In this document: piece after piece, positions 1 to 64,000 of the stretch
Position numbering within the stretch: position 1 is the stretch's first letter
Layout: each line of letters starts with the position of its first letter
Source of the DNA: Paenibacillus aceti
Lineage (GTDB): Bacteria; Bacillota; Bacilli; Paenibacillales; Paenibacillaceae
Reading direction: 5' to 3'
Length of the DNA: 64,000 nucleotides
Assembly (NCBI RefSeq): GCF_003614185.1
Contig: NZ_KZ987724.1
Span: forward strand, 892,771 to 956,770
The notes under the pieces: model-generated
Told to the model about the DNA's origin: nothing
Database searches by the model: none
Seen by the model: only the letters and a program-made list of their open reading frames with translations
Program-made: the position numbers and the translations under genes

Positions 1-688
1 TCTGGATTTGATCATCATACAGGTCGATATAGAGCTGGCCGTAGCCGTCTACCTGTCCGACATAGACGTTGTCGAGAGATACGCCCTGCTTCTCCAGCTC
101 GGTATTCAGCCATTGCCGGCTGAATCCGGCAGTCGCCAGCGGCTCGTCCATAATTTTGCCATCGAGGATCACAGCCTGCGGTTCGGATTCAGCCGGTATT
201 TTGATGCCCAACTGAGCTGGCGTAATCGGTTGATATTCATCCTTCAGCAAGACGTTAACTTCTCCATCCGGCTCAATAACGGCGAATTGCACTTGGGACA
301 GCTTGAAGATGCTCTTCTTGCGCAGCTGCTCCAAGAGTTCTTCATTGGTCAGCTTCTCTTTTTTCAGATTATCCTCAAGAATTTTGCCGTCTTTAATTAG
401 AACGGTCCCCTTGCTGTCGATCCAGTCTCGCGATTTCTTGCTCTTCATCTGCAGGAACTCGATTCCAAAGGAGACGAGGAACCAGGTTGCCATGGCTACG
501 AGGCCGATGTACCAGTCCTGCTCATGGTCAATGGACAGATACGCTGCTAAGTCCCCTATGGTGATCCCTGTAATATATTCGAAGAAGGTGAGCTGGGAGA
601 GCTGCCTTTTCCCGAGCAGACGGGTCATGATGAAGAGCACTACAGCGGCGCTTAAGGTTCTGATGATTATTTCCAGCCATATGGGCAT
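1..688 (-). CDS. YetF/DUF421 family membrane protein (partial, C-terminus off the left edge)
   Basis: The reverse strand reads open from an ATG at 688 to the window edge (229 codons visible). The first ~85 residues contain three hydrophobic helices, including the conserved TRLLGKRQLSQL and TIGDLAAYLS stretches typical of the DUF421/YetF family; the rest is a soluble domain. An AAAGGAG ribosome site lies just upstream of the ATG. YetF-type proteins are membrane proteins found in spore formers, sometimes encoded with DUF1657 proteins in spoVA-like germination loci, and a DUF1657 gene starts divergently here at 863. A sporulation or germination-linked membrane role is inference. The C-terminal end cannot be judged. 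Confidence 0.88.
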   Translation of the reverse strand, partial: MPIWLEIIIRTLSAAVVLFIMTRLLGKRQLSQLTFFEYITGITIGDLAAYLSIDHEQDWYIGLVAMATWFLVSFGIEFLQMKSKKSRDWIDSKGTVLIKDGKILEDNLKKEKLTNEELLEQLRKKSIFKLSQVQFAVIEPDGEVNVLLKDEYQPITPAQLGIKIPAESEPQAVILDGKIMDEPLATAGFSRQWLNTELEKQGVSLDNVYVGQVDGYGQLYIDLYDDQIQ

Positions 689-862
689 AGCAAGAGGCTC
701 CTTTCACCACATTGAAATGGACAGTTGTGTTAACCCAATTATGTGCAGCTGGCGTTATTTTACTAACACAATATATGGCAGGGACATGTATGCATTATGA
801 AGCTGGAATATGGCAAAATTAATGCTTGTTCAAACTGACAATCGATTAAGGTGGTGAACAAA

Positions 863-1069
863 TTGACCGTCGCATCCCAAGTTAAGACAACTTTAGCTTC
901 CTTAAAAAGCGCTCAGGCCAGCCTGGAAACATTCGCTCTGAGTACACAAAACCAGGAAGCCAAGCAAATGTTCACTAATGCTGCTGCGCAAACTCAGCAA
1001 ATCGTGGACCAGGTGCAAACCCGAGTGCAGCAATTGGAGCAGGAGGAGCCGCAATATAAAGGTTTTTAA
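863..1069 (+). CDS. DUF1657 domain small protein
   Basis: A 68-residue helical, Gln-rich protein starting MTVASQVKTTLASLKSAQAS, which is the standard DUF1657 N-terminus. I place the start at TTG 863 because AAGGTGGTGA sits about 6 bases upstream and family members begin exactly there; two in-frame GTG codons at 851 and 854 would add only four residues and lack spacing for a ribosome site. DUF1657 proteins commonly accompany DUF421/YetF and SpoVA-like genes in Bacillota, and the YetF gene is divergent immediately upstream. Molecular function is unknown. An intrinsic terminator follows at 1089. Confidence 0.85.
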   Translation: MTVASQVKTTLASLKSAQASLETFALSTQNQEAKQMFTNAAAQTQQIVDQVQTRVQQLEQEEPQYKGF

Positions 1070-1088
1070 TAGTTCAAGGATGCAGAGA

Positions 1089-1125
1089 GAAGCTTCGTTC
1101 TTACAGGAACGAGGTTTCTTTTTTT
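1089..1125 (+). terminator. Intrinsic terminator after the DUF1657 gene
   Basis: A 12-bp stem (GAAGCTTCGTTC pairing with GAACGAGGTTTC, using G-U pairs) with a 6-base loop is followed by a run of seven T. Confidence 0.8.
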
Positions 1126-1181
1126 GTGGATTTGCGCAGATTTTCTGCGGTTTAGGCGGGGCTATTTTACCAGAATCCAGG

Positions 1182-1210
1182 TGGATAAGCACTATAAATC
1201 ATGTTATAAT
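1182..1210 (+). promoter_or_regulatory. Probable sigma-A promoter for miaB
   Basis: A perfect TATAAT at 1205-1210 preceded by TGT (extended -10) lies 17 bp after a weak -35 (TGGATA, 1182-1187). It precedes the miaB GTG start by about 75 bases. Confidence 0.5.
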
Positions 1211-1286
1211 TTAGTGTAATGCATTTTTACAAGGTTGCTGAACCGCTTGGGTACAAACATAGATTAAAAGGGAGTGAGCCGACACC

Positions 1287-2840
1287 GTGGCTAAAGAAAC
1301 CAAGGATTACTCCAAGTATTTTGATTTTTCGGACGCAAAAGTCATCTCGGAGGACGAACGAGGGAAGAAGATCAGAATCCGCGGACGGGAGATCCAAATC
1401 TTGTCGGAACCGAATAGCCGGATTGAGAAGCAGCGTGGCAAGGAAGAAATCAAAGTATTGTATGACAATATGGTCCCAGAGGAGCTCCGGCAGATTGGAC
1501 TTGGCAAACACTATATTGTATACACATTTGGCTGCCAAATGAATGAGCATGATAGTGAGACGATCAAGGGTCTTTTGGAGCAGATGGGTTACCAGCCTAC
1601 GGAGGATCGCAAGGAAGCAGATATTATTCTGTACAACACCTGTGCGATTCGTGAGAATGCTGAGGATAAAGTGTTCGGTGAACTCGGACATATGAAGGTA
1701 CTAAAGATGGAAAAGCCAGATTTGCTGCTCGGCGTCTGCGGCTGTATGTCGCAGGAAGAGAGCGTTGTGAAACGGATTTTGCAGAAGCACGGTTTTGTCG
1801 ATATGATCTTCGGAACGCATAATGTCCACCGTCTGCCTTACCTGATTCAGGAGGCACTGTTCAGTAAAGAGATGGTGGTTGAGGTCTGGTCCAAGGAAGG
1901 CGACATCATAGAGAACCTGCCTAAGAAACGCGAAGGCATGCGGGCCTGGGTGAATATTATGTACGGCTGCGACAAATTCTGTACATATTGCATCGTACCT
2001 TTTACGCGCGGGAAGGAAAGAAGTCGCCGGCCGGAGGATGTTATCGCTGAAGTGAGAGAACTTGCGCGTCAAGGCTTCAAGGAGATTACTCTGCTTGGTC
2101 AGAATGTGAACGCTTATGGCAAGGATTTCACGGATATCGATTACAGATTCGGCGATCTAATGGATGATATCCATAAGATCGACATTCCGCGGATTCGCTT
2201 CACCACCTCGCATCCCCGCGACTTCGATGATCATCTGATCGAGGTGCTGGCGAAGGGCGGTAACCTGGTGGAGCATATCCATCTACCGGTGCAATCCGGC
2301 AGCAGTGCCGTGCTGAAGAAGATGAGCCGTAAGTATACGCGGGAGAGCTATCTGGAGCTTGTTAAGAAAATTAAGACGGCGATCCCTAACGTGGTGCTGA
2401 CCACCGATATTATCGTCGGCTTCCCAGGGGAGACGGATGAGCAGTTCGAGGAGACGCTGTCTCTCGTGCGTGAAGTGGGCTATGACTCGGCCTATACATT
2501 CATTTATTCACCGCGTGAAGGAACACCGGCGGCCGTGATGGAAGACAACATTCCGATGGAAGTGAAGAAAGAGCGGCTGCAGCGTTTGAATGATGCGGTT
2601 AACGAATACAGCCGTCAGCGCAACGATGCCATGCGTGGCGAAATCGTGGAAGTGCTGGTCGAAGGAGAGAGCAAGAAGAACACGAATATTCTGTCCGGCC
2701 GCACAAGATCGAATAAACTCGTTCATTTTGAAGGAAGCACCGATTTGGTCGGCAAGTTCGTGATGGTGGAAATCACGGAGCCGATGACTTGGTACATCAA
2801 GGGGAAGGTCATACCGGAGAGCATCTCTTCCGTGTCTTGA
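1287..2840 (+). CDS. miaB: tRNA-2-methylthio-N6-dimethylallyladenosine synthase MiaB
   Basis: 517 residues, start GTG 1287 after a GGGAGTGA ribosome site. MiaB is a radical-SAM methylthiotransferase that converts i6A37 to ms2i6A37 in tRNAs reading U-starting codons. Visible domains: an N-terminal extension of ~70 residues, the UPF0004 domain with cysteines around [21 protein letters not shown] and [10 protein letters not shown] for one 4Fe-4S cluster, the radical-SAM CxxxCxxC ([10 protein letters not shown], about residues 225-235) for the second cluster, and a C-terminal TRAM RNA-binding domain ending near [13 protein letters not shown]. All cluster cysteines are present. It is followed 60 bases later by ricA, the same order seen around ymcB-ymcA in Bacillus. 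Confidence 0.97.
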
Positions 2841-2900
2841 ATGAAGGCTGACCTAGACCGACAAGTAACGACCGAAGAAGATTGATGAGGAGGGGAAACC

Positions 2901-3356
2901 TTGACGCAGCAACAACAGCATACAGATTGCGGAATTCCGAAATTCGATACCCGTGATCTGATCATTCGCGATGATATTATGGCTAAGGCGAAGGAATTGG
3001 CCGAATTGATCGGTACCAGCGAGGAAGTTCAGCAGTTCAGGCAAGCTGAGCAGCAGATCCAGAAGCATGAGAAGGTACAGAGCCTGATTAGCACCATCAA
3101 GAAGAAGCAGAAGGAAGTTGTGGCTTTTGAGAGCTTTCAGAACAAGGCGATGGTGGACAAAATCGAAGCTGAAATTTCGGCATTGCAGGACGAATTAGAC
3201 AATATTCCACTCGTTACGGATTTTCAACAAAGCCAAAGTGATATCAATTATTTGCTGCAGCTTGTCATCTCGGTTATTAGCGATACGGTATCACAGAAAG
3301 TGAATGTGGAGACGGGAAGTAACTCGCCGGCAACGACTTCCGGCTATGGTGATTAA
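2901..3356 (+). CDS. ricA: RicA/YmcA family protein (RicAFT complex subunit)
   Basis: 151 residues starting at TTG 2901, behind a GAGGAGGGG ribosome site. It is an all-helical YlbF/YmcA-family protein with the core RDDIMAKAKELAELI, a Gln/Lys-rich coiled-coil segment and the LDNIPLVTDFQQSQ element typical of YmcA. In Bacillus subtilis RicA (YmcA) with RicF (YlbF) and RicT (YaaT) forms an Fe-S complex needed for RNase Y-dependent mRNA maturation and for sporulation, biofilm and competence. The N-terminal 15 residues are low-complexity (TQQQQHTD). Probably cotranscribed with miaB; a strong terminator follows. Confidence 0.92.
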   Translation: MTQQQQHTDCGIPKFDTRDLIIRDDIMAKAKELAELIGTSEEVQQFRQAEQQIQKHEKVQSLISTIKKKQKEVVAFESFQNKAMVDKIEAEISALQDELDNIPLVTDFQQSQSDINYLLQLVISVISDTVSQKVNVETGSNSPATTSGYGD

Positions 3357-3371
3357 TGAGGTAAATAAGTC

Positions 3372-3400
3372 GGTGCGGGAGTGCGCTTCCGCACCTTTTT
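3372..3400 (+). terminator. Intrinsic terminator of miaB-ricA
   Basis: Stem GGTGCGG / CCGCACC with a short loop, followed by TTTTT. Confidence 0.88.
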
Positions 3401-3444
3401 ATTGAGCATGGAATCGGCACCTTGATGAGGAAGTATGAATTAAA

Positions 3445-3465
3445 GATTTAGGATTTAGGATTTAG
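3445..3465 (+). repeat. Three tandem 7-bp repeats (GATTTAG) supplying a ribosome site
   Basis: GATTTAG is repeated exactly three times at 3445, 3452 and 3459. The last copy merges into the AGGAGG ribosome site of the thioesterase gene (ATG 3479). Confidence 0.8.
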
Positions 3466-3478
3466 GAGGTAACGATTC

Positions 3479-3871
3479 ATGGAATGGTCGGAAATTATGC
3501 TGAAGGAGCAAATGAGCTTCTCAGGCAATCTGGGAATGAAATTCAATCGGATTGAGAAGGAATGCGTAGAGATTGAACTGGAAATAAAAGATACGCATTT
3601 GAACTATGTGGGTATCGTACATGGCGGCGTTCTATCCTCGCTGATGGACCAAGCGATGGGTACGCTGGTAGGCGCGATCAAGGGACGTCTTGGAGTTACT
3701 ACGCATTTGAGTGTGAATTTCTTGCATGCAGCCAAAGTGGGAGCGATCAAGACTTATGCTTATCCTGTGCATGAGACCTACCGCACGATGACCTGTCGTG
3801 CCGAGATTCGTGACAGCAATGATGAGCTCTGCTGTGTGGCCACCGGAACCTTCCGATTGCCTCGGGAATAA
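3479..3871 (+). CDS. PaaI-family hotdog thioesterase
   Basis: 130 residues, start ATG 3479 nine bases after AGGAGG. It has the hotdog-fold acyl-CoA thioesterase pattern: LNYVGIVHGGVLSSLMDQAMG (active-site loop and helix, residues ~40-60) and the THLSVNFLHAAKVG strand. PaaI-like enzymes hydrolyse aryl- or acyl-CoA thioesters in the cytosol; the substrate cannot be read from sequence. It stands alone between a terminator and the Nudix gene. Confidence 0.88.
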   Translation: MEWSEIMLKEQMSFSGNLGMKFNRIEKECVEIELEIKDTHLNYVGIVHGGVLSSLMDQAMGTLVGAIKGRLGVTTHLSVNFLHAAKVGAIKTYAYPVHETYRTMTCRAEIRDSNDELCCVATGTFRLPRE

Positions 3872-3969
3872 GCAGCGGGTTGCTTTTTATGGCATAAATG
3901 TATTTCTTTTATTGTTATTATCTTGGGGTACACTGATATATTATAACTGATGTGGTGATGGTGATCGTG

Positions 3970-4755
3970 ATGAGTAAAGAACATGAGCAAGAGCGTGCCA
4001 ATGGGGTGATGGAGGTCAAGAAATATCGGACACCGGATGGAATTCCAGCCGATATCGTGATGTTCACGTTGACTCGCCAGGAGAGAAAGGCCGCAACGAA
4101 GTCTTTGCCAAGGTTTGATCTGAAGGTCATGCTGATTCGCAGAAGAAGCTGGCCTTATGCTGGTGCATGGGCACTGCCTGGGGGGTTCTGTCAGGAGAAT
4201 GAATCCCTGTATGAGACGGCGCGAAGAGAATTGAAGGAAGAGACTGGCGTGGATGGCCACCATCTGGAATATCTCGGTGTGTACAGCAGGCCAGGCCGGG
4301 ACCCGCGTGGATGGATTATCTCCCATGCCTTCTTCGCCTTGGTGGAGGAAGGTGTGATCGAGAAGCGGCAGGCTGCCGATGATGCCCAGGAGGTTGGACT
4401 GTTCCCGGTGCGGGAGGCGCTTGATGATTTGCAATTGGCATTTGACCATCGTGAAATTCTTGAGGATGCTTACTTAAGGATACAACAGCAGATGCTTCAT
4501 ACGACGATTGCTAAGCAGTTCCTGCCTCCGCATTTCACACTGGGGGAGCTGTATCAAGTCATTCAGACGGTTGTTCCTGATTTTGCCGAGCTTAATTTTA
4601 TCCGCAAAATCACTTCCACGCGCAGCCGCCAAGGTATTCTGGAAGAGGTGCGCGATGAGAACGGCAAGCCGATGCTGTCTAATCAATATTCGCAGCGTCC
4701 GGCCCAACTATATCGATTTACTGACTTTACACCGCAGTTATCGATCTATACCTAA
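3970..4755 (+). CDS. Nudix protein with NrtR-type winged-helix C-terminus
   Basis: About 261 residues from ATG 3970. In-frame GTG/ATG codons at 3952, 3955, 3958 and 3961 are alternative starts, and no ribosome site clearly decides between them. The N-terminal half is a Nudix hydrolase with an intact box (GGFCQENESLYETARRELKE, then ETGV). The C-terminal ~75 residues (FTLGELYQVIQTVVPDFAEL, then FIRKI) match the winged-helix domain of NrtR-like Nudix regulators. NrtR proteins repress NAD-salvage and biosynthesis genes and sense ADP-ribose or related nucleotides. The next gene is nicotinate phosphoribosyltransferase, which fits. The intact Nudix box means an active ADP-ribose-type hydrolase is equally possible. 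Confidence 0.85.
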   Translation: MSKEHEQERANGVMEVKKYRTPDGIPADIVMFTLTRQERKAATKSLPRFDLKVMLIRRRSWPYAGAWALPGGFCQENESLYETARRELKEETGVDGHHLEYLGVYSRPGRDPRGWIISHAFFALVEEGVIEKRQAADDAQEVGLFPVREALDDLQLAFDHREILEDAYLRIQQQMLHTTIAKQFLPPHFTLGELYQVIQTVVPDFAELNFIRKITSTRSRQGILEEVRDENGKPMLSNQYSQRPAQLYRFTDFTPQLSIYT

Positions 4756-4777
4756 GTTTTAATGTGATTTTGACAAC

Positions 4778-4788
4778 ATATGACATAT
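4778..4788. promoter_or_regulatory. Short palindrome, candidate regulator site between Nudix gene and pncB
   Basis: ATATG-A-CATAT is a perfect 11-bp inverted repeat overlapping the region just after a TTGACA hexamer (4770-4775). Position between an NrtR-like gene and pncB suggests an operator; no consensus was available to test it. Confidence 0.25.
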
Positions 4789-4840
4789 AGATGGTGCTCG
4801 ACATTGCTGAACAGAAGGTATATTCTTAAATAAATCTAAG

Positions 4841-4870
4841 GGCAGAAGGAACCACCTGCTGCCTTTTTTT
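4841..4870 (+). terminator. Intrinsic terminator/attenuator upstream of pncB
   Basis: Stem GGCAGAAGG / CCTGCTGCC (one mismatch), followed by TTTTTTT. It ends the Nudix gene transcript, or attenuates pncB, whose ATG lies 30 bases on. Confidence 0.7.
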
Positions 4871-4900
4871 GTCATCAGGATTGTTAGGGGGACGAGGACC

Positions 4901-6364
4901 ATGTATTGTACAGAGATGGCGTTACATACGGATAAATATCAAATCAATATGATCTATGCTCACTGGCTAAATGGGACCCATCTTAAGCAAACCGTATTCG
5001 AGGCTTATTTCCGCAAGCTGCCGTTCGGCAATGGGTATGCGGTATTCGCCGGGCTGGAACGGATTGTGAACTATATATCCAATTTGCAATTTACCGAAGA
5101 GGATCTCGATTATTTGGCGATGCAGGAAGAGAATTATAAGCCAGAATTTCTGGATCTGCTGCGTAATTTCCGCTTCGGTGGCAATGTCTATTCCTTCGAG
5201 GAAGGCGCTCTGTGCTTCCCGAATGAGCCGCTGATTCGCGTCGAGGGTACGATTATGGAGACGCAGCTCGTGGAGACTGCACTACTTAATTTCATGAACT
5301 TCCAGACCTTGATCGCGACCAAGGCGTCCCGGATCAAGAGCGTGGCTAAGGATGATGTGCTGATGGAATTCGGTACCCGGCGGGCGCAGGAAGCGGACGC
5401 CGCGATCTGGGGAGCGAGAGCTACATATATTTCCGGCTTTGATGCGACATCGAATCTGTTAGCTGGCAAAATATTCGGCATCCCGACCAAAGGGACACAT
5501 GCGCACTCCTGGGTACAGATCTTCGACTCTGAAGACGAGGCCTTCGATATCTATGCCAGGGCGCTGCCTGATCAAGTGTCGCTCCTGGTCGATACCTTCG
5601 ATACACTGGAGAGCGGAGTACCGAATGCGATCAAGACGGCACGTAAGCTTGAGGCGATGGGCAAGCGGCTCGGCAGTATCCGCATCGATAGCGGCGATCT
5701 CGCCTATCTGTCGATTAAGGCTCGCCAAATGCTAGACGATGCCGGGCTCCCTTATGTGAAGATCGTGGCCTCTAATGATTTGGATGAGAATACGATCTTC
5801 AACTTGAAGGCGCAAGGAGCCAGGATCGATTCCTGGGGCGTCGGTACCCAGCTCATTACGGCGGCTGATCAACCAGCGCTTGGCGGAGTGTACAAGCTGG
5901 TCGAGCGCGAGCATAATGGCGAGATGGAGCCGACGATCAAGATTTCCGGCAATCCGGAGAAGGTAACTTCTCCTGGCAAGAAGGATGTGCTGCGCATCGT
6001 CAGCAAGGAAAGCTGTAAATGCATAGCCGATTATGTCTGCTTCCCGCATGAGAAGCAGGCGCGAACCGGCGGGAATTTACGCCTCTTCGATCCCATGCAT
6101 CCTTATATTAAGAAGACGGTCAAGGATTATGAAGCGATCCCGATGCTGCAGCCGATCTTTGAGCGGGGAGAGCTCGTCTATGATTTACCGGCATTGGAGG
6201 ATATCAAAGCTTATCATACGCAGCAGCTGGATATGTTCTGGCCAGAATATCTGCGCAAGCTAAATCCTGAGATCTACAAGGTCAGACTTAGTCAAGAGGC
6301 TTGGGAGCTGCGGCAGCGGATGATTGAGGAACGGCTCAGCTTGCATGAGGAAGAGGGACGATAG
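4901..6364 (+). CDS. pncB: Nicotinate phosphoribosyltransferase
   Basis: 487 residues from ATG 4901 with an AGGGGGACGAGG ribosome region. It catalyses nicotinate + PRPP (+ATP) to nicotinate mononucleotide, the first step of the Preiss-Handler NAD salvage route. The start MALHTDKYQINMIYAHW, FRKLPFGNGYAVFAGLE, the FGTRRAQEADAAIWGARAT catalytic/PRPP segment and IRIDSGDLAYLS are standard for the family, and the length matches. Adjacent to the NrtR-like Nudix gene, suggesting NAD-linked control. Confidence 0.96.
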   Translation: MYCTEMALHTDKYQINMIYAHWLNGTHLKQTVFEAYFRKLPFGNGYAVFAGLERIVNYISNLQFTEEDLDYLAMQEENYKPEFLDLLRNFRFGGNVYSFEEGALCFPNEPLIRVEGTIMETQLVETALLNFMNFQTLIATKASRIKSVAKDDVLMEFGTRRAQEADAAIWGARATYISGFDATSNLLAGKIFGIPTKGTHAHSWVQIFDSEDEAFDIYARALPDQVSLLVDTFDTLESGVPNAIKTARKLEAMGKRLGSIRIDSGDLAYLSIKARQMLDDAGLPYVKIVASNDLDENTIFNLKAQGARIDSWGVGTQLITAADQPALGGVYKLVEREHNGEMEPTIKISGNPEKVTSPGKKDVLRIVSKESCKCIADYVCFPHEKQARTGGNLRLFDPMHPYIKKTVKDYEAIPMLQPIFERGELVYDLPALEDIKAYHTQQLDMFWPEYLRKLNPEIYKVRLSQEAWELRQRMIEERLSLHEEEGR

Positions 6365-6414
6365 GGCAGGTCATTCTTTGATTTCCCTCTATATATAGAA
6401 GATACTTATTATGA

Positions 6415-6456
6415 AAGACTGCTAGATAAGTGTGAATTCACTTGTTTGGCAGTCTT
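6415..6456. terminator. Hairpin after pncB
   Basis: An 8-bp outer stem (AAGACTGC / GCAGTCTT) encloses partly paired AAGTG/CACTT arms. The T-tract is weak, so termination is plausible but not certain. The rest of the 377-base gap holds AT-rich promoter sequence described in the next entry. Confidence 0.55.
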
Positions 6457-6619
6457 GTTGTTGTCAGCTGAGTAATTATTTCTCGGGAAAGCGCAAAAAT
6501 CGATTTTTTTAGAGGTTTGAGCGCTCATTTCTATCCACAGATTGTTACGAGATTCGACAATACTTAAATTTTGTGACAATCCGGGTAAAAAGGTCAAAAT
6601 GAGATTGTCCATATGACAT

Positions 6620-6649
6620 TTGTTACATTCGTCACACTACTTCTATGAT
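6620..6649 (+). promoter_or_regulatory. Promoter with Rex/Fnr-like palindrome ahead of the oxidoreductase operon
   Basis: TATGAT at 6644-6649 is a good -10. The -35 area is covered by TGTTA-n6-TCACA (6621-6636), one mismatch from the TGTGA-n6-TCACA Crp/Fnr consensus and also similar to the Rex TTGTGAA..TTCACAA pattern. A site over the -35 would act by repression. The operon downstream encodes a redox enzyme. Confidence 0.45.
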
Positions 6650-6741
6650 AAATTGAAAAATTAAGTAAGGTCTATTTATTTTAAAATAATTACTGATTTA
6701 CGTCGTTATGATCTCGCATTTGCGAAGAAGGGAGCTATGAC

Positions 6742-7749
6742 GTGGTACAGTTGCCAAAAAAGAACAAGCTTGGTTTTTTTGAGATTCGCTTGGAGTCCAT
6801 TGGAGGGTTAGGTGCCAATCTGGCGGGCAAAATGCTCGCAGAGGCTGGCGTGGAAGGCGCGGGCTTCAACGGAGTTAGCTTCTCTTCCTATGGTTCGGAG
6901 AAGAAGGGCTCGCCGGTCAAGGCGCATATCCGCTTCTGTGATCTGGATACTCCGATCCGGGACACTTCACCGGTAGAACGCCCACATATCGTGGGGATAT
7001 TCCAGGAGGCGCTGGCCAAGACCGTAAATGTGATTAGCGGTATCTATGAAGACAGCACCGTTCTAGTAAATTCACGGAAAACTCCTGAAGAGCTGCAAGA
7101 GAAGATGAAATTGCTCGGCGGTACGATCGCGGTGGTCGATGCAACAGGAATCGCACTTGAGGAGAAGAACCGTGTTAATATGGCCATGCTAGGCGCATTA
7201 TTCAGACTATGTCCCTTCCTTGATCCGGATACGATGAAGGATGTTATTCGTAAGTCGCTAGAGAAGAAATATCCGCAGACCGTTGCCCCGGCGCTGGCTA
7301 CCTTTGAACGCGGCTATCAAGGGGTGGTCTTCAAGACCTTTGATTTGCCGGAAGGAGCAAGTATGCCGGAATTTGTACGGATGGACACGCCAGTGCTTGG
7401 CTATGAAACTCAGCCCATCGGCGGTATTATCTCAAATCCGGGCAATAGCATTTTGAAAGATTTGAGCATTTCCCGCTCCGGGATGATGCCGCATTTCGAG
7501 GCTGCGTCTTGTATCCACTGTGCCCAGTGCGACAATGTGTGCCCTGATAACTGCTTCGTCTGGGAGGAACTCCCGGATAAGAAGGGCAGACCGCAGATGT
7601 TCCTGAAGGGCATCGATTATCAATACTGTAAAGGCTGCCTGAAATGTGTTCATGCTTGCCCGACGGATGCGCTCTCGAAAGAGCGTGAAGAAGAAGGCTA
7701 TGCGGAGGAACATCGTGTTCCCCATTTATTCGATCTGGCCATTCAATAA
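6742..7749 (+). CDS. 2-oxoacid:ferredoxin oxidoreductase, gamma subunit fused to 2x[4Fe-4S] domain
   Basis: 335 residues from GTG 6742, GAAGGGAG ribosome site. Residues 1-~200 are the gamma (POR-gamma) domain, with RLESIGGLGANLAGKMLAEA and FNGVSFSSYGSEKKGSPVKA. Residues ~255-320 form a ferredoxin domain with two CxxCxxCxxxC clusters (CIHCAQCDNVCPDNC and CKGCLKCVHACP). This subunit relays electrons from 2-oxoacid decarboxylation to ferredoxin. It lies 27 bases upstream of the alpha/beta gene, so both are surely one operon. The 2-oxoacid (pyruvate, 2-oxoglutarate or a branched-chain acid) cannot be decided from sequence. Confidence 0.92.
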   Translation: MVQLPKKNKLGFFEIRLESIGGLGANLAGKMLAEAGVEGAGFNGVSFSSYGSEKKGSPVKAHIRFCDLDTPIRDTSPVERPHIVGIFQEALAKTVNVISGIYEDSTVLVNSRKTPEELQEKMKLLGGTIAVVDATGIALEEKNRVNMAMLGALFRLCPFLDPDTMKDVIRKSLEKKYPQTVAPALATFERGYQGVVFKTFDLPEGASMPEFVRMDTPVLGYETQPIGGIISNPGNSILKDLSISRSGMMPHFEAASCIHCAQCDNVCPDNCFVWEELPDKKGRPQMFLKGIDYQYCKGCLKCVHACPTDALSKEREEEGYAEEHRVPHLFDLAIQ

Positions 7750-7776
7750 ATCAGAAATAGAAAGGCGGTAACATTG

Positions 7777-10083
7777 ATGGCAATCAATTTGGAGAAGGAA
7801 CAGAGACTGGCCAAGGTGGAAGAGCGGATTGTATATGAATCTGGCAATGAGATGGCAGCGTATGCCGCCCATCAAATTAATTATCATATTATGGGGTATT
7901 TCCCGATCTCTCCATCGACTGAAGTGGCTCAGTTCCTGGATTTGATGAAAGCGAATGGGCAGCATGATATCAAGCTGATTCCGTCGGACGGTGAGCATAG
8001 CTCGGCCGGGATCTGTTATGGTGCATCCACAGCCGGCGGCCGCGTCTTCAATGCGACCAGCGCGAACGGTTACATGTATATGCTGGAGCAGATGAATGTG
8101 CAATCCGGTACCCGCTTCCCGATGGTCATGAATCTGGTGTGCCGCTCGATATCGGGTCCGCTCGACATTCATGGCGACCACTCGGACTTGTATTTTGCCC
8201 TGAATACAGGCTGGCCGATTCTGATGTGTCGCGATCCGCAAGCCGTCTATGATATGAATATTATGGCGCTGAAGCTCGCTGAAGATCCAGAGGTAAGATT
8301 ACCTGTGCTGGTGGCTTCGGACGGCTATTTCACGTCTCATCAGAAGCGCCGTGTGCGTACGTTCGCACATAGCGAGGATGTGCTTAAATTCGTGGGTGAG
8401 CGTCCACCGGCAGGCTTCCCGGATACACTGGATCGCAATCATCCGATTACAGTCGGACCTTATATGAATGAACCGGACTATATCAATAATAAATATCAGC
8501 AATCGGAAGCGATGTATAACGCCGAGAAGGTATTTGAGAGAATCGCAGACGAGTATGCACAGCTTACGGGCCGCGAATATCAAATGCTGGATCTGTACCG
8601 GATGGAGGATGCCGAGGTTGCGGTTTTCCTGATGAATTCGGCTTCTGAGATCATTAAGGATGTCGTTGACGAACTGCGTGCGCAAGGGATCAAGGCGGGC
8701 TCGATTGCCCCGAATATGATCCGTCCATTCCCGCAGAAGCAGATTGCCGAAGCGCTCAAGAACGTCAAGGCGATTACGGTTGGCGATCGCGCTGATTCGT
8801 TCGGTGCGCATGGCGGCAATATGGTTAATGAGATTAAGGCGGCTCTGTTCACCTACGGCAATCACTCAACGAAAGTGATCAGTCGTATCTATGGCCTTGG
8901 CGGCAAGGAATTCTATGCTGAGGATGGGCATAAGCTGTTCGAATTAGCCATTGAAGCGGCTGAGAAGGACAAGGTGGAGGTACCGTTCGATTATTATGGA
9001 CATACGCCTGGGGATCAGGGCAAGGAACCACAGCGTGTGCTGAAGCCGATGAAGTTCGAGGATCTCAAGACCGGGCTGATTCAGGTGAAAATGAATGAAG
9101 AGACCGGCAAGCTCGGCGTACGGATTCCTCCGTTACGTGCCTTGACGAAGAAACCGAAGCGGATCGCTCCAGGGCATGGTGCATGTCCGGGTTGCGGTAT
9201 TTTCTCCGGTCTGGAATTGTTCTTCAAGGGGATTGAAGGCGACATCGTTGCGTTGTTCCATACGGGCTGTGCCATGGTCGTGACGACGGGCTATCCTTAT
9301 TCTTCACATAAGGCGACCTATATCCACAATCTGTTCCAGAACGGTGCGGCAACGCTCTCCGGTGTGGTTGAAATGTTCTGGGAACGCAAGCGCAGAGGCG
9401 AGCTGGATGAGCTGGGCTTGCAGGATGACTTCACCTTCGTCATGGTTACTGGCGATGGCGGGATGGATATCGGGATGGGCCCGGCCATCGGCGCTGCATT
9501 GCGCGGTCATCGGATGATTATCGTGGAATATGATAATGAAGGGTATATGAATACAGGTGCCCAACTGTCCTACTCGACACCGATCGGTCACCGTACATCT
9601 ACCTCTAATATCGGCTCGGTGCAGAAGGGTAAAGTGTTCCATCATAAGGATACGGCGCAAATTATGGCGGCGACGAATATCCCTTATGTATTTACCGGCA
9701 GCGAGGCTTATCCGCAGGATTTGGTGAAGAAGGCGGCAAAGGCGCAATGGTATGCTCAGAATGAAGGCCTGGTCTACGGTAAAATTCTGATCGCTTGCCC
9801 GCTGAACTGGATCACTCCGGATGATGAGGGCACCAATATTGTGGATGCTGCCGTTAATTCCTGCTTCTTCCCACTATATGAGGTCGAGCATGGTCAAACG
9901 ACGATTACGTATAATCCGGAGGATAAGAATAAACGGGTGCCGCTCGCGGATTGGCTGAAGACGATGGGTAAGACACGGCACTTGCTCAAGCCGGAGAATG
10001 CGGAGGCATTGGCTGGTTTTGAGCAGGAAGTCGAGCGTCGCTGGCAGATCCTGAAGGCGAAGCATGAGAATCCATTGTTATAA
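7777..10083 (+). CDS. 2-oxoacid:ferredoxin oxidoreductase, fused alpha-beta subunit
   Basis: 768 residues from ATG 7777 (a TTG directly before it is less likely; AAAGGCGG gives good spacing to the ATG). The N-terminal part is the POR alpha domain (GNEMAAYAAHQINYHIMGYF, SDGEHSSAGICYGASTAGGR), followed by the transketolase-C-like segment. The C-terminal half is the thiamine-pyrophosphate beta domain, with HGACPGCGIFSGLE cysteines and the GDGGMDIGMGPAIGAAL...YDNEGYMNTGAQ TPP/Mg site. With the upstream gamma/ferredoxin gene it makes a complete enzyme that oxidatively decarboxylates a 2-oxoacid to acyl-CoA and reduced ferredoxin. A long hairpin terminator follows. Confidence 0.93.
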   Translation: MAINLEKEQRLAKVEERIVYESGNEMAAYAAHQINYHIMGYFPISPSTEVAQFLDLMKANGQHDIKLIPSDGEHSSAGICYGASTAGGRVFNATSANGYMYMLEQMNVQSGTRFPMVMNLVCRSISGPLDIHGDHSDLYFALNTGWPILMCRDPQAVYDMNIMALKLAEDPEVRLPVLVASDGYFTSHQKRRVRTFAHSEDVLKFVGERPPAGFPDTLDRNHPITVGPYMNEPDYINNKYQQSEAMYNAEKVFERIADEYAQLTGREYQMLDLYRMEDAEVAVFLMNSASEIIKDVVDELRAQGIKAGSIAPNMIRPFPQKQIAEALKNVKAITVGDRADSFGAHGGNMVNEIKAALFTYGNHSTKVISRIYGLGGKEFYAEDGHKLFELAIEAAEKDKVEVPFDYYGHTPGDQGKEPQRVLKPMKFEDLKTGLIQVKMNEETGKLGVRIPPLRALTKKPKRIAPGHGACPGCGIFSGLELFFKGIEGDIVALFHTGCAMVVTTGYPYSSHKATYIHNLFQNGAATLSGVVEMFWERKRRGELDELGLQDDFTFVMVTGDGGMDIGMGPAIGAALRGHRMIIVEYDNEGYMNTGAQLSYSTPIGHRTSTSNIGSVQKGKVFHHKDTAQIMAATNIPYVFTGSEAYPQDLVKKAAKAQWYAQNEGLVYGKILIACPLNWITPDDEGTNIVDAAVNSCFFPLYEVEHGQTTITYNPEDKNKRVPLADWLKTMGKTRHLLKPENAEALAGFEQEVERRWQILKAKHENPLL

Positions 10084-10136
10084 GTGATGGGTACGGAAAA
10101 TGAAAATGGATGTTAATCCTATGAAGTAATACATGG

Positions 10137-10195
10137 AGCTGGAGACTGAAATATGCCACAATAAGAGGGCTGTATTTCAGACTCCAGCTTTATTT
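10137..10195 (+). terminator. Long-stem terminator after the oxidoreductase operon
   Basis: A 17-bp inverted repeat with one mismatch (arms at 10137-10153 and 10173-10189, AGCTGGAGACTGAAATA type) followed by TTTATTT. Confidence 0.75.
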
Positions 10196-10271
10196 GTTGT
10201 AAGATAAGGATAGTAGAGGATAAAGCTGATGAATTCATTTGTTAATAAGCTTGAGTTGAGGAGGAGACTTG

Positions 10272-11270
10272 ATGGAGCAAGGGTATAGAGCGTATCGGGT
10301 TCATCATGATGAGCAGGGCTTTCGCACGGGGATCGAGGAAATCCATCTGGCTGACCTGCCTGAAGGGGATGTAACGATTCGCGTTCACTATTCCAGCGTC
10401 AATTATAAGGATGGGCTAGCTAGTATCGCGGATGGAAAGATTGTGCGCAGTTATCCTATCACACCGGGGATTGATCTGGCCGGAGAGGTGATGGAATCCA
10501 GGGATAGCCGTTATCAGCCCGGCGATTTGGTGCTGTGTACAGGCTATGGATTGGGAGTGAGTCAGGACGGCGGGCTGGCGGATGTCGCCCGTGTGCCTGG
10601 GGACTGGCTGGTGCGCGTGCCGCAAGGGCTGAGTCTGTTAGAGACGATGGCGATCGGCACAGCCGGGTTCACGGCTGCCCTGTCGGTAGAGCGGCTGATT
10701 GGTAATGGGATCACACCGGACTCAGGCTCTGTGCTGGTGCTTGGGTCCTCCGGCGGTGTTGGCAGTTTGGCGGTAGCGATTCTGGGCAAGCTCGGCTATC
10801 ATGTAATTGCCGTAACCGGGAAACCGCAGGCCCATGACAAACTGCGCGCTCTCGGTGCAGCTGAGGTGATAGGGCGTGGGGAAGCGATGAGTGGCGGCAA
10901 AGGGGTGCTGGCCAAGGAGCGCTGGGCAGCTGTTGTTGATCCCGTCGGCGGGGCAATCACGGCTGAAGTGCTGAAGCAGGTCAAATACGGCGGCTCGGTG
11001 GCGATTTCCGGCCTAACCGGCGGCAGCAAGATAGACACGACGGTATTCCCGTTCATTCTGCGCGGGGTCAATCTGCTAGGGATCGATTCGGTGTTCTGTC
11101 CGATGCCGCTGCGGCAGAAACTGTGGCAGCAGCTTGCCGGAGCGTGGAAGCCGGAGACGGCCCTGGCCGAGGGAGTTACCGAGCTTCCGCTGGAGCGGGT
11201 GCCCGAGGCGTTGTCGACGGTACTAGCTGGGCAAGCGGTGGGTAGACAGGTCATTAAGCTGATTAAGTAA
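10272..11270 (+). CDS. AcuI/YhdH-type NADPH-dependent reductase (quinone oxidoreductase family)
   Basis: 332 residues from ATG 10272 (GAGGAGGAG ribosome site; the preceding TTG is too close). It is a zinc-free medium-chain dehydrogenase: SVNYKDGLASIADGKIVRSY with GIDLAGEV is typical of the YhdH/AcuI branch, and GSSGGVGSLAVAILGKLGY is the NADPH Rossmann loop. AcuI-type members reduce acryloyl-CoA to propionyl-CoA; others reduce quinones or enones. Single gene, followed by a 680-base gap that holds a palindrome module. Confidence 0.9.
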   Translation: MEQGYRAYRVHHDEQGFRTGIEEIHLADLPEGDVTIRVHYSSVNYKDGLASIADGKIVRSYPITPGIDLAGEVMESRDSRYQPGDLVLCTGYGLGVSQDGGLADVARVPGDWLVRVPQGLSLLETMAIGTAGFTAALSVERLIGNGITPDSGSVLVLGSSGGVGSLAVAILGKLGYHVIAVTGKPQAHDKLRALGAAEVIGRGEAMSGGKGVLAKERWAAVVDPVGGAITAEVLKQVKYGGSVAISGLTGGSKIDTTVFPFILRGVNLLGIDSVFCPMPLRQKLWQQLAGAWKPETALAEGVTELPLERVPEALSTVLAGQAVGRQVIKLIK

Positions 11271-11557
11271 TAAGCAGAAGAAGATAGAGGGTAGACGGTA
11301 GACTTAGGCTAGGCGCAGGCGTTATATTTCGCGGCTGCGGTATAGTTTGCTGGATGATGTGCTGAACTGAACAGGCCAATGGGGCGTTTTGGTGACCCTG
11401 TTGGTCTGTTTTTCTATGTAAATAAGTGTGACTAGCTCGTAATGTGTTGGGTGATCGGCAAGGGGAGAGGCGGATGAGAGGCAGACGAGGGGAAAACTAG
11501 TGATAATCAGGTTGTTGTAATAGCGTTGGCAAGTCTTCTAGCGATATCCTGGAGCTC

Positions 11558-11740
11558 TAACGAAACACTATATCGTTATTTTGGAGAAATCCACATCAAT
11601 TTAAATCTAACGAAACACCATATCGTTATTCGGGCGAAAATCCGCCATCTAGCCCCTTATTTGCCACAATAGCGATATCCAGTTTCGTTAGATTTTGAAG
11701 GGGCTCCTTTTGACGCAAATAGCGATACCCAGTATCGTTA
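11558..11740. repeat. Family A four-palindrome module (A1)
   Basis: Four 21-bp imperfect palindromes with arms TAACGA/TCGTTA start at 11558, 11608, 11670 and 11720 (steps 50, 62, 50). The first two run TAACGAAAC..TATCGTTATT and the last two are in the opposite orientation, so the whole ~183-bp module has a dyad in its centre. The gap between 11271 and 11952 otherwise shows no gene. Related modules occur at 19669, 36822 and 60061. Confidence 0.85.
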
Positions 11741-11869
11741 CAATTCAGGGCAGGCGTTTTGTAACCTGGAGGACGGTAGCAAGTCTCGTTACGGAGCTTG
11801 GGAATGACTGCTTTTCGTTATTTTCATGAAAGAAACATGTCGCAAAAACATATAAAATTGTCGTATACT

Positions 11870-11898
11870 TTGACTTAAAAACAACGATTTATTGTGAT
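11870..11898 (+). promoter_or_regulatory. Possible promoter of the Gfo/Idh/MocA-AraC-Gfo operon
   Basis: TTGACT (11870-11875), a 17-bp spacer and a weak -10 TGTGAT (11893-11898), about 55 bases before the ATG at 11953. Confidence 0.4.
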
Positions 11899-11952
11899 AC
11901 CTTAGTAACTAGATGTCAGGAAATTATATATTAATGTAGGAGGCTGAACACA

Positions 11953-12954
11953 ATGGCGATTCGAATAGGCAAGGCCAGTTACTGGCATGTTCATGCTTGG
12001 GATTATACCCATCAAGCCCAGGAGCATCCAGATACTGAAATTGTAGCGGTATGGGATGAGCAGGAGCAGCGCGGTCGCGAGGCGGCTGAGAAGCTTGGTG
12101 TTCCGTACTATGCCAAGCTGGATGAAATGCTGGCTCATCCTGAGCTGGATGCGGTTATCGTAGATGCCCCGACGGATCAGCATAGAGAAGTGATTACAGC
12201 TGCTGCGAAGGCAGGGAAGCATATTTTTACGGAAAAGGTACTAGCACCTAACTCGCAGGAAACTCAGGAAATCATGGAAGTGATCGAGCAGAACGGGGTC
12301 AAATTAACCGTATCACTCCCTCGCTTGAATGATGGCTACACCCTTGCGATTCAGGATATTCTGGGACAGGGGCTGCTCGGGCAGATCACTTATGTCCGGG
12401 TTCGTCTATCTCATAATGGGGCTATCGCAGGCTGGCTGCCGGAGCATTTCTACAGCTTGCAGCAATGTGGGGGCGGTGCCTTGATCGATCTGGGCTGTCA
12501 TCCGATGTATTTGACGCGGTTGTTCCTGGATCAGGAGATTACCGGAGTGAGCGCCAATTTCGGCTATATTACCGGAAAAGAGGTTGAAGACAACGCCGTA
12601 GTCAGCCTGTTCACAGCATCTGGAGCGATCGGAGTGGTTGAGGCTGGATTCGTGAATAGTCATTCTCCTTTCTCCATCGAGGTTCATGGAACGGAAGGAA
12701 CTCTGCTGTACGGCACGCCGGAAGAGCAGCTGCTGATTAGATCTAATCGGGGCGAGCTTGGGGAGGCTTGGCATCCATTACCGACCTTGAGCAACCGTGA
12801 GACCGCATTTGAGCAGTGGGTACGGCATATCCAGAAGGGTACCCGGGCAGATGAGAATATCGAGATCGCTCTAGAGCTGACCAGGCTGATGGAAGCGGCG
12901 AACCGCTCAGCCAAGGAAGGCCGTGTGATTCGTCCGGGATCACCGAGTCTGTAG
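11953..12954 (+). CDS. Gfo/Idh/MocA family oxidoreductase
   Basis: 333 residues, ATG 11953 behind TAGGAGG. An N-terminal NAD(P)-binding fold (KASYWHVHAWDYTHQAQEHP then VAVWDEQEQRGREAAEKLG) is followed by the catalytic EKVLAPN segment, where the family usually has EKP, and by the GGGALIDLGCHPMYLTRL substrate-domain signature. These enzymes oxidise or epimerise sugars, inositols and related polyols; the substrate is unknown. First gene of a three-gene operon with an AraC regulator and a second family member. This implies a two-step sugar conversion whose transporter lies elsewhere. Confidence 0.92.
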   Translation: MAIRIGKASYWHVHAWDYTHQAQEHPDTEIVAVWDEQEQRGREAAEKLGVPYYAKLDEMLAHPELDAVIVDAPTDQHREVITAAAKAGKHIFTEKVLAPNSQETQEIMEVIEQNGVKLTVSLPRLNDGYTLAIQDILGQGLLGQITYVRVRLSHNGAIAGWLPEHFYSLQQCGGGALIDLGCHPMYLTRLFLDQEITGVSANFGYITGKEVEDNAVVSLFTASGAIGVVEAGFVNSHSPFSIEVHGTEGTLLYGTPEEQLLIRSNRGELGEAWHPLPTLSNRETAFEQWVRHIQKGTRADENIEIALELTRLMEAANRSAKEGRVIRPGSPSL

Positions 12955-13893
12955 ATGATGGAGCGTAGAGCTGTGAGTTCTTTTCCCTATGAAGCCATGT
13001 TTGAGAAGCAGGATATGCTTGAGCGATTGGAGATCATCGTCTCTTGGGGACATTATGACATCCGCGTGCTGCGCTTCCATTTGACGAGCTTTGAGCCGGG
13101 CAAATATATCGACTTCCATAACCATGCGGAATTCGAATTCCACTTCATCCCTAGGGGTAAGGGGCGGGTCATTCTGGAGGATAGCCCCTTCTCCTTATCG
13201 GAGGGGATGTTCTATCTGACAGGGCCGGGCGTGATGCATTATCAGGAGGCATCGGCCGATGAAGCGATGGATGAACTATGTCTGCATGTCGATATCGTCC
13301 AGAAACGCCGGGAAGATGTAGATCCATGGGAAGCTGCGGAAGCGGAGGAATGCATGGAGAAGCTGCGCCACTGGCCGCTGAAGCCGACCCTGGACACCCA
13401 TCACGCGATGCATTGCTTCCTGGAGGCCTATGAGGCAGCTGATAAGAAATATCGGGGCTTCTACACTTCGATTAAGCAAGCTGTGATCAGTATTTTGCTG
13501 AAGGCGGCCAGAGCCTGGGATTCAGGGGATACCGCAGCAGAAGCGCCGGTCCGCGATATGGTGGAGCATCGCTATCAGTACGCTATTCAATACATCGAAG
13601 CGAATTATAATAATAATCTGACGCTGGAGAATGTGGCCGAGCAGTTGAATATTAGTGCAAGGCAGCTGCAGCGGGTATTTAGAAGCATGAATGAGAGTAG
13701 GCCGTTTAGCAAAATTGTCGAGGATATCCGCTTGAGTGCTGTCTGTCGTAAGCTGGAGGAGAGTAGTCTGCCGATCGAGCAGGTGGCACAGTCGGAAGGC
13801 TTCTCGAATGCGACCTATCTGCATTCTGTGTTCCGCAGGCGCTTCGGGATGACACCGGCTTCTTATCGTAAGCTGAAGCAAACTATTAATTGA
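12955..13893 (+). CDS. AraC-family transcriptional regulator with cupin sensor
   Basis: 312 residues if started at ATG 12955, directly abutting the previous stop. GTG 12973, nine bases after GGAG, is a credible alternative start. The N-terminal part has cupin motifs (YIDFHNHAEFEFHFIPRGKG, LTGPGVMHYQEA). The C-terminal ~100 residues contain the two AraC helix-turn-helix motifs (LTLENVAEQLNISARQLQRV and IEQVAQSEGFSNATYLHSVF). Sitting between two Gfo/Idh/MocA genes, it is probably the local activator responding to their sugar substrate. Confidence 0.92.
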   Translation: MMERRAVSSFPYEAMFEKQDMLERLEIIVSWGHYDIRVLRFHLTSFEPGKYIDFHNHAEFEFHFIPRGKGRVILEDSPFSLSEGMFYLTGPGVMHYQEASADEAMDELCLHVDIVQKRREDVDPWEAAEAEECMEKLRHWPLKPTLDTHHAMHCFLEAYEAADKKYRGFYTSIKQAVISILLKAARAWDSGDTAAEAPVRDMVEHRYQYAIQYIEANYNNNLTLENVAEQLNISARQLQRVFRSMNESRPFSKIVEDIRLSAVCRKLEESSLPIEQVAQSEGFSNATYLHSVFRRRFGMTPASYRKLKQTIN

Positions 13894-13910
13894 GAATAGG
13901 GTGAGTATAG

Positions 13911-14993
13911 ATGAGTAAAGTATATCGAATCGGAATCGTAGGTTGTGGCGGGATTGCCAATGGCAAGCATATGCCAAGTCTGAGCAAGCTGGACAGTGTG
14001 GAAATGGTCGCATTCTGCGACATTATTCTGGAGCGCGCTGAGAAGGCGGCGGCTCAATACGGTACGCCAGAAGCGAAGGTCTATGCGGATTACAAGGAAA
14101 TGCTGGCTACTGAGCAGCTGGATATTGTGCATGTATTGACACCGAATGATGCTCATGCGGAAATTTCGATTGCGGCGCTGGAGGCGGGACATCATGTAAT
14201 GTGCGAGAAGCCGATGGCGAAGACCGCTGCCGATGCCAGAAGAATGGTGGATGCGGCGCAGCGGACCGGCAAGAAGCTGACGATCGGCTATAACAATCGA
14301 TTTCGTGAGGACAGCTTGTATATGAAGAGACTGTGTGAGCAAGGAGAATTGGGAGATATTTATTTCGCCAAGGCTCATGCGATCCGCAGAAGAGCGGTAC
14401 CTACTTGGGGCGTCTTCCTCGATGAAGAGAAGCAAGGCGGCGGCCCGCTGATCGATATCGGCACCCATGCGCTCGATTTGACGCTATGGATGATGGATAA
14501 TTATAAGCCGAAGGTCGTGCTCGGTACGAAGTATCATGAGCTGGCGAAGCGCGAGAATGCGGCGAATGCTTGGGGACCTTGGGACCCTGAGAAATTTACG
14601 GTCGAGGATTCGGCATTCGGGATGATCGTGATGGAGAACGGAGCTACAGTGATGCTCGAGTCCAGCTGGGCACTCAACACACTCGAGGTGGATGAGGCAA
14701 AATGCAGTCTCAGCGGAACAGAAGCCGGTGCGGACATGAAGGATGGCTTGCGCATTAACGGTGAGCAATTCAGCCGTCTGTATACGAAGGACATTGAGCT
14801 TGGCAGCGGCGGGGTAGCCTTCTATGATGGCAAGGCTGAGAATGCCGCTGACGTGGAAATGAGAAAGTGGATTGAAGCGATCGATCAGGATCTGGAGCCG
14901 GTCGTTACACCGGAGCAGGCCTGCGTCGTCTCGGAAATTCTGGAGGCGATTTACGAATCGGCGCGTACGGGTAAGGCTGTATATATGAATTAA
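13911..14993 (+). CDS. Gfo/Idh/MocA family oxidoreductase
   Basis: 360 residues, ATG 13911, GGGTGAG ribosome site. It has the Rossmann start IGIVGCGGIANGKHMPSL, the catalytic CEKPMAKTAADARRM, and GGGPLIDIGTHALDLTLWMM. Compared with the upstream paralogue it keeps the canonical EKP lysine. Last gene of the operon; a strong terminator follows at 15050. Substrate unknown. Confidence 0.93.
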   Translation: MSKVYRIGIVGCGGIANGKHMPSLSKLDSVEMVAFCDIILERAEKAAAQYGTPEAKVYADYKEMLATEQLDIVHVLTPNDAHAEISIAALEAGHHVMCEKPMAKTAADARRMVDAAQRTGKKLTIGYNNRFREDSLYMKRLCEQGELGDIYFAKAHAIRRRAVPTWGVFLDEEKQGGGPLIDIGTHALDLTLWMMDNYKPKVVLGTKYHELAKRENAANAWGPWDPEKFTVEDSAFGMIVMENGATVMLESSWALNTLEVDEAKCSLSGTEAGADMKDGLRINGEQFSRLYTKDIELGSGGVAFYDGKAENAADVEMRKWIEAIDQDLEPVVTPEQACVVSEILEAIYESARTGKAVYMN

Positions 14994-15049
14994 TACGATG
15001 AAGCTAGAGTATTGAAACTGGGAGGGGCTGTCCAATCAGCCTCTAAAAT

Positions 15050-15094
15050 AAAAAGTTGGGCGGAAAAACGTCATGTTTTCCGTCCAACTTTTTT
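15050..15094 (+). terminator. Strong intrinsic terminator of the 12-15 kb operon
   Basis: Arms AAAAAGTTGG-CGGAAAA and TTTTCCGTCCAACTTTTT pair over ~18 bp around an 8-base loop, ending in six T. A-rich 5' arm makes it bidirectional. Confidence 0.92.
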
Positions 15095-15214
15095 GTGGGC
15101 CAAAGCCACAATCTCAAACTCATTATTTAATCGCGTCGGCTTCGATCCTTGTACCATCTATTAAGCTTACGTGGCGCAAGAAACACGGACGGTCAGGACT
15201 CTCCACGGATCTAG

Positions 15215-15390
15215 CGGTCAAAAATGTCCGTTAGAGCATGAAAACAACAACTACGCTCCTCTAACGGACACTTTTGACCCTTAGAAGCGAAAAGCGCCAT
15301 TTTTCGCGGCTATTTCCCTTGTAATGGACATCATTGTCCGTTACAAGAGTGGGGTGCCACAGAATCAACGCTAACGGACAATGATGTCCG
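15215..15390. repeat. Family C four-palindrome module (C1)
   Basis: Four 16-mers of the form CGGACA-n4-TGTCCG begin at 15215, 15265, 15325 and 15375 (steps exactly 50, 60, 50). Units 1 and 2 have one or two arm changes; unit 4 is a perfect palindrome, with TAA/TTA flanks on most units. The gap from 14994 to 15741 holds only this, the terminator before it and the hairpin after it. Confidence 0.85.
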
Positions 15391-15414
15391 TGTCCGAGTG
15401 ATCCGGCCAGAATA

Positions 15415-15487
15415 GGGGGCTGTTCACATTTTTGGGCACGCAAAAGAGGCGTCCCAAGTCGGAAAATCGATTTTTGAGACAGCCCCC
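15415..15487. other. Wide inverted repeat in the 15 kb intergenic region
   Basis: GGGGGCTGT (15415-15423) pairs with ACAGCCCCC (15479-15487). A smaller TTGGG/CCCAA hairpin sits inside. T residues follow the right arm, so it may serve as a terminator; it could also be the relic of a lost element. Confidence 0.5.
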
Positions 15488-15741
15488 TTTGCAATTATCA
15501 TTCTGATGAGCTGGCTGGTGACGGTAATCGTGTATAGGCGTTCGCTACGTACAAAGGTAAACCGATAGATCGAGGTGTTGAGAGGACATATCACTGAGAG
15601 GTGGTGTGTTTTTTTTGAGTGAACGTCATTGAAGAGGGCTAGTGGCTTAACGGAAAGGGCAGATGATCTCAGGGAAATATGGTACAATATTGAAAATCCG
15701 TTGGAGTACCAACCATATTTTGAAGAAAAGAGGGACATGAT

Positions 15742-15912
15742 GTGGATACTTCTGTATCTTTTTTGGGAGGGTTCTCGCTTTTATTCTTTGTGTTTTATTT
15801 GTTGATTGCCGTGTTAGGTGTCTATTGCCTCATTCTATTCATCAAGCTGGCGCACCGTGGAATCAAGGCCCTCGACTTTTATATCGCTGAGAAGACTAGG
15901 AGAGATCTGTAG
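15742..15912 (+). CDS. Small single-span membrane protein (56 aa)
   Basis: Starts at GTG 15742, six bases after GAGGGA. The sequence begins VDTSVSFLGGFSLLF and continues with a ~30-residue hydrophobic helix to about residue 38, then a basic tail (LAHRGIKALDFYIAEKTRRD). One clear transmembrane segment with a positively charged cytoplasmic end. Function unknown. A TACAAT hexamer at 15683 may be its -10. It lies 27 bases before the lipoprotein gene and may be cotranscribed with it. Confidence 0.65.
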   Translation: MDTSVSFLGGFSLLFFVFYLLIAVLGVYCLILFIKLAHRGIKALDFYIAEKTRRDL

Positions 15913-15939
15913 CTTAAGCATTGAGGAGTGTTGAATAAG

Positions 15940-16494
15940 ATGGGGAAGAGCGTTCTCCGCTTGTTAATTGCGCTGATTCTTGCAGGTATGGTTCTCTCAG
16001 GGTGCAGAGGTGGGGAGAACTCGCTGGCAAGCACTGTGAAGCGCGAGAGTCCTGCGAATACTTCACATGAACAACAGGATCATCCTGATATGAACGAAGC
16101 TAGTTTTACAGTCGAAATGAATATTCCGCCAGGGATCAAAGTGAATGAACCGTTCGTGGTTGAAGGTTTGTTGTGCAATAACAGTGATAGAGCGGTAGAG
16201 ATCATGCATGGAGCAGCGATGTTCACGTACAAGGTCTATCATAGCGACGGAATCGAGGTACCGATCGAGCATGGAACATATACGGTAAATGACATCGGGA
16301 TTGGGACTCTCCTGGAACCGGGCAGTAGGTACAGCTATGACGGAGGCGGACATATTAGCACGAAGCTAAATGAGATAGTGGTGGAGAAGCCCGGCAATTA
16401 TTCGATTGTAGCTCAAGCCGAATTCTCTATCAGAGGCAGCGAGGAAGGTAGCAAGGTCATTGAATCTGAACCTTATGAGATTGAGTTAAAGTGA
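15940..16494 (+). CDS. Secreted lipoprotein, unknown function
   Basis: 184 residues if started at ATG 15940, eleven bases after GAGGAG; GTG 15928 and TTG 15931 are less well placed. A basic N-terminus, a hydrophobic stretch (LRLLIALILAGMVL) and the lipobox LSGC mark a type II signal peptide. The mature part is acidic with an Ig-like beta pattern (FTVEMNIPPGIKVNEPFVVE, YSIVAQAEFSIRGSE), reminiscent of BsuPI/CARDB-type surface domains. Its stop overlaps the next gene's GTG by four bases, so translation is coupled. Confidence 0.75.
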   Translation: MGKSVLRLLIALILAGMVLSGCRGGENSLASTVKRESPANTSHEQQDHPDMNEASFTVEMNIPPGIKVNEPFVVEGLLCNNSDRAVEIMHGAAMFTYKVYHSDGIEVPIEHGTYTVNDIGIGTLLEPGSRYSYDGGGHISTKLNEIVVEKPGNYSIVAQAEFSIRGSEEGSKVIESEPYEIELK

Positions 16495-17246
16495 GTGCGG
16501 GTGATGTTATTTTGATAGATTTGAAAACATATAATAATTTGGGTGAAGTGAAGTTATTATTGGCCGAATGTATGTGGCCCGATGATGAACGGATAGCGCG
16601 TGAGTTGGATCAGTATTTAACGAATGATAGCAGAGGGCTCTTTGGCATAATGATTGACAATGAGCTGGCGGGATTAATAGGCATAATTCCCTACTCTGAG
16701 GATGCGGTGGAGCTAAAGCATATTGCGATGAAGGCTCCATATCGGGGGCGCGGAATAGGTAAGAAATTAATAGCTGAATATATGCGAGACTATCAACCTT
16801 CTACAATCATCGCTGAGACGGATCAGGATGCTGTAGGCTTTTACCGAAAAGTCGGCTTTGAGATTCACAGCCTGGGAGAGAAGTATCCCGGTGTCGAGCG
16901 ATTTCAGTGTATTCAATTCTATCAATTGGTTGACGATTCCAGACAGGAATACGGGTATACCGATGCGGACGGAATCATCTATGGTATGGATCAATTTATC
17001 GGTGAAACGGACTACTGGAATAGGGGCATCGGTAAACAGCTCATCAGCTCGATGCAAGATTATTTAATCCATCAGTGTCAGGCGGATAAAGTGGTCATGG
17101 ACCCGCAAACCTGGAATGCCAGGGCTCTTGCTTGTTATGAACAATGCGGATTCGTCAAGAAGAAGCTGCTTAAGGAGCATGAGCTGCATGAGGGGCAGTT
17201 CAGAGATTGCTGGTTGATTGAATTTTCCGTGGAGGTTGCCCGCTAG
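16491..17246 (+). CDS. Fusion of a GNAT acetyltransferase with the C-terminal half of an AAC(6')-like enzyme
   Basis: 251 residues from GTG 16491, overlapping the lipoprotein stop (GTGA). Residues 1-~145 are a complete GNAT domain (LKHIAMKAPYRGRGIGKKLI, DQDAVGFYRKVGFEIHSLGE). From about residue 142 the sequence switches to the second half of an aminoglycoside 6'-N-acetyltransferase-like protein: EYGYTDADGIIYGMDQFIGE, then YWNRGIGKQLISSM, VMDPQTWNARALACYEQCGF and HEGQFRDCWLIEF. The AAC part keeps the acetyl-CoA loop but lacks its N-terminal substrate half. The reading frame is unbroken. Family match is knowledge; a deletion fusion is inference. Resistance activity is not to be expected from half an enzyme. 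Confidence 0.82.
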   Translation: MSAGDVILIDLKTYNNLGEVKLLLAECMWPDDERIARELDQYLTNDSRGLFGIMIDNELAGLIGIIPYSEDAVELKHIAMKAPYRGRGIGKKLIAEYMRDYQPSTIIAETDQDAVGFYRKVGFEIHSLGEKYPGVERFQCIQFYQLVDDSRQEYGYTDADGIIYGMDQFIGETDYWNRGIGKQLISSMQDYLIHQCQADKVVMDPQTWNARALACYEQCGFVKKKLLKEHELHEGQFRDCWLIEFSVEVAR

Positions 17247-17351
17247 CTCCCCATTCTTAAGGAGGGTGCTGTGAAGAAGCTGTTCAGGGAGAAGCATTAC
17301 ATATTGAGACGATCGACGAGGGAATGAGACAACATATATTGAGGAGGACAT

Positions 17352-17729
17352 ATGAAGCAAGGATTATCGCATTGTCTGCAGATATTTCCGGTTCCTGATC
17401 TGGAACGGACGACTCATTTCTATGAGCGGATCGGGTTCGGAGCGGTCAATTATCTTGAAGCGGCGGAGCCGCATGTATGCCTTTACAGAGATTCTGTTGA
17501 GATTATTCTAACGAAATCTAATTTGGAGAAGATTACGCCGAACAGAGTTAGTCATGGGTACGGTTATGATGCTTATTTTGTTGCCTATGATCAGAAGGGG
17601 CTGGAGGAAGAGCTGAAGCAATTAGGGATCAAGATCGTAAGGTCCTTGACGACGACGGATTATAACAACCGCGAGTTCGTGTTCGAGGATGTTGATGGGC
17701 GCTGGATTGCAGTCGGCAATAAACTCTAG
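17352..17729 (+). CDS. VOC/glyoxalase-family protein
   Basis: 125 residues, ATG 17352 after GAGGAGGAC. It has the vicinal-oxygen-chelate fold pattern: QIFPVPDLERTTHFYERIGF, YLEAAEPHVCLYRDSVEIIL and a C-terminal REFVFEDVDGRWIAVGNKL with the terminal metal-ligand acidic residue. Similar proteins are called bleomycin-resistance or glyoxalase-like, but most have unknown substrates. Single gene; the 105 bases before it contain no gene. Confidence 0.85.
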   Translation: MKQGLSHCLQIFPVPDLERTTHFYERIGFGAVNYLEAAEPHVCLYRDSVEIILTKSNLEKITPNRVSHGYGYDAYFVAYDQKGLEEELKQLGIKIVRSLTTTDYNNREFVFEDVDGRWIAVGNKL

Positions 17730-17858
17730 GAACTCATACTTGCTATATATCGGCCGGAAAGTCGATCCTGCTATGCATCAGCAGTAAATATTAATTATAG
17801 GTAATTTTTCGCTTGTATTGTCTCGGAGTCATGGATACGGTCTAATCGGAGGTGCTTT

Positions 17859-18446
17859 ATGGTGAAAGTTTCTATTAGTTTGACGGATCGAGATACGAAA
17901 TTTATTATCAATAATCTGTATCCGCTATATTTGCATGATCTATCGGAGATTTGGGGCTGGAAGCCTAACATATATGGTGTTTTTGAGTCGGATGACACGT
18001 TGACGCTTCAGGAGCAGAATAAGGTGTTTGATATCTGGTGGGAGAAGCCATCCGTTCTGTTCCCTTATCTGGTGCTGGTGAATGATATTCCCGCAGGTTT
18101 TGCGCTTGTGGCAACGCCGCCTCATACATCGCCTGGAATCGAGTTCTATATGAATGAGTTCTTCATTCTGCGCTCCTTCCGTGGTCAGGGGATTGCTGAG
18201 GCAGCAGCCATACAGGTATTTAATCTTCATGCTGGCACTTGGGAGCTGCAGACGAATCCGGGGGAGGGCAACAAGAGGGCGCAGGCGTTCTGGCGGAAGA
18301 CGGTAGGAAGGTATGCGCCGGATACGTATCGAGAGGAACTGATTGAGACCGAGGATAACGGCAAGATGATGGCTTTTCGATTTGAAAATAAGCTGAGCAC
18401 GTCGATCACAAATAGAAATGTTCATGCTACGGAAAGGAATTCATAA
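17859..18446 (+). CDS. GNAT-family N-acetyltransferase
   Basis: 195 residues from ATG 17859 with a GGAGGTGC ribosome site. A GNAT domain with the acetyl-CoA loop FRGQGIAEAAAIQVF around residue 108 and LQTNPGEGNKRAQAFWRKTV following. The N-terminal SLTDRDTKFIINNLYPLYLHDLSE matches a Bacillota branch of uncharacterised acetyltransferases. Acceptor unknown. The DUF4269 gene starts two bases after its stop. Confidence 0.85.
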   Translation: MVKVSISLTDRDTKFIINNLYPLYLHDLSEIWGWKPNIYGVFESDDTLTLQEQNKVFDIWWEKPSVLFPYLVLVNDIPAGFALVATPPHTSPGIEFYMNEFFILRSFRGQGIAEAAAIQVFNLHAGTWELQTNPGEGNKRAQAFWRKTVGRYAPDTYREELIETEDNGKMMAFRFENKLSTSITNRNVHATERNS

Positions 18447-18448
18447 AT

Positions 18449-19012
18449 TTGATCCATAATTGGACAGATTTACGATATTTGCTAGCAGGCAACCCCGCGC
18501 AGCGCGAGGTCTATCACCTGCTGAACAAATACAAGCTTATGCAGCTGCTGGAACTCTATCAGCCAACTCTAGTCGGGACGCTTCCCATCGGGATTCATGT
18601 TGAGAATAGTGACCTGGATATCATTTGTGAGGTGCGTGATTTTGTCCGATTTGAGGCGCTGGCTGAGGTGAATTTCCAGAGGTATCCGGGTTTTGAACGG
18701 GCAAGACGTCAGGTTGCTGGCATCTGGAGAGTGAAAGTGAATTTTCAGCTGGAGGATTGGCCTGTGGAGATCTTCGGGCAGCAGAGGGCTGTGGTTGAAC
18801 AGAACGGATATCGGCATATGGTGCTCGAGGATCGGTTGCTCCGCTTGTACGGAGAGGAATTCCGGCAACAAATCATCGCTTTGAAGCGCGAGGGTCTGAA
18901 GACGGAGCCGGCTTTTGCCAAGCTGATGCAGCTTGAGGGAGATCCTTACAACAGATTGCTGGAGCTTGAGACATGGGATGACGAGCAGCTTCGCACATTA
19001 TGGGTGGGTTAG
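18449..19012 (+). CDS. DUF4269 protein (nucleotidyltransferase-like)
   Basis: 187 residues from TTG 18449; GGAAAGG inside the end of the acetyltransferase gene is the likely ribosome site. LVGTLPIGIHVENSDLDIICE resembles the G[ST]..x(n)-D-x-D core of the polymerase-beta nucleotidyltransferase superfamily, and DWPVEIFGQQRAVVEQNGYRHM completes the DUF4269 pattern. The family has no established reaction. Coupled to the upstream GNAT gene. Confidence 0.85.
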   Translation: MIHNWTDLRYLLAGNPAQREVYHLLNKYKLMQLLELYQPTLVGTLPIGIHVENSDLDIICEVRDFVRFEALAEVNFQRYPGFERARRQVAGIWRVKVNFQLEDWPVEIFGQQRAVVEQNGYRHMVLEDRLLRLYGEEFRQQIIALKREGLKTEPAFAKLMQLEGDPYNRLLELETWDDEQLRTLWVG

Positions 19013-19050
19013 AAGGATAGAACAGATGATCCTGATGGAAGGAGTCAGCT

Positions 19051-19623
19051 ATGTTAACGACGATATATATGGTGCGGCATGCGGAGTCCCCTTATAAGGC
19101 GGGTGAAGAGAGGACAAGAGGATTAAGTGCGGAGGGAGAACTGAAGTCCCGGCAGGTGACTGAGCTGCTGAAGGAGGAAGGTATCGATGTGATCGTCTCC
19201 AGCCCGTATGCGAGGGCGGTACGAACCGTGGAAGGGCTAGCCAGAAAACTGAATTTGCCGATAAAAACGTATGAAGACCTCAGGGAGAGGCAGTTTGCCG
19301 GTGACAGTTACATCATTAGAGATGAGCAATTTATGACGCAAGTGCAGAATATGTTCTCCGATCCGGAGTATGCTCTGCCTGGGGGCGAATCGAGCAGGGC
19401 CTGTCAACAACGGGCGGTTCCGATTCTTAGCGAATTACTCGAACAGTATAAAGGGAAGAAAATCGCTATCGGTACCCATGGCAATGTCATGACGCTGATG
19501 ATGAGCTATTTTGATCCGGGTTATGACTGGGATTTCTTCATCGAGACAAAGAAACCGGATATTTATAAGCTGGAATTCGCAGGAACTAAGTTAATTCAGG
19601 TTACGAGGCTGTGGAAAGGATGA
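19051..19623 (+). CDS. Histidine phosphatase family protein
   Basis: 190 residues, ATG 19051 with AAGGAGTCAGCT. The phosphoglycerate-mutase-like catalytic RHG-type motif appears as MVRHAES (residues ~5-11), with SSPYARAVRTVEGLA, the acidic YEDLRERQFAG, and the second histidine in KIAIGTHGNVMTLM. These conserved residues predict a phosphomonoesterase. Substrate unknown. Last gene before an IS3-family insertion. Confidence 0.9.
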   Translation: MLTTIYMVRHAESPYKAGEERTRGLSAEGELKSRQVTELLKEEGIDVIVSSPYARAVRTVEGLARKLNLPIKTYEDLRERQFAGDSYIIRDEQFMTQVQNMFSDPEYALPGGESSRACQQRAVPILSELLEQYKGKKIAIGTHGNVMTLMMSYFDPGYDWDFFIETKKPDIYKLEFAGTKLIQVTRLWKG

Positions 19624-19668
19624 ATGATGAGACCTTCGAACAGGAGTAGGTGGTCTGCTGCCGCAATC

Positions 19669-19740
19669 TAACGAAACGTGGTATCGCTATTCCCGCCAAA
19701 AACGGCCTTTGAAAATTCTAACGAAACAGGTGCTGCTAGA
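19669..19740. repeat. Truncated family A module (A2) interrupted by an IS3 element
   Basis: Two TAACGAAAC units start at 19669 and 19719 (step 50, as in the other A modules), with the typical CGCCAAAA-n-GGCC linker. The second unit breaks at about 19737, where the IS3 left end begins; units 3 and 4 are absent on the far side of the element. Confidence 0.75.
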
Positions 19741-19798
19741 ATAAAAAGTGGACACCAGTTAACAGACTGGAGATAATGAGACCAACGGAGGTGTCCAC

Positions 19799-20116
19799 AT
19801 GGGAGAACAGAGACAACGTTATAACGAAGAGTTCAAGAAACAAACGGTAAGGTTCATTCAAGAACAAACCAAAACGGTAGCCGATCTGGCGGAGGAATTG
19901 AATATTCCTCGAAGTACCTTACACCAATGGATGAGCCAGTATCGGGAATTAAAGAACGAACCGGCAGCCCGTGTAGATCGGGTACGAGAGTTGGAAGCCC
20001 AATTAAATGAAATGAGCCGTCAACTCCAGGAAAAAGAGCAAAAGATTGCAGATGTCGAAGAAGAACTAGCCATCGTAAAAAAAGCAGTGCACATCTTCAG
20101 CAAACCAAAGAACTAA
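19799..20116 (+). CDS. IS3-family transposase OrfA
   Basis: 105 residues, ATG 19799 after CGGAGGTG. An N-terminal helix-turn-helix (RYNEEFKKQTVRFIQEQ, VADLAEELNIPRSTLHQWM) binds the terminal repeats; a leucine-zipper-like coiled coil (VRELEAQLNEMSRQLQEKEQ) follows. The 3' end carries seven A (20077-20083), where a -1 frameshift would join it to OrfB. Confidence 0.93.
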   Translation: MGEQRQRYNEEFKKQTVRFIQEQTKTVADLAEELNIPRSTLHQWMSQYRELKNEPAARVDRVRELEAQLNEMSRQLQEKEQKIADVEEELAIVKKAVHIFSKPKN

Positions 20117-20154
20117 GATTTCAATTTATTGAAGAACATCGCTCCGAGTTCTCT

Positions 20155-20991
20155 TTGGTGAAGATGTGCAAAGTCCTTCAGGTTTCCCGGAGCGGTTATT
20201 ACAAATGGAGAATCAAGAAACCCAGCGAGCAGGCGCTTCGGAAGAAGGCTGTGATGGATCGTATTCAGTACCATTTCCATGACCATGAAAAGCGTTATGG
20301 CAGCCCTAAAATCACCCATCTTCTGCATCAGGAAGGGCACCCCATTGCGGAACGAACGGTGAGTGTGTATATGCGTGAAATGAAGTTACGCTCCGTGGTA
20401 TCTAGGAAGTTTCGCGTGCGAACTACAGATTCTGACCATGACCATCCGATTGAACCTAATCATCTGAATCAGCAATTTAACGTATCCCAACCCAACACGG
20501 TTTGGGTAACCGATATCACGTATATTCCTTGCCGGGAGGGGCGATTATATCTTGCGAGTGTTATGGATCTATGCACTCGAGAGATTGTAGGATGGCGTTT
20601 AGACAACCACATGGAAACGAGTCTGGTGCTGGGAGCCTTACAGGACGCTTATAAAGCCAAACGTCCTAAGAAGGGCTTGATTCATCACTCTGACCGCGGG
20701 ACTCAGTATACCTCCCATGAATACCGAAAAGAGTTGAAAAAGTACCAGATGCTATCCAGTATGAGTCGAAAAGGAAATTGCTATGACAATGCGTGCATCG
20801 AGTCCTGGCATAGTGTTTTGAAAAAAGAACTCATTTATTGCAATGCTCGCTTCAAAACGAAGAAACAAGCTTACCAGGCTTTGTTTCAATATATTGAGTT
20901 TTATTACAATCGCAAACGAATCCATGGGGCCTTAGGCTATCTTTCCCCCGTTCGCTTTGCTGCACAGTTTAACAGAAAATCTGCTTCATAA
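20155..20991 (+). CDS. IS3-family transposase OrfB (made as OrfAB by -1 frameshift)
   Basis: The open frame extends upstream to the A7 run near 20080 (reading ...AHLQQTKELRFQFIEEHRSE), so OrfB is probably expressed as a fusion with OrfA; the first in-frame GTG is 20158-20160 region and is unlikely to be used alone. It has an HTH_21 segment (CKVLQVSRSGYYKW) and the rve catalytic core: D in VTDITYIP, D in HHSDRGTQY, E in NACIESWHSVLKKE, a complete DDE triad, with KRIHGALGYLSP at the end. Confidence 0.93.
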   Translation: MVKMCKVLQVSRSGYYKWRIKKPSEQALRKKAVMDRIQYHFHDHEKRYGSPKITHLLHQEGHPIAERTVSVYMREMKLRSVVSRKFRVRTTDSDHDHPIEPNHLNQQFNVSQPNTVWVTDITYIPCREGRLYLASVMDLCTREIVGWRLDNHMETSLVLGALQDAYKAKRPKKGLIHHSDRGTQYTSHEYRKELKKYQMLSSMSRKGNCYDNACIESWHSVLKKELIYCNARFKTKKQAYQALFQYIEFYYNRKRIHGALGYLSPVRFAAQFNRKSAS

Positions 20992-21144
20992 CTGTCCACT
21001 TTTTTGACAGAAGTCCATTCTATAAGTAGCAGAGGGATAGAGCCTTGCCGGGCCAAGGGAAAAACTGGTATAAAGTGGACGGAGTTAAGCCATGCTAACA
21101 TCATCAACAGACGACTAGCTATGAATGAGGAAGGGGTTACTCCG

Positions 21145-21663
21145 ATGAGATGTCTAGCATTAGGCTTGAGTATAGCGTTGGCACTGCTGCTGCAAAGCGG
21201 GTGCGGCGCAGGGTCGCAGCAAATGGTGAAGCAAGAGATGAACCGTTACAATATGAAGAGCTATCAAGAGGGCAATGAGCGCCAACTAATTCATGGAACG
21301 ACGCTTAACTCTTCGCTCTTGAAGACCCTGCGGGCAGAGTGTGCGGATCGCGGTATCAAGCTTACTCACGAGACTTATGCAGAGGCGTTGGACGGCGGGA
21401 TCAGCTACAATTATTATATCAATGGAGATGCCAGGCACTTCCTGATTCTAAATGTGTATCCCAGTGAACAAGATCGGATAAGTGAAATCGCGGAGATCTA
21501 TGGAGAGGGCGCAGCGAAGAATGAAGCGAATGTGATCGCGACTAGGGGGAAGGTAGCCCTGATCTATGCTTCAAGTGGGCAGAAGAAGAATCAGTACACC
21601 GCAGATCTTGAAGATGTATTCCAGCAGGTACTGCAGCAAATAACAGATGACTCTGTAAAATAA
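21145..21663 (+). CDS. Small secreted lipoprotein, unknown
   Basis: 172 residues from ATG 21145, eight bases after GGAAGGGG; the frame is open further upstream but that part lacks a ribosome site and belongs to the IS border. Signal peptide with lipobox (ALALLLQSGC). The mature domain is mixed alpha/beta and includes FLILNVYPSEQDRISEIAEIYG and NVIATRGKVALIYASSG; no family recognised. Followed by a bidirectional terminator shared with the convergent moaB-like gene. Confidence 0.7.
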   Translation: MRCLALGLSIALALLLQSGCGAGSQQMVKQEMNRYNMKSYQEGNERQLIHGTTLNSSLLKTLRAECADRGIKLTHETYAEALDGGISYNYYINGDARHFLILNVYPSEQDRISEIAEIYGEGAAKNEANVIATRGKVALIYASSGQKKNQYTADLEDVFQQVLQQITDDSVK

Positions 21664-21667
21664 AACA

Positions 21668-21712
21668 AATCCCCTTCTCGGCCAAGGCTAACTTTGCCGA
21701 GAGGGGGATTCT
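21668..21712. terminator. Bidirectional terminator between lipoprotein gene and moaB
   Basis: 15-bp stem AATCCCCTTCTCGGC / GCCGAGAGGGGGATT with a ~12-base loop. Confidence 0.88.
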
Positions 21713-21728
21713 TTGTATTTTGCATAGA

Positions 21729-22244
21729 TTATCTCTTGTGAATTTCATTCAAAATATGCGGCAGCTCAGGGATAATGATCTTCTCCATCGCCAGCTTGAC
21801 AGCAGCCTGGGAGCCTGGCATAGAGAAGACGGCCATGCTGCTGATTGTACCGGCGATCGCCCGGCTGAGAATCGCGGCAGACCCGATATCCTCTGTATAG
21901 CTGAGATGGCGGAAAAGCTCACCAAAGCCCGGCATTTCCTTATTGAGCAGACTGCGAACCGCCTCATAGGTCATATCCTTCGGAGCGATGCCTGTGCCGC
22001 CGCTCAGCAGAACGACATCCACCTTACGATGTGCCGCCGCTTGACGCAGCAGCTGACGGATACCGTCGTAATCGTCCTTGACGATGGTATAATCCACGAT
22101 CTTATATCCTTCAGCTGTGAGCAGATTTTGAATATTCTGTCCGCTGAAATCATTGCTCTTATCTCTCGTATCCGACACAGTAATAATCATGCAATTCTTA
22201 TGGATGGGTGCTTCACTTCGATGTTCATCGACTGATCTTGTCAT
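21729..22244 (-). CDS. moaB: MoaB/MogA-family molybdopterin biosynthesis protein
   Basis: 171 residues, ATG at 22244, AGAGAGG ribosome site on the reverse strand. It matches the MoaB/MogA fold: MIITVSDTRDKSNDFSGQNI, VVLLSGGTGIAPKDMTYEAV and VFSMPGSQAAVKLAMEKIII. MogA adenylates molybdopterin before molybdate insertion; MoaB paralogues in Bacillota are presumed to do the same. No other Moco gene lies in the window. Confidence 0.92.
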   Translation of the reverse strand: MTRSVDEHRSEAPIHKNCMIITVSDTRDKSNDFSGQNIQNLLTAEGYKIVDYTIVKDDYDGIRQLLRQAAAHRKVDVVLLSGGTGIAPKDMTYEAVRSLLNKEMPGFGELFRHLSYTEDIGSAAILSRAIAGTISSMAVFSMPGSQAAVKLAMEKIIIPELPHILNEIHKR

Positions 22245-22404
22245 AGCAATTTTCCTCTCTTACGTGATGTTATCTTTTTATTTTATCATATTCCGGGGTC
22301 TACTTATTAAGTATTGATCACTGAAAGTTGCACGTTTCTGGAGCATGGTGTAAACTCGCAATCATGGAAAAGAGTCGTCGTTAGAGAAAGTGAGGAATTT
22401 AAAT

Positions 22405-23430
22405 ATGGATAGAGCTACGCCCATTTACATATTGTCAGGATTTCTAGGCAGTGGGAAGACTACTTTGCTGCAGCGATTGATCACGGAGTGGAAGAGGGAA
22501 GGGCTTCGCCCGGCTGTCATTATGAATGAGATCGGTGAGGTTAATCTGGACGGGCTGATGATCGGTCCGGAAATTCCGATGGCGGAGATGCTCGGGGGCT
22601 GTATCTGCTGCACGATCCGCAGTGATTTGAGCACACAGCTCTATGAGCTGATTCAGGAGGAGAAGCCCGATGTCGTTGTGATTGAAGCGACCGGAGCGGC
22701 GAATCCGATGGAAATCTTCGATGCGGTCTCGGAATCCTCGCTGCTGCTTAAGCTGGACATTCGTCCGATGATTACGGTGGTAGATGCAGCGCATTTGGCA
22801 GCCTTATATGAGGCTCAGCAGGGGAAGACCTATCGATTGATGATCGAACAGATCCGCTGTGGCTCGTGGTTGATTCTGAACAAGATCGATCTTGTGACGG
22901 CGGAGCAGTTAAGCGGGCTACTGGACTTATTGCAGCGGTTGAATCCCTATGCGAAGATTGTTACGGCAGAGAGATGTCAGGTGGATATTGAGCCTTTGCT
23001 GAGCAAAAACAGTACAGATAGCGGAAGCAACGAGGAGTGGCTGATGTCGGAGCATGATCATCACCACGATCACGACCAACCCCATCATCAACATAAGCAT
23101 CATGCAGAGCATTCAGATGGACATGCCGCTCATCACTCTCATGAGCATGTTACGGTCTATACGCATTATTTTGCAGGTCCCGTGAATAGTGTTGATTTCG
23201 AGAAGTTCATTAAAGAGCTGCCCAGGGAAGTGTATCGCGGAAAAGGGGTTTTGCATTTCTCCGATACGGCGAGCCGATTTATGTTTCAATACGCCTACCG
23301 GGAAGCAGATTATCTGAAGATAACTCCGCAAGGAAATATCCCGGATGTGGCTGTCTTCATCGGAGAGCATTTCGATAAGACGGCGCTTGCCGCCGAGCTT
23401 GAAAGATTGGAGCGCCAAGCGGGAGAATAG
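22405..23430 (+). CDS. CobW/COG0523 GTPase, probable zinc metallochaperone
   Basis: 341 residues from ATG 22405 (GTGAGGA ribosome site; GTG 22390 is a less likely start). G3E GTPase with P-loop GFLGSGKTTLLQ, the metal-binding GGCICCTIRSD (CxCC), and NKIDL. A central His/Asp-rich stretch (residues ~218-255, over fifteen histidines) precedes the CobW C-terminal domain (VYRGKGVLHFSDTASRFMFQYA). The His-rich linker and CxCC favour a zinc-delivery role like ZagA/YeiR. No Zur-type operator was recognisable upstream. Confidence 0.9.
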   Translation: MDRATPIYILSGFLGSGKTTLLQRLITEWKREGLRPAVIMNEIGEVNLDGLMIGPEIPMAEMLGGCICCTIRSDLSTQLYELIQEEKPDVVVIEATGAANPMEIFDAVSESSLLLKLDIRPMITVVDAAHLAALYEAQQGKTYRLMIEQIRCGSWLILNKIDLVTAEQLSGLLDLLQRLNPYAKIVTAERCQVDIEPLLSKNSTDSGSNEEWLMSEHDHHHDHDQPHHQHKHHAEHSDGHAAHHSHEHVTVYTHYFAGPVNSVDFEKFIKELPREVYRGKGVLHFSDTASRFMFQYAYREADYLKITPQGNIPDVAVFIGEHFDKTALAAELERLERQAGE

Positions 23431-23532
23431 AAGGTATAAACTCATGATTATGCATGGTCAACTTGCTGGGAAATTGGTAAGATGAGGATATCCTACATAG
23501 GTTATTCTTGAAAATGTTCGTGGAGGTTGACA

Positions 23533-24483
23533 GTGAGTAAAGCATTCATGGGGAACGAGGGGAGTGGACTGCGCCGCAATTCGAAATTGTATAGCAGGGA
23601 ATCTGGAGCGACCCTGACTTACCGGGTTCGCAGTAAGATTTCCGCAAGTGAGCTGGCGATGGTATACGCAGTCAGATGCGAAGAGAAGGATATGAAGTGC
23701 GTGATCAAGGAATTCTTCCCTAAATCATTAGTGCGTAGAGGGAAGGATGGCAGCACCGTACACCGTTTATCGGGAGTGCCCGATGAGAAGTATGATGCGT
23801 TAAGGAAGGCATTTATGAATGAAGGGGAGCTTCTGAAGGCCTGTGAGCATCCCGGCGTTGTTCGCTTTATAGATCAATTTGAACAAAATGACACCGTCTA
23901 TCTTGTGATGGAGTTTGTTGAAGGGGTTACGCTGGCTGAAATGATTGGAGGACGTCCGGACATAGTTGAGCCCGACTTCCTGTACAAGACGATGCTTCCT
24001 TTGATTGAGACGCTAGAGCATCTGCATAAGCAAGGAATCATTCATCGTGATTTGAAGCCGGGCAATATTATTATTGATCAGCAGGGACACGCGAAGCTGC
24101 TCGATTTCGGCTCAGCCATTCGCTTTGGCGGCAGCGGAGATCAACCGATTCTGACAACTGCCGGGTATTCGCCACTCGAGCTCTACTCCGAGCAATCCCG
24201 CCAAGGGCCAGTTAGCGATATCTACAGCTTGGCTGCATTGCTGTACTATTGCTGCCGCGGGACAGCACCTACGGATGTCCGCAAGCGATTGTTCGATGAT
24301 CGGTTGGAGCCGATGGGCATGGGTTTGAAGCGCAGCTGGCCTTTTCTGTCCCGGGCCATCCAGCGCGGCTTGATCGTTGCGCCGGACAAGCGCTGCGCCT
24401 CTCTTAAATGGTTCAAGGCTGCGATTACGATGGAATATATGCTCAGCCCGTCTGTCCGCTGGAGGAGTCGCCGCTCCGGATAA
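23533..24483 (+). CDS. Eukaryotic-type Ser/Thr protein kinase, soluble
   Basis: 316 residues from GTG 23533, six bases after GTGGAGG. Complete kinase core: the lysine in CVIKEFFP, the catalytic loop HRDLKPGNIIID, DFGSA, and GYSPLELY in place of the usual APE region. No transmembrane helix or PASTA repeats, unlike PrkC. The VIKEFFP type is a separate bacterial subgroup, sometimes linked to secretion or phosphatase partners; no partner gene is intact here. Its 3' end overlaps a frameshifted reverse-strand relic. Confidence 0.9.
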   Translation: MSKAFMGNEGSGLRRNSKLYSRESGATLTYRVRSKISASELAMVYAVRCEEKDMKCVIKEFFPKSLVRRGKDGSTVHRLSGVPDEKYDALRKAFMNEGELLKACEHPGVVRFIDQFEQNDTVYLVMEFVEGVTLAEMIGGRPDIVEPDFLYKTMLPLIETLEHLHKQGIIHRDLKPGNIIIDQQGHAKLLDFGSAIRFGGSGDQPILTTAGYSPLELYSEQSRQGPVSDIYSLAALLYYCCRGTAPTDVRKRLFDDRLEPMGMGLKRSWPFLSRAIQRGLIVAPDKRCASLKWFKAAITMEYMLSPSVRWRSRRSG

Positions 24484-24731
24484 AAATATTAGTAGCCGGC
24501 TTAATAGCCTTATAACGCAGCTCGATTTCGGTGATCCCGTCCTCGAATGTAATGTACAGCTTGTCATTATATTCGAGGATTTCTTTTTTATTCTTCGGCA
24601 GCGGCGTGCGGTTGCAAAACAAGGGAACAGCGTGATGTATTCTTAACGATCAGCTTGCCATCCTTGCCTGGCGTGAAGATAATCTGTTCGGCTTCTTGAG
24701 TGAAGTGAAAGAAAGTACAGCTATAAGCCAT
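24443..24731 (-). pseudogene. Frameshifted small reverse-strand gene overlapping the kinase 3' end
   Basis: Reading from ATG 24731: MAYSCTFFHFTQEAEQ, then IIFTPGKDGKLIVKNTS. After a one-base shift near 24630 it continues LFCNRTPLPKNKKEILEYND, then KLYITFEDGITEIELRYKAI and ends at the TGA at 24443. Removing one base gives about 95 continuous residues. The beta-rich pattern is loosely FHA-like, which would suit a kinase neighbour, but this is weak. No ribosome site. It could be the end domain of a lost larger gene. Confidence 0.5.
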
Positions 24732-24937
24732 GTGAGAGAACTTGCTCAAAAATATTCATCGGGTTCTAAAGTACAAATAGCCCTTTTAATCCGAATGCTC
24801 TAAAAGGTGGGCGACTTAAAGGTGAATTGATACTGGAAATACCAGTTCAAAACAAACCAATTCCGCAGTTAGTTCTTGATGAGGCAACGAAAAACAAAAT
24901 TACTATTAGGGATATTAACGGGAAGGAGTATAATTGA
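24700..24937 (+). pseudogene. C-terminal relic of a larger protein, possibly a polymorphic toxin
   Basis: The forward strand reads SEVKESTAISHVRELAQKYS then SGSKVQ. After a one-base shift near 24768 it continues NSPFNPNALKGGRLKGELIL then EIPVQNKPIPQLVLDEATKN, ending at TGA 24937. The natural-looking composition indicates a former coding end. The next small ORF begins three bases after this stop with its ribosome site inside this fragment, the usual toxin/immunity layout. Toxin identity is inference; no catalytic motif is recognisable. Confidence 0.45.
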
Positions 24938-24939
24938 TT

Positions 24940-25163
24940 ATGCAAATGTATTATTGTGACGAATGGTCAGATATCAAAAAGAAGCGATGGAATATTTTGG
25001 ATGAACATACTGCTTACCTGCATCATCAAGAAAAACAACCATATACGGCAATATTAGCCGAGGATGAAAAGCCTGGGTCTCTGTGGGTTTTTATGATGAA
25101 CTGACTCGTAAGTATCTAAATTATGATTTTGAAGAAATAAATAAATCGCATCTTTTAGGATAG
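24940..25163 (+). pseudogene. Frameshifted small gene, candidate immunity protein
   Basis: ATG 24940 follows AAGGAG by 11 bases. It reads MQMYYCDEWSDIKKKRWNIL, then DEHTAYLHHQEKQPYTAILA. A frameshift near 25072 is needed to continue WVSVGFYDELTRKYLNYDF and end at TAG 25161. Acidic and about 74 residues when corrected, as immunity proteins often are. Family not recognised. Confidence 0.45.
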
Positions 25164-25987
25164 ATACCGCCACTATTAAGAGTAGGGCGGCTAAAACGAA
25201 GGTTTTTTTCATATCGTCCGCAACTTAATTGAACCTTTCAGTGATTGTTACAGCGCAAGGGAGAAATCTGCTGACGAGCAGTTGACATGGAACAGATAAG
25301 GATACGTGCTAGGCTAGCCACCTCCCCTACTCCATAGTCGCCCAGCGTTGGCATAACAGCACAAGAAGGAAGGTATAGCATATGAAAACGAAGTACAACG
25401 ACTTCTGGTTAACTAAGAAGCAAGCCTTAATATGTGTCATGAGCAGGCTTGTAAACATCATCTAAAGTATGATGAAGGACAAGACAGAATATCGGGCGCA
25501 ACCCTAAAGGAGCGTCAGGCAAGATGATATACAAGTTGATATAAGGGCAGTAATTTAATCCCATTTAGGAAAATATTGTATTATCACTTACTGACAGATG
25601 GAATATATATAATATAATATAATTCCTCTAGTCCCGTTATCATCTTTACCTTATGATCCAGATTGGTGCTATCAAGATCCAAGGTTGGTTGATTTATCTT
25701 AAATTATTCTGCTACTAGTGAAGATTCAACTCATCATTCAACCAGCAACACAAATTTCCTTATTGAACCAATAACTATATGTGAGTTACACAACTCCATG
25801 TGGTTATTTTTTAAAATTGAAGGCAAACCTTTACAGGGTCTCGAGAGCGTTTCAAATATATCATAGGGGTAACCGTCTGAGGGTTTTATTTGGGCTTCAC
25901 TGTAGTAGTTTCCCAAATTGCGGAGCTAATCTATACATGTATGTTCTCTTGAAATGGATTTAACGTCTGCAGGGTGCTTTAGCAAAA
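25164..25987. other. AT-rich decayed region without an intact gene
   Basis: No convincing full gene. Visible scraps: a reverse-strand signal-peptide-like start from ATG 25212 (MKKTFVLAALLLIVAVSIL) that runs into the relic above, and a forward ATG at 25382 with an AAGGAAGG ribosome site giving MKTKYNDFWLTKKQALICV and stopping after 27 codons. Base composition is lower in GC than the flanks, as expected for acquired and degrading DNA. Confidence 0.6.
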
Positions 25988-26389
25988 TCATCGACGGTAT
26001 TCTTTTATGACTTTCAATATAAGTACATATATAAAGAGAGCTACGAATACTGAAAATGATAAATACAGGGGTTGCATTAGGTTCCCAATAGGCATTTTGG
26101 TGAGAATAAAAATCAAATAATTAATAGCATAAATCCCCAAAAAGAGGCCTGCGTTCACCAATAAAAAGGTAAATAACATGTTTATATTTTTCCTGGAAAG
26201 TATATGAACCAAAAGAAAAGCTGTTAAAAACATTCCGAAAAATATTAACTCAGCTGCATTTGCATATGATCCAAGTTTAAGAATTGAATTAATTTCTTCC
26301 AATGTTAATTTACCTTTTGATAACATCGAATCACCTTTAGATAGATGATATCGCTCTATAAAAACGTAAGCATAGTACACAACAGTCAT
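25988..26389 (-). CDS. Small multi-span membrane protein, unknown
   Basis: 133 residues from ATG 26389; four hydrophobic segments (TVVYYAYVFI, ELIFFGMFLTAFLLVHIL, MLFTFLLVNAGLFLGIYAI, YLSFSVFVALFIYVLIL). The frame stays open upstream and a far better ribosome site, AAGGAGTGA (26459-26467), precedes an in-frame ATA at 26452 by six bases. Starting there would add 21 residues (KPIPLNIEKNNHLITVYIT) that complete the first helix. So the true start may be a mutated ATG or a rare ATA start. No family recognised. Confidence 0.6.
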   Translation of the reverse strand: MTVVYYAYVFIERYHLSKGDSMLSKGKLTLEEINSILKLGSYANAAELIFFGMFLTAFLLVHILSRKNINMLFTFLLVNAGLFLGIYAINYLIFILTKMPIGNLMQPLYLSFSVFVALFIYVLILKVIKEYRR

Positions 26390-26730
26390 TAAAGTAATAT
26401 AAACAGTTATTAGATGGTTGTTTTTTTCAATATTTAAAGGAATAGGTTTTATGACGCTTCACTCCTTAAACCAAAATATACTATATATTCTAGCATGCGG
26501 AAGATTAATTTTGCATTAGGAAGGATATGCACTAAATAAATCAGTGTAATTACAATAATCCAGAGTCTCGGTTAGCCAACCAATAGAATGTGTTATTTCC
26601 ATTTTGTAACTTGCACTGAAAGTAGCTTTGAAACCAGAGTAAGGACTGGATGTAGATGTATTACGGGGGATGTTTCTGAATCACTGAGATGAAATAGTCT
26701 CAATTAACAATATCCATTGGAGGAATGAAC

Positions 26731-26793
26731 ATGGCCAAATGCATAAGTTGCAATCAAAATACCTACGGTATCTCCACAAAATATTTTATTTAA
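26731..26793 (+). pseudogene. Truncated start of a zinc-finger-like small protein
   Basis: TTGGAGGA lies just before ATG 26725/26731. The ORF reads MAKCISCNQNTYGISTKYFI and then stops: a CxxC start with natural codon use, cut short. The remaining stretch 26453-26937 shows nothing else recognisable. Confidence 0.4.
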
Positions 26794-26937
26794 GACCTAT
26801 CCTAATTAAAAAATAGAGGTAAAGAGCATTACATTCAGTTAAATAGCTTATGGTTGAGATTCGTAGTTGCTGGCAACAAACGAGAGAATTACCTGAATAT
26901 GCGGCGAGTTGCAACAGTAGAGCGCAGCTAAACTCCT

Positions 26938-27162
26938 CTAATAAGTAGAATCACTCGACCGTCCTACAAGGTAATCTAGGCTTACGTCAAAATAATCGGC
27001 CAAGGCGTAAGCAATATCTAGACTAGGAATCCGCGTCCCTCTTTCCCAATGACTTACGATAGATCTGTCAACTCCTAAAGAAGAAGCAATGTCTTGTTGT
27101 GAGATTGACCTTTCAAGGCGTAAGTTTTTAAAACGCTCCGCAAAAATTTCTCGATTAAACAT
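26938..27162 (-). CDS. Xre-family (Cro/CI-type) regulator
   Basis: 74 residues, ATG 27162, ribosome site AAGGAGC. Single HTH_3 domain: FAERFKNLRLERSISQQDIA, SSLGVDRSIVSHWERG, then TRIPSLDIAYALADYFDVSL. No sensor domain. Two GTGAC-n5-GTCAC palindromes lie just upstream (27179 and 27215), the first inside the spacer of a rightward promoter; the regulator probably represses itself and that promoter. Flanked by decayed DNA, so it may come from a mobile element. Confidence 0.9.
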   Translation of the reverse strand: MFNREIFAERFKNLRLERSISQQDIASSLGVDRSIVSHWERGTRIPSLDIAYALADYFDVSLDYLVGRSSDSTY

Positions 27163-27172
27163 AAATAGCTCC

Positions 27173-27229
27173 TTGACTGTGACTATAGGTCACGATATAA
27201 TCAAAGCATGGAATGTGACTTTTAGTCAC
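27173..27229 (+). promoter_or_regulatory. Sigma-A promoter with two Xre operators
   Basis: TTGACT (27173-27178), a 17-bp spacer and TATAAT (27196-27201) read rightward. GTGAC-TATAG-GTCAC (27179-27193) fills the spacer; GTGAC-TTTTA-GTCAC (27215-27229) lies 36 bp further, over the start of transcription. The arms are perfect in both. Confidence 0.85.
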
Positions 27230-27393
27230 GAATGAAATAATGAACTTAATCATGAAAAACGAAGCGGCGCATTCCTGGTAAAGAACTCGCCCCTTTCTCC
27301 TTGGATCTGCCTGTAGAGCAGACTGCACATTAAATCTATCATTTGTGAGTCTTTCTTTCAAGGAGCCGCAATTCAATTGAAGGGAAGAGGAGA

Positions 27394-27732
27394 ATGAGAA
27401 GTATTTTAGAAGCGCTATATTATGGTGATATCCATCCGGAAGAGAAGATCGTTCCTAGAGATCCTGAATACCGTAGAATAAACAGAAGGGTATCTGAGGG
27501 GATGGGATTATGGAAAGAGAAATTGTCTTCCGAAGATTTCAACCAGCTTGAGGCGTTGCTCGATTTACGCAGTCAGTCGGAGTCAATCTATGCTACAACT
27601 ACTTTCATAAACGGGTTTAAGCTTGGGGCATTAATGATGGTGGAGATAAATGCGGCTAAGGAGGATCTTTTGCCTGATTCAAAGTACATACCAGTGCCGG
27701 AATATATTGTTCCAATCGCGTTGCTGTGTTAA
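27394..27732 (+). CDS. DUF6809-like small protein
   Basis: 112 residues from ATG 27394, GAAGAGGAGA ribosome site. MRSILEALYYGDIHPEEKIV, then PRDPEYRRINRRVSEG and TFINGFKLGALMMVEI match small helical proteins of the DUF6809 type found in Clostridia and Paenibacillus. The last ~25 residues (DLLPDSKYIPVPEYIVPIAL) do not look like the family and may come from a 3' rearrangement. It is the first gene downstream of the Xre-controlled promoter, after a ~190-base leader. Confidence 0.65.
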   Translation: MRSILEALYYGDIHPEEKIVPRDPEYRRINRRVSEGMGLWKEKLSSEDFNQLEALLDLRSQSESIYATTTFINGFKLGALMMVEINAAKEDLLPDSKYIPVPEYIVPIALLC

Positions 27733-27877
27733 CGTATACGTGTGAGACATTTCTTGATTTCCTTGCGTAGAGTGGTCGTGATACTTCTATTTTACACAGA
27801 GGCAAAGATGTCTTTTTCTACATTTCACTACAGTGAATTTTGGCAGTTAATAACGGGAAATGTATGGGGGACGGGCG

Positions 27878-28333
27878 ATGATGATGGATAAATTTGAGCC
27901 TGGTGATGAGAATTCCAAGGAATTATTCACTTTTTACGGACTGGCCGTATACTATTCGCAGGCTTTGGAGCAGCAGTTGGCCAATTTGATAATGGTGATG
28001 AAGCTGTCGCAGGGCGATTTGCAAAGCGAAGAGCAGTTTAATGAGAATTTTCGCAAGAAGCTGGGCAGCTCGCTCGGTCAATTGGTGAATGAGATACAGC
28101 ATCATTTTTCTTTTACAGATGAGGAATCAGCGCAGCTGAAGGCGATTTGGAAACAGCGTAATTACATTGTGCACGATTATTTTAAGCTGAGAATTCATGA
28201 GGCCTTTATCAAGGAAGGCAGAGAGAAGATGATCGCAGAGCTGCGTACATTCTGTGATGAGGCGCGGGCGATGGAAATGAGATTGCAGCAATACACGGAG
28301 CGCATGCTTAAACAGCTCGATATGGAAAAATAG
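27878..28333 (+). CDS. Small helical protein with a HEPN-like Rx4H motif
   Basis: 151 residues from ATG 27878 (GGGGGAC about six bases before; an upstream ATG 27860 is in frame but has no ribosome site). All-helical: LFTFYGLAVYYSQALEQQLA, then NLIMVMKLSQGDL, and KAIWKQRNYIVHDYFKLRIH. RNYIVH has the form R-[N]-x3-H, the catalytic signature of HEPN ribonucleases and minimal nucleotidyltransferase partners. No MNT partner is adjacent. Function is otherwise unknown; the motif could be fortuitous. Confidence 0.6.
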   Translation: MMMDKFEPGDENSKELFTFYGLAVYYSQALEQQLANLIMVMKLSQGDLQSEEQFNENFRKKLGSSLGQLVNEIQHHFSFTDEESAQLKAIWKQRNYIVHDYFKLRIHEAFIKEGREKMIAELRTFCDEARAMEMRLQQYTERMLKQLDMEK

Positions 28334-28385
28334 TGCAACCTTTGGCGGGCATTCACGTCTATTTCAGCAGAGGTGATCGATTGTG

Positions 28386-29297
28386 ATGAGAAGAAAGTTG
28401 AACTTAATCGCGGCGCTGCTGCTTACGTCTTCAATCTTGTTGGTTCCGGTGGCGTCGGCTTTTCGCGATGTGCAAGGAGAAGATGCGCAGATCGTGGAGT
28501 CGCTGCAGGACAGAGGGATTATTCAGGGGGTGACACAGGATCGATTCGCTCCGCTTGGCAAGGTGACCGGCGCTCAAGGTGTCCACATGATTGTACAGGC
28601 ACTAGGTTTGAAGGCTAATGACGGCACTCCAGACAGTCCGAAGTTGCCTGGGAAGCAAGGCCATTGGTATGATGACTCGCTAGCGATAGCCGCTGAACAT
28701 GGGATCAAGCTGCCGAAGGGCTTCGCGGTCAACAAAGAGCTGACCCGGGAGCAATTCGCCTATTTGCTGGAGCAAGGTATTCAGGCGACCGGGACTTATC
28801 CGCTGATTGCTATGCTGATTGAGGTTGCGGATGCGGACGAGGTGACGCAGGATTATTTTAACAGTATTCAAGCTTTGCTGCTGATGAAGATCACGGATCT
28901 GGACAAGGCTGGGAAGTTCCACCCCGCTCAGACTCTCACACGCATGGAAGCGGCCAGATGGATCTACAATGCGCGGGAATACATCGATAATTATGGAAAT
29001 GTGGAGGCTCCGATGGAGGACGAAGTAGTCTATAGTGTGGAAAAAGTAAATGACCAGATCAACAAGGTGATTCTGCAGCGTGAGAATCAGCCTAATCCTG
29101 GATTCGGCATTACCGTGACCAAGGTGGAATTCGGCAAGGATCAGGTTGCAACCGTCTATTATGAGCTGCTCTCGCCGAAGCCGGGACAAATGTATCCGCA
29201 GGTCATCACGACGACGAAGACGGAGACTTATGTGGCTGCTAACTATAAGGTTAAGATCGTTCAGGAGAAAACGGTGGGGATCAAGAGGCTGAAATAA
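28386..29297 (+). CDS. Secreted S-layer-homology protein with PrcB-like C-terminus
   Basis: 303 residues from ATG 28386 (GAGGTGA ribosome site). Signal peptide MRRKLNLIAALLLTSSILL with an AXA-type end (VASA). Then three SLH-like segments: FRDVQGEDAQIVESLQDRGI, WYDDSLAIAAEHGIKLPKGF and DYFNSIQALLLMKITDLDKA. The last ~70 residues (PNPGFGITVTKVEFGKDQVA ... YKVKIVQ) resemble the PrcB C-terminal domain. SLH domains anchor proteins to secondary cell-wall polymers, so it is probably cell-surface. Module B1 begins 41 bases after its stop. Confidence 0.82.
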   Translation: MRRKLNLIAALLLTSSILLVPVASAFRDVQGEDAQIVESLQDRGIIQGVTQDRFAPLGKVTGAQGVHMIVQALGLKANDGTPDSPKLPGKQGHWYDDSLAIAAEHGIKLPKGFAVNKELTREQFAYLLEQGIQATGTYPLIAMLIEVADADEVTQDYFNSIQALLLMKITDLDKAGKFHPAQTLTRMEAARWIYNAREYIDNYGNVEAPMEDEVVYSVEKVNDQINKVILQRENQPNPGFGITVTKVEFGKDQVATVYYELLSPKPGQMYPQVITTTKTETYVAANYKVKIVQEKTVGIKRLK

Positions 29298-29337
29298 GAC
29301 TTGGTACGGGATCGCTGCATAGCTGGAGGGGAAAAAG

Positions 29338-29516
29338 CCTGCGATTATGCAGGAATTTTGCCGATCTCCCACCCGGTTAACGTAAATTCCTGCAAAAGTG
29401 CAGGTTTATCGGAGCGAAAAGCCCGGTTTGGGCCCAAAATAAGAAAATACCTGCATTATTGCAGGTATTTTCTTGAAATCGCGGTTTACGCCACTGAAAG
29501 CCTGCATTATTGCAGG
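29338..29516. repeat. Family B four-palindrome module (B1)
   Basis: 16-mers of the form CCTGCA-n4-TGCAGG start at 29338, 29389, 29450 and 29501 (steps 51, 61, 51). Unit 3 extends to a perfect 15-bp stem with a 4-base loop (29441-29474). Loops and linkers vary while stems hold. Sister modules lie at 36500, 55304 and 57090. Confidence 0.88.
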
Positions 29517-29621
29517 CTTTTTGTAATTTTCACCAAATATAGCCCGTTCGATGCCCCGATCCGCCGATGATCCCTATTTATATAAATAACCCGTAAGCAT
29601 GTTCGCCAGCTCGGTTTTCAG

Positions 29622-29951
29622 TTGATCGGCATAAGCAGTGTTGGATCAGCAGGCGGGATCGAAGAGGAAGCGTTGACTGCGCAGATTATAAAAGGGTTAG
29701 AGGCGGCGGCAGCCCAGCTTGATCTCCAGCAGCAACGAGCATTTACAGCAGTGCGAGAGGGGCAGGTGGAGGAAGTGAAGCTGCTGCTTGCTAAGGCGGG
29801 GGACGAGTTGAAGCGAGCTTCTGAGTATAGCTTCAATCAGACATTTAATTATGCCAGTCTGATGGTACTGCCTGGAATTCTCTTTGGTTTGATGAGCGAT
29901 AAGCGCCGAGGGAGGAAGAAGGTGAACACTTCAGCGGAATATTCAGCTTGA
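29622..29951 (+). CDS. Hypothetical protein, possibly truncated
   Basis: 109 residues from TTG 29622 with no ribosome site; the true N-terminus is doubtful. Helical, with EEEALTAQIIKGLEAAAAQL, then DLQQQRAFTAVREGQVEEVK and a hydrophobic YASLMVLPGILFGLMS near the end, finishing in a basic tail. It looks like the C-terminal part of a coding sequence, perhaps a remnant. No family recognised. Confidence 0.35.
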   Translation: MIGISSVGSAGGIEEEALTAQIIKGLEAAAAQLDLQQQRAFTAVREGQVEEVKLLLAKAGDELKRASEYSFNQTFNYASLMVLPGILFGLMSDKRRGRKKVNTSAEYSA

Positions 29952-29968
29952 GATGATGTACACGCAAA

Positions 29969-30031
29969 AAGAGCAAGTATCGAAGGTGCTCTAATTGAAC
30001 TAGTTCAATTAGACACTCGATACTTGCTCTT
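29969..30031 (-). terminator. Nested double hairpin terminating the bmrCD operon
   Basis: A perfect 15-bp outer stem (29969-29983 with 30017-30031, AAGAGCAAGTATCGA) encloses an 11-bp stem (29990-30000 with 30003-30013, TCTAATTGAAC). On the reverse strand it is followed by TTTTT. Confidence 0.85.
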
Positions 30032-30056
30032 CATATTACAGGCCTGCGCTCTCTGC

Positions 30057-32135
30057 TTATGCAGGCGAAGGCGTCGATGAGGCAGCGCTGGCAGGAATAG
30101 CTGACGCTGGTGTCTTCGCGTCGGAGGTTCCGTGCTGCAGCTGGTACATCTGATAGTAACGTCCGCCTCTGGCCAGCAGCTCATCATGCGAGCCGTGTTC
30201 AACGATTTCACCGCGATGCAGCACCAGGATCTGATCGGCGCTGCGAATGGTCGACAGGCGATGCGCGATGATAAAGGTGGTACGTCCGCGCTTGAGCACT
30301 TCCAGCGCGGATTGAATGAGCGCTTCGGTCTCGGTATCGATGTTGGCCGTCGCCTCATCGAGAATCAGGATCGCCGGATCGTAGGCGAGCGCCCGCGCGA
30401 ACGAGATCAATTGCCGCTCGCCAGCGGACAAGGTGCTGCCCCTCTCTACGACAGGCTCATCCAGCCCTTTCGGGAGATGGGCGAGGATGCGCGTTGCCCC
30501 GACATCCTCCAGCGCCTTCTCGATCCGCTCGCGGGAGATGCGCTCATCGCCCAGGCTGACATTGGAGGCGATCGTACCAGTGAACAGGTACGGGTCCTGC
30601 AGCACGATACCCATATGCTGGCGTATCCATTGCTTCGGCAGATCCTTGATCGGTTGTCCGTCGATCGTGATCACGCCTTTCTGCGGATCATAGAAGCGGA
30701 ACAGCAGATTGATGATCGAGCTCTTGCCAGAGCCGGTATGGCCAACGAGAGCGATCGTCTGTCCTTGCTTGGCCTCGAAGGAAATATGCTTCAGCACGTA
30801 TTCTTGCTTGTAAGCGAAGGATACATCCTTAAATTCCACATTCCCCTTATAGCGCGGCATAGATCCGTCGGTGACCGCTTCGCCGGGTTCATCCATAAGC
30901 GTGAATACTCTGCCTGCAGATACCATAGAGGAATCGAGCGCTGCCAGCTGGTTGACCATGCCGGTAATCGGCTGGAACAGCCGACCGAGAACGTCCACGA
31001 AAGCGTAGAGGACGCCGAGCGAGATAATACCGACTCCACTCAGCTGCTCCGAGCCGAAGAACCACAGCACCACGGCGAAGGCCAAACTACGGATGACATT
31101 CACCAGGTTATGGGAAGTTAATGCGTTGAGATTGAGCATTTTATTCTGATGCTTCATATAATCATCGTTCAGATCCTCGAATTCCTTCCTCGTCTGCTCT
31201 TCACGGCGGAAGATCCGGATGATCGACATGCCCTGGATCGACTCATTAATGATCGCGTTGATCTCACTCAGTCGAGAACGGATGATCGTATTATATTTAG
31301 TCGCAAATTTCCGGTACAGCACCACCCAGGCCCAGATGATCGGCACCACGAACAGACAGACTAGCCCGAGGCGGAAATCAAGCAGGAACAGGGCGACATA
31401 GACGCCGAGCATATTGATGATTCCGGAGAAAAAATTGGACAGTACAGCGATGAATAAGTCCTTGACCGCTTCGGTATCATTCGTCACTCTGGATACTACT
31501 TTACCGGCCGGGAGATTATCGAAGAAATGCACTGGCAGGGGCTGAATATGGGCGTATACATCCATGCGGAGTTTCTGGATAACCTTGTTCGCTGAGGACT
31601 GTAGCCAGTAGGTTTTACCGAACTCCATGATGATGGAGATGACCAGAAATACAAGGTATAAGCCGAACAGCTTCATAATTCCCGGAATTTCCGGTTTGTA
31701 AAAGGAAAACAGCTCGGAAGAGCTTAACTTCTTACCAGGATACTGTGTGATCTGGCCATTCTGGTCCAGAGTGAGAATCCCGTCTTGGAAGCTGCGAGTC
31801 CCGGATATATCGGCAACGGGTTGTTCGATCAAGATGAAGGAGGTGCCTGCCTGCAGCAGGCGAACCTCGTCACCTTTGGCCTCGCCTTCCGCGAAGCGAT
31901 CCCCGCGTTTGAAATACCGTCCATTGAAGTCTACGGTCTCAGAGCCGCCGGGGCTCTTGGTTTCGAAGAAAGGCTGTTCGATCGCCAGCATATGATCATC
32001 GATCATCGCCCGGGCGATGAACGGACCGGCTAGCTGGGCAGCAACGCCGATCGCCAGCATGATGAGTGCTAGAATAAACGTATTTTTTGCGGTTAAAGCA
32101 TATTTGAAAAGTGATTTAGCAACATTGTTATGCAA
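30057..32135 (-). CDS. bmrD: BmrD/YheH-type ABC exporter subunit
   Basis: 692 residues from TTG 32135 with AGGAGG nine bases upstream. A six-helix exporter domain carries a long extracytoplasmic insertion between the first helices (residues ~50-150, LAIEQPFFETKSPGG..), characteristic of YheH/BmrD. The ATPase has Walker A GHTGSGKSS, signature LSAGERQLISFARAL and Walker B AILILDEATAN with the catalytic Glu. In Bacillus BmrC and BmrD form a heterodimeric multidrug exporter. The gene follows bmrC by 15 bases. An Ala/Ser/Pro-rich tail ends the protein. Confidence 0.9.
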   Translation of the reverse strand: MHNNVAKSLFKYALTAKNTFILALIMLAIGVAAQLAGPFIARAMIDDHMLAIEQPFFETKSPGGSETVDFNGRYFKRGDRFAEGEAKGDEVRLLQAGTSFILIEQPVADISGTRSFQDGILTLDQNGQITQYPGKKLSSSELFSFYKPEIPGIMKLFGLYLVFLVISIIMEFGKTYWLQSSANKVIQKLRMDVYAHIQPLPVHFFDNLPAGKVVSRVTNDTEAVKDLFIAVLSNFFSGIINMLGVYVALFLLDFRLGLVCLFVVPIIWAWVVLYRKFATKYNTIIRSRLSEINAIINESIQGMSIIRIFRREEQTRKEFEDLNDDYMKHQNKMLNLNALTSHNLVNVIRSLAFAVVLWFFGSEQLSGVGIISLGVLYAFVDVLGRLFQPITGMVNQLAALDSSMVSAGRVFTLMDEPGEAVTDGSMPRYKGNVEFKDVSFAYKQEYVLKHISFEAKQGQTIALVGHTGSGKSSIINLLFRFYDPQKGVITIDGQPIKDLPKQWIRQHMGIVLQDPYLFTGTIASNVSLGDERISRERIEKALEDVGATRILAHLPKGLDEPVVERGSTLSAGERQLISFARALAYDPAILILDEATANIDTETEALIQSALEVLKRGRTTFIIAHRLSTIRSADQILVLHRGEIVEHGSHDELLARGGRYYQMYQLQHGTSDAKTPASAIPASAASSTPSPA

Positions 32136-32150
32136 ATCTTTGGATACCTC

Positions 32151-33896
32151 CTAGTCATCCAGGCTTGATTCTACCTGCTGACGTTCATATTGTTCAAGGT
32201 ACCAGCCGCCAGCTTGCAGCAGCGTCTCATGCGTACCTTGCTCAACGATGCGTCCTTTCTCCAGTACGATGATCCAATCGGCATGTTCAATCGCTGACAG
32301 ACGGTGAGTGGAGATGAGCGTCGTCTTGCCGGAGCGCTTGCTCCGTATGTTATGGATGATGCGCGCCTCAGTGCGGGCGTCTACTGCTGATAAAGCATCG
32401 TCCAGAATGAGAATTTCCGGTTCGGCGATGAAGGCCCTGGCCAAGGACACGCGCTGCTTCTGACCGCCGGAGAGGGCGACGCCCTTCTCGCCGACGAGTG
32501 TATCCAGCCCATCGGATAAGGTCTCTAAATCCTGATCGAAGGCAGCTGTCCGAATGGCCTCCATAATCTGTTCATCGGAGGCACCTGGCAGACCATACTG
32601 GATATTCTGCCGTACCGTCTTGGAGAACAGGATCTGCTCCTGTGGGACATAGCCGATCCAGCTATGCAGCTGGTTCAGGGCGATATTCTGAAGTGGAGTC
32701 CCCGAGATGGTGATCTCTCCGTCACCAAGCGGGTACTCATGCAGAATCTGCTTCAGCAGCGTCGATTTGCCGCTGCCTGTTCTGCCGACGATCCCCAGCG
32801 TCTGGCCGCGGCGAATCGTGAGTTCAATCTGCTGCAGATTATTCACCGTCGATGTCGGATAACGGAAGGTTACATTTTTAAATTGTATACTCTCCGGCGA
32901 CTCTACATGCACTGGATTAGCAACATCCTGTACGTCGGGTTTGACTCTCAACGTCTCATTTACCCGGTCCAGCGAGGCGCTGCCGCGCTGCATGACATTG
33001 ATCAGTTCGCCGATGGCGAACATCGGCCAGATCATCATGCCAAGGTACATATTGAAGGAGACGAGATCGCCCAGCGTCAACTGGTTCTGAAACACAAGAT
33101 AGATTCCATAGGTAAGGCTGATGGCATAGCTAAGTCCGATGAACAACCGAATCGTCGGCTCAAAATAAGCATCAACCTTGGCTACGGCCAGATTTTTCTT
33201 ATAGACATCATTCGTAATCTCTTCGAATCTTTTCTCGTCATTCCGTTCCTGAACATAGGCACGGATGACGCGGACCCCGGCGACAGATTCCAGTACCTGG
33301 TCATTCATATCGCCGAATGCATCCTGAGCCAGAGTATAGCGCTCATGGATAATGCGGCCGTATATTTTCATCGCCAGGGCGATGAAGGGAAGCGGAAGAA
33401 TAGCTGCAAATGTCAGCTTCCAGCTGATCAGCGTCCCCATTGCGACGAAGACGACGGTCAAATAAGCCGTAGAGTCGGTCAAGGTCAGCATGCCGAAGCC
33501 AGCGGTCTGCGCCACTGAACGCAGGTCATTGGTGGCCCGCGCCATCAGGTCGCCGGTCCGGTTGCGTTCGAAGAACGGCGGCGTCATACGCAGCAGATGG
33601 TCCATGAAGCGGGAGCGCAGCAGGCGCTCGACCAGATTGGAGCCACCGAATAATTTATGCATCCATACGTAGGTCATTAAGTAGATGACGACTAGAATGC
33701 CAAGAATCAGCAATATATATTGAGTCAATGAATTCCACGATATCGTACCGGTAACGATTTCATCAATAGCGTGGCCAAGCAAGCGCGGTGGGGCGAGTTC
33801 AATAATCCCCAGCACAATCAGGAAGCTTACCCCGATCAGATAGCGCTTTTTCTCCAGACGGAAGAACCAGCCCAGATTTTTAAGTACAGAGAACAT
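32151..33896 (-). CDS. bmrC: BmrC/YheI-type ABC exporter subunit
   Basis: 581 residues from ATG 33896 after AAGGAGGGAACC. Six transmembrane helices, then an ATPase with Walker A GRTGSGKST, signature LSGGQKQRVSLARAF and Walker B ILILDDALSAVD. The residue after Walker B is Asp instead of the catalytic Glu, which is the hallmark of the degenerate site in the BmrC half of the heterodimer. Translated just before bmrD. Preceded by a leader with an intrinsic terminator, suggesting antibiotic-induced attenuation as for the B. subtilis operon. Confidence 0.92.
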   Translation of the reverse strand: MFSVLKNLGWFFRLEKKRYLIGVSFLIVLGIIELAPPRLLGHAIDEIVTGTISWNSLTQYILLILGILVVIYLMTYVWMHKLFGGSNLVERLLRSRFMDHLLRMTPPFFERNRTGDLMARATNDLRSVAQTAGFGMLTLTDSTAYLTVVFVAMGTLISWKLTFAAILPLPFIALAMKIYGRIIHERYTLAQDAFGDMNDQVLESVAGVRVIRAYVQERNDEKRFEEITNDVYKKNLAVAKVDAYFEPTIRLFIGLSYAISLTYGIYLVFQNQLTLGDLVSFNMYLGMMIWPMFAIGELINVMQRGSASLDRVNETLRVKPDVQDVANPVHVESPESIQFKNVTFRYPTSTVNNLQQIELTIRRGQTLGIVGRTGSGKSTLLKQILHEYPLGDGEITISGTPLQNIALNQLHSWIGYVPQEQILFSKTVRQNIQYGLPGASDEQIMEAIRTAAFDQDLETLSDGLDTLVGEKGVALSGGQKQRVSLARAFIAEPEILILDDALSAVDARTEARIIHNIRSKRSGKTTLISTHRLSAIEHADWIIVLEKGRIVEQGTHETLLQAGGWYLEQYERQQVESSLDD

Positions 33897-33973
33897 TCAG
33901 GTTCCCTCCTTAATCTTCAATTCTCGTAGTTTACACACATTGAAACCTCTGCAGTTCAAGGGGAAATCCATGC

Positions 33974-34004
33974 AAAAAGGCATACCGTCGTTAGACGATA
34001 TGCC
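33974..34004 (-). terminator. Attenuator-like terminator in the bmrC leader
   Basis: On the reverse strand GGCATATCGTC, a four-base loop and GACGGTATGCC are followed by TTTTT. It lies ~80 bases before the bmrC start and ~25 bases after the stop of a small leader ORF, with a promoter further upstream. Confidence 0.8.
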
Positions 34005-34027
34005 TCATAGATTCCGCACATATATCG

Positions 34028-34216
34028 CTAGCGTTGCTTAATGAACAAAGCAACCGCCGCGGTATATTCGAATTTGATAAATATCCGTATATCCGTTGTT
34101 GAAGACACTGGACCAGTTAATCGATTCGAGTCTGCAGGGCTACTTCGGTATTCAATTGATGATGTTCCGTATTTAGAAATACGGGAGTCGCAAAAATCAT
34201 TAGCACCGAGATTCAC
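34028..34216 (-). CDS. Candidate leader peptide of bmrCD
   Basis: 62 residues from GTG 34216 (MNLGANDFCDSRISKYGTSS ...). AGAAAGG lies immediately before the start, with short spacing. No homology recognised, and an overlapping forward ORF (34041-34262) also exists, so it may not be translated. Position, between a promoter at 34265-34293 and a terminator at 33974-34004, is that of the BmrB leader in Bacillus. Confidence 0.35.
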   Translation of the reverse strand: MNLGANDFCDSRISKYGTSSIEYRSSPADSNRLTGPVSSTTDIRIFIKFEYTAAVALFIKQR

Positions 34217-34264
34217 CCTTTCTGATTTGGTAATAAATGCTACTGTAAATCATTTACTCTGACG

Positions 34265-34293
34265 ATTTTATCATTGTAGTTACAAAAATGCAA
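34265..34293 (-). promoter_or_regulatory. Reverse-strand promoter for the bmrCD leader
   Basis: On the reverse strand TTGCAT (34288-34293), 17 bp, TAAAAT (34265-34270). Confidence 0.5.
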
Positions 34294-34394
34294 TTACTTT
34301 TTTGTTTGTGCGAAATATAGGGGGTGGAGCCGTTTTTTGTTTGGCTTTCTTTGCATATTCATCTACAATAAACTTGATAGGAGGGAAAAAAGAT

Positions 34395-34697
34395 ATGATA
34401 AATATTACGAATGAAGCCGCAGATTGGTTTAAACAGGAACTTGACTTGCAGGAGGGGCAAGCGATTCGATTTTTCCCCCGTTATAGTTCAGGCGGAGGGG
34501 TACACCCAGGCTTCTCCTTGGGGATTGAAGTTAACGCTCCAACGGACGCAGGATTATTGACCGAGGCCGGGGGAATTCGCTTCTACATGGAAGAGCGGGA
34601 TTTATGGTATTTGGAAGGGTATCATTTCAATGTAACGTATAACGCCAATGCTGGCGATATCGAGTATGAATATGAGGCGATCACTCCCGAGCAATAA
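34395..34697 (+). CDS. HesB/YneR-like protein
   Basis: 100 residues from ATG 34395 after TAGGAGGG; the frame is open 93 bases upstream but without a start signal. MINITNEAADWFKQELDLQE, then GQAIRFFPRYSSGGGVHPGF, is the IscA/HesB-like beta fold of the YneR branch, which lacks the cysteines of true A-type Fe-S carriers; this one has none. Function unknown. Terminator follows. Confidence 0.85.
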   Translation: MINITNEAADWFKQELDLQEGQAIRFFPRYSSGGGVHPGFSLGIEVNAPTDAGLLTEAGGIRFYMEERDLWYLEGYHFNVTYNANAGDIEYEYEAITPEQ

Positions 34698-34747
34698 AGT
34701 TGCTGCTGCTGATAAGTTCCAGGCTGATGTAGTTACCAGAAATAAGA

Positions 34748-34773
34748 AAGGCCCGCTACGGCGGGCCTTGTTT
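34748..34773 (+). terminator. Intrinsic terminator
   Basis: AAGGCCCGC / GCGGGCCTT stem with a 4-base loop, then GTTT. Confidence 0.8.
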
Positions 34774-34805
34774 AGCTGGATGAAGCTAGTGGCTGAACTC
34801 TCTTC

Positions 34806-35324
34806 TTATAGATGTTTGTTAGAAAATATATCTTCCTCCATCGCATACTCGAAATCTCCGATATCAAACACCTGTACCGGAATCTCTGCTTCTATGATAC
34901 GGCGGATTAATTCTAGCTGATCAGACAGGATCGGTGCCTGTTCCCGTTCGGCGGTCAGGATGATCTCGGTTTCGATCGGATCGAGGAATTCGCCATAGCG
35001 TTCGTTATCGACGGCATTAACGATAGTCCAGGCAATATTGTCGTTGAACAGGATGAATGGGCTTTTGGACCAGGGAATGCTCAGAGCACGCTCGATTTTT
35101 TTGCGATTAAGGGGCATTTCAAGGTAAGCGATAAGCTCATTAATTTTATGTTTGACATGCATATCGTCAACAGGATCATGCATTAAGGCTTCGGGACTGT
35201 TCTGAAATTCATAGAGCTCCATAACGGTACTATAGGGTACGATAAACTCTACAGGTGCGGATGGTACTAATAATTCACCGTAAATCGCCACCATCACGGC
35301 TTCAATGACAAATCTACGTGACAT
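34806..35324 (-). CDS. Conserved Paenibacillus protein of unknown function
   Basis: 172 residues from ATG 35324, TAGGAGGAGAA ribosome site. It starts MSRRFVIEAVMVAIYGELLV and is acidic and mainly helical: VPYSTVMELYEFQNSPEALM, KINELIAYLEMPLNRKKIER, VQVFDIGDFEYAMEEDIF. Similar Paenibacillus proteins carry the label ADP-heptose synthase, which nothing in this sequence supports: there is no nucleotidyltransferase HxGH motif. Divergent from the phosphotransferase gene. Confidence 0.75.
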   Translation of the reverse strand: MSRRFVIEAVMVAIYGELLVPSAPVEFIVPYSTVMELYEFQNSPEALMHDPVDDMHVKHKINELIAYLEMPLNRKKIERALSIPWSKSPFILFNDNIAWTIVNAVDNERYGEFLDPIETEIILTAEREQAPILSDQLELIRRIIEAEIPVQVFDIGDFEYAMEEDIFSNKHL

Positions 35325-35464
35325 GATTCTCCTCCTAGTGCGGCACTCTTGCCTTCGTATGCTGCAAGCATGAAGACAATATCTTGATAATAATTAGGAG
35401 TATAACACTATTGCCCAGGCAAATACAGTCTTCCCCTAAAAAACACATGAGCGGAGGGATAGAG

Positions 35465-36403
35465 TTGGTTTTGAATGAAAACGGAAGTGGACAGCCTCTG
35501 TCACAGGCAACGCTGGACTGGCTGAAGCGGCAAGCAGGAACAGGTTCCAGAATCAAGCGGGTAATTCCTCTGAAGGGGGGAGTATCTTCGGCGGTATATC
35601 TGATCCAGGGAGCGAGGAACGGAGAATTATGCGAGTATGTGCTAAGGCAATTTACCGATCGAGAATGGCTCGATCAGGAGCCGGATCTGGCCGAGCATGA
35701 GGCTGCGGCCCTATCAAACGCTTATCATGCCGGACTTCCTGCGCCAAAATGGATTGCGGCGGATTATACCGGCGAGGTGTGCGGCCACCCTTCCGTGTTG
35801 ATGACGCGTTTGAGTGGCGAGGTGATCCTGAAGCCGCGGGAAATGAGCATTTGGCTAGAGGGGCTAGCCGGTGTGTTGGCGGAACTGCATCATGCCGATA
35901 CGGCTGCAATGAAATGGAATTATTTTGCATATAACGATATAGTGGGCTTGGAGGTGCCGGACTGGACGGAGTCACCTCAGGCCTGGAAAAAAATCATAGA
36001 GCGTGTCCAGGAGGGGCCACCTACTTACACACCACGCTTGATCCACCGTGACTATCATCCGGCCAATTTGCTATGGGAGAACGGGAAGGTAAGTGGCATT
36101 GTAGATTGGGTGAATTCCTGCTATGGCCCAGCTGGCGTGGATACAGGGCATTGCCGGGTGAACCTAGTGCAGCTTTATGGTGTTGAGGTGGCCGATGCTT
36201 TTCTCGCGGCTTATTTGCGGACTCCGGGAAGTGCGGTAGAGGTTGAGGATGGCTATTGGGATATGCTCAGCTTGACCGATTTCCTATGTGGACCGCCAGA
36301 GGTGTATCAGGGCTGGATTGACCTCGGCTTTACCGGGTTGACCCCGCAGATCATCAAGGAACGGATCGATGCCTACGCAGTGAGTCTGGTTGCGAGATTG
36401 TAG
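35465..36403 (+). CDS. APH/choline-kinase-like phosphotransferase
   Basis: 312 residues from TTG 35465, six bases after GGAGGGAT; upstream in-frame ATG codons (35384, 35447) have no ribosome site. Kinase-like fold with nucleotide loop LKGGVSSAVYLIQG, Brenner motif LIHRDYHPANLLWENGKV and metal site GIVDWVNSCYGPAGVDTGH. APH enzymes phosphorylate aminoglycosides, macrolides, homoserine or choline; this branch is uncharacterised. Single gene; two palindrome modules follow. Confidence 0.88.
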   Translation: MVLNENGSGQPLSQATLDWLKRQAGTGSRIKRVIPLKGGVSSAVYLIQGARNGELCEYVLRQFTDREWLDQEPDLAEHEAAALSNAYHAGLPAPKWIAADYTGEVCGHPSVLMTRLSGEVILKPREMSIWLEGLAGVLAELHHADTAAMKWNYFAYNDIVGLEVPDWTESPQAWKKIIERVQEGPPTYTPRLIHRDYHPANLLWENGKVSGIVDWVNSCYGPAGVDTGHCRVNLVQLYGVEVADAFLAAYLRTPGSAVEVEDGYWDMLSLTDFLCGPPEVYQGWIDLGFTGLTPQIIKERIDAYAVSLVARL

Positions 36404-36499
36404 CAGGGCTAGCGCCGGGAGGTAGGTTAGTTAGTTTTAGTGTGCCTAGGTACCTAAGTATCTAAGTGCCTAAGTCTGTGTAGCACGGCAGTCCAAAAG

Positions 36500-36677
36500 C
36501 CTGCAAAAATGCAGGATTTATCACCCAAAACTAACTTTTATTAGGGAATTCCTGCAAATATGCAGGCTTTTCCACCTTTTTCTCTGGAATCGAGCCAAAG
36601 TGGAGAAAATTCCTGCATTATCGCAGGAATTTACGATTTCAGGGCGGAAGTGGGAGAAATTCCTGCATTTTTGCAGG
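36500..36677. repeat. Family B four-palindrome module (B2)
   Basis: CCTGCA-n4-TGCAGG units at 36500, 36551, 36612 and 36662 (steps 51, 61, 50). Unit 3 has one arm change (TCGCAGG). Unit 4 extends to GAAATTCCTGCA on the left with matching AATTTC on the right. Confidence 0.88.
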
Positions 36678-36821
36678 AATTTTCTATCACGGATGGTGCG
36701 TATTGAGTATGGGCGGTGTGCGGATCGGGATAAGTTGATAAATTTACTATACAGAGTCGAGCGACGGCCGAACGTAGGGCAGATTAGTTGGGATGCGCGG
36801 GAATTCGTACGTACAAAATTC

Positions 36822-37004
36822 TAACGAAACGTGGTAACGCTATTTACGCCAAAATAGGCCTCAGAAAATTCTAACGAAACTGAGGATCGCTATTCCGCCC
36901 AAATAGCCGCTTAAAGCCTCGATTTCACTCAAATAAGGATATGGTGTTTCGTTAGATTCACAACACCCCTGTTTTGGGGTAAATAGCGCTCTGCAGTTTC
37001 ATTA
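36822..37004. repeat. Family A four-palindrome module (A3)
   Basis: Units at 36822 and 36872 (forward) and 36934 and 36984 (reverse), steps 50, 62, 50, the same as A1 to the base. Unit 4 has one arm change (TCATTA). It lies 144 bases after module B2 in the same 714-base gap, which has no gene. Confidence 0.85.
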
Positions 37005-37117
37005 GGGTACCGACCCGTCCGATTTACGCAGGTTCGTCTCATAGATTAGCCTTAACATTTAAACCCTGACGTTCAAGCCCTAACGTTGCAGCAAAGTTAC
37101 ACTATTAGAAAGACCAG

Positions 37118-38884
37118 ATGAGGGATGTGCAAAATTTGAAGTATTGGAAGGCCTATTATAAGTTTGTAAAGCCGTATACGAAATGGATTATACTGACGCT
37201 CGTGATCGGGATGCTGAAATTCGGGATACCGGCGCTGCTGCCGCTCGTGCAGAAGTATGTGGTGGATGATATTCTGATGAACGGTGCGATCGATATCGAG
37301 CAGAAGGTATCGCAGCTGATGATCGTGTTAGTGATTACATTCGTGCTGTTCGTCATCGTTCGCGGTCCGGTGGAGTATATGCGGCAGTATTTTGCCCAGT
37401 TCATTACAGCCAAAATACTATTCGATCTCAGAAATAAACTGTACAGTCATATGCAGCGCCTGTCGCTCAAATATTATCAGAATACGAAGGTCGGGGAGAT
37501 CATCTCCCGCTTCATTAACGATACAGAACAGACGAGGAATATCGTCGAAATCGGGATGATGAATGTCTGGCTCGATACCTTCACACTGGTGTTCGTGCTC
37601 GGCTTCATGTTCTATTTGAGCCCGCTGCTTACGATTGTATCGATCTCTATTTTTCCGTTATATGCGATTGCGGTTAAAGTGTTGTACAAGCGTCTGAAGA
37701 AGCTGACGAAGGAGCGTTCGGCGGCTCTGGCCGGGATTCAGGCCTATCTTCATGAGCGGCTGCAAGGGATCTCGGTGATTCGTAGCTTCGCCCTGGAGAA
37801 GCATGAGCGCAAGCAATTCGAGGGGATTAACGGGAAGTATCTAAGCAAAGCGATGGCTCATAGTCGCTGGAATGCCTGGACTTTTGCCGTGATCAATACG
37901 CTGACCGATATCGCTCCTCTACTCGTGATCGGATACGGGGGATACCAGGTTATTCAGGGTCGTTTGACCCTGGGTACCTTCATTGCCTTTTTCGGCTATT
38001 TGGATCGTCTGTATGCTCCGTTGAAGCGGTTGATTAATTCCTCAACGATTCTCACCCAGGCCTCGGCATCCTGGGAGCGTGTACTGGAGCTGCTGGACGA
38101 GCCTTATGATATGGTGGATGATGAACATGCCCTGGAATTGCCGGCAGGGAGCCATTCGGTAGCATTCCGCAATGTGTGGTTTAAATATCATGATCAGGGG
38201 AACTGGGTGCTACGCAATATTTCGTTGCAAGTAAACCCAGGACAGACCGTCGCCTTCGTCGGCATGAGCGGGGGAGGCAAGTCATCATTAGTCGGTCTGA
38301 TCCCGCGCTTCTATGATATTCAGAAGGGTTCGGTGATCGTCGGAGGCAGAGACGTGCGACAGTGGACGATGGAGAGCCTGAGGAGCAAGGTGGGGATGGT
38401 GCTGCAGGATAACTTCCTGTTCAGCGGCACGGTAAGAGACAATATCATGCTAGGAAATCCACAGGCCGATGAGGAAGCTGTTGTGGCTGCGGCGGAGGCG
38501 GCTAATGCGCATGAGTTCATTATGAATCTACCCCAGGGCTATGACACAGAGGTGGGGGAACGTGGGGTTAAGCTGTCAGGCGGTCAGAAGCAGCGGATTG
38601 CGATAGCCCGCGTATTCCTCAAAGACCCGCCGATCCTTATTCTGGACGAAGCCACTTCGGCGCTCGATCTGGAGTCTGAGCATCTGATTCAGCAGGCGCT
38701 GCAGCAATTGTCCCGGAGCAGAACGACCCTGATCGTAGCGCATCGCTTATCGACCATAACCCATGCTGATCAGATTATCGTGATGAAGAACGGTACGGTC
38801 GCCGAGCGCGGCACCCATGAAGAGCTTATGGACAAGGATGGCGTCTACTCGCAATTGTACAATATCCAGAATTTGAACTCTTAA
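37118..38884 (+). CDS. Homodimer-type ABC multidrug/lipid exporter
   Basis: 588 residues from ATG 37118; the ribosome site is weak (AGAAAGACC). Six transmembrane helices with EISRFINDTEQTRNIVE in an intracellular loop, then an ATPase with Walker A GMSGGGKSS, signature LSGGQKQRIAIARVF and Walker B ILILDEATSALD, all catalytic residues present. This is the MsbA/LmrA/BmrA-like layout, able to act as a homodimer. Substrate unknown. Followed by a perfect 15-bp terminator. Confidence 0.92.
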   Translation: MRDVQNLKYWKAYYKFVKPYTKWIILTLVIGMLKFGIPALLPLVQKYVVDDILMNGAIDIEQKVSQLMIVLVITFVLFVIVRGPVEYMRQYFAQFITAKILFDLRNKLYSHMQRLSLKYYQNTKVGEIISRFINDTEQTRNIVEIGMMNVWLDTFTLVFVLGFMFYLSPLLTIVSISIFPLYAIAVKVLYKRLKKLTKERSAALAGIQAYLHERLQGISVIRSFALEKHERKQFEGINGKYLSKAMAHSRWNAWTFAVINTLTDIAPLLVIGYGGYQVIQGRLTLGTFIAFFGYLDRLYAPLKRLINSSTILTQASASWERVLELLDEPYDMVDDEHALELPAGSHSVAFRNVWFKYHDQGNWVLRNISLQVNPGQTVAFVGMSGGGKSSLVGLIPRFYDIQKGSVIVGGRDVRQWTMESLRSKVGMVLQDNFLFSGTVRDNIMLGNPQADEEAVVAAAEAANAHEFIMNLPQGYDTEVGERGVKLSGGQKQRIAIARVFLKDPPILILDEATSALDLESEHLIQQALQQLSRSRTTLIVAHRLSTITHADQIIVMKNGTVAERGTHEELMDKDGVYSQLYNIQNLNS

Positions 38885-38912
38885 AGGAATGGTCGGGAGA
38901 GGTGTAAGCAAA

Positions 38913-38952
38913 GAACCGGCCCCTGCGTCAACACTAACGCAGGGGCCGGTTC
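38913..38952. terminator. Bidirectional terminator between ABC exporter and DUF441 gene
   Basis: Perfect 15-bp stem AACCGGCCCCTGCGT with its complement around an 8-base loop. Confidence 0.9.
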
Positions 38953-38958
38953 ACTAAA

Positions 38959-39411
38959 TTACATCTTGCCGATCATGAGCGAGAGGATTCCGGCCGCGAT
39001 GAGCGGGCCGACAGGCACGCCGCGGAAGAAGGCGACACCGAGCACGGTGCCGATCAACAGACCGGCGACAATGGTCGGCTGGTTCCCCATCAAGGCAGCA
39101 CCGCGCCCGCCAAGCCAGGCTACGAGCATGCCGACGCCGATTGCCAGGATCGACTTCCAATTGAAGAAGGAGGACCAGAGCGTTTGCAGCGAGATTTTGC
39201 CGCTGGCCACCGGGGTCATGACGCCGATGGTCAGGACGATGATCCCTATTGTCAGACCATATTTCTCCAGCCACGGGAACATAAACTGCATATGCAGTAC
39301 CCGAAGCAGCAGTAATACGATCATGGCGACCGTTATGGGCATATTGTTGCTGAAGATGCCGAGCGCTGCCATCAATAGCAGTAGCAGTGAAGTGAAATCA
39401 ATCTGATTCAT
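38959..39411 (-). CDS. DUF441 membrane protein
   Basis: 150 residues, ATG 39411, with TAAGGAGAG upstream. Four to five hydrophobic helices; [20 protein letters not shown], then [20 protein letters not shown], then [14 protein letters not shown] is the DUF441 (YtwI) signature. Function unknown. Convergent with the exporter. Confidence 0.9.
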
Positions 39412-39457
39412 AGCAAGCTCTCCTTAATAAAATTACATGTTCCACAAACCGTTGACG

Positions 39458-40444
39458 CTATTCTCGGCCAAGGGCGGATATAATATGTTCAGCAATGATC
39501 CGTCCATGTCCGCGTCCGGTCTCGATGAACACCTCATTGGCATTCCGTCCTGAAGCGATAACCCCGGCGACATAGAGTCCGGGCACATTGCTCTGCATCG
39601 TCTCGGGATCAAATCGCGGTTTCTCCATCTCGTCAGTCAACTCGACTCCGGCTTCATGAAGCAGATTGCGATCAGGGCGGAAGCCGGTCAGAGCAAGCAC
39701 GAAATCATTAGGAATATGGACATGATTACCGTCCGCCAACCGCACCACGACTTCGTCCGATTTGATCTCGGTCACCTGTGAGGACAGCATCAGGCTGATT
39801 TTTCCTTTATTGACCAGGCTCTCGAACAGCGGCTTCACCCATGGCTTAATCGAAGTGGACAGCTCATCCCCGCGATAGACCATCGTAAGCTCTGCCCCGA
39901 CGCGGGACAGTTCCATAGCTGCATCGACCGCAGAATTGCTGCCGCCTATAATAGTAACTTTCATGCCGGTATAAGGATGGGCCTCCTGGAAATAATGGGT
40001 CACTTTATCCATCTCTTCTCCCGGAATACCCAGTAGATTCGGATGATCAAAATATCCAGTAGCGATAATGACATAGCGAGCCGGGTACTCCCATGTCTGC
40101 CCGCTTCGGCTGAGGGAATGGACGATGAACGTTCCGTCCGGCTGACGCTGAATCTTCGTGGCCTCCTCATAAGAAGCGATCGGTACAGCATATTGATCAC
40201 TGACTCTGCGATAGTAGGCAAGGGCCTCGTGCCGGAATGGCTTCTCATTCGGGGTCGTGAAGGGGACCTCACCGATCTCCAGCAGCTCAGGCGTACTGAA
40301 AAACTGCATATGCGTCGGATAAGAATAGATCGAATGGACAAGGCAGTGCTTCTCCAGAACTAGCGTATGTAATCCGCGGCGCTGGCATTCAATCGCGGCA
40401 GAAAGGCCGCACGGACCAGCCCCGATAATGATGACATCCTGCAT
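39458..40444 (-). CDS. ypdA: YpdA-family bacillithiol-disulfide reductase
   Basis: 328 residues from ATG 40444 with AGGAGG nine bases upstream; the open frame reaches 40576 but without a start signal. FAD-binding start MQDVIIIGAGPCGLSAAIEC, the NADPH site VTIIGGSNSAVDAAMELSRV, and AGVIASGRNANEVFIETGRG at the FAD-contact end. There is no CxxC redox pair, which distinguishes YpdA from thioredoxin reductase. Reduces bacillithiol disulfide in Bacillota. Single gene. Confidence 0.92.
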   Translation of the reverse strand: MQDVIIIGAGPCGLSAAIECQRRGLHTLVLEKHCLVHSIYSYPTHMQFFSTPELLEIGEVPFTTPNEKPFRHEALAYYRRVSDQYAVPIASYEEATKIQRQPDGTFIVHSLSRSGQTWEYPARYVIIATGYFDHPNLLGIPGEEMDKVTHYFQEAHPYTGMKVTIIGGSNSAVDAAMELSRVGAELTMVYRGDELSTSIKPWVKPLFESLVNKGKISLMLSSQVTEIKSDEVVVRLADGNHVHIPNDFVLALTGFRPDRNLLHEAGVELTDEMEKPRFDPETMQSNVPGLYVAGVIASGRNANEVFIETGRGHGRIIAEHIISALGRE

Positions 40445-40569
40445 GGAATACCTCCTATTAACAATACAAAATTTAAGGTGAACGATTAATTTATAGACCA
40501 TATCCATCCTACAGCAAAAATTATTTAATATCCAGATGCGCAAAAATGAATACGTTTTCGAGAAAATAT

Positions 40570-40599
40570 TTGACAAATATGTGAATCTTATTATATAAT
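40570..40599 (+). promoter_or_regulatory. Sigma-A promoter of the DUF3939 gene
   Basis: TTGACA (40570-40575), 18-bp spacer, TATAAT (40594-40599); both hexamers are perfect. Confidence 0.8.
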
Positions 40600-40634
40600 G
40601 CGCTCAAATTTATAAAATAAGGATACACTAGAAG

Positions 40635-40648
40635 TGTAAACGCTTTCC
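40635..40648. promoter_or_regulatory. Candidate cre (CcpA) site
   Basis: TGTAAACGCTTTCC matches TGWAANCGNTNWCA in 13 of 14 positions. It lies ~36 bp after the -10, where CcpA would block elongation. Confidence 0.55.
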
Positions 40649-40689
40649 TGATTCAAGATTTATCATAAAGCGTAAGGGAGGAAAGGACC

Positions 40690-41166
40690 ATGCCTCTATT
40701 TTGGAGAAGGAAAAAGAGCCGCAAGCCCCTCCTTGCCGAACCAAAGCCTGCCATCCATGTTACGCTGGAGCAGGTCAAGAAAGCCGTATTACAATATGAA
40801 GCAGATATGCCAAAGGGAATTATGCGGACATCGCTTCTGCTGCCGGATGGTAGCCTTGAATTATCACGTTTATCAAGATATTTAGGCGGAGAGAGCGACC
40901 AGAAATTCTATCTATCGAGGGAAACCTACGAGATATTCGAAGAAGAAGACCGCGAGATCCCTTACTATCTGGATTTGGTTCAGGTTGCTGTGGATGATTA
41001 TGTAGAGGAGCGGGGCAAACTTCCAGTCATGGGTAACTCGCAACACAATCAAGTCGATGTGCGCCTGCTGAAGGATCAGCATTATTTAAAGGAATTACCG
41101 CCTTTTCCATTGTACATTACCGATCAGGAGATGCTGCTGACCCATCGGCGCAAAGAAATGATGTAA
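40690..41166 (+). CDS. DUF3939 protein
   Basis: 158 residues from ATG 40690 after AAGGGAGGAAAGG. It starts with a very basic MPLFWRRKKSRKPL and has the conserved C-terminal LPPFPLYITDQEMLLTHRR of DUF3939 proteins. Function unknown. It has its own promoter, a possible CcpA site in the leader and a strong terminator. Confidence 0.82.
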   Translation: MPLFWRRKKSRKPLLAEPKPAIHVTLEQVKKAVLQYEADMPKGIMRTSLLLPDGSLELSRLSRYLGGESDQKFYLSRETYEIFEEEDREIPYYLDLVQVAVDDYVEERGKLPVMGNSQHNQVDVRLLKDQHYLKELPPFPLYITDQEMLLTHRRKEMM

Positions 41167-41180
41167 TATTTTAGAAGTGA

Positions 41181-41214
41181 GCGTAAGCCTGCCCAAGTAG
41201 GCTTGCGCTTTTTT
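41181..41214 (+). terminator. Intrinsic terminator after the DUF3939 gene
   Basis: GCGTAAGCCTGC / GTAGGCTTGCGC stem (11-12 bp), then TTTTTT. Confidence 0.93.
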
Positions 41215-41221
41215 AATAGTT

Positions 41222-41403
41222 TAAGTGCCAATATGCAACTATATAGAGGATTTATCCTTCAGCCAGGAATATAAGTGCTATTATACATTTATTTAGACGC
41301 ATCCCCCTCAAATAGGCGATTTAACCAGTGGATAGTTGTATTTACACAGTTATTTTCTGGAATTATGATCCTTTTACAAGAAATAAGTGTATTTTAGCAG
41401 CTA
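41222..41403. repeat. Family D four-palindrome module (D1)
   Basis: Four 20-mers of the form TAAGTG..(8)..CAGCTA, each an imperfect palindrome, start at 41222, 41272, 41333 and 41384 (steps 50, 61, 51). This is the most degenerate family but has the same spacing as A, B and C. It occupies the gap between the terminator and the HAD gene. Confidence 0.75.
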
Positions 41404-41536
41404 TCAGCTACTGATATCATTCAAATACAGCAATATGGAAGATATAGGTGAGTAGGGTTGACAGCCTTATTAGAATAGTAGTTAGGAGCAGAAGTGAACC
41501 AAGACAAAGACATAAAGGTTCGTATAGGGGGAAATA

Positions 41537-42235
41537 ATGAGGATTAAGGCTATACTATTTGATTTGGATAATACATTAATGGATAGGGATTGGACATTTC
41601 AGCAATTTGCACGGCAGCTTATCGATGAATGCCTGATTGACATGAGCGGGGAGGAGCAGGCACGACTGCTCGCTTATATGATTAAGAGTGATGCGGACGG
41701 CTATCGGTCGAAGCAGGGATATTTCCTGGAGCTGATCGAAAAGCTGCCGTGGATCGAGAAGCCGAGCCTGGAGGAGCTTACTAGCTACTATGGGCTGAAC
41801 TATATGACCCATGCCAGAGCGATGGCGTATGCACTCGATACACTGCTACAATGCAGAGCAAGCGGTCTTAAGCTCGGTATCATTACGAATGGCGCCAGCA
41901 GTCATCAGCATAACAAGATCGACTCACTCCAGCTGCGCCCTTATGTCGATACGATTGTTGTATCCGGGGATATCGGCATCCATAAGCCCGATCCAAGGAT
42001 CTATCATTTAGCATTAGAAAAGCTAGGGACATCCGCTGAAGAGACAGTGATCGTCGGAGATCATCCGCGCAATGATATATGGGGGGCCGCGCAACTTGGC
42101 ATTAGAGGGGTATGGCTGCAGCGAGCTCACGCCTGGGATCAGACACTGACAGGCGGGAAGCCTTGGCATACGATTCAGCAGCTAAATGAGCTGATTCCGT
42201 TGCTCCGTATTGAAATCGCATCCTGTCAGAAATAA
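41537..42235 (+). CDS. HAD-superfamily hydrolase
   Basis: 232 residues, ATG 41537 after AGGGGGGAA. All four HAD motifs are present: DLDNT (residues ~8-12), ITNGAS, K in HKPDPRIY, and VIVGDHPRNDIWGA. The helical cap is of the C1 type. A phosphatase for a small phosphorylated metabolite, substrate unknown. It stands alone with its own terminator. Confidence 0.9.
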   Translation: MRIKAILFDLDNTLMDRDWTFQQFARQLIDECLIDMSGEEQARLLAYMIKSDADGYRSKQGYFLELIEKLPWIEKPSLEELTSYYGLNYMTHARAMAYALDTLLQCRASGLKLGIITNGASSHQHNKIDSLQLRPYVDTIVVSGDIGIHKPDPRIYHLALEKLGTSAEETVIVGDHPRNDIWGAAQLGIRGVWLQRAHAWDQTLTGGKPWHTIQQLNELIPLLRIEIASCQK

Positions 42236-42237
42236 CG

Positions 42238-42276
42238 AAAAGACCCGTAAGCCTTACAGCTGCTTAACGGGTCTTT
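42238..42276. terminator. Bidirectional terminator after the HAD gene
   Basis: AAAGACCCGT / ACGGGTCTTT outer stem with an inner AAGC/GCTT pair. Confidence 0.88.
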
Positions 42277-42307
42277 CTATTTCTAGTAAGGATCATCATG
42301 TCTGGTT

Positions 42308-42547
42308 TTAGTAGAGTGACAGGGCCAAGGTATCGAATTCGCTCTTGCTGTGCAGGATAGCTTCGGAACCTTCGATTTCAATACTGATTAACGAATTCAA
42401 GCATTTCTTCAAGGCATTCTTGCCATTACGCAATTTGTTATCGAGAGCGCTAGTCAGCAGCTTGAGCGTGCGTTGAATAGGTTGTTTCGTCTCAGCATTA
42501 AAATATACAGGAACTTGAACGTTTTGGAAGTTAATTAGGATTCTCAT
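42308..42547 (-). CDS. Small hypothetical protein (79 aa)
   Basis: ATG 42547 lies eight bases after GAGGTGA; the frame is open to 42577 but this start is decided by the ribosome site. MRILINFQNVQVPVYFNAET, then KQPIQRTLKLLTSALDNKLR: a beta strand followed by basic helices and an acidic end. No family recognised. Divergent from the next gene across an AT-rich 276-base gap. Confidence 0.6.
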   Translation of the reverse strand: MRILINFQNVQVPVYFNAETKQPIQRTLKLLTSALDNKLRNGKNALKKCLNSLISIEIEGSEAILHSKSEFDTLALSLY

Positions 42548-42823
42548 TACTAAATCACCTCTATACAGTGGTTTCATATTACTTATTTTAGGTTAGAATG
42601 CTTAAAAAAAGATTAAGATATCATTATATTTCAATTAATGTTCTGTGACGCTTATAAGACAAACATACCTATATTTGCTTCTATAATACTAGAAAAAAAT
42701 ACTAGGCACAACATATTCAAGCAAGTTGCGTAAAATAAGTTGAATAGATCATACTTACATGGTAGATTGCTATATGGTAAATTTTTAATAGACATGTTGT
42801 AATGTTTCTAAGGAGGTGTGAGG

Positions 42824-43666
42824 ATGACAACAATGGACTCGGAGGGACCGGGTGAAATAATACTAAGTGCTAAGGAATTATACTATGTGGTCAGCTTGCT
42901 GGGAGAGAAAAGCTTGCCGAATGGAGATATGGAAGCGTTCATTCTCAAATCCAGCGGTTCGGATGTGGATGCTAGGATCTGGCAGGAAGGAAGAGAACAG
43001 CTCATCTCCAGAGGATGTATCTTGCCTGGACCGGACGGAGAGTTCCACATTTCGGTCTCTTTGCTGTCGGTAATCAGCCATATGTTGTTGGCGAACAAAG
43101 CCTATATGCTGCAATATACGGTGGATGGTCGGGAGTATGAGGAACTGCAATATATTAGCGAGACCAGGATCATAAGGATGGAGTGTCTGGGCAAGGAGGA
43201 AGGACAATATCGGGTAACCGATTTGAACATAGATGAAGGCGAGCGTATATATTCCTTCGAGGGTACAGAGCAGAAGTTGAAAAATCCGGGGGAGCTTCCG
43301 GCGCTGCTGCTATCCAGAAGCCAGTTTGCTGAGATCGTGTCCCAGGCCCAGCAATTGGAGATTGAGGAATTGATGCTGCAGCTGTCGAATACGACGGATG
43401 ATCAGGAATCGGTGATTGCTCTGGCGAGATGTATCAAATCTAATACGTCCAGCGGATCGCTCCGTTTCTATTCCTGGGATGAACATGACTGGGAAGTTCA
43501 AAGTGTTAAATTTATTAATAATTATCACATGAATTGGCTGCTGCGCACGAGCGTGAAAGAGGATGAAGACTGGATGATCGCGACGCCAACTTCCATGGAG
43601 AATATTCAGGAGATGATAAGAGACTGGTGCGGCCTGACAAGCCATGATATCCAGGAGCAAGTATAG
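42824..43666 (+). CDS. Hypothetical acidic protein (280 aa)
   Basis: ATG 42824 follows AAGGAGG. Residues 15-60 (LSAKELYYVVSLLGEKSLPN ... GREQLISRG) look like a winged-helix or EspG-like N-terminus; the rest is mixed alpha/beta with SLRFYSWDEHDWEVQSVKFI, then WLLRTSVKEDEDWMIATPTS. The opening loosely recalls ESX-type chaperones (EspG/YukD partners) but no WXG100 gene is near, so I give no function. Terminator follows. Confidence 0.6.
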   Translation: MTTMDSEGPGEIILSAKELYYVVSLLGEKSLPNGDMEAFILKSSGSDVDARIWQEGREQLISRGCILPGPDGEFHISVSLLSVISHMLLANKAYMLQYTVDGREYEELQYISETRIIRMECLGKEEGQYRVTDLNIDEGERIYSFEGTEQKLKNPGELPALLLSRSQFAEIVSQAQQLEIEELMLQLSNTTDDQESVIALARCIKSNTSSGSLRFYSWDEHDWEVQSVKFINNYHMNWLLRTSVKEDEDWMIATPTSMENIQEMIRDWCGLTSHDIQEQV

Positions 43667-43748
43667 GACATGATCAGATTCTAAGGGGGAAAATGATGAT
43701 GGGGTAATACCATTTATGGACATCATGCCATAATTTATGCTAGTAGAG

Positions 43749-43782
43749 CAAATAAGCCATCACCCCAGGTGATGGTTTATTT
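43749..43782. terminator. Bidirectional terminator
   Basis: AAATAAGCCATCACC / GGTGATGG-TTATTT stem with a 3-base loop. Confidence 0.9.
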
Positions 43783-43806
43783 GTCGATCCTGTAAGCTTA
43801 ACGGAT

Positions 43807-46041
43807 TCAGATATAGTTCTGACTTTGACTGGCATGTCTGCGATATTCACTTGGAGTCACTCCGGTGAATTTCTTGAACATGCGATTGAAGGAGCTAAGC
43901 GAGTAATACCCTGTTTTGTTAGCGATTTCATGAATGGCCAGCTCGCTGCTCCGAAGTTGTTCCTTCGCCTTCTCGATGCGAACCTCATTTAATTTGTCGA
44001 TAAAATTAATCCCGGTCTTCTCTTTGAAGTGGGTTGATAAATAGCGACCGGTAATATTCAGCTTCTCCGCCACTCCGTCAAGGGTAATATCCTCCGCGAA
44101 ATGCTCCTCAATGTAAGTAATGACAAATCCGACAATCGAGCCTTGCTCGATCTTCTGCGATTTCGTAGCCATGGTCGCCTCTTGAATAATTCCTTCTAAA
44201 TATTGAGTCAGCTGCTCTACCGTATGGATTTGTTCGACAGGCATCGGAGGCACGGTACTTCCCTTCGTATCATGAAGAATCCGGTTCACCTTACTTCTGA
44301 TTTCTTCCCCCATATTATAGAAGAGATAGGTCCCCGCCTGGTTTTTCTCCATTTGCTGGAGGATTCGGCTTACCGCTTGGACGACGAGCTCATAGTTCCC
44401 ATTCTTCAGATGAAAATTAATTTCTTCTATTAAAGAGGTAGCAGGGATGAATCCGTCAAGCGTCTTCCGCTGCTCGTCCAGAATCTGAGGTTGATCATGG
44501 AATGGACGGTATTTCAGTAGATCCAATACTTGATCATAAGCCTTGGTCATGTCTGCGGATTCCTCGTAACGGGAGCTTACAGCAATGGTCAGGAAGCAAT
44601 ATTCCTTATCTTCGCCAAGTACATTCAGAATTTGAGTCAGACTATCCAGCAGATCAGGATGATTTGCTTCTTCATAGACGATCGATAGAATTTGATTATT
44701 CTCGATCTGGAAGGTATATGTGTTCGTGGCGGCATTCCGCATCGTCAAGTTGATGTACTCACGAATATAATACGCCGTCTTGTCTTCTTTCCCGATGGAG
44801 GCCTCGAAGAACTGAGCTGTATAGTTCAACTGAAATAGAATGAAGCGATACGGGCGCTGTTCACTATTGAACTCTAAAGATTCGCTGGAATTGCCGCGGA
44901 TGTTCTTGAGCCGATTGACATAGTCGTAGTAGCGCAATAACGCCTTTTTTTCCTCTAAATCCTGATACTCTTGATTCGCCTTGACCATGGAATGAATGCT
45001 ATTACGAATCAGCTCGAATTCATTGACGTGCTTTGTCCCTGGGCTCGTATTCAACTGGCGGATCGAGGCGACAATCTCTTTGACCGGATTATTGAACCGC
45101 ATGCTGAAGAAGATGGACGAGACGATGCTGATGATTAGGGCAATGATGAACAGAACCGTCAGAGTTACATTGAAGCTGGCCCGTGAGGAAATCTGCTCAT
45201 CCGGCACAATATTGATATAGGTATAGCCCGTGTTCCCTCCAGTACGGTAGAAGTAATAGTTATGCCCGTCCTTAATCCAGCTCTCTCCAGGCTGAACGCT
45301 GGGCAGCGTGATGCCCTCCGCATTGATGTTCGTAAGCAAAGGCCCCCCCTGAGGATCAAGGATATAGAAATTATTATTAATCGACTGGTGAAAATTCTCG
45401 AATAATTCATCGGTCCGAATTAGAACGAGAATGGCAAAGTCAGGATAAACCTTGCTCTTCACCATATAAGGCAGCGCATGAACGGAATCCGATAAGGCTG
45501 AGTATGTAGATTGTTGCTTAAATGAAGCGGCGGGATACATCTTCAGATAGGAGGTGCTGGCAAACTCCTGCTTCCAGAAGTCAGCGGTATACTCTGGATT
45601 TCGGAAATATTCATTAAATACCTGCTCCGGGCTTCCTCCTCTTGTCTTGTCAAATACAGTATTAAATCTCATGTCGTATACGAGGATGTTATTTATGTAC
45701 AAATGCTGATTCGTGATCAGGCGCTGCAGGTCGGTGATCAGCCCCGAGGCCTGAGCGTAATTCAAATTCTGCGATTGCGTGTTGTTGATGTAATCATTGC
45801 TAAGGTAGAAGTTGACCATGACACTGTCCAGAAGCTGGAAATACTGTTCAAAGTTACGGGTCGTATTCGCCATATTCGTCTCATTATAGGTGATGATTTC
45901 GTCATGGATATTCTTCTGAAAAAAATAATAAGAGAACATGCTGAACGAGGAAAACAGAACGATAATGATACAGAAACTGGATAGAAGCTTCACGAGAACA
46001 GGTCGAGACTTAAGCTTAAGCCGTAGTAATTGTCGCATCAT
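43807..46041 (-). CDS. Membrane-anchored AraC-family regulator of the adjacent sugar cluster
   Basis: 744 residues, ATG 46041, AAAGGGG ribosome site. One N-terminal transmembrane helix (LLSSFCIIIVLFSSFSMFSY), a ~240-residue extracellular sensor, a second helix (NVTLTVLFIIALIISIVSSI), a cytoplasmic linker with a HAMP-like start, and a C-terminal AraC double HTH (ITLDGVAEKLNITGRYLSTH, IHEIANKTGYYSLSSFNRMF). Such one-component sensors sit next to LplABC-type transporters and activate them on sensing an extracellular oligosaccharide. Divergent from the permease gene. Confidence 0.92.
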   Translation of the reverse strand: MMRQLLRLKLKSRPVLVKLLSSFCIIIVLFSSFSMFSYYFFQKNIHDEIITYNETNMANTTRNFEQYFQLLDSVMVNFYLSNDYINNTQSQNLNYAQASGLITDLQRLITNQHLYINNILVYDMRFNTVFDKTRGGSPEQVFNEYFRNPEYTADFWKQEFASTSYLKMYPAASFKQQSTYSALSDSVHALPYMVKSKVYPDFAILVLIRTDELFENFHQSINNNFYILDPQGGPLLTNINAEGITLPSVQPGESWIKDGHNYYFYRTGGNTGYTYINIVPDEQISSRASFNVTLTVLFIIALIISIVSSIFFSMRFNNPVKEIVASIRQLNTSPGTKHVNEFELIRNSIHSMVKANQEYQDLEEKKALLRYYDYVNRLKNIRGNSSESLEFNSEQRPYRFILFQLNYTAQFFEASIGKEDKTAYYIREYINLTMRNAATNTYTFQIENNQILSIVYEEANHPDLLDSLTQILNVLGEDKEYCFLTIAVSSRYEESADMTKAYDQVLDLLKYRPFHDQPQILDEQRKTLDGFIPATSLIEEINFHLKNGNYELVVQAVSRILQQMEKNQAGTYLFYNMGEEIRSKVNRILHDTKGSTVPPMPVEQIHTVEQLTQYLEGIIQEATMATKSQKIEQGSIVGFVITYIEEHFAEDITLDGVAEKLNITGRYLSTHFKEKTGINFIDKLNEVRIEKAKEQLRSSELAIHEIANKTGYYSLSSFNRMFKKFTGVTPSEYRRHASQSQNYI

Positions 46042-46271
46042 GAGGACCCCTTTATAACGTGATGTAATTTAGCAAATGAGCGAATTTACCGAACCTGTGC
46101 AATTATTCGGATTATTCTGCAATTACGCTCAGAACGCAGAAATAAGCCGATATACGAGCCCGGTTTTATCGGTTAATTTTAATAATATAAGATCACGGCT
46201 TGAAATCAACTTGAAAATTGAAATGATCCAGGAATCACAAAATGAGAGGCACCAGAGAGAGGAGAACAGCC

Positions 46272-47240
46272 ATGTTGAAAACGGAGAATACTTTGACGCC
46301 AGGTGAACTCGGATTACCGAAGCCGGGTCGATACAGAAAGACAGCTTTTAAAAGAATCTGGAAAGAGCGATATTTATTTTTATTGATGCTTCCGGGGTTG
46401 ATCTATTTCATTGTGTACCGCTATGTACCGATGCTCGGGAATATTATCGCTTTTCAGGATTTCAACGTATTTAAAGGTTTCCTACATAGTGATTGGGTAG
46501 GGTTTAAGCATTTCCAGAAGATATTCGAGGATCCAGAGGTTCTGCAAGTGCTGTGGAACACGATTCTATTATCCTTCTTACAAATTGTATTCGCTTTCCC
46601 GATCTCGATCATCCTTGCGCTCATGTTAAATGAGGTGCGCAATGAAGGCTTCAAGCGCGTCGTTCAGTCTATCGTCTACCTGCCGCACTTCCTGTCCTGG
46701 GTTGTCGTCGTCGGTCTGGTGACCGTATTACTGAAATCAGACGGGATCGTGAACCAATTTCTGCAACAGGCGTTCGGGATGGAATCCATTCCATTCATGC
46801 AGTCTCCAGGCTGGTTCATGCCGCTGATTGTACTTGAGGTCATCTGGAAGGAATCCGGCTGGGGGACGATCATCTTCCTGGCGGCTCTCTCCGGTGTTAA
46901 CCCGGACCTGTATGAGGCAGCCGTCGTCGATGGTGCTAACCGCTGGCGACAGATCTGGCATATCACGCTCCCGGCGATCCGCAGCACGATTGTTATCCTG
47001 CTGATCCTTCGTCTTGGCAGTGTGCTTGATGTAGGCTTCGAACAAATCTTCCTGATGTTGAATCCGTTTAACAAAGAGGTCGGTGAAGTGTTGGATACCT
47101 TCGTCTACTTCAAAGGTGTGCAGCAATCTGACTTTAGCTTCGCCACGGCGGTAGGATTATTCAAGTCGCTTGTCGGTCTGATCCTCGTTGTCGGGGCGAA
47201 TAGATTGGCCAAAAGATTCGGCGAGCAAGGCATCTATTAA
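46272..47240 (+). CDS. Carbohydrate ABC transporter permease, LplB type
   Basis: 322 residues from ATG 46272 after AGAGAGGAG; GTG/ATG starts further upstream lack a ribosome site. Six hydrophobic helices and the permease EAA motif (YEAAVVDGANRWRQIWHITL PA) for docking the ATPase. The opening RYLFLLMLPGLIYFIVYRYV is typical of LplB. No ATPase gene lies nearby; a shared MsmX-type ATPase elsewhere is the usual arrangement. Confidence 0.93.
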   Translation: MLKTENTLTPGELGLPKPGRYRKTAFKRIWKERYLFLLMLPGLIYFIVYRYVPMLGNIIAFQDFNVFKGFLHSDWVGFKHFQKIFEDPEVLQVLWNTILLSFLQIVFAFPISIILALMLNEVRNEGFKRVVQSIVYLPHFLSWVVVVGLVTVLLKSDGIVNQFLQQAFGMESIPFMQSPGWFMPLIVLEVIWKESGWGTIIFLAALSGVNPDLYEAAVVDGANRWRQIWHITLPAIRSTIVILLILRLGSVLDVGFEQIFLMLNPFNKEVGEVLDTFVYFKGVQQSDFSFATAVGLFKSLVGLILVVGANRLAKRFGEQGIY

Positions 47241-47264
47241 TTCACACAGCAGGAGGGGAAGAGG

Positions 47265-48149
47265 ATGTATAAATATATGAGTCGGGGAGAGAAGCTAGGC
47301 AGCCTAATCAACATGATATTACTGATCATTATAGCGCTCCTCATGTTGTTTCCTTTTTATTACATGATTATCATTTCATTTACTTCTTTTAGCGAATTCG
47401 TGCAAAGTGATATTATATTGTGGCCGAAAAAATGGGTCCTGGATTCCTATGAGTTCATTCTCGGTTCGAAGTCGTTCATAAGATCGATTGGAGTTACGGT
47501 ATTTATTACGGTGGTCAGTACGATATTCAGTCTGATCCTCACCGCGATGATGGCGTATGCATTATCCCGTGACATCTATGGTCAACGCTTCTGGATGTTT
47601 ATGGTGCTGTTCACTTTCATCTTCGGAGCAGGCATTATTCCAACATACCTGGTCATCAAAGAGACACATTTGCTGGATACTTATTGGGCGCTCATCATCC
47701 CGACAGCGATTAATTCTTATAATTTGATCGTCTTCCGGGAATTTATGATGTCGATTCCGAAAGAACTGACCGAGGCAGCGCTGATCGATGGCGGCAATGA
47801 TCTGAATATTTTTACACGGATTATCCTACCGCTCTCCAAGCCGGCACTGGCCGCCTTCGGACTATTCTATGCAGTCAGCGGCTGGAACACCTATTTCAAT
47901 GCGCTATTATATATCAATGATCCGAGTAAATGGACCGTACAGGTTGTTCTGCGGCAAATTGTCATTCTGGACCAGGCTACGACGGCGCTGTCTGAGGGCC
48001 GTTTGAACGGTCTGACACAGAATCCTCCGCCACCGGAGACCATCGGAATGGCAGCGATTCTGATCGCAACGATCCCGATCCTGATCGTCTACCCGTTCCT
48101 GCAAAAGCATTTCGCGAAAGGGGTGATGCTGGGTTCTGTAAAAGGCTAG
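47265..48149 (+). CDS. Carbohydrate ABC transporter permease, LplC type
   Basis: 294 residues, ATG 47265 after GGAGGGGAAGAGG. Six helices; EAA loop TEAALIDGGNDLNIFTRIIL, then PLSKPALAAFGLFYAVSGWN, and the C-terminal HFAKGVMLGSVKG typical of the LplC/YtcP branch. Second permease of the importer; 24 bases after the first. Confidence 0.93.
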   Translation: MYKYMSRGEKLGSLINMILLIIIALLMLFPFYYMIIISFTSFSEFVQSDIILWPKKWVLDSYEFILGSKSFIRSIGVTVFITVVSTIFSLILTAMMAYALSRDIYGQRFWMFMVLFTFIFGAGIIPTYLVIKETHLLDTYWALIIPTAINSYNLIVFREFMMSIPKELTEAALIDGGNDLNIFTRIILPLSKPALAAFGLFYAVSGWNTYFNALLYINDPSKWTVQVVLRQIVILDQATTALSEGRLNGLTQNPPPPETIGMAAILIATIPILIVYPFLQKHFAKGVMLGSVKG

Positions 48150-48198
48150 AAGCTATCGATGGACTGGAACAAATTTACGAGGAGGGTTCATATTTATC

Positions 48199-49791
48199 AT
48201 GGGAAAATACATCAAAGTGTTACTCAGTCTTACCCTTGTGCTAACGATGGTTGCTTGCGGCTCTAACAACTCCGGATCTAACGGGAACGCAGCGGGGAAT
48301 AATTCGCAGCAGGGCGCCAATAATGCAGCGGATGGCGGCAAGAAATATACCGTGACCTGGATGTCCGGCACCTGGAAGGACCCGGTTCCACCGGTGACAG
48401 GCGATGGGGTTACCGCTATCAACGAGAAGTTCAATATCGATTTCAAGCCGCAAATGCTTCCTTGGGACGTGTATACGGAGAAGCTGGCCGTGAAGATTGC
48501 TTCTGGCGATATTCCAGATGTGATCAGTATAGAAGATGCGGACTCGAACTTCGTGAAATGGGCCAAGCAGGGCGCATTCCTGCCCCTCGATGAATTTATC
48601 GGCGACTACGAGACCTTCAAGCCGGTAGATGATTTTATATGGGACGCTATGAAGGTGGAAGGGAAGATTTACGCTATTCCGACCTTCTTCGAAACCAAGG
48701 GCGGTAAGAAGCCGATGATCCGCAAAGACTGGCTGGACAAGCTGGGACTGCAAATGCCAACCAGCTATGAGGAGTTGAAGGAAGTAGCCGTCGCATTTGC
48801 CAAGCAGGACCCGGATGGGGATGGAATGAATAATACGACGGGGCTCGGATTGTCCAAGGAAATCTTCTATGACCCTTCCTTCAGCGCTTATTATGACGCG
48901 GAAACCTGGTATCATAAGAATGATAGTGGACAATATATCCCAGGTTATATATCCCAGGGGAATAAGGATAAAATTCAATTTCTGGCTGATTTGTACAAGG
49001 AAGGAGGCTTGAATAAAGACTGGCCGATCATTACGTATAATGATGTATTCAAAGGTTTCAATGCCGGTAAAGTCGGAATTTGGTACCAGCAGCCGGGAGG
49101 AGTAGGGATCGACCTGGAGATCCTGAAGGAGCTTGAGCCTAATGCCGAGGTAGTGCCGATTCCCGCATTCAAGGCGCCGGACGGTTCCCAGGGCTTCACA
49201 CATGGATCTGGCTTCTACGGGATGTATCTGCTAAACGCGAAATTGAAGGGTGAGCCTGAGAAAGTGAAGAGAATCCTGGAAATGATCGATTATTCCAGAC
49301 AATATGTGCCGCTTGAGGAAAGGAACCCGCAGAATGAGTATTTCGACTGGATCAAGGGACATGAAGGTAAAGGCTATAACATGGTAGACGGAGTTGTTGT
49401 TGACGATCCGCAGAACTTCGCGCTGGTCGCTCCGGCAGCTTATATTCCAGACGTAGCCTGGACAAGCAATGAGCAGACGCTGAAGGATTATATCGCCTTG
49501 GCTAAGCCTGCCTATAAAGAACAGGATCAGGCGTTCTATGACATGCTCTCGGCAGCTGAATTCTATGTTAATCCGATCCACCGGGTGCATCCGCCGAAAT
49601 TCATGGAGAAGAAGACGGAGCTGTTCAAATACATCACGGATGAGACAACGAAGATGATCGTCGGCCAAAGACCGATCTCCGAATGGGAGGCTATGGTGCA
49701 GGAATATATGGATAAGGGTGGCAAGGAAGTCATCGACGAGGTGAATCAGGAGCTGCAAGCAGGCAATATCCAGGGAGAATGGTCTAAATAA
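48199..49791 (+). CDS. Extracellular sugar-binding lipoprotein, LplA type
   Basis: 530 residues, ATG 48199, GAGGAGGG ribosome site. Signal peptide with lipobox TMVAC (cleavage before Cys ~20), then a Ser/Asn/Gly-rich linker and a family-1 solute-binding fold (YTVTWMSGTWKDPVPPVTGD, FKPQMLPWDVYTEKLAVKIA). Over 500 residues is normal for the LplA class, which binds oligosaccharides. It feeds the two permeases upstream. Confidence 0.92.
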   Translation: MGKYIKVLLSLTLVLTMVACGSNNSGSNGNAAGNNSQQGANNAADGGKKYTVTWMSGTWKDPVPPVTGDGVTAINEKFNIDFKPQMLPWDVYTEKLAVKIASGDIPDVISIEDADSNFVKWAKQGAFLPLDEFIGDYETFKPVDDFIWDAMKVEGKIYAIPTFFETKGGKKPMIRKDWLDKLGLQMPTSYEELKEVAVAFAKQDPDGDGMNNTTGLGLSKEIFYDPSFSAYYDAETWYHKNDSGQYIPGYISQGNKDKIQFLADLYKEGGLNKDWPIITYNDVFKGFNAGKVGIWYQQPGGVGIDLEILKELEPNAEVVPIPAFKAPDGSQGFTHGSGFYGMYLLNAKLKGEPEKVKRILEMIDYSRQYVPLEERNPQNEYFDWIKGHEGKGYNMVDGVVVDDPQNFALVAPAAYIPDVAWTSNEQTLKDYIALAKPAYKEQDQAFYDMLSAAEFYVNPIHRVHPPKFMEKKTELFKYITDETTKMIVGQRPISEWEAMVQEYMDKGGKEVIDEVNQELQAGNIQGEWSK

Positions 49792-49818
49792 TCTAAATTT
49801 ATCATTTGGAGGTATAGT

Positions 49819-51882
49819 ATGAATCGAGTTATACGGAGCAAACCGATGGTTCTCGTTCTCATCAGCATGCTATTAACCAGCTTGTTTACGGTTATCGGTC
49901 CAAATGAAATATCCGCTAATGGCACAACGTATTATATTGATTCGGTAGATGGAGATGACAATAACAGCGGTACCAGTCCTGATTCGGCATGGAAATCGTT
50001 GGATAAAGTGAATAACGCCACGTTTCAGCCGGGGGACAGCATTCTATTCAAGGCTGGCGGTGTGTGGACCGGAACTCTGCATCCGCTTGGCTCAGGTACT
50101 CCTGAACAGATGATTACGATTGGAATGTATGATACCGGAGCCTTGCCGCGGATTCAAGGGGCTGGTGCTGCGCGTGCCGTATACCTGTACAATCAGGAAT
50201 ACTGGGATATCGGCTTCCTGGAAGTCACGAATTATGGGTCATCCTCCGCTACCGCACCGCGGGTGGGTGTGCAGGTAGTAGGAGAGGACTATCAGGCAGG
50301 CGCGGCGACAGATATTGAGAATGTTGCTGTTCTGCACAATATTCGGATTCATGATCTCTATGTGCATGATGTAAATGGTCAGGATACGGGCGAGAGCGCG
50401 GGCATACGTGTTCATGTCGAGATCGGTTCGGGGCCAGTCATTCAGGCGACCAAATTTGATGGCGTTTACATTGAGAACAATGTGGTCGAGAATGTCCAGC
50501 GGACGGGGATTACCACATCCTCGACTTGGCGCAATCGTGAGCTGCTGCAAGGCAGCGGGTTCGATGCCAGCAAGCCATGGATTCCGCTAACCAATGTGGT
50601 GATTCGCGGCAATCAGCTCAGGAATATTGGCGGTGACGGGATTACCCCGCATACGTCGGATGGCGCGCTAGTGGAACGCAACAGGCTTGATGGATATAAT
50701 AAGACATCAGCTGGTTACAATGCGGGCTTGTGGACCTATAACGGCGATAACACGATCTACCAATATAATGAAGTTAGCGGCGGATATTCAACCCGTGACG
50801 GAATGCCTTTTGACTTCGATCATGGAAGTCGCGGTATCATCTATCAATACAATTACAGCCATGATAATGATGGTGGAACGCTGCTCATCTGCGGTGATGC
50901 TGATTTGCCTGGTGGCGGTACATTTGACGGGATATTCCGCTATAACATCAGTCAGAATGACAAATATCAGACCTTCTCGATCTGCCGTGGCAACAATGTG
51001 AAGAATATCCAGATTTATAATAACGTCTTTTATATTCGTTCGGGTCTGAATACGAAGCCACTAGTCTCGCAAGGTGGGTCTACTGAAGTGAAGCTTAGTA
51101 ACAATATATTTTATAACCTGGGCTCGGGCGGATATACAGCTAAATCCGGCTGGACGTATGATCACAATCTGTTCTATGGCAATAAAGTCCCTTCGGTAAG
51201 CACGATTCCCGATGCGGCGATGATCACAGCGAATCCGTTATTTGTGAATCCGGGGCAAGCTACAGGGATTGGAGATCTGGACGGCTACAGGCTGCAAAGC
51301 CAGTCACCTGCTATTAATTCGGGAGCAACGATTGCGAATGACGGCGGGATGGATTTTGCCGGGGACGCCGTACCTTATAACGGCAGCCCAACTGATCGGG
51401 GGGCCTTCGAATACCAGGGCGAGGTCCCTTGGAATCTGGCGCTGGGCAAAAGCTTGACTTCGAGCACGACGATATCGAATCCAGGCTATGCTACGGATGG
51501 AAGCAGTCAGGATACCAACCAGTTCGCCGGCCTGAATGAACCGGGTCTGCATTGGGTACAGCTGGATCTCGGACAGAGCTATCAAATCGAGCGCCTGAAG
51601 ACATGGCATTACTTCGGGAACAATCGGAAATATCATGATGTCGTGATTCAGCTATCGGACACGGCTGATTTCTCATCCGGCGTGACGACTGTTTTCAATA
51701 ATGATACGGATAATTCGGCAGGGCAAGGAGCAGGTACGGATCAGGAGTATACCGAGACCTCGGCTGGGTTGGAATTGAGTTTGCCGACACCCGTCCAAGC
51801 TCGATATGTAAGATACTGGTCAAGTGGAAGCACAGCGAATGCGTATACTCATTATGTCGAGCTTGAAGTATATGGAATGTAG
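49819..51882 (+). CDS. Secreted right-handed beta-helix protein with F5/8-type C domain
   Basis: 687 residues, ATG 49819, TTTGGAGG ribosome site. Signal peptide to about residue 34. Residues ~36-540 form a right-handed parallel beta-helix (YYIDSVDGDDNNSGTSPDSA start; repeated N-V-x-I-x-x-N rungs such as VVIRGNQLRNIGGDGITPHT), as in pectate lyases and other polysaccharide lyases or epimerases. The last ~140 residues are a discoidin/F5-8C carbohydrate-binding domain ending YTHYVELEVYGM. With the importer this makes a polysaccharide-utilisation cluster; the polymer is unknown. Confidence 0.88.
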   Translation: MNRVIRSKPMVLVLISMLLTSLFTVIGPNEISANGTTYYIDSVDGDDNNSGTSPDSAWKSLDKVNNATFQPGDSILFKAGGVWTGTLHPLGSGTPEQMITIGMYDTGALPRIQGAGAARAVYLYNQEYWDIGFLEVTNYGSSSATAPRVGVQVVGEDYQAGAATDIENVAVLHNIRIHDLYVHDVNGQDTGESAGIRVHVEIGSGPVIQATKFDGVYIENNVVENVQRTGITTSSTWRNRELLQGSGFDASKPWIPLTNVVIRGNQLRNIGGDGITPHTSDGALVERNRLDGYNKTSAGYNAGLWTYNGDNTIYQYNEVSGGYSTRDGMPFDFDHGSRGIIYQYNYSHDNDGGTLLICGDADLPGGGTFDGIFRYNISQNDKYQTFSICRGNNVKNIQIYNNVFYIRSGLNTKPLVSQGGSTEVKLSNNIFYNLGSGGYTAKSGWTYDHNLFYGNKVPSVSTIPDAAMITANPLFVNPGQATGIGDLDGYRLQSQSPAINSGATIANDGGMDFAGDAVPYNGSPTDRGAFEYQGEVPWNLALGKSLTSSTTISNPGYATDGSSQDTNQFAGLNEPGLHWVQLDLGQSYQIERLKTWHYFGNNRKYHDVVIQLSDTADFSSGVTTVFNNDTDNSAGQGAGTDQEYTETSAGLELSLPTPVQARYVRYWSSGSTANAYTHYVELEVYGM

Positions 51883-51932
51883 CAGTCTAGTAGGCATTAA
51901 CAAGTTAATGAGGAAGCTTTTCGACAATATTG

Positions 51933-51978
51933 GAGGGTCTATCCTGAGCCGTTGTGGCTTGGGGTAGCCTCTTTTTTT
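51933..51978 (+). terminator. Intrinsic terminator of the sugar cluster
   Basis: GAGG..AGCC pairs with GGCT..CCTC around a GTTGT loop, followed by seven T. Confidence 0.75.
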
Positions 51979-52018
51979 ATGGGAGAGAGTGAATGATAGG
52001 GTTGCAAAATAGCGCTAA

Positions 52019-52043
52019 AGTGTATATATTGTATATATACACT
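52019..52043. promoter_or_regulatory. Palindromic operator of the GntR/YtrA-type regulator
   Basis: AGTGTATATAT with its inverted copy around a 3-base centre (25 bp, 11-bp arms). It lies ~40 bases before the GntR gene and overlaps the only good -10-like AT tract. YtrA-type regulators bind such GTGTA..TACAC palindromes. Confidence 0.75.
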
Positions 52044-52081
52044 AAAAACAAATATAACATAGCAGATGAAGAAGGTGAAGC

Positions 52082-52462
52082 ATGAATATTCTATTGTCCC
52101 ACTCTTCAGGAGAGCCGATATATTGGCAAATTGCCGGGCAGATCCGCAGCGCCATATTGCAGGGCGAACTCGCGCCGGGGGCTGCTCTTCCTTCGATTCG
52201 CCAGCTGGCCAAGGATTTACAGATCAGCGTCATTACCACGAAGCGGGCCTATGACGAGCTGGAGAAGGAGGGATTGATCGATTCCGTGGTGGGCAAGGGC
52301 TCGTTCGTATCGGGCGGCAATCAGGAATTTATTCGGGAGCAGCAGATGAAGCAGCTGGAGAAGCAGATCAGAGAGCTGCTGGATGGATGCCATAGCATCT
52401 CCGTGTCCACCGATCAATTGATAGAATGGATCAGGCTGCTGGATCAAGAGGGAGGTAAATGA
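52082..52462 (+). CDS. GntR-family regulator, YtrA subfamily
   Basis: 126 residues, ATG 52082 after AGAAGGTGAAGC. The winged-helix domain (PIYWQIAGQIRSAILQGELA, PGAALPSIRQLAKDLQISVI) is followed by only ~50 residues of coiled coil, as in YtrA. These repress their own ABC operon and are released under cell-envelope stress. Its stop overlaps the ATPase start region. Confidence 0.92.
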   Translation: MNILLSHSSGEPIYWQIAGQIRSAILQGELAPGAALPSIRQLAKDLQISVITTKRAYDELEKEGLIDSVVGKGSFVSGGNQEFIREQQMKQLEKQIRELLDGCHSISVSTDQLIEWIRLLDQEGGK

Positions 52463-52464
52463 GC

Positions 52465-53331
52465 ATGAATGCCATTGAAGTTCAGGGTATATGTAAAAGC
52501 TATAAGAATTACCGTTTGTCAGATGTAACGTTTCAGGTTCCAAAGGGATATATTACCGGGCTGATCGGTCCAAATGGAGCGGGTAAGAGTACGATAATTA
52601 AGGCCATCATGGGGCTGGTAAAGCCGGATCAGGGCAGCATCCAGGTGCTGGGGCATGGCGCGGAGCAGGGAGAAGGGCGCTACAAGCAGGAGATCGGCTA
52701 TATCTCTGACGAGAGTATCTACTATGATTGGCTCAGTATGGAGCAGATGAAGAAGATTATCGCCCCTTTCTATCCGGCTTGGGATGAGACGGCCTTTCAG
52801 AGATATATGGAGCTGTTCGAGCTGCCGCTGCGCAAGAAGATCAAGGATTGCTCGAAAGGGATGAAGATGAAATATGCGATTGCAATCGCGTTGTCACATA
52901 ATCCTGCGTTGTTGATCATGGACGAGCCGACCGCGGGTCTTGATCCGGTGTTCCGCCGCGAGCTGCTTGAGCTGTTAGCGGAGTACATCCTGGATGATCA
53001 GAAGACGATTCTGTTCTCGACCCATGTGACGACGGATTTGGATCGGATCGCGGACTATGTCACTTTTTTGAATCGGGGTCAGCTTATATTCTCGGATACC
53101 AAGGATGGGGTGCTCGAGCGGTATGTGCTTGTCAAAGGTGGCAAGGAGCTGCTGGATAATGATGTGCGTCGGGAATTCGTCGGCGTAAGGGAGACGGGGA
53201 TCGGCTTCGAGGCCCTGTCAGCGGATCGCGGCGGCACAGTATCGATGTTCGGTGATTCTGTGATGTACCAGCAGCCGTCGCTGGAGGATATTATGTATTT
53301 TACAGTGAAGGAGGCGCGGCTTCGTGTCTGA
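52465..53331 (+). CDS. ABC transporter ATP-binding protein (YtrB-like)
   Basis: 288 residues from ATG 52465, nine bases after GGAGG; ATG 52459 overlaps the GntR stop and is too close to the ribosome site. Walker A GPNGAGKSTIIKAI, Walker B LLIMDEPTAGLD, H-loop STHVTTDLDRIADY; the signature region is CSKGMKMKYAIAIALSH, a variant of LSGGQ common in this branch. Drives the ABC-2 permease encoded next, overlapping by 8 bases. Confidence 0.9.
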   Translation: MNAIEVQGICKSYKNYRLSDVTFQVPKGYITGLIGPNGAGKSTIIKAIMGLVKPDQGSIQVLGHGAEQGEGRYKQEIGYISDESIYYDWLSMEQMKKIIAPFYPAWDETAFQRYMELFELPLRKKIKDCSKGMKMKYAIAIALSHNPALLIMDEPTAGLDPVFRRELLELLAEYILDDQKTILFSTHVTTDLDRIADYVTFLNRGQLIFSDTKDGVLERYVLVKGGKELLDNDVRREFVGVRETGIGFEALSADRGGTVSMFGDSVMYQQPSLEDIMYFTVKEARLRV

Positions 53332-53962
53332 AATATTAAATCTGGTGCGTAAAGATTTCATATTGCAACGGCGTTATATCTGGATCATTGCTCTGTATGT
53401 AATCGGGTTCTCAGGATTGTTCATGAACAGTAATTTGAACATGCTATATGGACTGCTGCCGGGGATGATGTTAATCCTGGTCGTGAGCTCGGATATGCGG
53501 CAGGCTAATCAGCAATTTCTCGTGACATTGCCGGTTAAGCGCAGCCGCCTGGTGCTGTCCAAATATGTGACTTCAATCCTCTTTGTCCTGCTGGCGCTGG
53601 CAACATGCTCCATAGTTAACATGGGGATGTCGTTGTATCACTCACATTCTGCCAGTATTGATTATACCATGCTGTTGGCCAGTCTAATCTCAGTGCTGGT
53701 GTTGATGAGTATTTATCTGCCCCTGTACTATTGGCTCGGCATCCATGGAGGGCAGTATCTGAATGTGGCCATGATGATGCTGGTCATGCTGGGAAATGGC
53801 GCTGTATCTGGCATTGCTTCCGAATATGACTTTACGAACATGAGCACGTGGCTAAATTCACATCCGGTCGGTAGTATCGCGCTTGGCGTAAGCTCACTCC
53901 TGCTAATCATCGTTATATCCTACTTGATTTCTGTGAGGATTTTTAAGGGGAGGGATTTATAA
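53324..53962 (+). CDS. ABC-2-type permease
   Basis: 212 residues from GTG 53324, ribosome site AAGGAGG. Six hydrophobic helices (YIWIIALYVIGFSGLF through IALGVSSLLLIIVISYLISV) in ABC-2 order, with the KDFILQRRYIW start typical of bacitracin-type or YtrC/D-like permeases. Last gene of the GntR operon; likely an envelope-stress or peptide-antibiotic exporter. Confidence 0.85.
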   Translation: MSEILNLVRKDFILQRRYIWIIALYVIGFSGLFMNSNLNMLYGLLPGMMLILVVSSDMRQANQQFLVTLPVKRSRLVLSKYVTSILFVLLALATCSIVNMGMSLYHSHSASIDYTMLLASLISVLVLMSIYLPLYYWLGIHGGQYLNVAMMMLVMLGNGAVSGIASEYDFTNMSTWLNSHPVGSIALGVSSLLLIIVISYLISVRIFKGRDL

Positions 53963-54359
53963 GAGCGGGGATTTATGGGGGATGGATGGTCGATGCTGAT
54001 GATATTCGTCTGCCTGTTGACAACAATGATAAGGTGAACTAGGTGTGATAGTTAGGTAAATTTTGGGAAAATCTATGCTCCGCTTGTCGATACATGATCG
54101 CATCAAGGGGGGCAAATACACCGGATATTACACGCGGCTACGCCATAACTTGTAGCCTGATTGCATCAAGCTTCACGCCATACAATGGTGTGTTCATCGC
54201 GGTCGCTGTGCCATCTGAATCTCGGTATTTAGGTGGTTCTACTGCTGTGGCAGCATGGGGAAATGAAGGTTCAGTGATTAAATAGCCCCTCATTATGGGT
54301 AATCTTGTGACATAGGCTTCTTCCTGGTTCGCATGATCTATAATGAGGAGATGTTGAAA
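53963..54359. other. 397-base gap without a recognised gene
   Basis: A 63-codon ORF (54094-54285) has no ribosome site and no recognisable family. No terminator or palindrome module was seen. Confidence 0.5.
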
Positions 54360-55166
54360 ATGGTAGGTAATTCGAGGAATACGGGCAGGTTCAGCGGGAA
54401 AACGGCACTCATCACCGGAGCTGGCTCCGGGATTGGCAGAGCTGCTGCTTTAAGGCTGGCGGGAGAGGGGGCGCAGATCGCTCTCTTGGATCTGATTGAT
54501 GAGCGTACCCGCAGCACGGAGCGGCATATCAATGAAGTGATTCGTGGTAACTCGCGTGCCTTCGATGTGGATGTCTCTGATCCAATCCGGGTGGAGCGGG
54601 CGGTAAAGGAAGCGGCTGATCAGTTTGGCGGGATCGATGTGGTATTCGCCAATGCGGGGATTAACGGCACGCTGGCCCCTGTGGAGGAACTGAGCTTCGA
54701 GGACTGGGAGAAGACGCTGAGTATTAATCTGAGCGGCACCTTTCTGACTGTGAAGCATACCGTCCCGTATCTTAAGCAGCAAGGCGGGGGGAGTATCATT
54801 ATTACGAGCTCGATTAATGGGAATGACCGGTTCTCCGGCTTCGGCATGTCCGCTTACAGCACGACGAAGGCTGGGCAGGTTGGCTTTGCGAGAATGATGG
54901 CGCTGGAGCTGGCCCAATATAAAATCCGCGTCAACGTCATCTGTCCGGGAGCCATCGCCACGAATATTGATTCATCTACCGAGCTGAGCGAGGACCTGCA
55001 AGAAATCGTCATTCCCGTCGAATACCCTGAGGGTGCCCAGCCGCTTGCCCATGGCCCCGGCCACCCGGATCAAGTCGCCGACCTGGTCGCCTTCCTGGCC
55101 AGCGACGAATCCACCCACATCACCGGCGCACGCATCGTGATCGACGGAGCGGAATCGCTGCTGTAG
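54360..55166 (+). CDS. Short-chain dehydrogenase/reductase (SDR)
   Basis: 268 residues from ATG 54360, nine bases after GAGGAG; the frame extends to 54333 but with weaker starts. NAD(P) motif TGAGSGIGRAAALRLA, NAG motif (VFANAGING), catalytic Ser-Tyr-Lys as SSINGN..YSTTKAG. Classical SDR of the 3-oxoacyl-ACP-reductase-like kind; substrate unknown. Single gene. Confidence 0.92.
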   Translation: MVGNSRNTGRFSGKTALITGAGSGIGRAAALRLAGEGAQIALLDLIDERTRSTERHINEVIRGNSRAFDVDVSDPIRVERAVKEAADQFGGIDVVFANAGINGTLAPVEELSFEDWEKTLSINLSGTFLTVKHTVPYLKQQGGGSIIITSSINGNDRFSGFGMSAYSTTKAGQVGFARMMALELAQYKIRVNVICPGAIATNIDSSTELSEDLQEIVIPVEYPEGAQPLAHGPGHPDQVADLVAFLASDESTHITGARIVIDGAESLL

Positions 55167-55303
55167 GTCATTGGTTAAATGGGGAGTGGCGCAGAACCCT
55201 GAAATCCCTACAACTGTGGAACCCGTGTAACTGCCCATTTCCCTGCAAAGAGATACTTCATACCCGCCAAACTGCTGCTGCTACTCCCATCACAAACTCG
55301 AAA

Positions 55304-55481
55304 GATGCAAATATGCAGGCTTTTTGCCCAAATCTACCTGATTTGAGTAAATTACTGCATATATGCAGGCTTTTCCTCATATTCCCCTGAAATCAGGTCA
55401 TTTCGCAGAAAAAGGATGCATTTTCGCAGGAATTTACTCTCTGAGGGCGAAATATTTACGAAATTCCTGCATATTTGCAGG
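55304..55481. repeat. Family B four-palindrome module (B3)
   Basis: Units at 55304, 55354, 55415 and 55466 (steps 50, 61, 51). Units 1-3 have one or two changes in the left arm (GATGCA, ACTGCA); unit 4 is perfect and extends to an 11-bp stem. It lies between the convergent SDR and gluQ genes. Confidence 0.82.
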
Positions 55482-55647
55482 AATTTTTAGTGCCCGCGTG
55501 CACTGATGTTTATTTATCTAAATCTGCTCAATGCGCCCAATGTAGGTGTGAAAATAGGGGAAAGTTAGTGTGCTATGTAACGAGTGTCCGATCCCCCGCT
55601 TGGTATCTCAATAGTAACGTTTTCGGGGAGCTTCTCCTGCCTCGGGA

Positions 55648-56610
55648 TTAGGAAGGCAGGAGCTGGCGGATCATCTGCCCGGTCAGTATGAACGGCTGAT
55701 GCGAAATATGCGGCAGCGAGAAGCTGGAGGCCAGTTCGTATGGCTGGACGGGCTCGGGCATGTCAATGATTCCGCTGATGTAGGCCAGCCAGCCGATGAT
55801 GGCCTCCGGTTTCGCGCCAGCCATGCGCAGCGCGGATATGCCCAGATCGCCGTGGCGTTTAGCCAGGCGATGTCCGTCTTCGCCGAGCAGCAGTGGTGCG
55901 TGGGCGAAGTTGGGCGGGGTTAGCTCCAGCGCTCGATAGAGCTGGAGCTGGCGCGGCGTGGAGTCGAGCAGATCCGCGCCGCGCAGTACGTCGGTGATGC
56001 CCATAAGGGCATCATCGACGGTGACGGCGAGCTGATAGGAGTACATCCCATCAGCTCGCCGTACGATAAAGTCTCCGCCGCTGCCAGGCGGAGACGATTG
56101 TGGCCCGAAGATGCCATCCTCGAAAGAGATGGCATCTTCGCCAAGAGCAAAACGCAGCGAAGGCGTCTTGCTCTTGGCTTTTTCTATGCGCTCCGCTTCG
56201 CTTAGGAAGCGGCAGGTCCCGGCGTAAGCCGCGCCTTCGGAGGAGAGGCCATGCGGTGCATCGGCCACGGCCAACAGCTCGGCGCGGCTGCAGTAGCAGG
56301 GATAGAGGCGGCCCATCTCCTGCAGCTTGCTCAATGCTGCATGGTACAGCTCCAGCCGCTCGCTCTGCCAATAAGGGCCATGGGCTCCGCCAAGCTCAGG
56401 CCCTTCATCCCAATCTAATCCAAGCCATTTGAGATCGGAGATAATCCGGTCTGTTATTTCCGGCTTGGAGCGTTGTGTATCAATATCTTCAATCCGCAGA
56501 ACAAATTCTCCGCCTGCAGAACGAATTTGCAGCCAGGACAATAACGCGATCTTGGCGTTGCCCAGATGCATATCTCCTGACGGAGTCGGTGCAAAGCGTC
56601 CGCGTCTCAT
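55648..56610 (-). CDS. gluQ: Glutamyl-Q tRNA(Asp) synthetase
   Basis: 320 residues, ATG 56610. A truncated glutamyl-tRNA synthetase: class I start RGRFAPTPSGDMHLGNAK (HIGH-type motif), zinc ligands CYCSRAE..Y..C, KMSKS equivalent LAKRHGD, and no anticodon-binding domain. It attaches glutamate to queuosine-34 of tRNA(Asp). Length is normal for YadB/GluQ. A family B module stands on each side of this gene. Confidence 0.94.
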   Translation of the reverse strand: MRRGRFAPTPSGDMHLGNAKIALLSWLQIRSAGGEFVLRIEDIDTQRSKPEITDRIISDLKWLGLDWDEGPELGGAHGPYWQSERLELYHAALSKLQEMGRLYPCYCSRAELLAVADAPHGLSSEGAAYAGTCRFLSEAERIEKAKSKTPSLRFALGEDAISFEDGIFGPQSSPPGSGGDFIVRRADGMYSYQLAVTVDDALMGITDVLRGADLLDSTPRQLQLYRALELTPPNFAHAPLLLGEDGHRLAKRHGDLGISALRMAGAKPEAIIGWLAYISGIIDMPEPVQPYELASSFSLPHISHQPFILTGQMIRQLLPS

Positions 56611-56699
56611 CTTTCATTCACTTCCTCGTACGAATAACTCTGTCTGTCCAAACATCCGACCACTTTACGTTTACTTCCAATTTCTTATGTATCCTAACG

Positions 56700-56852
56700 G
56701 TCCAAGCACATTATAACTCGTTCGCAGAATGCTGTGAACAAGAGCTTCCAAGTTTTAACTACATCGATATAGGTACTATAGGGTACGTTGACCATGATGA
56801 AGCAGAGTTGCTGAATGTGGTGTCGCAGCCCGTGAATGCATCGGCTAAATGA
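56700..56852 (+). pseudogene. Short relic of a coding sequence
   Basis: The forward frame reads HYNSFAECCEQELPSFNYID then IGTIGYVDHDEAELLNVVSQ and stops at 56852. The composition looks coding, but there is no start or ribosome site, and the upstream part is gluQ promoter region. Family unrecognised. The rest of 56611-57525 holds only module B4. Confidence 0.3.
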
Positions 56853-57089
56853 CTGAAATGGCACAGTGATCTGGGCATTACTACTAAACCTCTCTATAGA
56901 ACAGTAGTTTGTTGCGTTGTAATGGAACATGGCAGTGGTGAGGTAAGTAATTGGTTAATCGCATTGATGAGCTGGAAAATATGGTTGGCAGAAAGTTAGC
57001 GGATGGGAATAGATTGGTTGAACAGTACCGTGTTGGGGGAGCAAATATCGCAAGGTGAATTAGGCCAGTGCCCTCTTCTGCCGAGAAAG

Positions 57090-57267
57090 CCTGCAATTAT
57101 GCAGGAATTTCGCCTATGTTCCCACCTCCAATGATAAATTCCTGCGAAAATGCATCTTTTTTCTCCCCATCGGCCTGATTTCAAAGAAATATGAGGAAAA
57201 GCCTGCAGTTTTGCAGGTATTTTCTAAAAATGGGGGATTTGAGTGTTAAAGCCTGCATATTTGCAGG
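57090..57267. repeat. Family B four-palindrome module (B4)
   Basis: Units at 57090, 57141, 57202 and 57252 (steps 51, 61, 50). Unit 2 is degenerate (CCTGCGAAAATGCATC); the others are perfect. It lies between gluQ and the divergent hrpB. Confidence 0.88.
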
Positions 57268-57525
57268 AATTGTCCTCTACTGTCCTCTACTGTCAACCTT
57301 CTTAGTCAGTCCGGGCGGAATCAGATCTATGTAATCCCTGCTTAAGTTCCGTTAGCAAACAAAAAGAATGAGAGCTTGCGCACTGTAAGTGAATTTTATA
57401 CGCTATAGATGATATAGGGTAGTGAGTAAGGGAAAAATGGTTGGATTGGGCCTTGTTTGGTAGTAAAGGTTAGTCCGAATCGATTAAGTAGCAAAAATGA
57501 GAAATTGAACGTACAGGAGTTAGTT

Positions 57526-60051
57526 ATGCAGAATAGAGAAACGATACCAATCGATGAAGTATTGCCGTTGTTAATAGAGAAGTTAAAAGTATTCGGACGG
57601 GCTGTGCTGACGGCGGAGCCGGGAGCGGGGAAGACGACGCGGACACCGCTGGCCCTGCTGAATGAAGCGTGGCTGGATGGTCAGCAGATCATTATGCTGG
57701 AGCCCAGGCGGCTGGCTGCGCGTGCGGCGGCTGTCTATATGGCGCAGCAATTGGGGGAACAGGTTGGTGAGACGGTAGGTTATCGGATCCGCACGGAGAG
57801 CCGCGTGTCGGCCCGGACGAGAATTACCGTTGTGACGGAAGGAATTCTGACGCGAATGCTGCAGAATGATCCGGGTTTGGACGGAGTCGGGCTAATTATA
57901 TTTGATGAATTCCACGAACGCAGTCTGCACGCAGACCTCGGATTAGCTCTGGCTATGCAGAGCCGTTCTTTGCTGCGGGAGGACCTGCGTATTCTGGTGA
58001 TGTCGGCTACATTGGACGCAGCTGCGGTGGCCGGGCTGCTGGAAGATGCTCCGGTGATTGACTGCCAAGGAAGCATGTATCCCGTGGAGACGAAGTATAT
58101 GCCCCAGGGAGCGAATGAGCCGCTGGAAGCGGCGGTGTCCCGCGTTGTACAGCATGCGCTGAGCGCCCATTCGGGCAGCTTGCTCGTATTCCTGCCCGGG
58201 GCTGGCGAGATCCGTCGCGTGCTAAGCGCGCTGGAGCCGAGGGTGGGCAGCGATTGTATACTGACCCCCCTGTATGGGGCGCTGCCGCAGGAGCTGCAGC
58301 AACAGGCGATTGCTGCACCGCCTCCAGGGAAGCGCAAAATCGTGCTGGCGACGTCGATCGCCGAGTCCAGCCTGACTGTGTCCGGGATCACGGTCGTCAT
58401 CGACAGCGGCCTGCGTCGTACCGCCTTGTTCTCTCCGCGCACCGGCATGAGCCGGCTGGCGACGATGCGCGCGGCCCGCGACTCCGCCGACCAGCGTCGC
58501 GGCCGGGCCGGCCGCCTCGCTCCAGGCGTGTGCTACCGCCTCTGGAGCGAGGCGGAACACCGCCTGCTGGCGCCTGCCACGCCGCCGGAAATGCTGGAAG
58601 CGGACCTGACGCCGCTTGCATTAGAGCTGGCTGCCTGGGGCGCCAGCCCAGAGGAGCTGCGCTGGCTGGACGTGCCGCCAGCCGCTCCATACCGCCAGGC
58701 CGCCGGGCTGCTGCGCCAGCTCGGCGCCTTCGATGCGGCCGGCGTGATCACGCCGCACGGCCGCCAAATGGCCCAGCTCGGCCTGCATCCGCGCCTTGCG
58801 CATATGCTGCTACGCGCTGTCCCGCTGGGCCTCTCCCGCGCGGCCTGCCGTCTGGCCGCGCTGCTCGAAGAGCGCGACCTGTTCCGCGGTCAGGCCGCAG
58901 CCCAGGACAGCGATCTTCGCAGCCGCTTATCGCTGGTCATGACCAGCGGCGAAGCGGGCAGCGGCCCCTCTCGCCACGCGGATGTGGATCGCTCCGCCTT
59001 GCAGCGCCTGCTACAAGTGAGCAGCCAATGGGAGCGACAGCTTCATAAGCTGTGCCTTGCCGAACAGGCTGCACAGGAGGATTGGCAATCGTATTGCGGC
59101 CTGCTTGTGTCTTTGGCCTATCCAGATCGGATCGCACAGCGGCGGTCGGACGGCAGGTATTTGCTGCGTTCCGGTCGTGGAGCCGCGTTCCGCACCCGTC
59201 AGCTGCTGGGGGAAGAACCCTTCCTTGCCATCGCCGAGGTGGATGATGAGGGAGCAGAGGGGCGGATACTGCTGGCCGCTCCACTGTCGGAAGAGCATCT
59301 ACATCAATTTTACCGGGAACAGATGGAGGAGGGCGCTCGTGCAGATTGGAATGAACAGACCGGTACAGTACAGGTGCGCCGTCGTCTGACTTTAGGAGCG
59401 ATTCTACTGCAAGACAGGCCTGACCCACATCCGACGCCAGAGCGGATTACGGAAGCGCTGCTCGCCGCGGTGGCCGAGCAAATCGATGTATTGCTGCCCT
59501 GGAATGCCAAGTCAAAGCAATTGCAAGCGCGGGTCGAATTCCTACGTCGCCTCGATCCTTCCTGGCCGGATCTAAGAAGTGAGGCGCTGACTGCCAATGT
59601 TCATGATTGGCTCGCTCCTTATGTCAGCGGGATGCGCAAGAGATCGGAGCTGCAGAATCTCTCCATGTATATAATCCTTGAGAATATGCTCGGCTGGGAG
59701 CGCATGCAGGAACTGCAGGCAGAAGTGCCTACCCATCTGCAAGTACCGAGCGGCTCGAGGATACCGATTCAATATGAAGGCCCGCAGGCGCCTTATGTTT
59801 CGGTCCGTCTGCAGGAGGTGTTCGGCATGATGGAGACGCCGCGCATCGGCTATGGACGTATCCCGATTACACTGCACTTGTTGTCGCCCGCCAACCGTCC
59901 GGTCCAGGTGACCTCGGATTTGCGCAGCTTCTGGAGCGGCACTTATTTTGAGATCAAAAAGGATCTGAAGGGTCGCTATCCGAAGCATTATTGGCCGGAT
60001 GATCCGCTCCAGGCCTCGGCCACCCGCAAGGTCCGCCCCAGCAAACCTTGA
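57526..60051 (+). CDS. hrpB: ATP-dependent DEAH-box helicase HrpB
   Basis: 841 residues from ATG 57526, ribosome site ACAGGAG; TTG 57457 extends the frame without signal. Walker A AEPGAGKTTRTP, DEFH box (FDEFHERSLHADL), SAT (MSATLD), QRRGRAGR motif VI, and the C-terminal HrpB_C domain (FWSGTYFEIKKDLKGRYPKH, then YWPDDP). The middle third is markedly GC-rich compared with its ends. HrpB cellular role is not firmly known; RNA remodelling is presumed. Confidence 0.93.
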   Translation: MQNRETIPIDEVLPLLIEKLKVFGRAVLTAEPGAGKTTRTPLALLNEAWLDGQQIIMLEPRRLAARAAAVYMAQQLGEQVGETVGYRIRTESRVSARTRITVVTEGILTRMLQNDPGLDGVGLIIFDEFHERSLHADLGLALAMQSRSLLREDLRILVMSATLDAAAVAGLLEDAPVIDCQGSMYPVETKYMPQGANEPLEAAVSRVVQHALSAHSGSLLVFLPGAGEIRRVLSALEPRVGSDCILTPLYGALPQELQQQAIAAPPPGKRKIVLATSIAESSLTVSGITVVIDSGLRRTALFSPRTGMSRLATMRAARDSADQRRGRAGRLAPGVCYRLWSEAEHRLLAPATPPEMLEADLTPLALELAAWGASPEELRWLDVPPAAPYRQAAGLLRQLGAFDAAGVITPHGRQMAQLGLHPRLAHMLLRAVPLGLSRAACRLAALLEERDLFRGQAAAQDSDLRSRLSLVMTSGEAGSGPSRHADVDRSALQRLLQVSSQWERQLHKLCLAEQAAQEDWQSYCGLLVSLAYPDRIAQRRSDGRYLLRSGRGAAFRTRQLLGEEPFLAIAEVDDEGAEGRILLAAPLSEEHLHQFYREQMEEGARADWNEQTGTVQVRRRLTLGAILLQDRPDPHPTPERITEALLAAVAEQIDVLLPWNAKSKQLQARVEFLRRLDPSWPDLRSEALTANVHDWLAPYVSGMRKRSELQNLSMYIILENMLGWERMQELQAEVPTHLQVPSGSRIPIQYEGPQAPYVSVRLQEVFGMMETPRIGYGRIPITLHLLSPANRPVQVTSDLRSFWSGTYFEIKKDLKGRYPKHYWPDDPLQASATRKVRPSKP

Positions 60052-60060
60052 GAGGAAGTC

Positions 60061-60193
60061 TAACGAAACACCATATCGTTATTTATGCCAAAACAGGCTC
60101 TGCAAAAATGTAACGAAACAGGGCATCGCTATTCTGCCCAATAAGCCGCTAAAGGCCTGAATTTGCCGCAAATAACGATACATAGTTTCGTTA
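60061..60193. repeat. Family A module with three units (A4)
   Basis: Forward units at 60061 and 60110 and one reverse unit at 60173 (steps 49, 63). The expected fourth unit near 60223 is replaced by the terminator. It starts ten bases after the hrpB stop. Confidence 0.82.
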
Positions 60194-60220
60194 GAACGAT
60201 TCCATATACCGCTCTGCTTC

Positions 60221-60272
60221 CCAATAAAAAACCGCCTGTTGAACTTCATTTCAGCAGGCGGTTTTTTATTGG
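60221..60272. terminator. Strong bidirectional terminator between hrpB and AraC genes
   Basis: CCAATAAAAAACCGCCTG and its complement form a stem of over 17 bp, giving T-tracts on both strands. Confidence 0.93.
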
Positions 60273-60307
60273 CATATTTGCGACCCATAATTGCTCTTAG
60301 ATGTTAC

Positions 60308-61162
60308 TTATTTCTTTCGAAGCTCTGACGGTGGGAGGCCGAAATAGTCTGAAAATTGCTTGGAAAAGTAATGGATACTTGAATAGCCCAGGCTTTCTGC
60401 TACAGAGGTGATGGATTGATCCGTCTCATGGATCATGGCGTAAGCTCGGTGCATCTTAATACGGACAAGGTATTCGTTCGGGGAAAGTCCCGTCATTTGT
60501 TTGAACAAGCTGTAAAATTGCGATTTCTTTAATTGGCACAGCTCAAGCCAATGCTGGTAGGGCGGATGTCCTCCAGGAAACTGCTCCATCAAGTCGATGA
60601 TTTTCTGAATTCGGTAATCTGGAATATTATCGGATAGCTTCAGATTGGCTAACTGGAGAATCCAGCTGTACAGCAGGCTATTGACAATCTCGTCCTTAAA
60701 ATGAATAGCTACTCGATTTAACCTTATGATTTGGATAAAGGTCTGTATCATTTCAGGGTACCCCGATAACTGGATCACTCCCATTAATGAGTTAAGCACC
60801 TTTTTATCTTCAACTACAGACATCAGATCTTCATCATAATCCCGAGGGGGATCAAAGTAGAGGTGGATCAGGGTCTGTTTCTTCGAGTAAAAATCGCAAT
60901 ACATATCGTAAGCAGAAATCGGCTGGGATTCGCTAATATTGAAGGAATGATTGACCCCGGGAGGAATGAATAGCAGGGTTCCTTTTCGTAGAGGGTAGCT
61001 GCGACCGTTCATATGAATAGTGCCCATTCCTTTGTCAATGAGATGAAAAGCACAGCAATATCCAAAGCGATTCCGTTCTTTGACTCTGCCAGAGTACGAA
61101 TAATAATGCGCGGCGCGGATCGAAGGTTTAATAGTTGCCATAGAGGACATCTCGTGCATCAT
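60308..61162 (-). CDS. AraC-family regulator of the fucoside cluster
   Basis: 284 residues from ATG 61162 (a second ATG is 61159), GAGGAGAGGG ribosome site. Cupin-like N-terminus (HLIDKGMGTIHMNGRSYPLR, LLFIPPGVNHSFNISESQP), C-terminal double HTH with the DQSITSVAESLGYSSIHYFS signature. Divergent from the GH29 gene, 205 bases away, so it probably activates it. Confidence 0.92.
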   Translation of the reverse strand: MMHEMSSMATIKPSIRAAHYYSYSGRVKERNRFGYCCAFHLIDKGMGTIHMNGRSYPLRKGTLLFIPPGVNHSFNISESQPISAYDMYCDFYSKKQTLIHLYFDPPRDYDEDLMSVVEDKKVLNSLMGVIQLSGYPEMIQTFIQIIRLNRVAIHFKDEIVNSLLYSWILQLANLKLSDNIPDYRIQKIIDLMEQFPGGHPPYQHWLELCQLKKSQFYSLFKQMTGLSPNEYLVRIKMHRAYAMIHETDQSITSVAESLGYSSIHYFSKQFSDYFGLPPSELRKK

Positions 61163-61367
61163 ATCCCTCTCCTCATTTTACAAAATGTTAAATTTAGAGT
61201 AACCAGCCCACTGCTTGAGAGTCAAGGCTGATCATCACGTATGAATATTTTTTACCGGAAAAAAGTACAAAGGAGCGGAAGTTATTCTAAATACAATACG
61301 GATCAGAAGGATGATAATAGATCTGGAACAGATACCATAATTGAGCTGAAATACGGGAGGGTATGGA

Positions 61368-63497
61368 ATGAAAAATGTCGTCCAAGCTGCGGTGAGATTG
61401 ACCGGACCTGATGGGCAAGTGGAACTTTCGGTCGGAGAATATTCACAATCTTCCTTCAAAGAACTGGGGCTGAAAGAAAGCAGCACCTATAACTCAATAC
61501 ATGTGGCGAAGGGATATCAAGCCATCCTATATGTAGAAGATCATTTTAGAGGAAAATCAACAGTTCTATGTGAAGGCCTTTATGAGAAGAGGGAGAGGGC
61601 TGACGGAATTTCACCTCTAGAACTCAAGTCGATACGTGTTATTCATCCTGTAAATCTATCGGCGGAGGAACGTGATCATCAAGAGATTGAGCGTGCTATC
61701 CACGAATGGTGGCCCCAATCGCTAGAAAATATGGAGTCCCGGATAGCCTGGTGGCGGGAAGCTCGATTTGGATGCTTCATACACTGGGGACTGTATTCTC
61801 TGTCGGGGGGAAGATGGAAGGGCAGCAAATCGGAAGGCTATGCGGAACATTTGATGAGAGCGAAGAAGATTCGTCTACAAGAATACCAAGAGACATTTAT
61901 CGATAAATTTCATCCGCAGAAGTTTAATGCAGAGAGTTGGGTGCAGCTGATCAAAGCGGCGGGAATGAAGTATATCGTGATTACAGCCAAGCATCATGAC
62001 GGATTTGCCCTCTATCCTTCCGATGTTTATCCGTATGATATCCGTATGACTCCATTCCAGCGCGATCCATTACTGGAGTTAAAAGAGGCTTGTGCAAAAC
62101 ACGACATCAAGTACGGATTCTACTATTCACATGCTTTTGATTGGGAACACCCGGATGCACCGGGTAATGACTGGGAATATTCGAATCCTGGTGGTGATCT
62201 TAGACTCTATGAAGGGGAAGGAAAGCTGTGGTTCACCGAACATCCCGAGCTTGTACCTAGAGTAGCGGATTACTATGTGGATCGCAAATCTATTCCCCAA
62301 ATTTTGGAACTGATCGATAAGTATGAACCTGATATTTTATGGTTTGATACGCCACATAAACTGCCTTTATCCGAAAATCTCAGAATCCTGGAAGCGATTC
62401 GTAAAGCAGATGATCGTATAGTGATCAACGGTCGTTTGGCCGCCGGACAAGATTACGATACATTTGCGGATTATGTGAACACCGGAGATCGCGCGCATGA
62501 GATTATTCCCTGTGAGGGAGATTGGGAGACCATTCCAACAACCAATGAGTCCTACGGTTATTCCATAGATGATGACAGTCATAAACCGGCGTCTGAGTTC
62601 ATTCAATTGCTAGTGAAAGCCGCGGCGCGTGGAGGCAATATGCTTATGAATCTAGGCCCAAAAGGGGATGGAGCCATTGACGAGCGAGATATCGCTATCC
62701 TCCATGAGATAGGTGCATGGCTTGAAGTGAACGGAGAGAGTATTTACGGAACTAGCAGATCACCGTTGGAGGTTCATCAATGGGGTGAATCCACAAGAAA
62801 AGGTAATATGCTCTATCTACATGTGTTCGATTGGCCTCAGGATGGAAAGCTGGTGCTAGGCGGATTGATGAATCATATCCGTAAAGCGTGGATTTTATCG
62901 GAGAACTCTCGAAAAGCCTTGGTAACCCGAAGGCTGAATTATTGCGATTGGATCATAGACCTGCCCCTATCTCCGCCAACCCCATCCTCCTGTTGTTCAG
63001 TTATCGCAGTTGAGGTAGTAGGAGAACCACGAGTTCGTTCGGGGCGTCTGATTGGTGAACGGGGTATTAACGTGTTTAGAAGCTTTGATGCCATAGTTAG
63101 CGAGGGGATGCGTTATGGAGACGGTAAGAAAGGAAATGAATATATCGATCACTGGACGAGTACGAAGCAACGTGTGACATGGAAAATCCGTGCCAATCAT
63201 TCCATGAGAGTCAAGCTGGTACTTAAATATAAGGCTTTGGATGGAATGGGAGGCGTAGTTCAGGTCGAGCTAGGAGACAAGATGTATCAGGAACCGATTA
63301 TAACAGGTACTGATTATGCAGCAGTGGAGACTGAATTTACGATAGGGGCTGGCAAACAGGATCTATCCATTGTAGCTGTTCAGATCGATGGCACTGAGTT
63401 AATGAGAATCTACTCGGTGACGATCTCACCGCTCGAGGTGTATGAAGACGGCAAGAGGGAGACATTTGAACGAGACCTTACTGATGTGGGAAACTAA
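61368..63497 (+). CDS. GH29 alpha-L-fucosidase with N-terminal crystallin-like domain
   Basis: 709 residues, ATG 61368 after GGGAGGG. Residues ~1-95 resemble a beta/gamma-crystallin-type sandwich (SIHVAKGYQAILYVEDHFRG). The GH29 barrel starts at ~125 (WWREARFGCFIHWGLYSLSG), with KHHDGFALYPSD, the nucleophile Asp in DILWFDTP (~326) and GGNMLMNLGPKGDG. A C-terminal beta region (~560-700) follows. No signal peptide, so it probably acts on imported fucosides in the cytosol. Confidence 0.9.
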   Translation: MKNVVQAAVRLTGPDGQVELSVGEYSQSSFKELGLKESSTYNSIHVAKGYQAILYVEDHFRGKSTVLCEGLYEKRERADGISPLELKSIRVIHPVNLSAEERDHQEIERAIHEWWPQSLENMESRIAWWREARFGCFIHWGLYSLSGGRWKGSKSEGYAEHLMRAKKIRLQEYQETFIDKFHPQKFNAESWVQLIKAAGMKYIVITAKHHDGFALYPSDVYPYDIRMTPFQRDPLLELKEACAKHDIKYGFYYSHAFDWEHPDAPGNDWEYSNPGGDLRLYEGEGKLWFTEHPELVPRVADYYVDRKSIPQILELIDKYEPDILWFDTPHKLPLSENLRILEAIRKADDRIVINGRLAAGQDYDTFADYVNTGDRAHEIIPCEGDWETIPTTNESYGYSIDDDSHKPASEFIQLLVKAAARGGNMLMNLGPKGDGAIDERDIAILHEIGAWLEVNGESIYGTSRSPLEVHQWGESTRKGNMLYLHVFDWPQDGKLVLGGLMNHIRKAWILSENSRKALVTRRLNYCDWIIDLPLSPPTPSSCCSVIAVEVVGEPRVRSGRLIGERGINVFRSFDAIVSEGMRYGDGKKGNEYIDHWTSTKQRVTWKIRANHSMRVKLVLKYKALDGMGGVVQVELGDKMYQEPIITGTDYAAVETEFTIGAGKQDLSIVAVQIDGTELMRIYSVTISPLEVYEDGKRETFERDLTDVGN

Positions 63498-63517
63498 CCT
63501 AGAAGGGGCTTTAAACC

Positions 63518-64000
63518 ATGGAAAACGAACGATTTATTGATCGATTATTACCGGCACCGATACACGGTGGATTCGTGATGAAGGATTACTGGATTTGGTG
63601 TGGGTCCGTTATCAAGGGGGACGACGGTCGCTATTATATGTTTGCATCACGTTGGCCTAAGTATTTGCCGATGCATCCTGGCTGGCTTCTGGAATCGGAA
63701 ATTGTTCTTGCCGTGTCGGATACACCTGTGGGGCCATTTAAATTCCAGGAAGTGGTGCTTACTTCTAGAGGTGCTCAATATTGGGATGGCCGGAGTGTTC
63801 ATAACCCTTTTATTGTAAAGTATAAGGATCATTATCTTCTCTATTATATGGGGGCCACTCATCCATTTGATGATATATCTCCTGGAGACGAGCTTACGTT
63901 AGAGGACCCCCGGGTCATCGTGGCCCGCGCAAATAAAAGAATCGGTCTAGCCATTTCCCAAAGTGTGCACGGTCCCTGGAAACGCCTGGACGCACCAATT
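63518..64000 (+). CDS. GH43/GH117-like glycoside hydrolase (partial, 3' end off the window)
   Basis: 161 codons visible from ATG 63518 (AGAAGGGGC upstream). Five-bladed beta-propeller start: WIWCGSVIKGDDGRYYMFAS, VLAVSDTPVGPFKF, WDGRSVHNPFIVKYKDHYLL YYMG. The HNP motif and repeated blade ends fit clan-F type enzymes. It is 20 bases after the fucosidase and probably in the same operon. The catalytic residues cannot all be checked because the gene runs off the edge. Confidence 0.82.
   Translation, partial: MENERFIDRLLPAPIHGGFVMKDYWIWCGSVIKGDDGRYYMFASRWPKYLPMHPGWLLESEIVLAVSDTPVGPFKFQEVVLTSRGAQYWDGRSVHNPFIVKYKDHYLLYYMGATHPFDDISPGDELTLEDPRVIVARANKRIGLAISQSVHGPWKRLDAPI

Follow-up and report, generated by a model that had tools for sequence, protein, structure and literature searches.

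Paenibacillus chromosomes contain many intergenic elements in which four palindromes stand at almost fixed distances from one another. In each module, a pair of directly ordered units is followed by a centre and then by a second pair in inverse order. Comparison across genomes, on which our account rests, showed the anatomy, geometry and dispersal of the modules and an apparent conservation in place of one of their families, A. We somewhat favour reading the modules as composite sites for a putative sequence-specific, probably dimeric protein; they would have been dispersed, and family A would then have been kept by selection. Most probably, they work as arrayed protein sites within BIME-like dispersed elements.

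Anatomy and spacing of the modules

The window, a stretch of 64,000 nucleotides from P. aceti (positions 892771–956770 of a 5.57 Mb contig), had been credited in an earlier note with ten intergenic loci holding short palindrome arrays. All ten were located there, in intergenic DNA and at the places given (Table 1). The array sizes were also borne out: A4 has three units, A2 has two and then an IS, and the remainder have four. The claimed steps were reproduced at all loci except A4, which measured 50/62 rather than 49/63.

Table 1. Palindrome modules of the window and the corresponding loci in three related genomes (G011, G031 and G032)
Feature	Position	Strand	Units and steps (bp)	Setting and corresponding locus
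Module A1	11558..11740	.	four TAACGAAAC-type units; 50/62/50	matching gap without module in G031 (133 bp), G032 and G011
MITE-like repeat, carrier of C1	15024..15486	+	ends GGGGCTGTC...GACAGCCCC	
Module C1	15213..15392	.	four ACGGACA-type units; 50/60/50	A module in G031 and G032; half an A module in G011
Module A2	19669..19727	+	two family-A units; second interrupted by inserted IS	
Module B1	29336..29519	.	four CCTGCA-type units; 51/61/51	
Module B2	36498..36680	.	four CCTGCA-type units; 51/61/50	B module absent from matching gap in G031, G011 and G032; A modules there in G032
Module A3	36822..37004	.	four family-A units; 50/62/50	none in G031; single-unit remnant in G011 (by eye); dissimilar A modules in G032
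Module D1	41222..41403	.	four TARNTGCA-type units; 50/61/51	directly behind terminator-like hairpin (by eye); matching gap of 44 bp in G031
Module B3	55302..55484	.	50/61/51	matching gaps of 32 bp (G011), 54 bp (G031) and 108 bp (G032)
Module B4	57088..57270	.	51/61/50	no module in G031 and G032; D-type module in G011
Module A4	60061..60193	+	three family-A units; 50/62	between stop codon and terminator; four-unit orthologues in G011, G031 and G032

The genome was scanned with a detector that was given the arrangement only, namely a direct pair with a step of about 50 bp, repeated in inverse orientation across a 59–63 bp centre. At a score of at least 50, it found 80 modules in 1.264 Mb of the P. 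aceti genome, compared with three for a wrong geometry (steps 43–46/52–56) and none in block-shuffled DNA. The scan against shuffled DNA that the earlier note had proposed thus placed the fixed geometry far beyond chance. When the cut-off was lowered to 46, the background rose (131 real, 29 shuffled and 48 wrong-geometry matches). Nine of the ten window loci scored at least 50, A2 being too short for the detector; the other 71 of the 80 modules lay outside the window, spread over 34 of 60 stretches. Extrapolation gives a total of roughly 330 modules per genome.

The same distances emerged when spacing was not an input. Counting steps between nearest-neighbour units of one family at most 400 bp apart, we found 102 of 103 family-A steps within 49–51 or 61–62 bp (63 at 50, 2 at 49, 1 at 51, 35 at 62 and 1 at 61), with the last at 113. 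The 20 pairs of family B fell at 50/51 (10), 61 (6) and 112 bp (4), and the 28 pairs of family C at 50/51 (18), 59/60 (9) and 109 bp (1). For family D, defined by a loose pattern, 45 of 69 pairs stood at 50/51/61/62 bp and the other 24 were scattered. A scan for any similar palindromes within 260 bp, likewise blind to spacing and covering 1.264 Mb (60 spread stretches and the window), returned 36 pairs: 15 at 50/51, 6 at 61/62, 5 at 112 and 10 elsewhere. By arithmetic, sites on the same face 5 and 6 turns apart would need about 10.1–10.2 bp per turn.

The family-A unit is a bipartite palindrome, TAACGAAAC-N5-A-W-CG-Y-TA. Most palindrome words combine a common TAAC/GTTA-like outer frame with a variable inner word (GAAAC, GGACA, GGAAA, GGGAA in two modules, GGTTG in a single module, and TGCA). 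To call the four palindromes unrelated, as had been done, was too strong, since A, C, D and additional words found in relatives have TAAC or TA-R...Y-TA in common at their outer ends. Family B is without this frame, yet TGCA is common to B and D. The four families thus appear, for most words, to be one frame with a changing inner word. With at most one mismatch, the B unit occurred at 317 places (control, 5). A B core written as CCTGCA-N5-TGCAGG was discarded as being of the wrong length; it matched 39 places where the control gave 5 (one mismatch), and a core gap of 4 gave the 317.

A family census of 3.27 Mb from P. aceti and related genomes (detector score at least 54) yielded 252 matches, and none in shuffled DNA. 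Coarse word sorting assigned 157 to TAACGAAAC, 25 to D (TGCA), 23 to C (GGACA), 19 to B (CCTGCA), 4 to TAACGGAAA, 2 to TARCGGGAA, 1 to TAACGGTTG and 21 to other words, several of the latter being coding tandem repeats; these counts are not frequencies, because much of the DNA was chosen for family A and some loci were present twice (public loci of GM2 and D2_2 may coincide in part with stretches of G032 and G031, and two P. aceti stretches are contained in a longer one).

The linkers have a weak family consensus. Read inward from both arms, those of A, B and D follow a weak common template with an A-tract about 9–12 bp inside each unit. The linkers of C are conserved because C lies inside a MITE-like repeat of 430–470 bp (ends in Table 1), which has apparent terminal inverted repeats.

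Dispersal, genomic position and taxonomic spread

We compared module positions between genomes through anchored gaps. A 264 kb portion of P. aceti held 26 detector matches. The matching gap contained a module of the same family in 3 of 18 cases in G031, 1 of 15 in G032 and 2 of 17 in G011. Most anchored P. aceti modules therefore have no same-family counterpart in the three relatives, indicating that modules spread. Between the relatives themselves, the figures were 14 of 21 (G032–G011, tandem copies counted singly), 5 of 7 (G031–G011) and 5 of 6 (G031–G032). Several matching gaps in relatives were only 32–133 bp long; the three nearest of 40 genus genomes, at about 80–81% identity, are too distant for exact junctions. 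Also in the search for closer relatives, a pair from P. glycanilyticus matched at 86% over 611 bp. The modules are dispersed repeats as well, often placed where a relative has just a short gap.

Some modules lie within longer sequences. Besides the C repeat, most of the seven A-type module copies of MSJ-34 lie in a longer repeat with terminal inverted repeats (by eye). For A, B and D, sequence conservation did not reach far past the outer units. In a search for target-site duplications, matching flanks were not in excess at any offset for A (31 modules), B (8) or D (13); the test is not informative for C (9), whose flanks belong to the repeat. Units also appear to have been lost through recombination with one another, and arrays in G032 to grow by 50-bp monomers (both by eye). 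IS200/RAYT was rejected as the mover of family A, as Y1_Tnp had no match in the A-rich genomes G011, G031 and G032. Bearing on family B, Y1_Tnp matches numbered 14 in P. aceti, 14 in G007 and 7 in G016, with none in G011 and G031. One module stands among phage tail-type genes.

Modules lie closer to gene ends than to gene starts. Coding overlap was zero among the 92 modules lying between two gene calls. With a heuristic gene finder (73% coding), and leaving out matches below 35 bits or without flanking gene calls, family-A modules occupied 18 convergent, 30 tandem and 1 divergent gap, compared with 99, 422 and 110 among all gaps of at least 50 bp. The same gap-type bias is expected from anything that avoids promoters.

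These observations bear on an account in which the modules are purely selfish MITE- or REPIN-like repeats, the palindromes being recognised by a transposition enzyme supplied in trans and the spacing serving transposition only, with no host role. Modules found where relatives have short gaps, C and most MSJ-34 copies sitting within repeats with apparent terminal inverted repeats, the poverty of divergent gaps, the patchy spread and the module among phage tail-type genes would all suit it, and the mostly missing counterparts of P. aceti modules fit mobile repeats just as well. Against this stand the missing target-site duplication signal for A, B and D, the zero Y1_Tnp matches in the three A-rich genomes and, for family A, the orthologues described below: immobile copies should decay evenly, yet these keep units and linker lengths while the linkers drift. 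We regard the purely selfish account as rather unlikely.

Perfect A pairs numbered 94 on the forward and 86 on the reverse strand, with 55 and 64 in G011, 35 and 43 in G031, and 138 and 135 in G032. Among 395 Paenibacillaceae genomes, 24 carried the A pair pattern, representing 11 of 19 genera; 15 of them had at least three matches on both strands and the other nine had 1 to 5 matches in all, and the control never gave more than one match per strand. In a sample of 151 genomes of the class, the pattern was found in none of the 139 from other families, nor in the sample's 11 other Paenibacillaceae genomes. Species of Paenibacillus, Cohnella and Thermobacillus are among the matches listed, as are five matches that each stand alone in another phylum or class; by estimate, chance could account for these. 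B pairs occurred in 16 of 41 Paenibacillus genomes (control, 0). In viral contigs, the A pattern was present in 13 stretches, and in two of these an inverted pair followed after 124 bp; the B pattern was absent. At a score of at least 50, the detector made 22 matches on 20 stretches of ten other genomes, in eight of these genomes; the two in G289 and most of the five in G296 resemble coding or tandem repeats. Two stretches each of G020 and G037 gave no match at score 50, so the elements are not universal even within the genus. We counted the patchy but high-copy occurrence of family A, and the gap types in which its modules lie, in favour of protein sites.

Conservation of family A in place

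To follow individual copies, we used nine orthologous family-A groups with 25 modules from G011, G031 and G032, P. aceti being present in two groups; extra G032 copies were omitted. Changes were few in the half-sites and many around them: the 9-mer TAACGAAAC had 10 changes in 324 columns and the CG and TA of the unit 4 in 144, compared with 42 changes over the 180 columns of the unit centre, 304 over 891 linker columns and 514 over 698 columns of the 40-bp flanks. The lost fourth unit of A4 in P. aceti was counted as a unit, which adds changes to the units. Steps were 50/62/50 in 19 of the 25 modules, and seven of eight G011 modules were paired in G032, in an orthologue scan whose limits (at most 15 of 60 mismatches, steps within 1–2 bp) favour conserved modules. 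Four pairings with 46–58 differences in 99 linker positions were excluded as non-orthologous (G000 83282 with G011 70836 and with G032 72237, G000 36821 with G032 38300, and G011 70836 with G032 72237).

Linker length was kept more strictly than linker sequence. Across 19 overlapping pairs, which are not mutually independent and omit the two P. aceti members, the A linkers carried 406 substitutions and 7 gap openings, whereas 43.9 were expected from the intergenic indel rate in module-free spacers of the same genome pairs. The seven G011–G032 pairs alone had 136 substitutions and 1 gap opening (15.0 expected). Linker indels were thus about six times rarer than substitutions predict. In a cruder count whose mask took in the flanks, the difference shrank greatly, to almost nil for G011–G032 (0.102, 0.086 and 0.048 gaps per substitution in modules; 0.111, 0.127 and 0.091 in module-free spacers). 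Linkers had been said to differ while keeping their length; the part about length stood for orthologous A modules, and the sequence is not free, given the weak template and the conserved linkers of C. The idea of a structure read by position gained in part: with so few gaps and nearly unchanged half-sites, the geometry looks selected and not merely inherited. This comparison, which covered family A, shows its units and spacing apparently held by selection in place. The combination of kept palindromes and distances with drifting linkers points to docking sites for a putative protein complex.

Common descent of a single repeat could also produce a constant geometry, the apparent constraint then reflecting young age. 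The weak linker template found inside families A, B and D and across them is what such descent would leave, and so is the outer TAAC common to several families; however, the deficit of linker indels and the recurrence of the 50-bp step in other genera with different linkers argue against it, and we consider it improbable.

Within the A unit, position 14 was unchanged in every group despite a mismatch with its partner, position 6, and position 18 changed 11 times with its partner, position 2, never changing. What is kept in A units is therefore the identity of the base rather than pairing. One conserved cluster of three modules is accompanied by a long ORF, a transporter-like gene and an SPFH-like gene (by eye).

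RNA, known repeats and possible roles

A further explanation holds that the modules are RNA elements, transcribed in 3' UTRs or small RNAs and acting as hairpins (terminators, stabilisers or protein-binding loops). Mean folding z-scores over both strands were negative in A (−5.7, 14 modules), B (−6.5, 12), C (−8.9, 9) and D (−2.5, 14), as this explanation would have it; folding was strong on both strands and so is not diagnostic for RNA. By eye, a B unit looks like a terminator with runs of A and T. This likeness, the nearness to gene ends and the polarity of the A unit centres, where 26 of the 28 modules that could be scored, out of 31, had GG on one strand, also speak for RNA. However, the GG strand showed no bias towards the strand of the neighbouring gene (++ 5 C/4 G; −− 4 C/5 G) or towards the leading strand (8/8 and 6/9). 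Units facing each other across the dyad were less alike within a module than units between modules, partly due to GG polarity, and changes at paired positions were uncompensated. An Rfam covariance search of the window gave no match at the gathering threshold. A role as RNA thus has little probability. A replication link suggested by the absence of perfect B units from 1.2–3.2 Mb was dropped: by the GC skew, replication starts near 4.29 Mb and ends near 1.31 Mb, and B pairs occur inside that arc.

Returning to protein sites, the two units on each side face inward, with 50 bp within an arm, 60–62 bp across the centre and an A-tract between, so that four dimers could join in a single complex spanning about 183 bp. 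Modules would have been dispersed as repeats, partly in MITE-like carriers, into spacers behind genes, and after arrival the units and spacing of family A would have been retained by selection. The recognition word may have changed several times in Paenibacillaceae with the geometry kept, as if site and protein had changed together. We infer the putative protein, its cooperative assembly and any role, be it to structure the chromosome or to insulate adjacent transcription units. No convincing cognate gene emerged from the 236 ORFs that lie at most 1.5 kb from an A pair; some ORF clusters were common to two genomes and one to three, the latter AraC-like by eye, a common type.

The closest known elements are BIMEs and REPs. 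The available part of one source describes these as high-copy extragenic palindromes, regularly spaced in alternating orientation, with reported binding of several proteins and several families coevolving with transposases (PMC2817692). An earlier statement that no system of this form had been described was accordingly too wide. As far as that text goes, the modules are alike in being extragenic short palindromes in more than 100 copies, regularly spaced and of several families. They differ in their two plus two direct pairs inverted about a centre and in near-fixed steps common to several words, and family A differs in that the three genomes rich in it yielded no match to a Y1 transposase. 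In the part of PMC3733652 available, REP palindromes adjoin a GTAG- or CGTC-type tag; the flank consensus of family A, the one inspected, had no such tag by eye. We do not file the modules as REPs because the Y1 transposase was looked for with family A and was not found.

REPINs, in the available text of PMC3116915, are inverted doublets that form the unit of spread, with several sequence groups per genome. On that description, the modules are likewise inverted units of spread in several sequence groups, but they have four sites instead of two, and copies of family A stay conserved at their loci from one species to another. The BOX, RUP and SPRITE repeats of Streptococcus pneumoniae, according to the accessible portion of PMC3049150, are small interspersed repeats that move slowly and were judged parasitic; the modules resemble them as small, slowly moving interspersed repeats of a Gram-positive genome and differ from this picture in that family-A units and spacing show selection in place. 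A limited literature search, including the available parts of PMC3116915, PMC2817692 and PMC3049150, found no description of such elements, and the accessible part of PMC1590033 makes no mention of Paenibacillus.

Plasmid partition sites such as sopC of F are comparable: their tandem palindromic repeats have units of 43–50 bp, and every unit contains an inverted repeat that serves a dimeric protein. The modules differ from these in their hundreds of chromosomal copies (extrapolated), inverted arms and several words, and no partition gene linked to modules was noticed.

A bolder reading, which we put forward only tentatively, is a chromosome-wide docking system of Paenibacillaceae, in which four dimers of a putative, undescribed protein family would sit on about 183 bp with near-constant phasing, the word being repeatedly replaced and the frame and geometry kept. 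If it were true, each genome would bear hundreds of complexes where transcription units end, acting as insulators or architectural nodes. Structural roles have previously been suggested for REP/BIME-type repeats, and it would be unusual for copies of this type to be clearly selected in place, together with their spacing. As sites, words and spacing vary across species, one can test whether repeats of this kind are parasitic or belong to the chromosome. This reading, if right, predicts a DNA-binding protein family with switching specificity that has not previously been described.

Longer repeats that carry modules

Some modules lay within longer repetitive elements. Pieces of the MITE-like repeat carrying the family-C module of the window, C1, were found in nine further sampled stretches, with 84.8-96.7% identity. 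Seven A-type modules were present in Paenibacillus sp. MSJ-34 (L117, L118, L145, L174, L177, and L184), and most of these were enclosed by a longer repeat, the apparent ends of which resemble AGTCAATTTCAT...ATGAAATTGACT. At L063, near 1628853, a C-type repeat seems to have inserted into a unit of an A module.

Module-bearing elements and their locations
Feature	Location	Ends	Context
MITE-like repeat, 430-470 bp	window 15024-15486	GGGGCTGTC...GACAGCCCC	carries module C1
Family-A module	L303:8803-8985		viral contig; flanking genes resemble phage tail genes

IS junctions and chimeric units

In the window, the family-A module A2 was interrupted inside a unit by an IS (19719-19830), and at L097, near 4683430, a further A unit had its right half next to what appears to be the end of the same IS. 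Judging from these two junctions, it is as if the palindrome were the target of this IS.

Chimeric units were observed near 3879284 in L088, where an A unit was fused to a B unit, and near 1818527 in L065, where B unit 1 was fused to unit 3; both look like products of inter-unit recombination. A pairs occurred in tandem at L148, L143, and L122, with a period of 200 bp in L148. At the A3 locus of the GM2-like genome G032, the arms contained more than two 50-bp monomers.

Possible carriage by prophages

Since the family-A module of the viral contig lies among phage-tail-like genes, modules may enter prophages or be carried by them.
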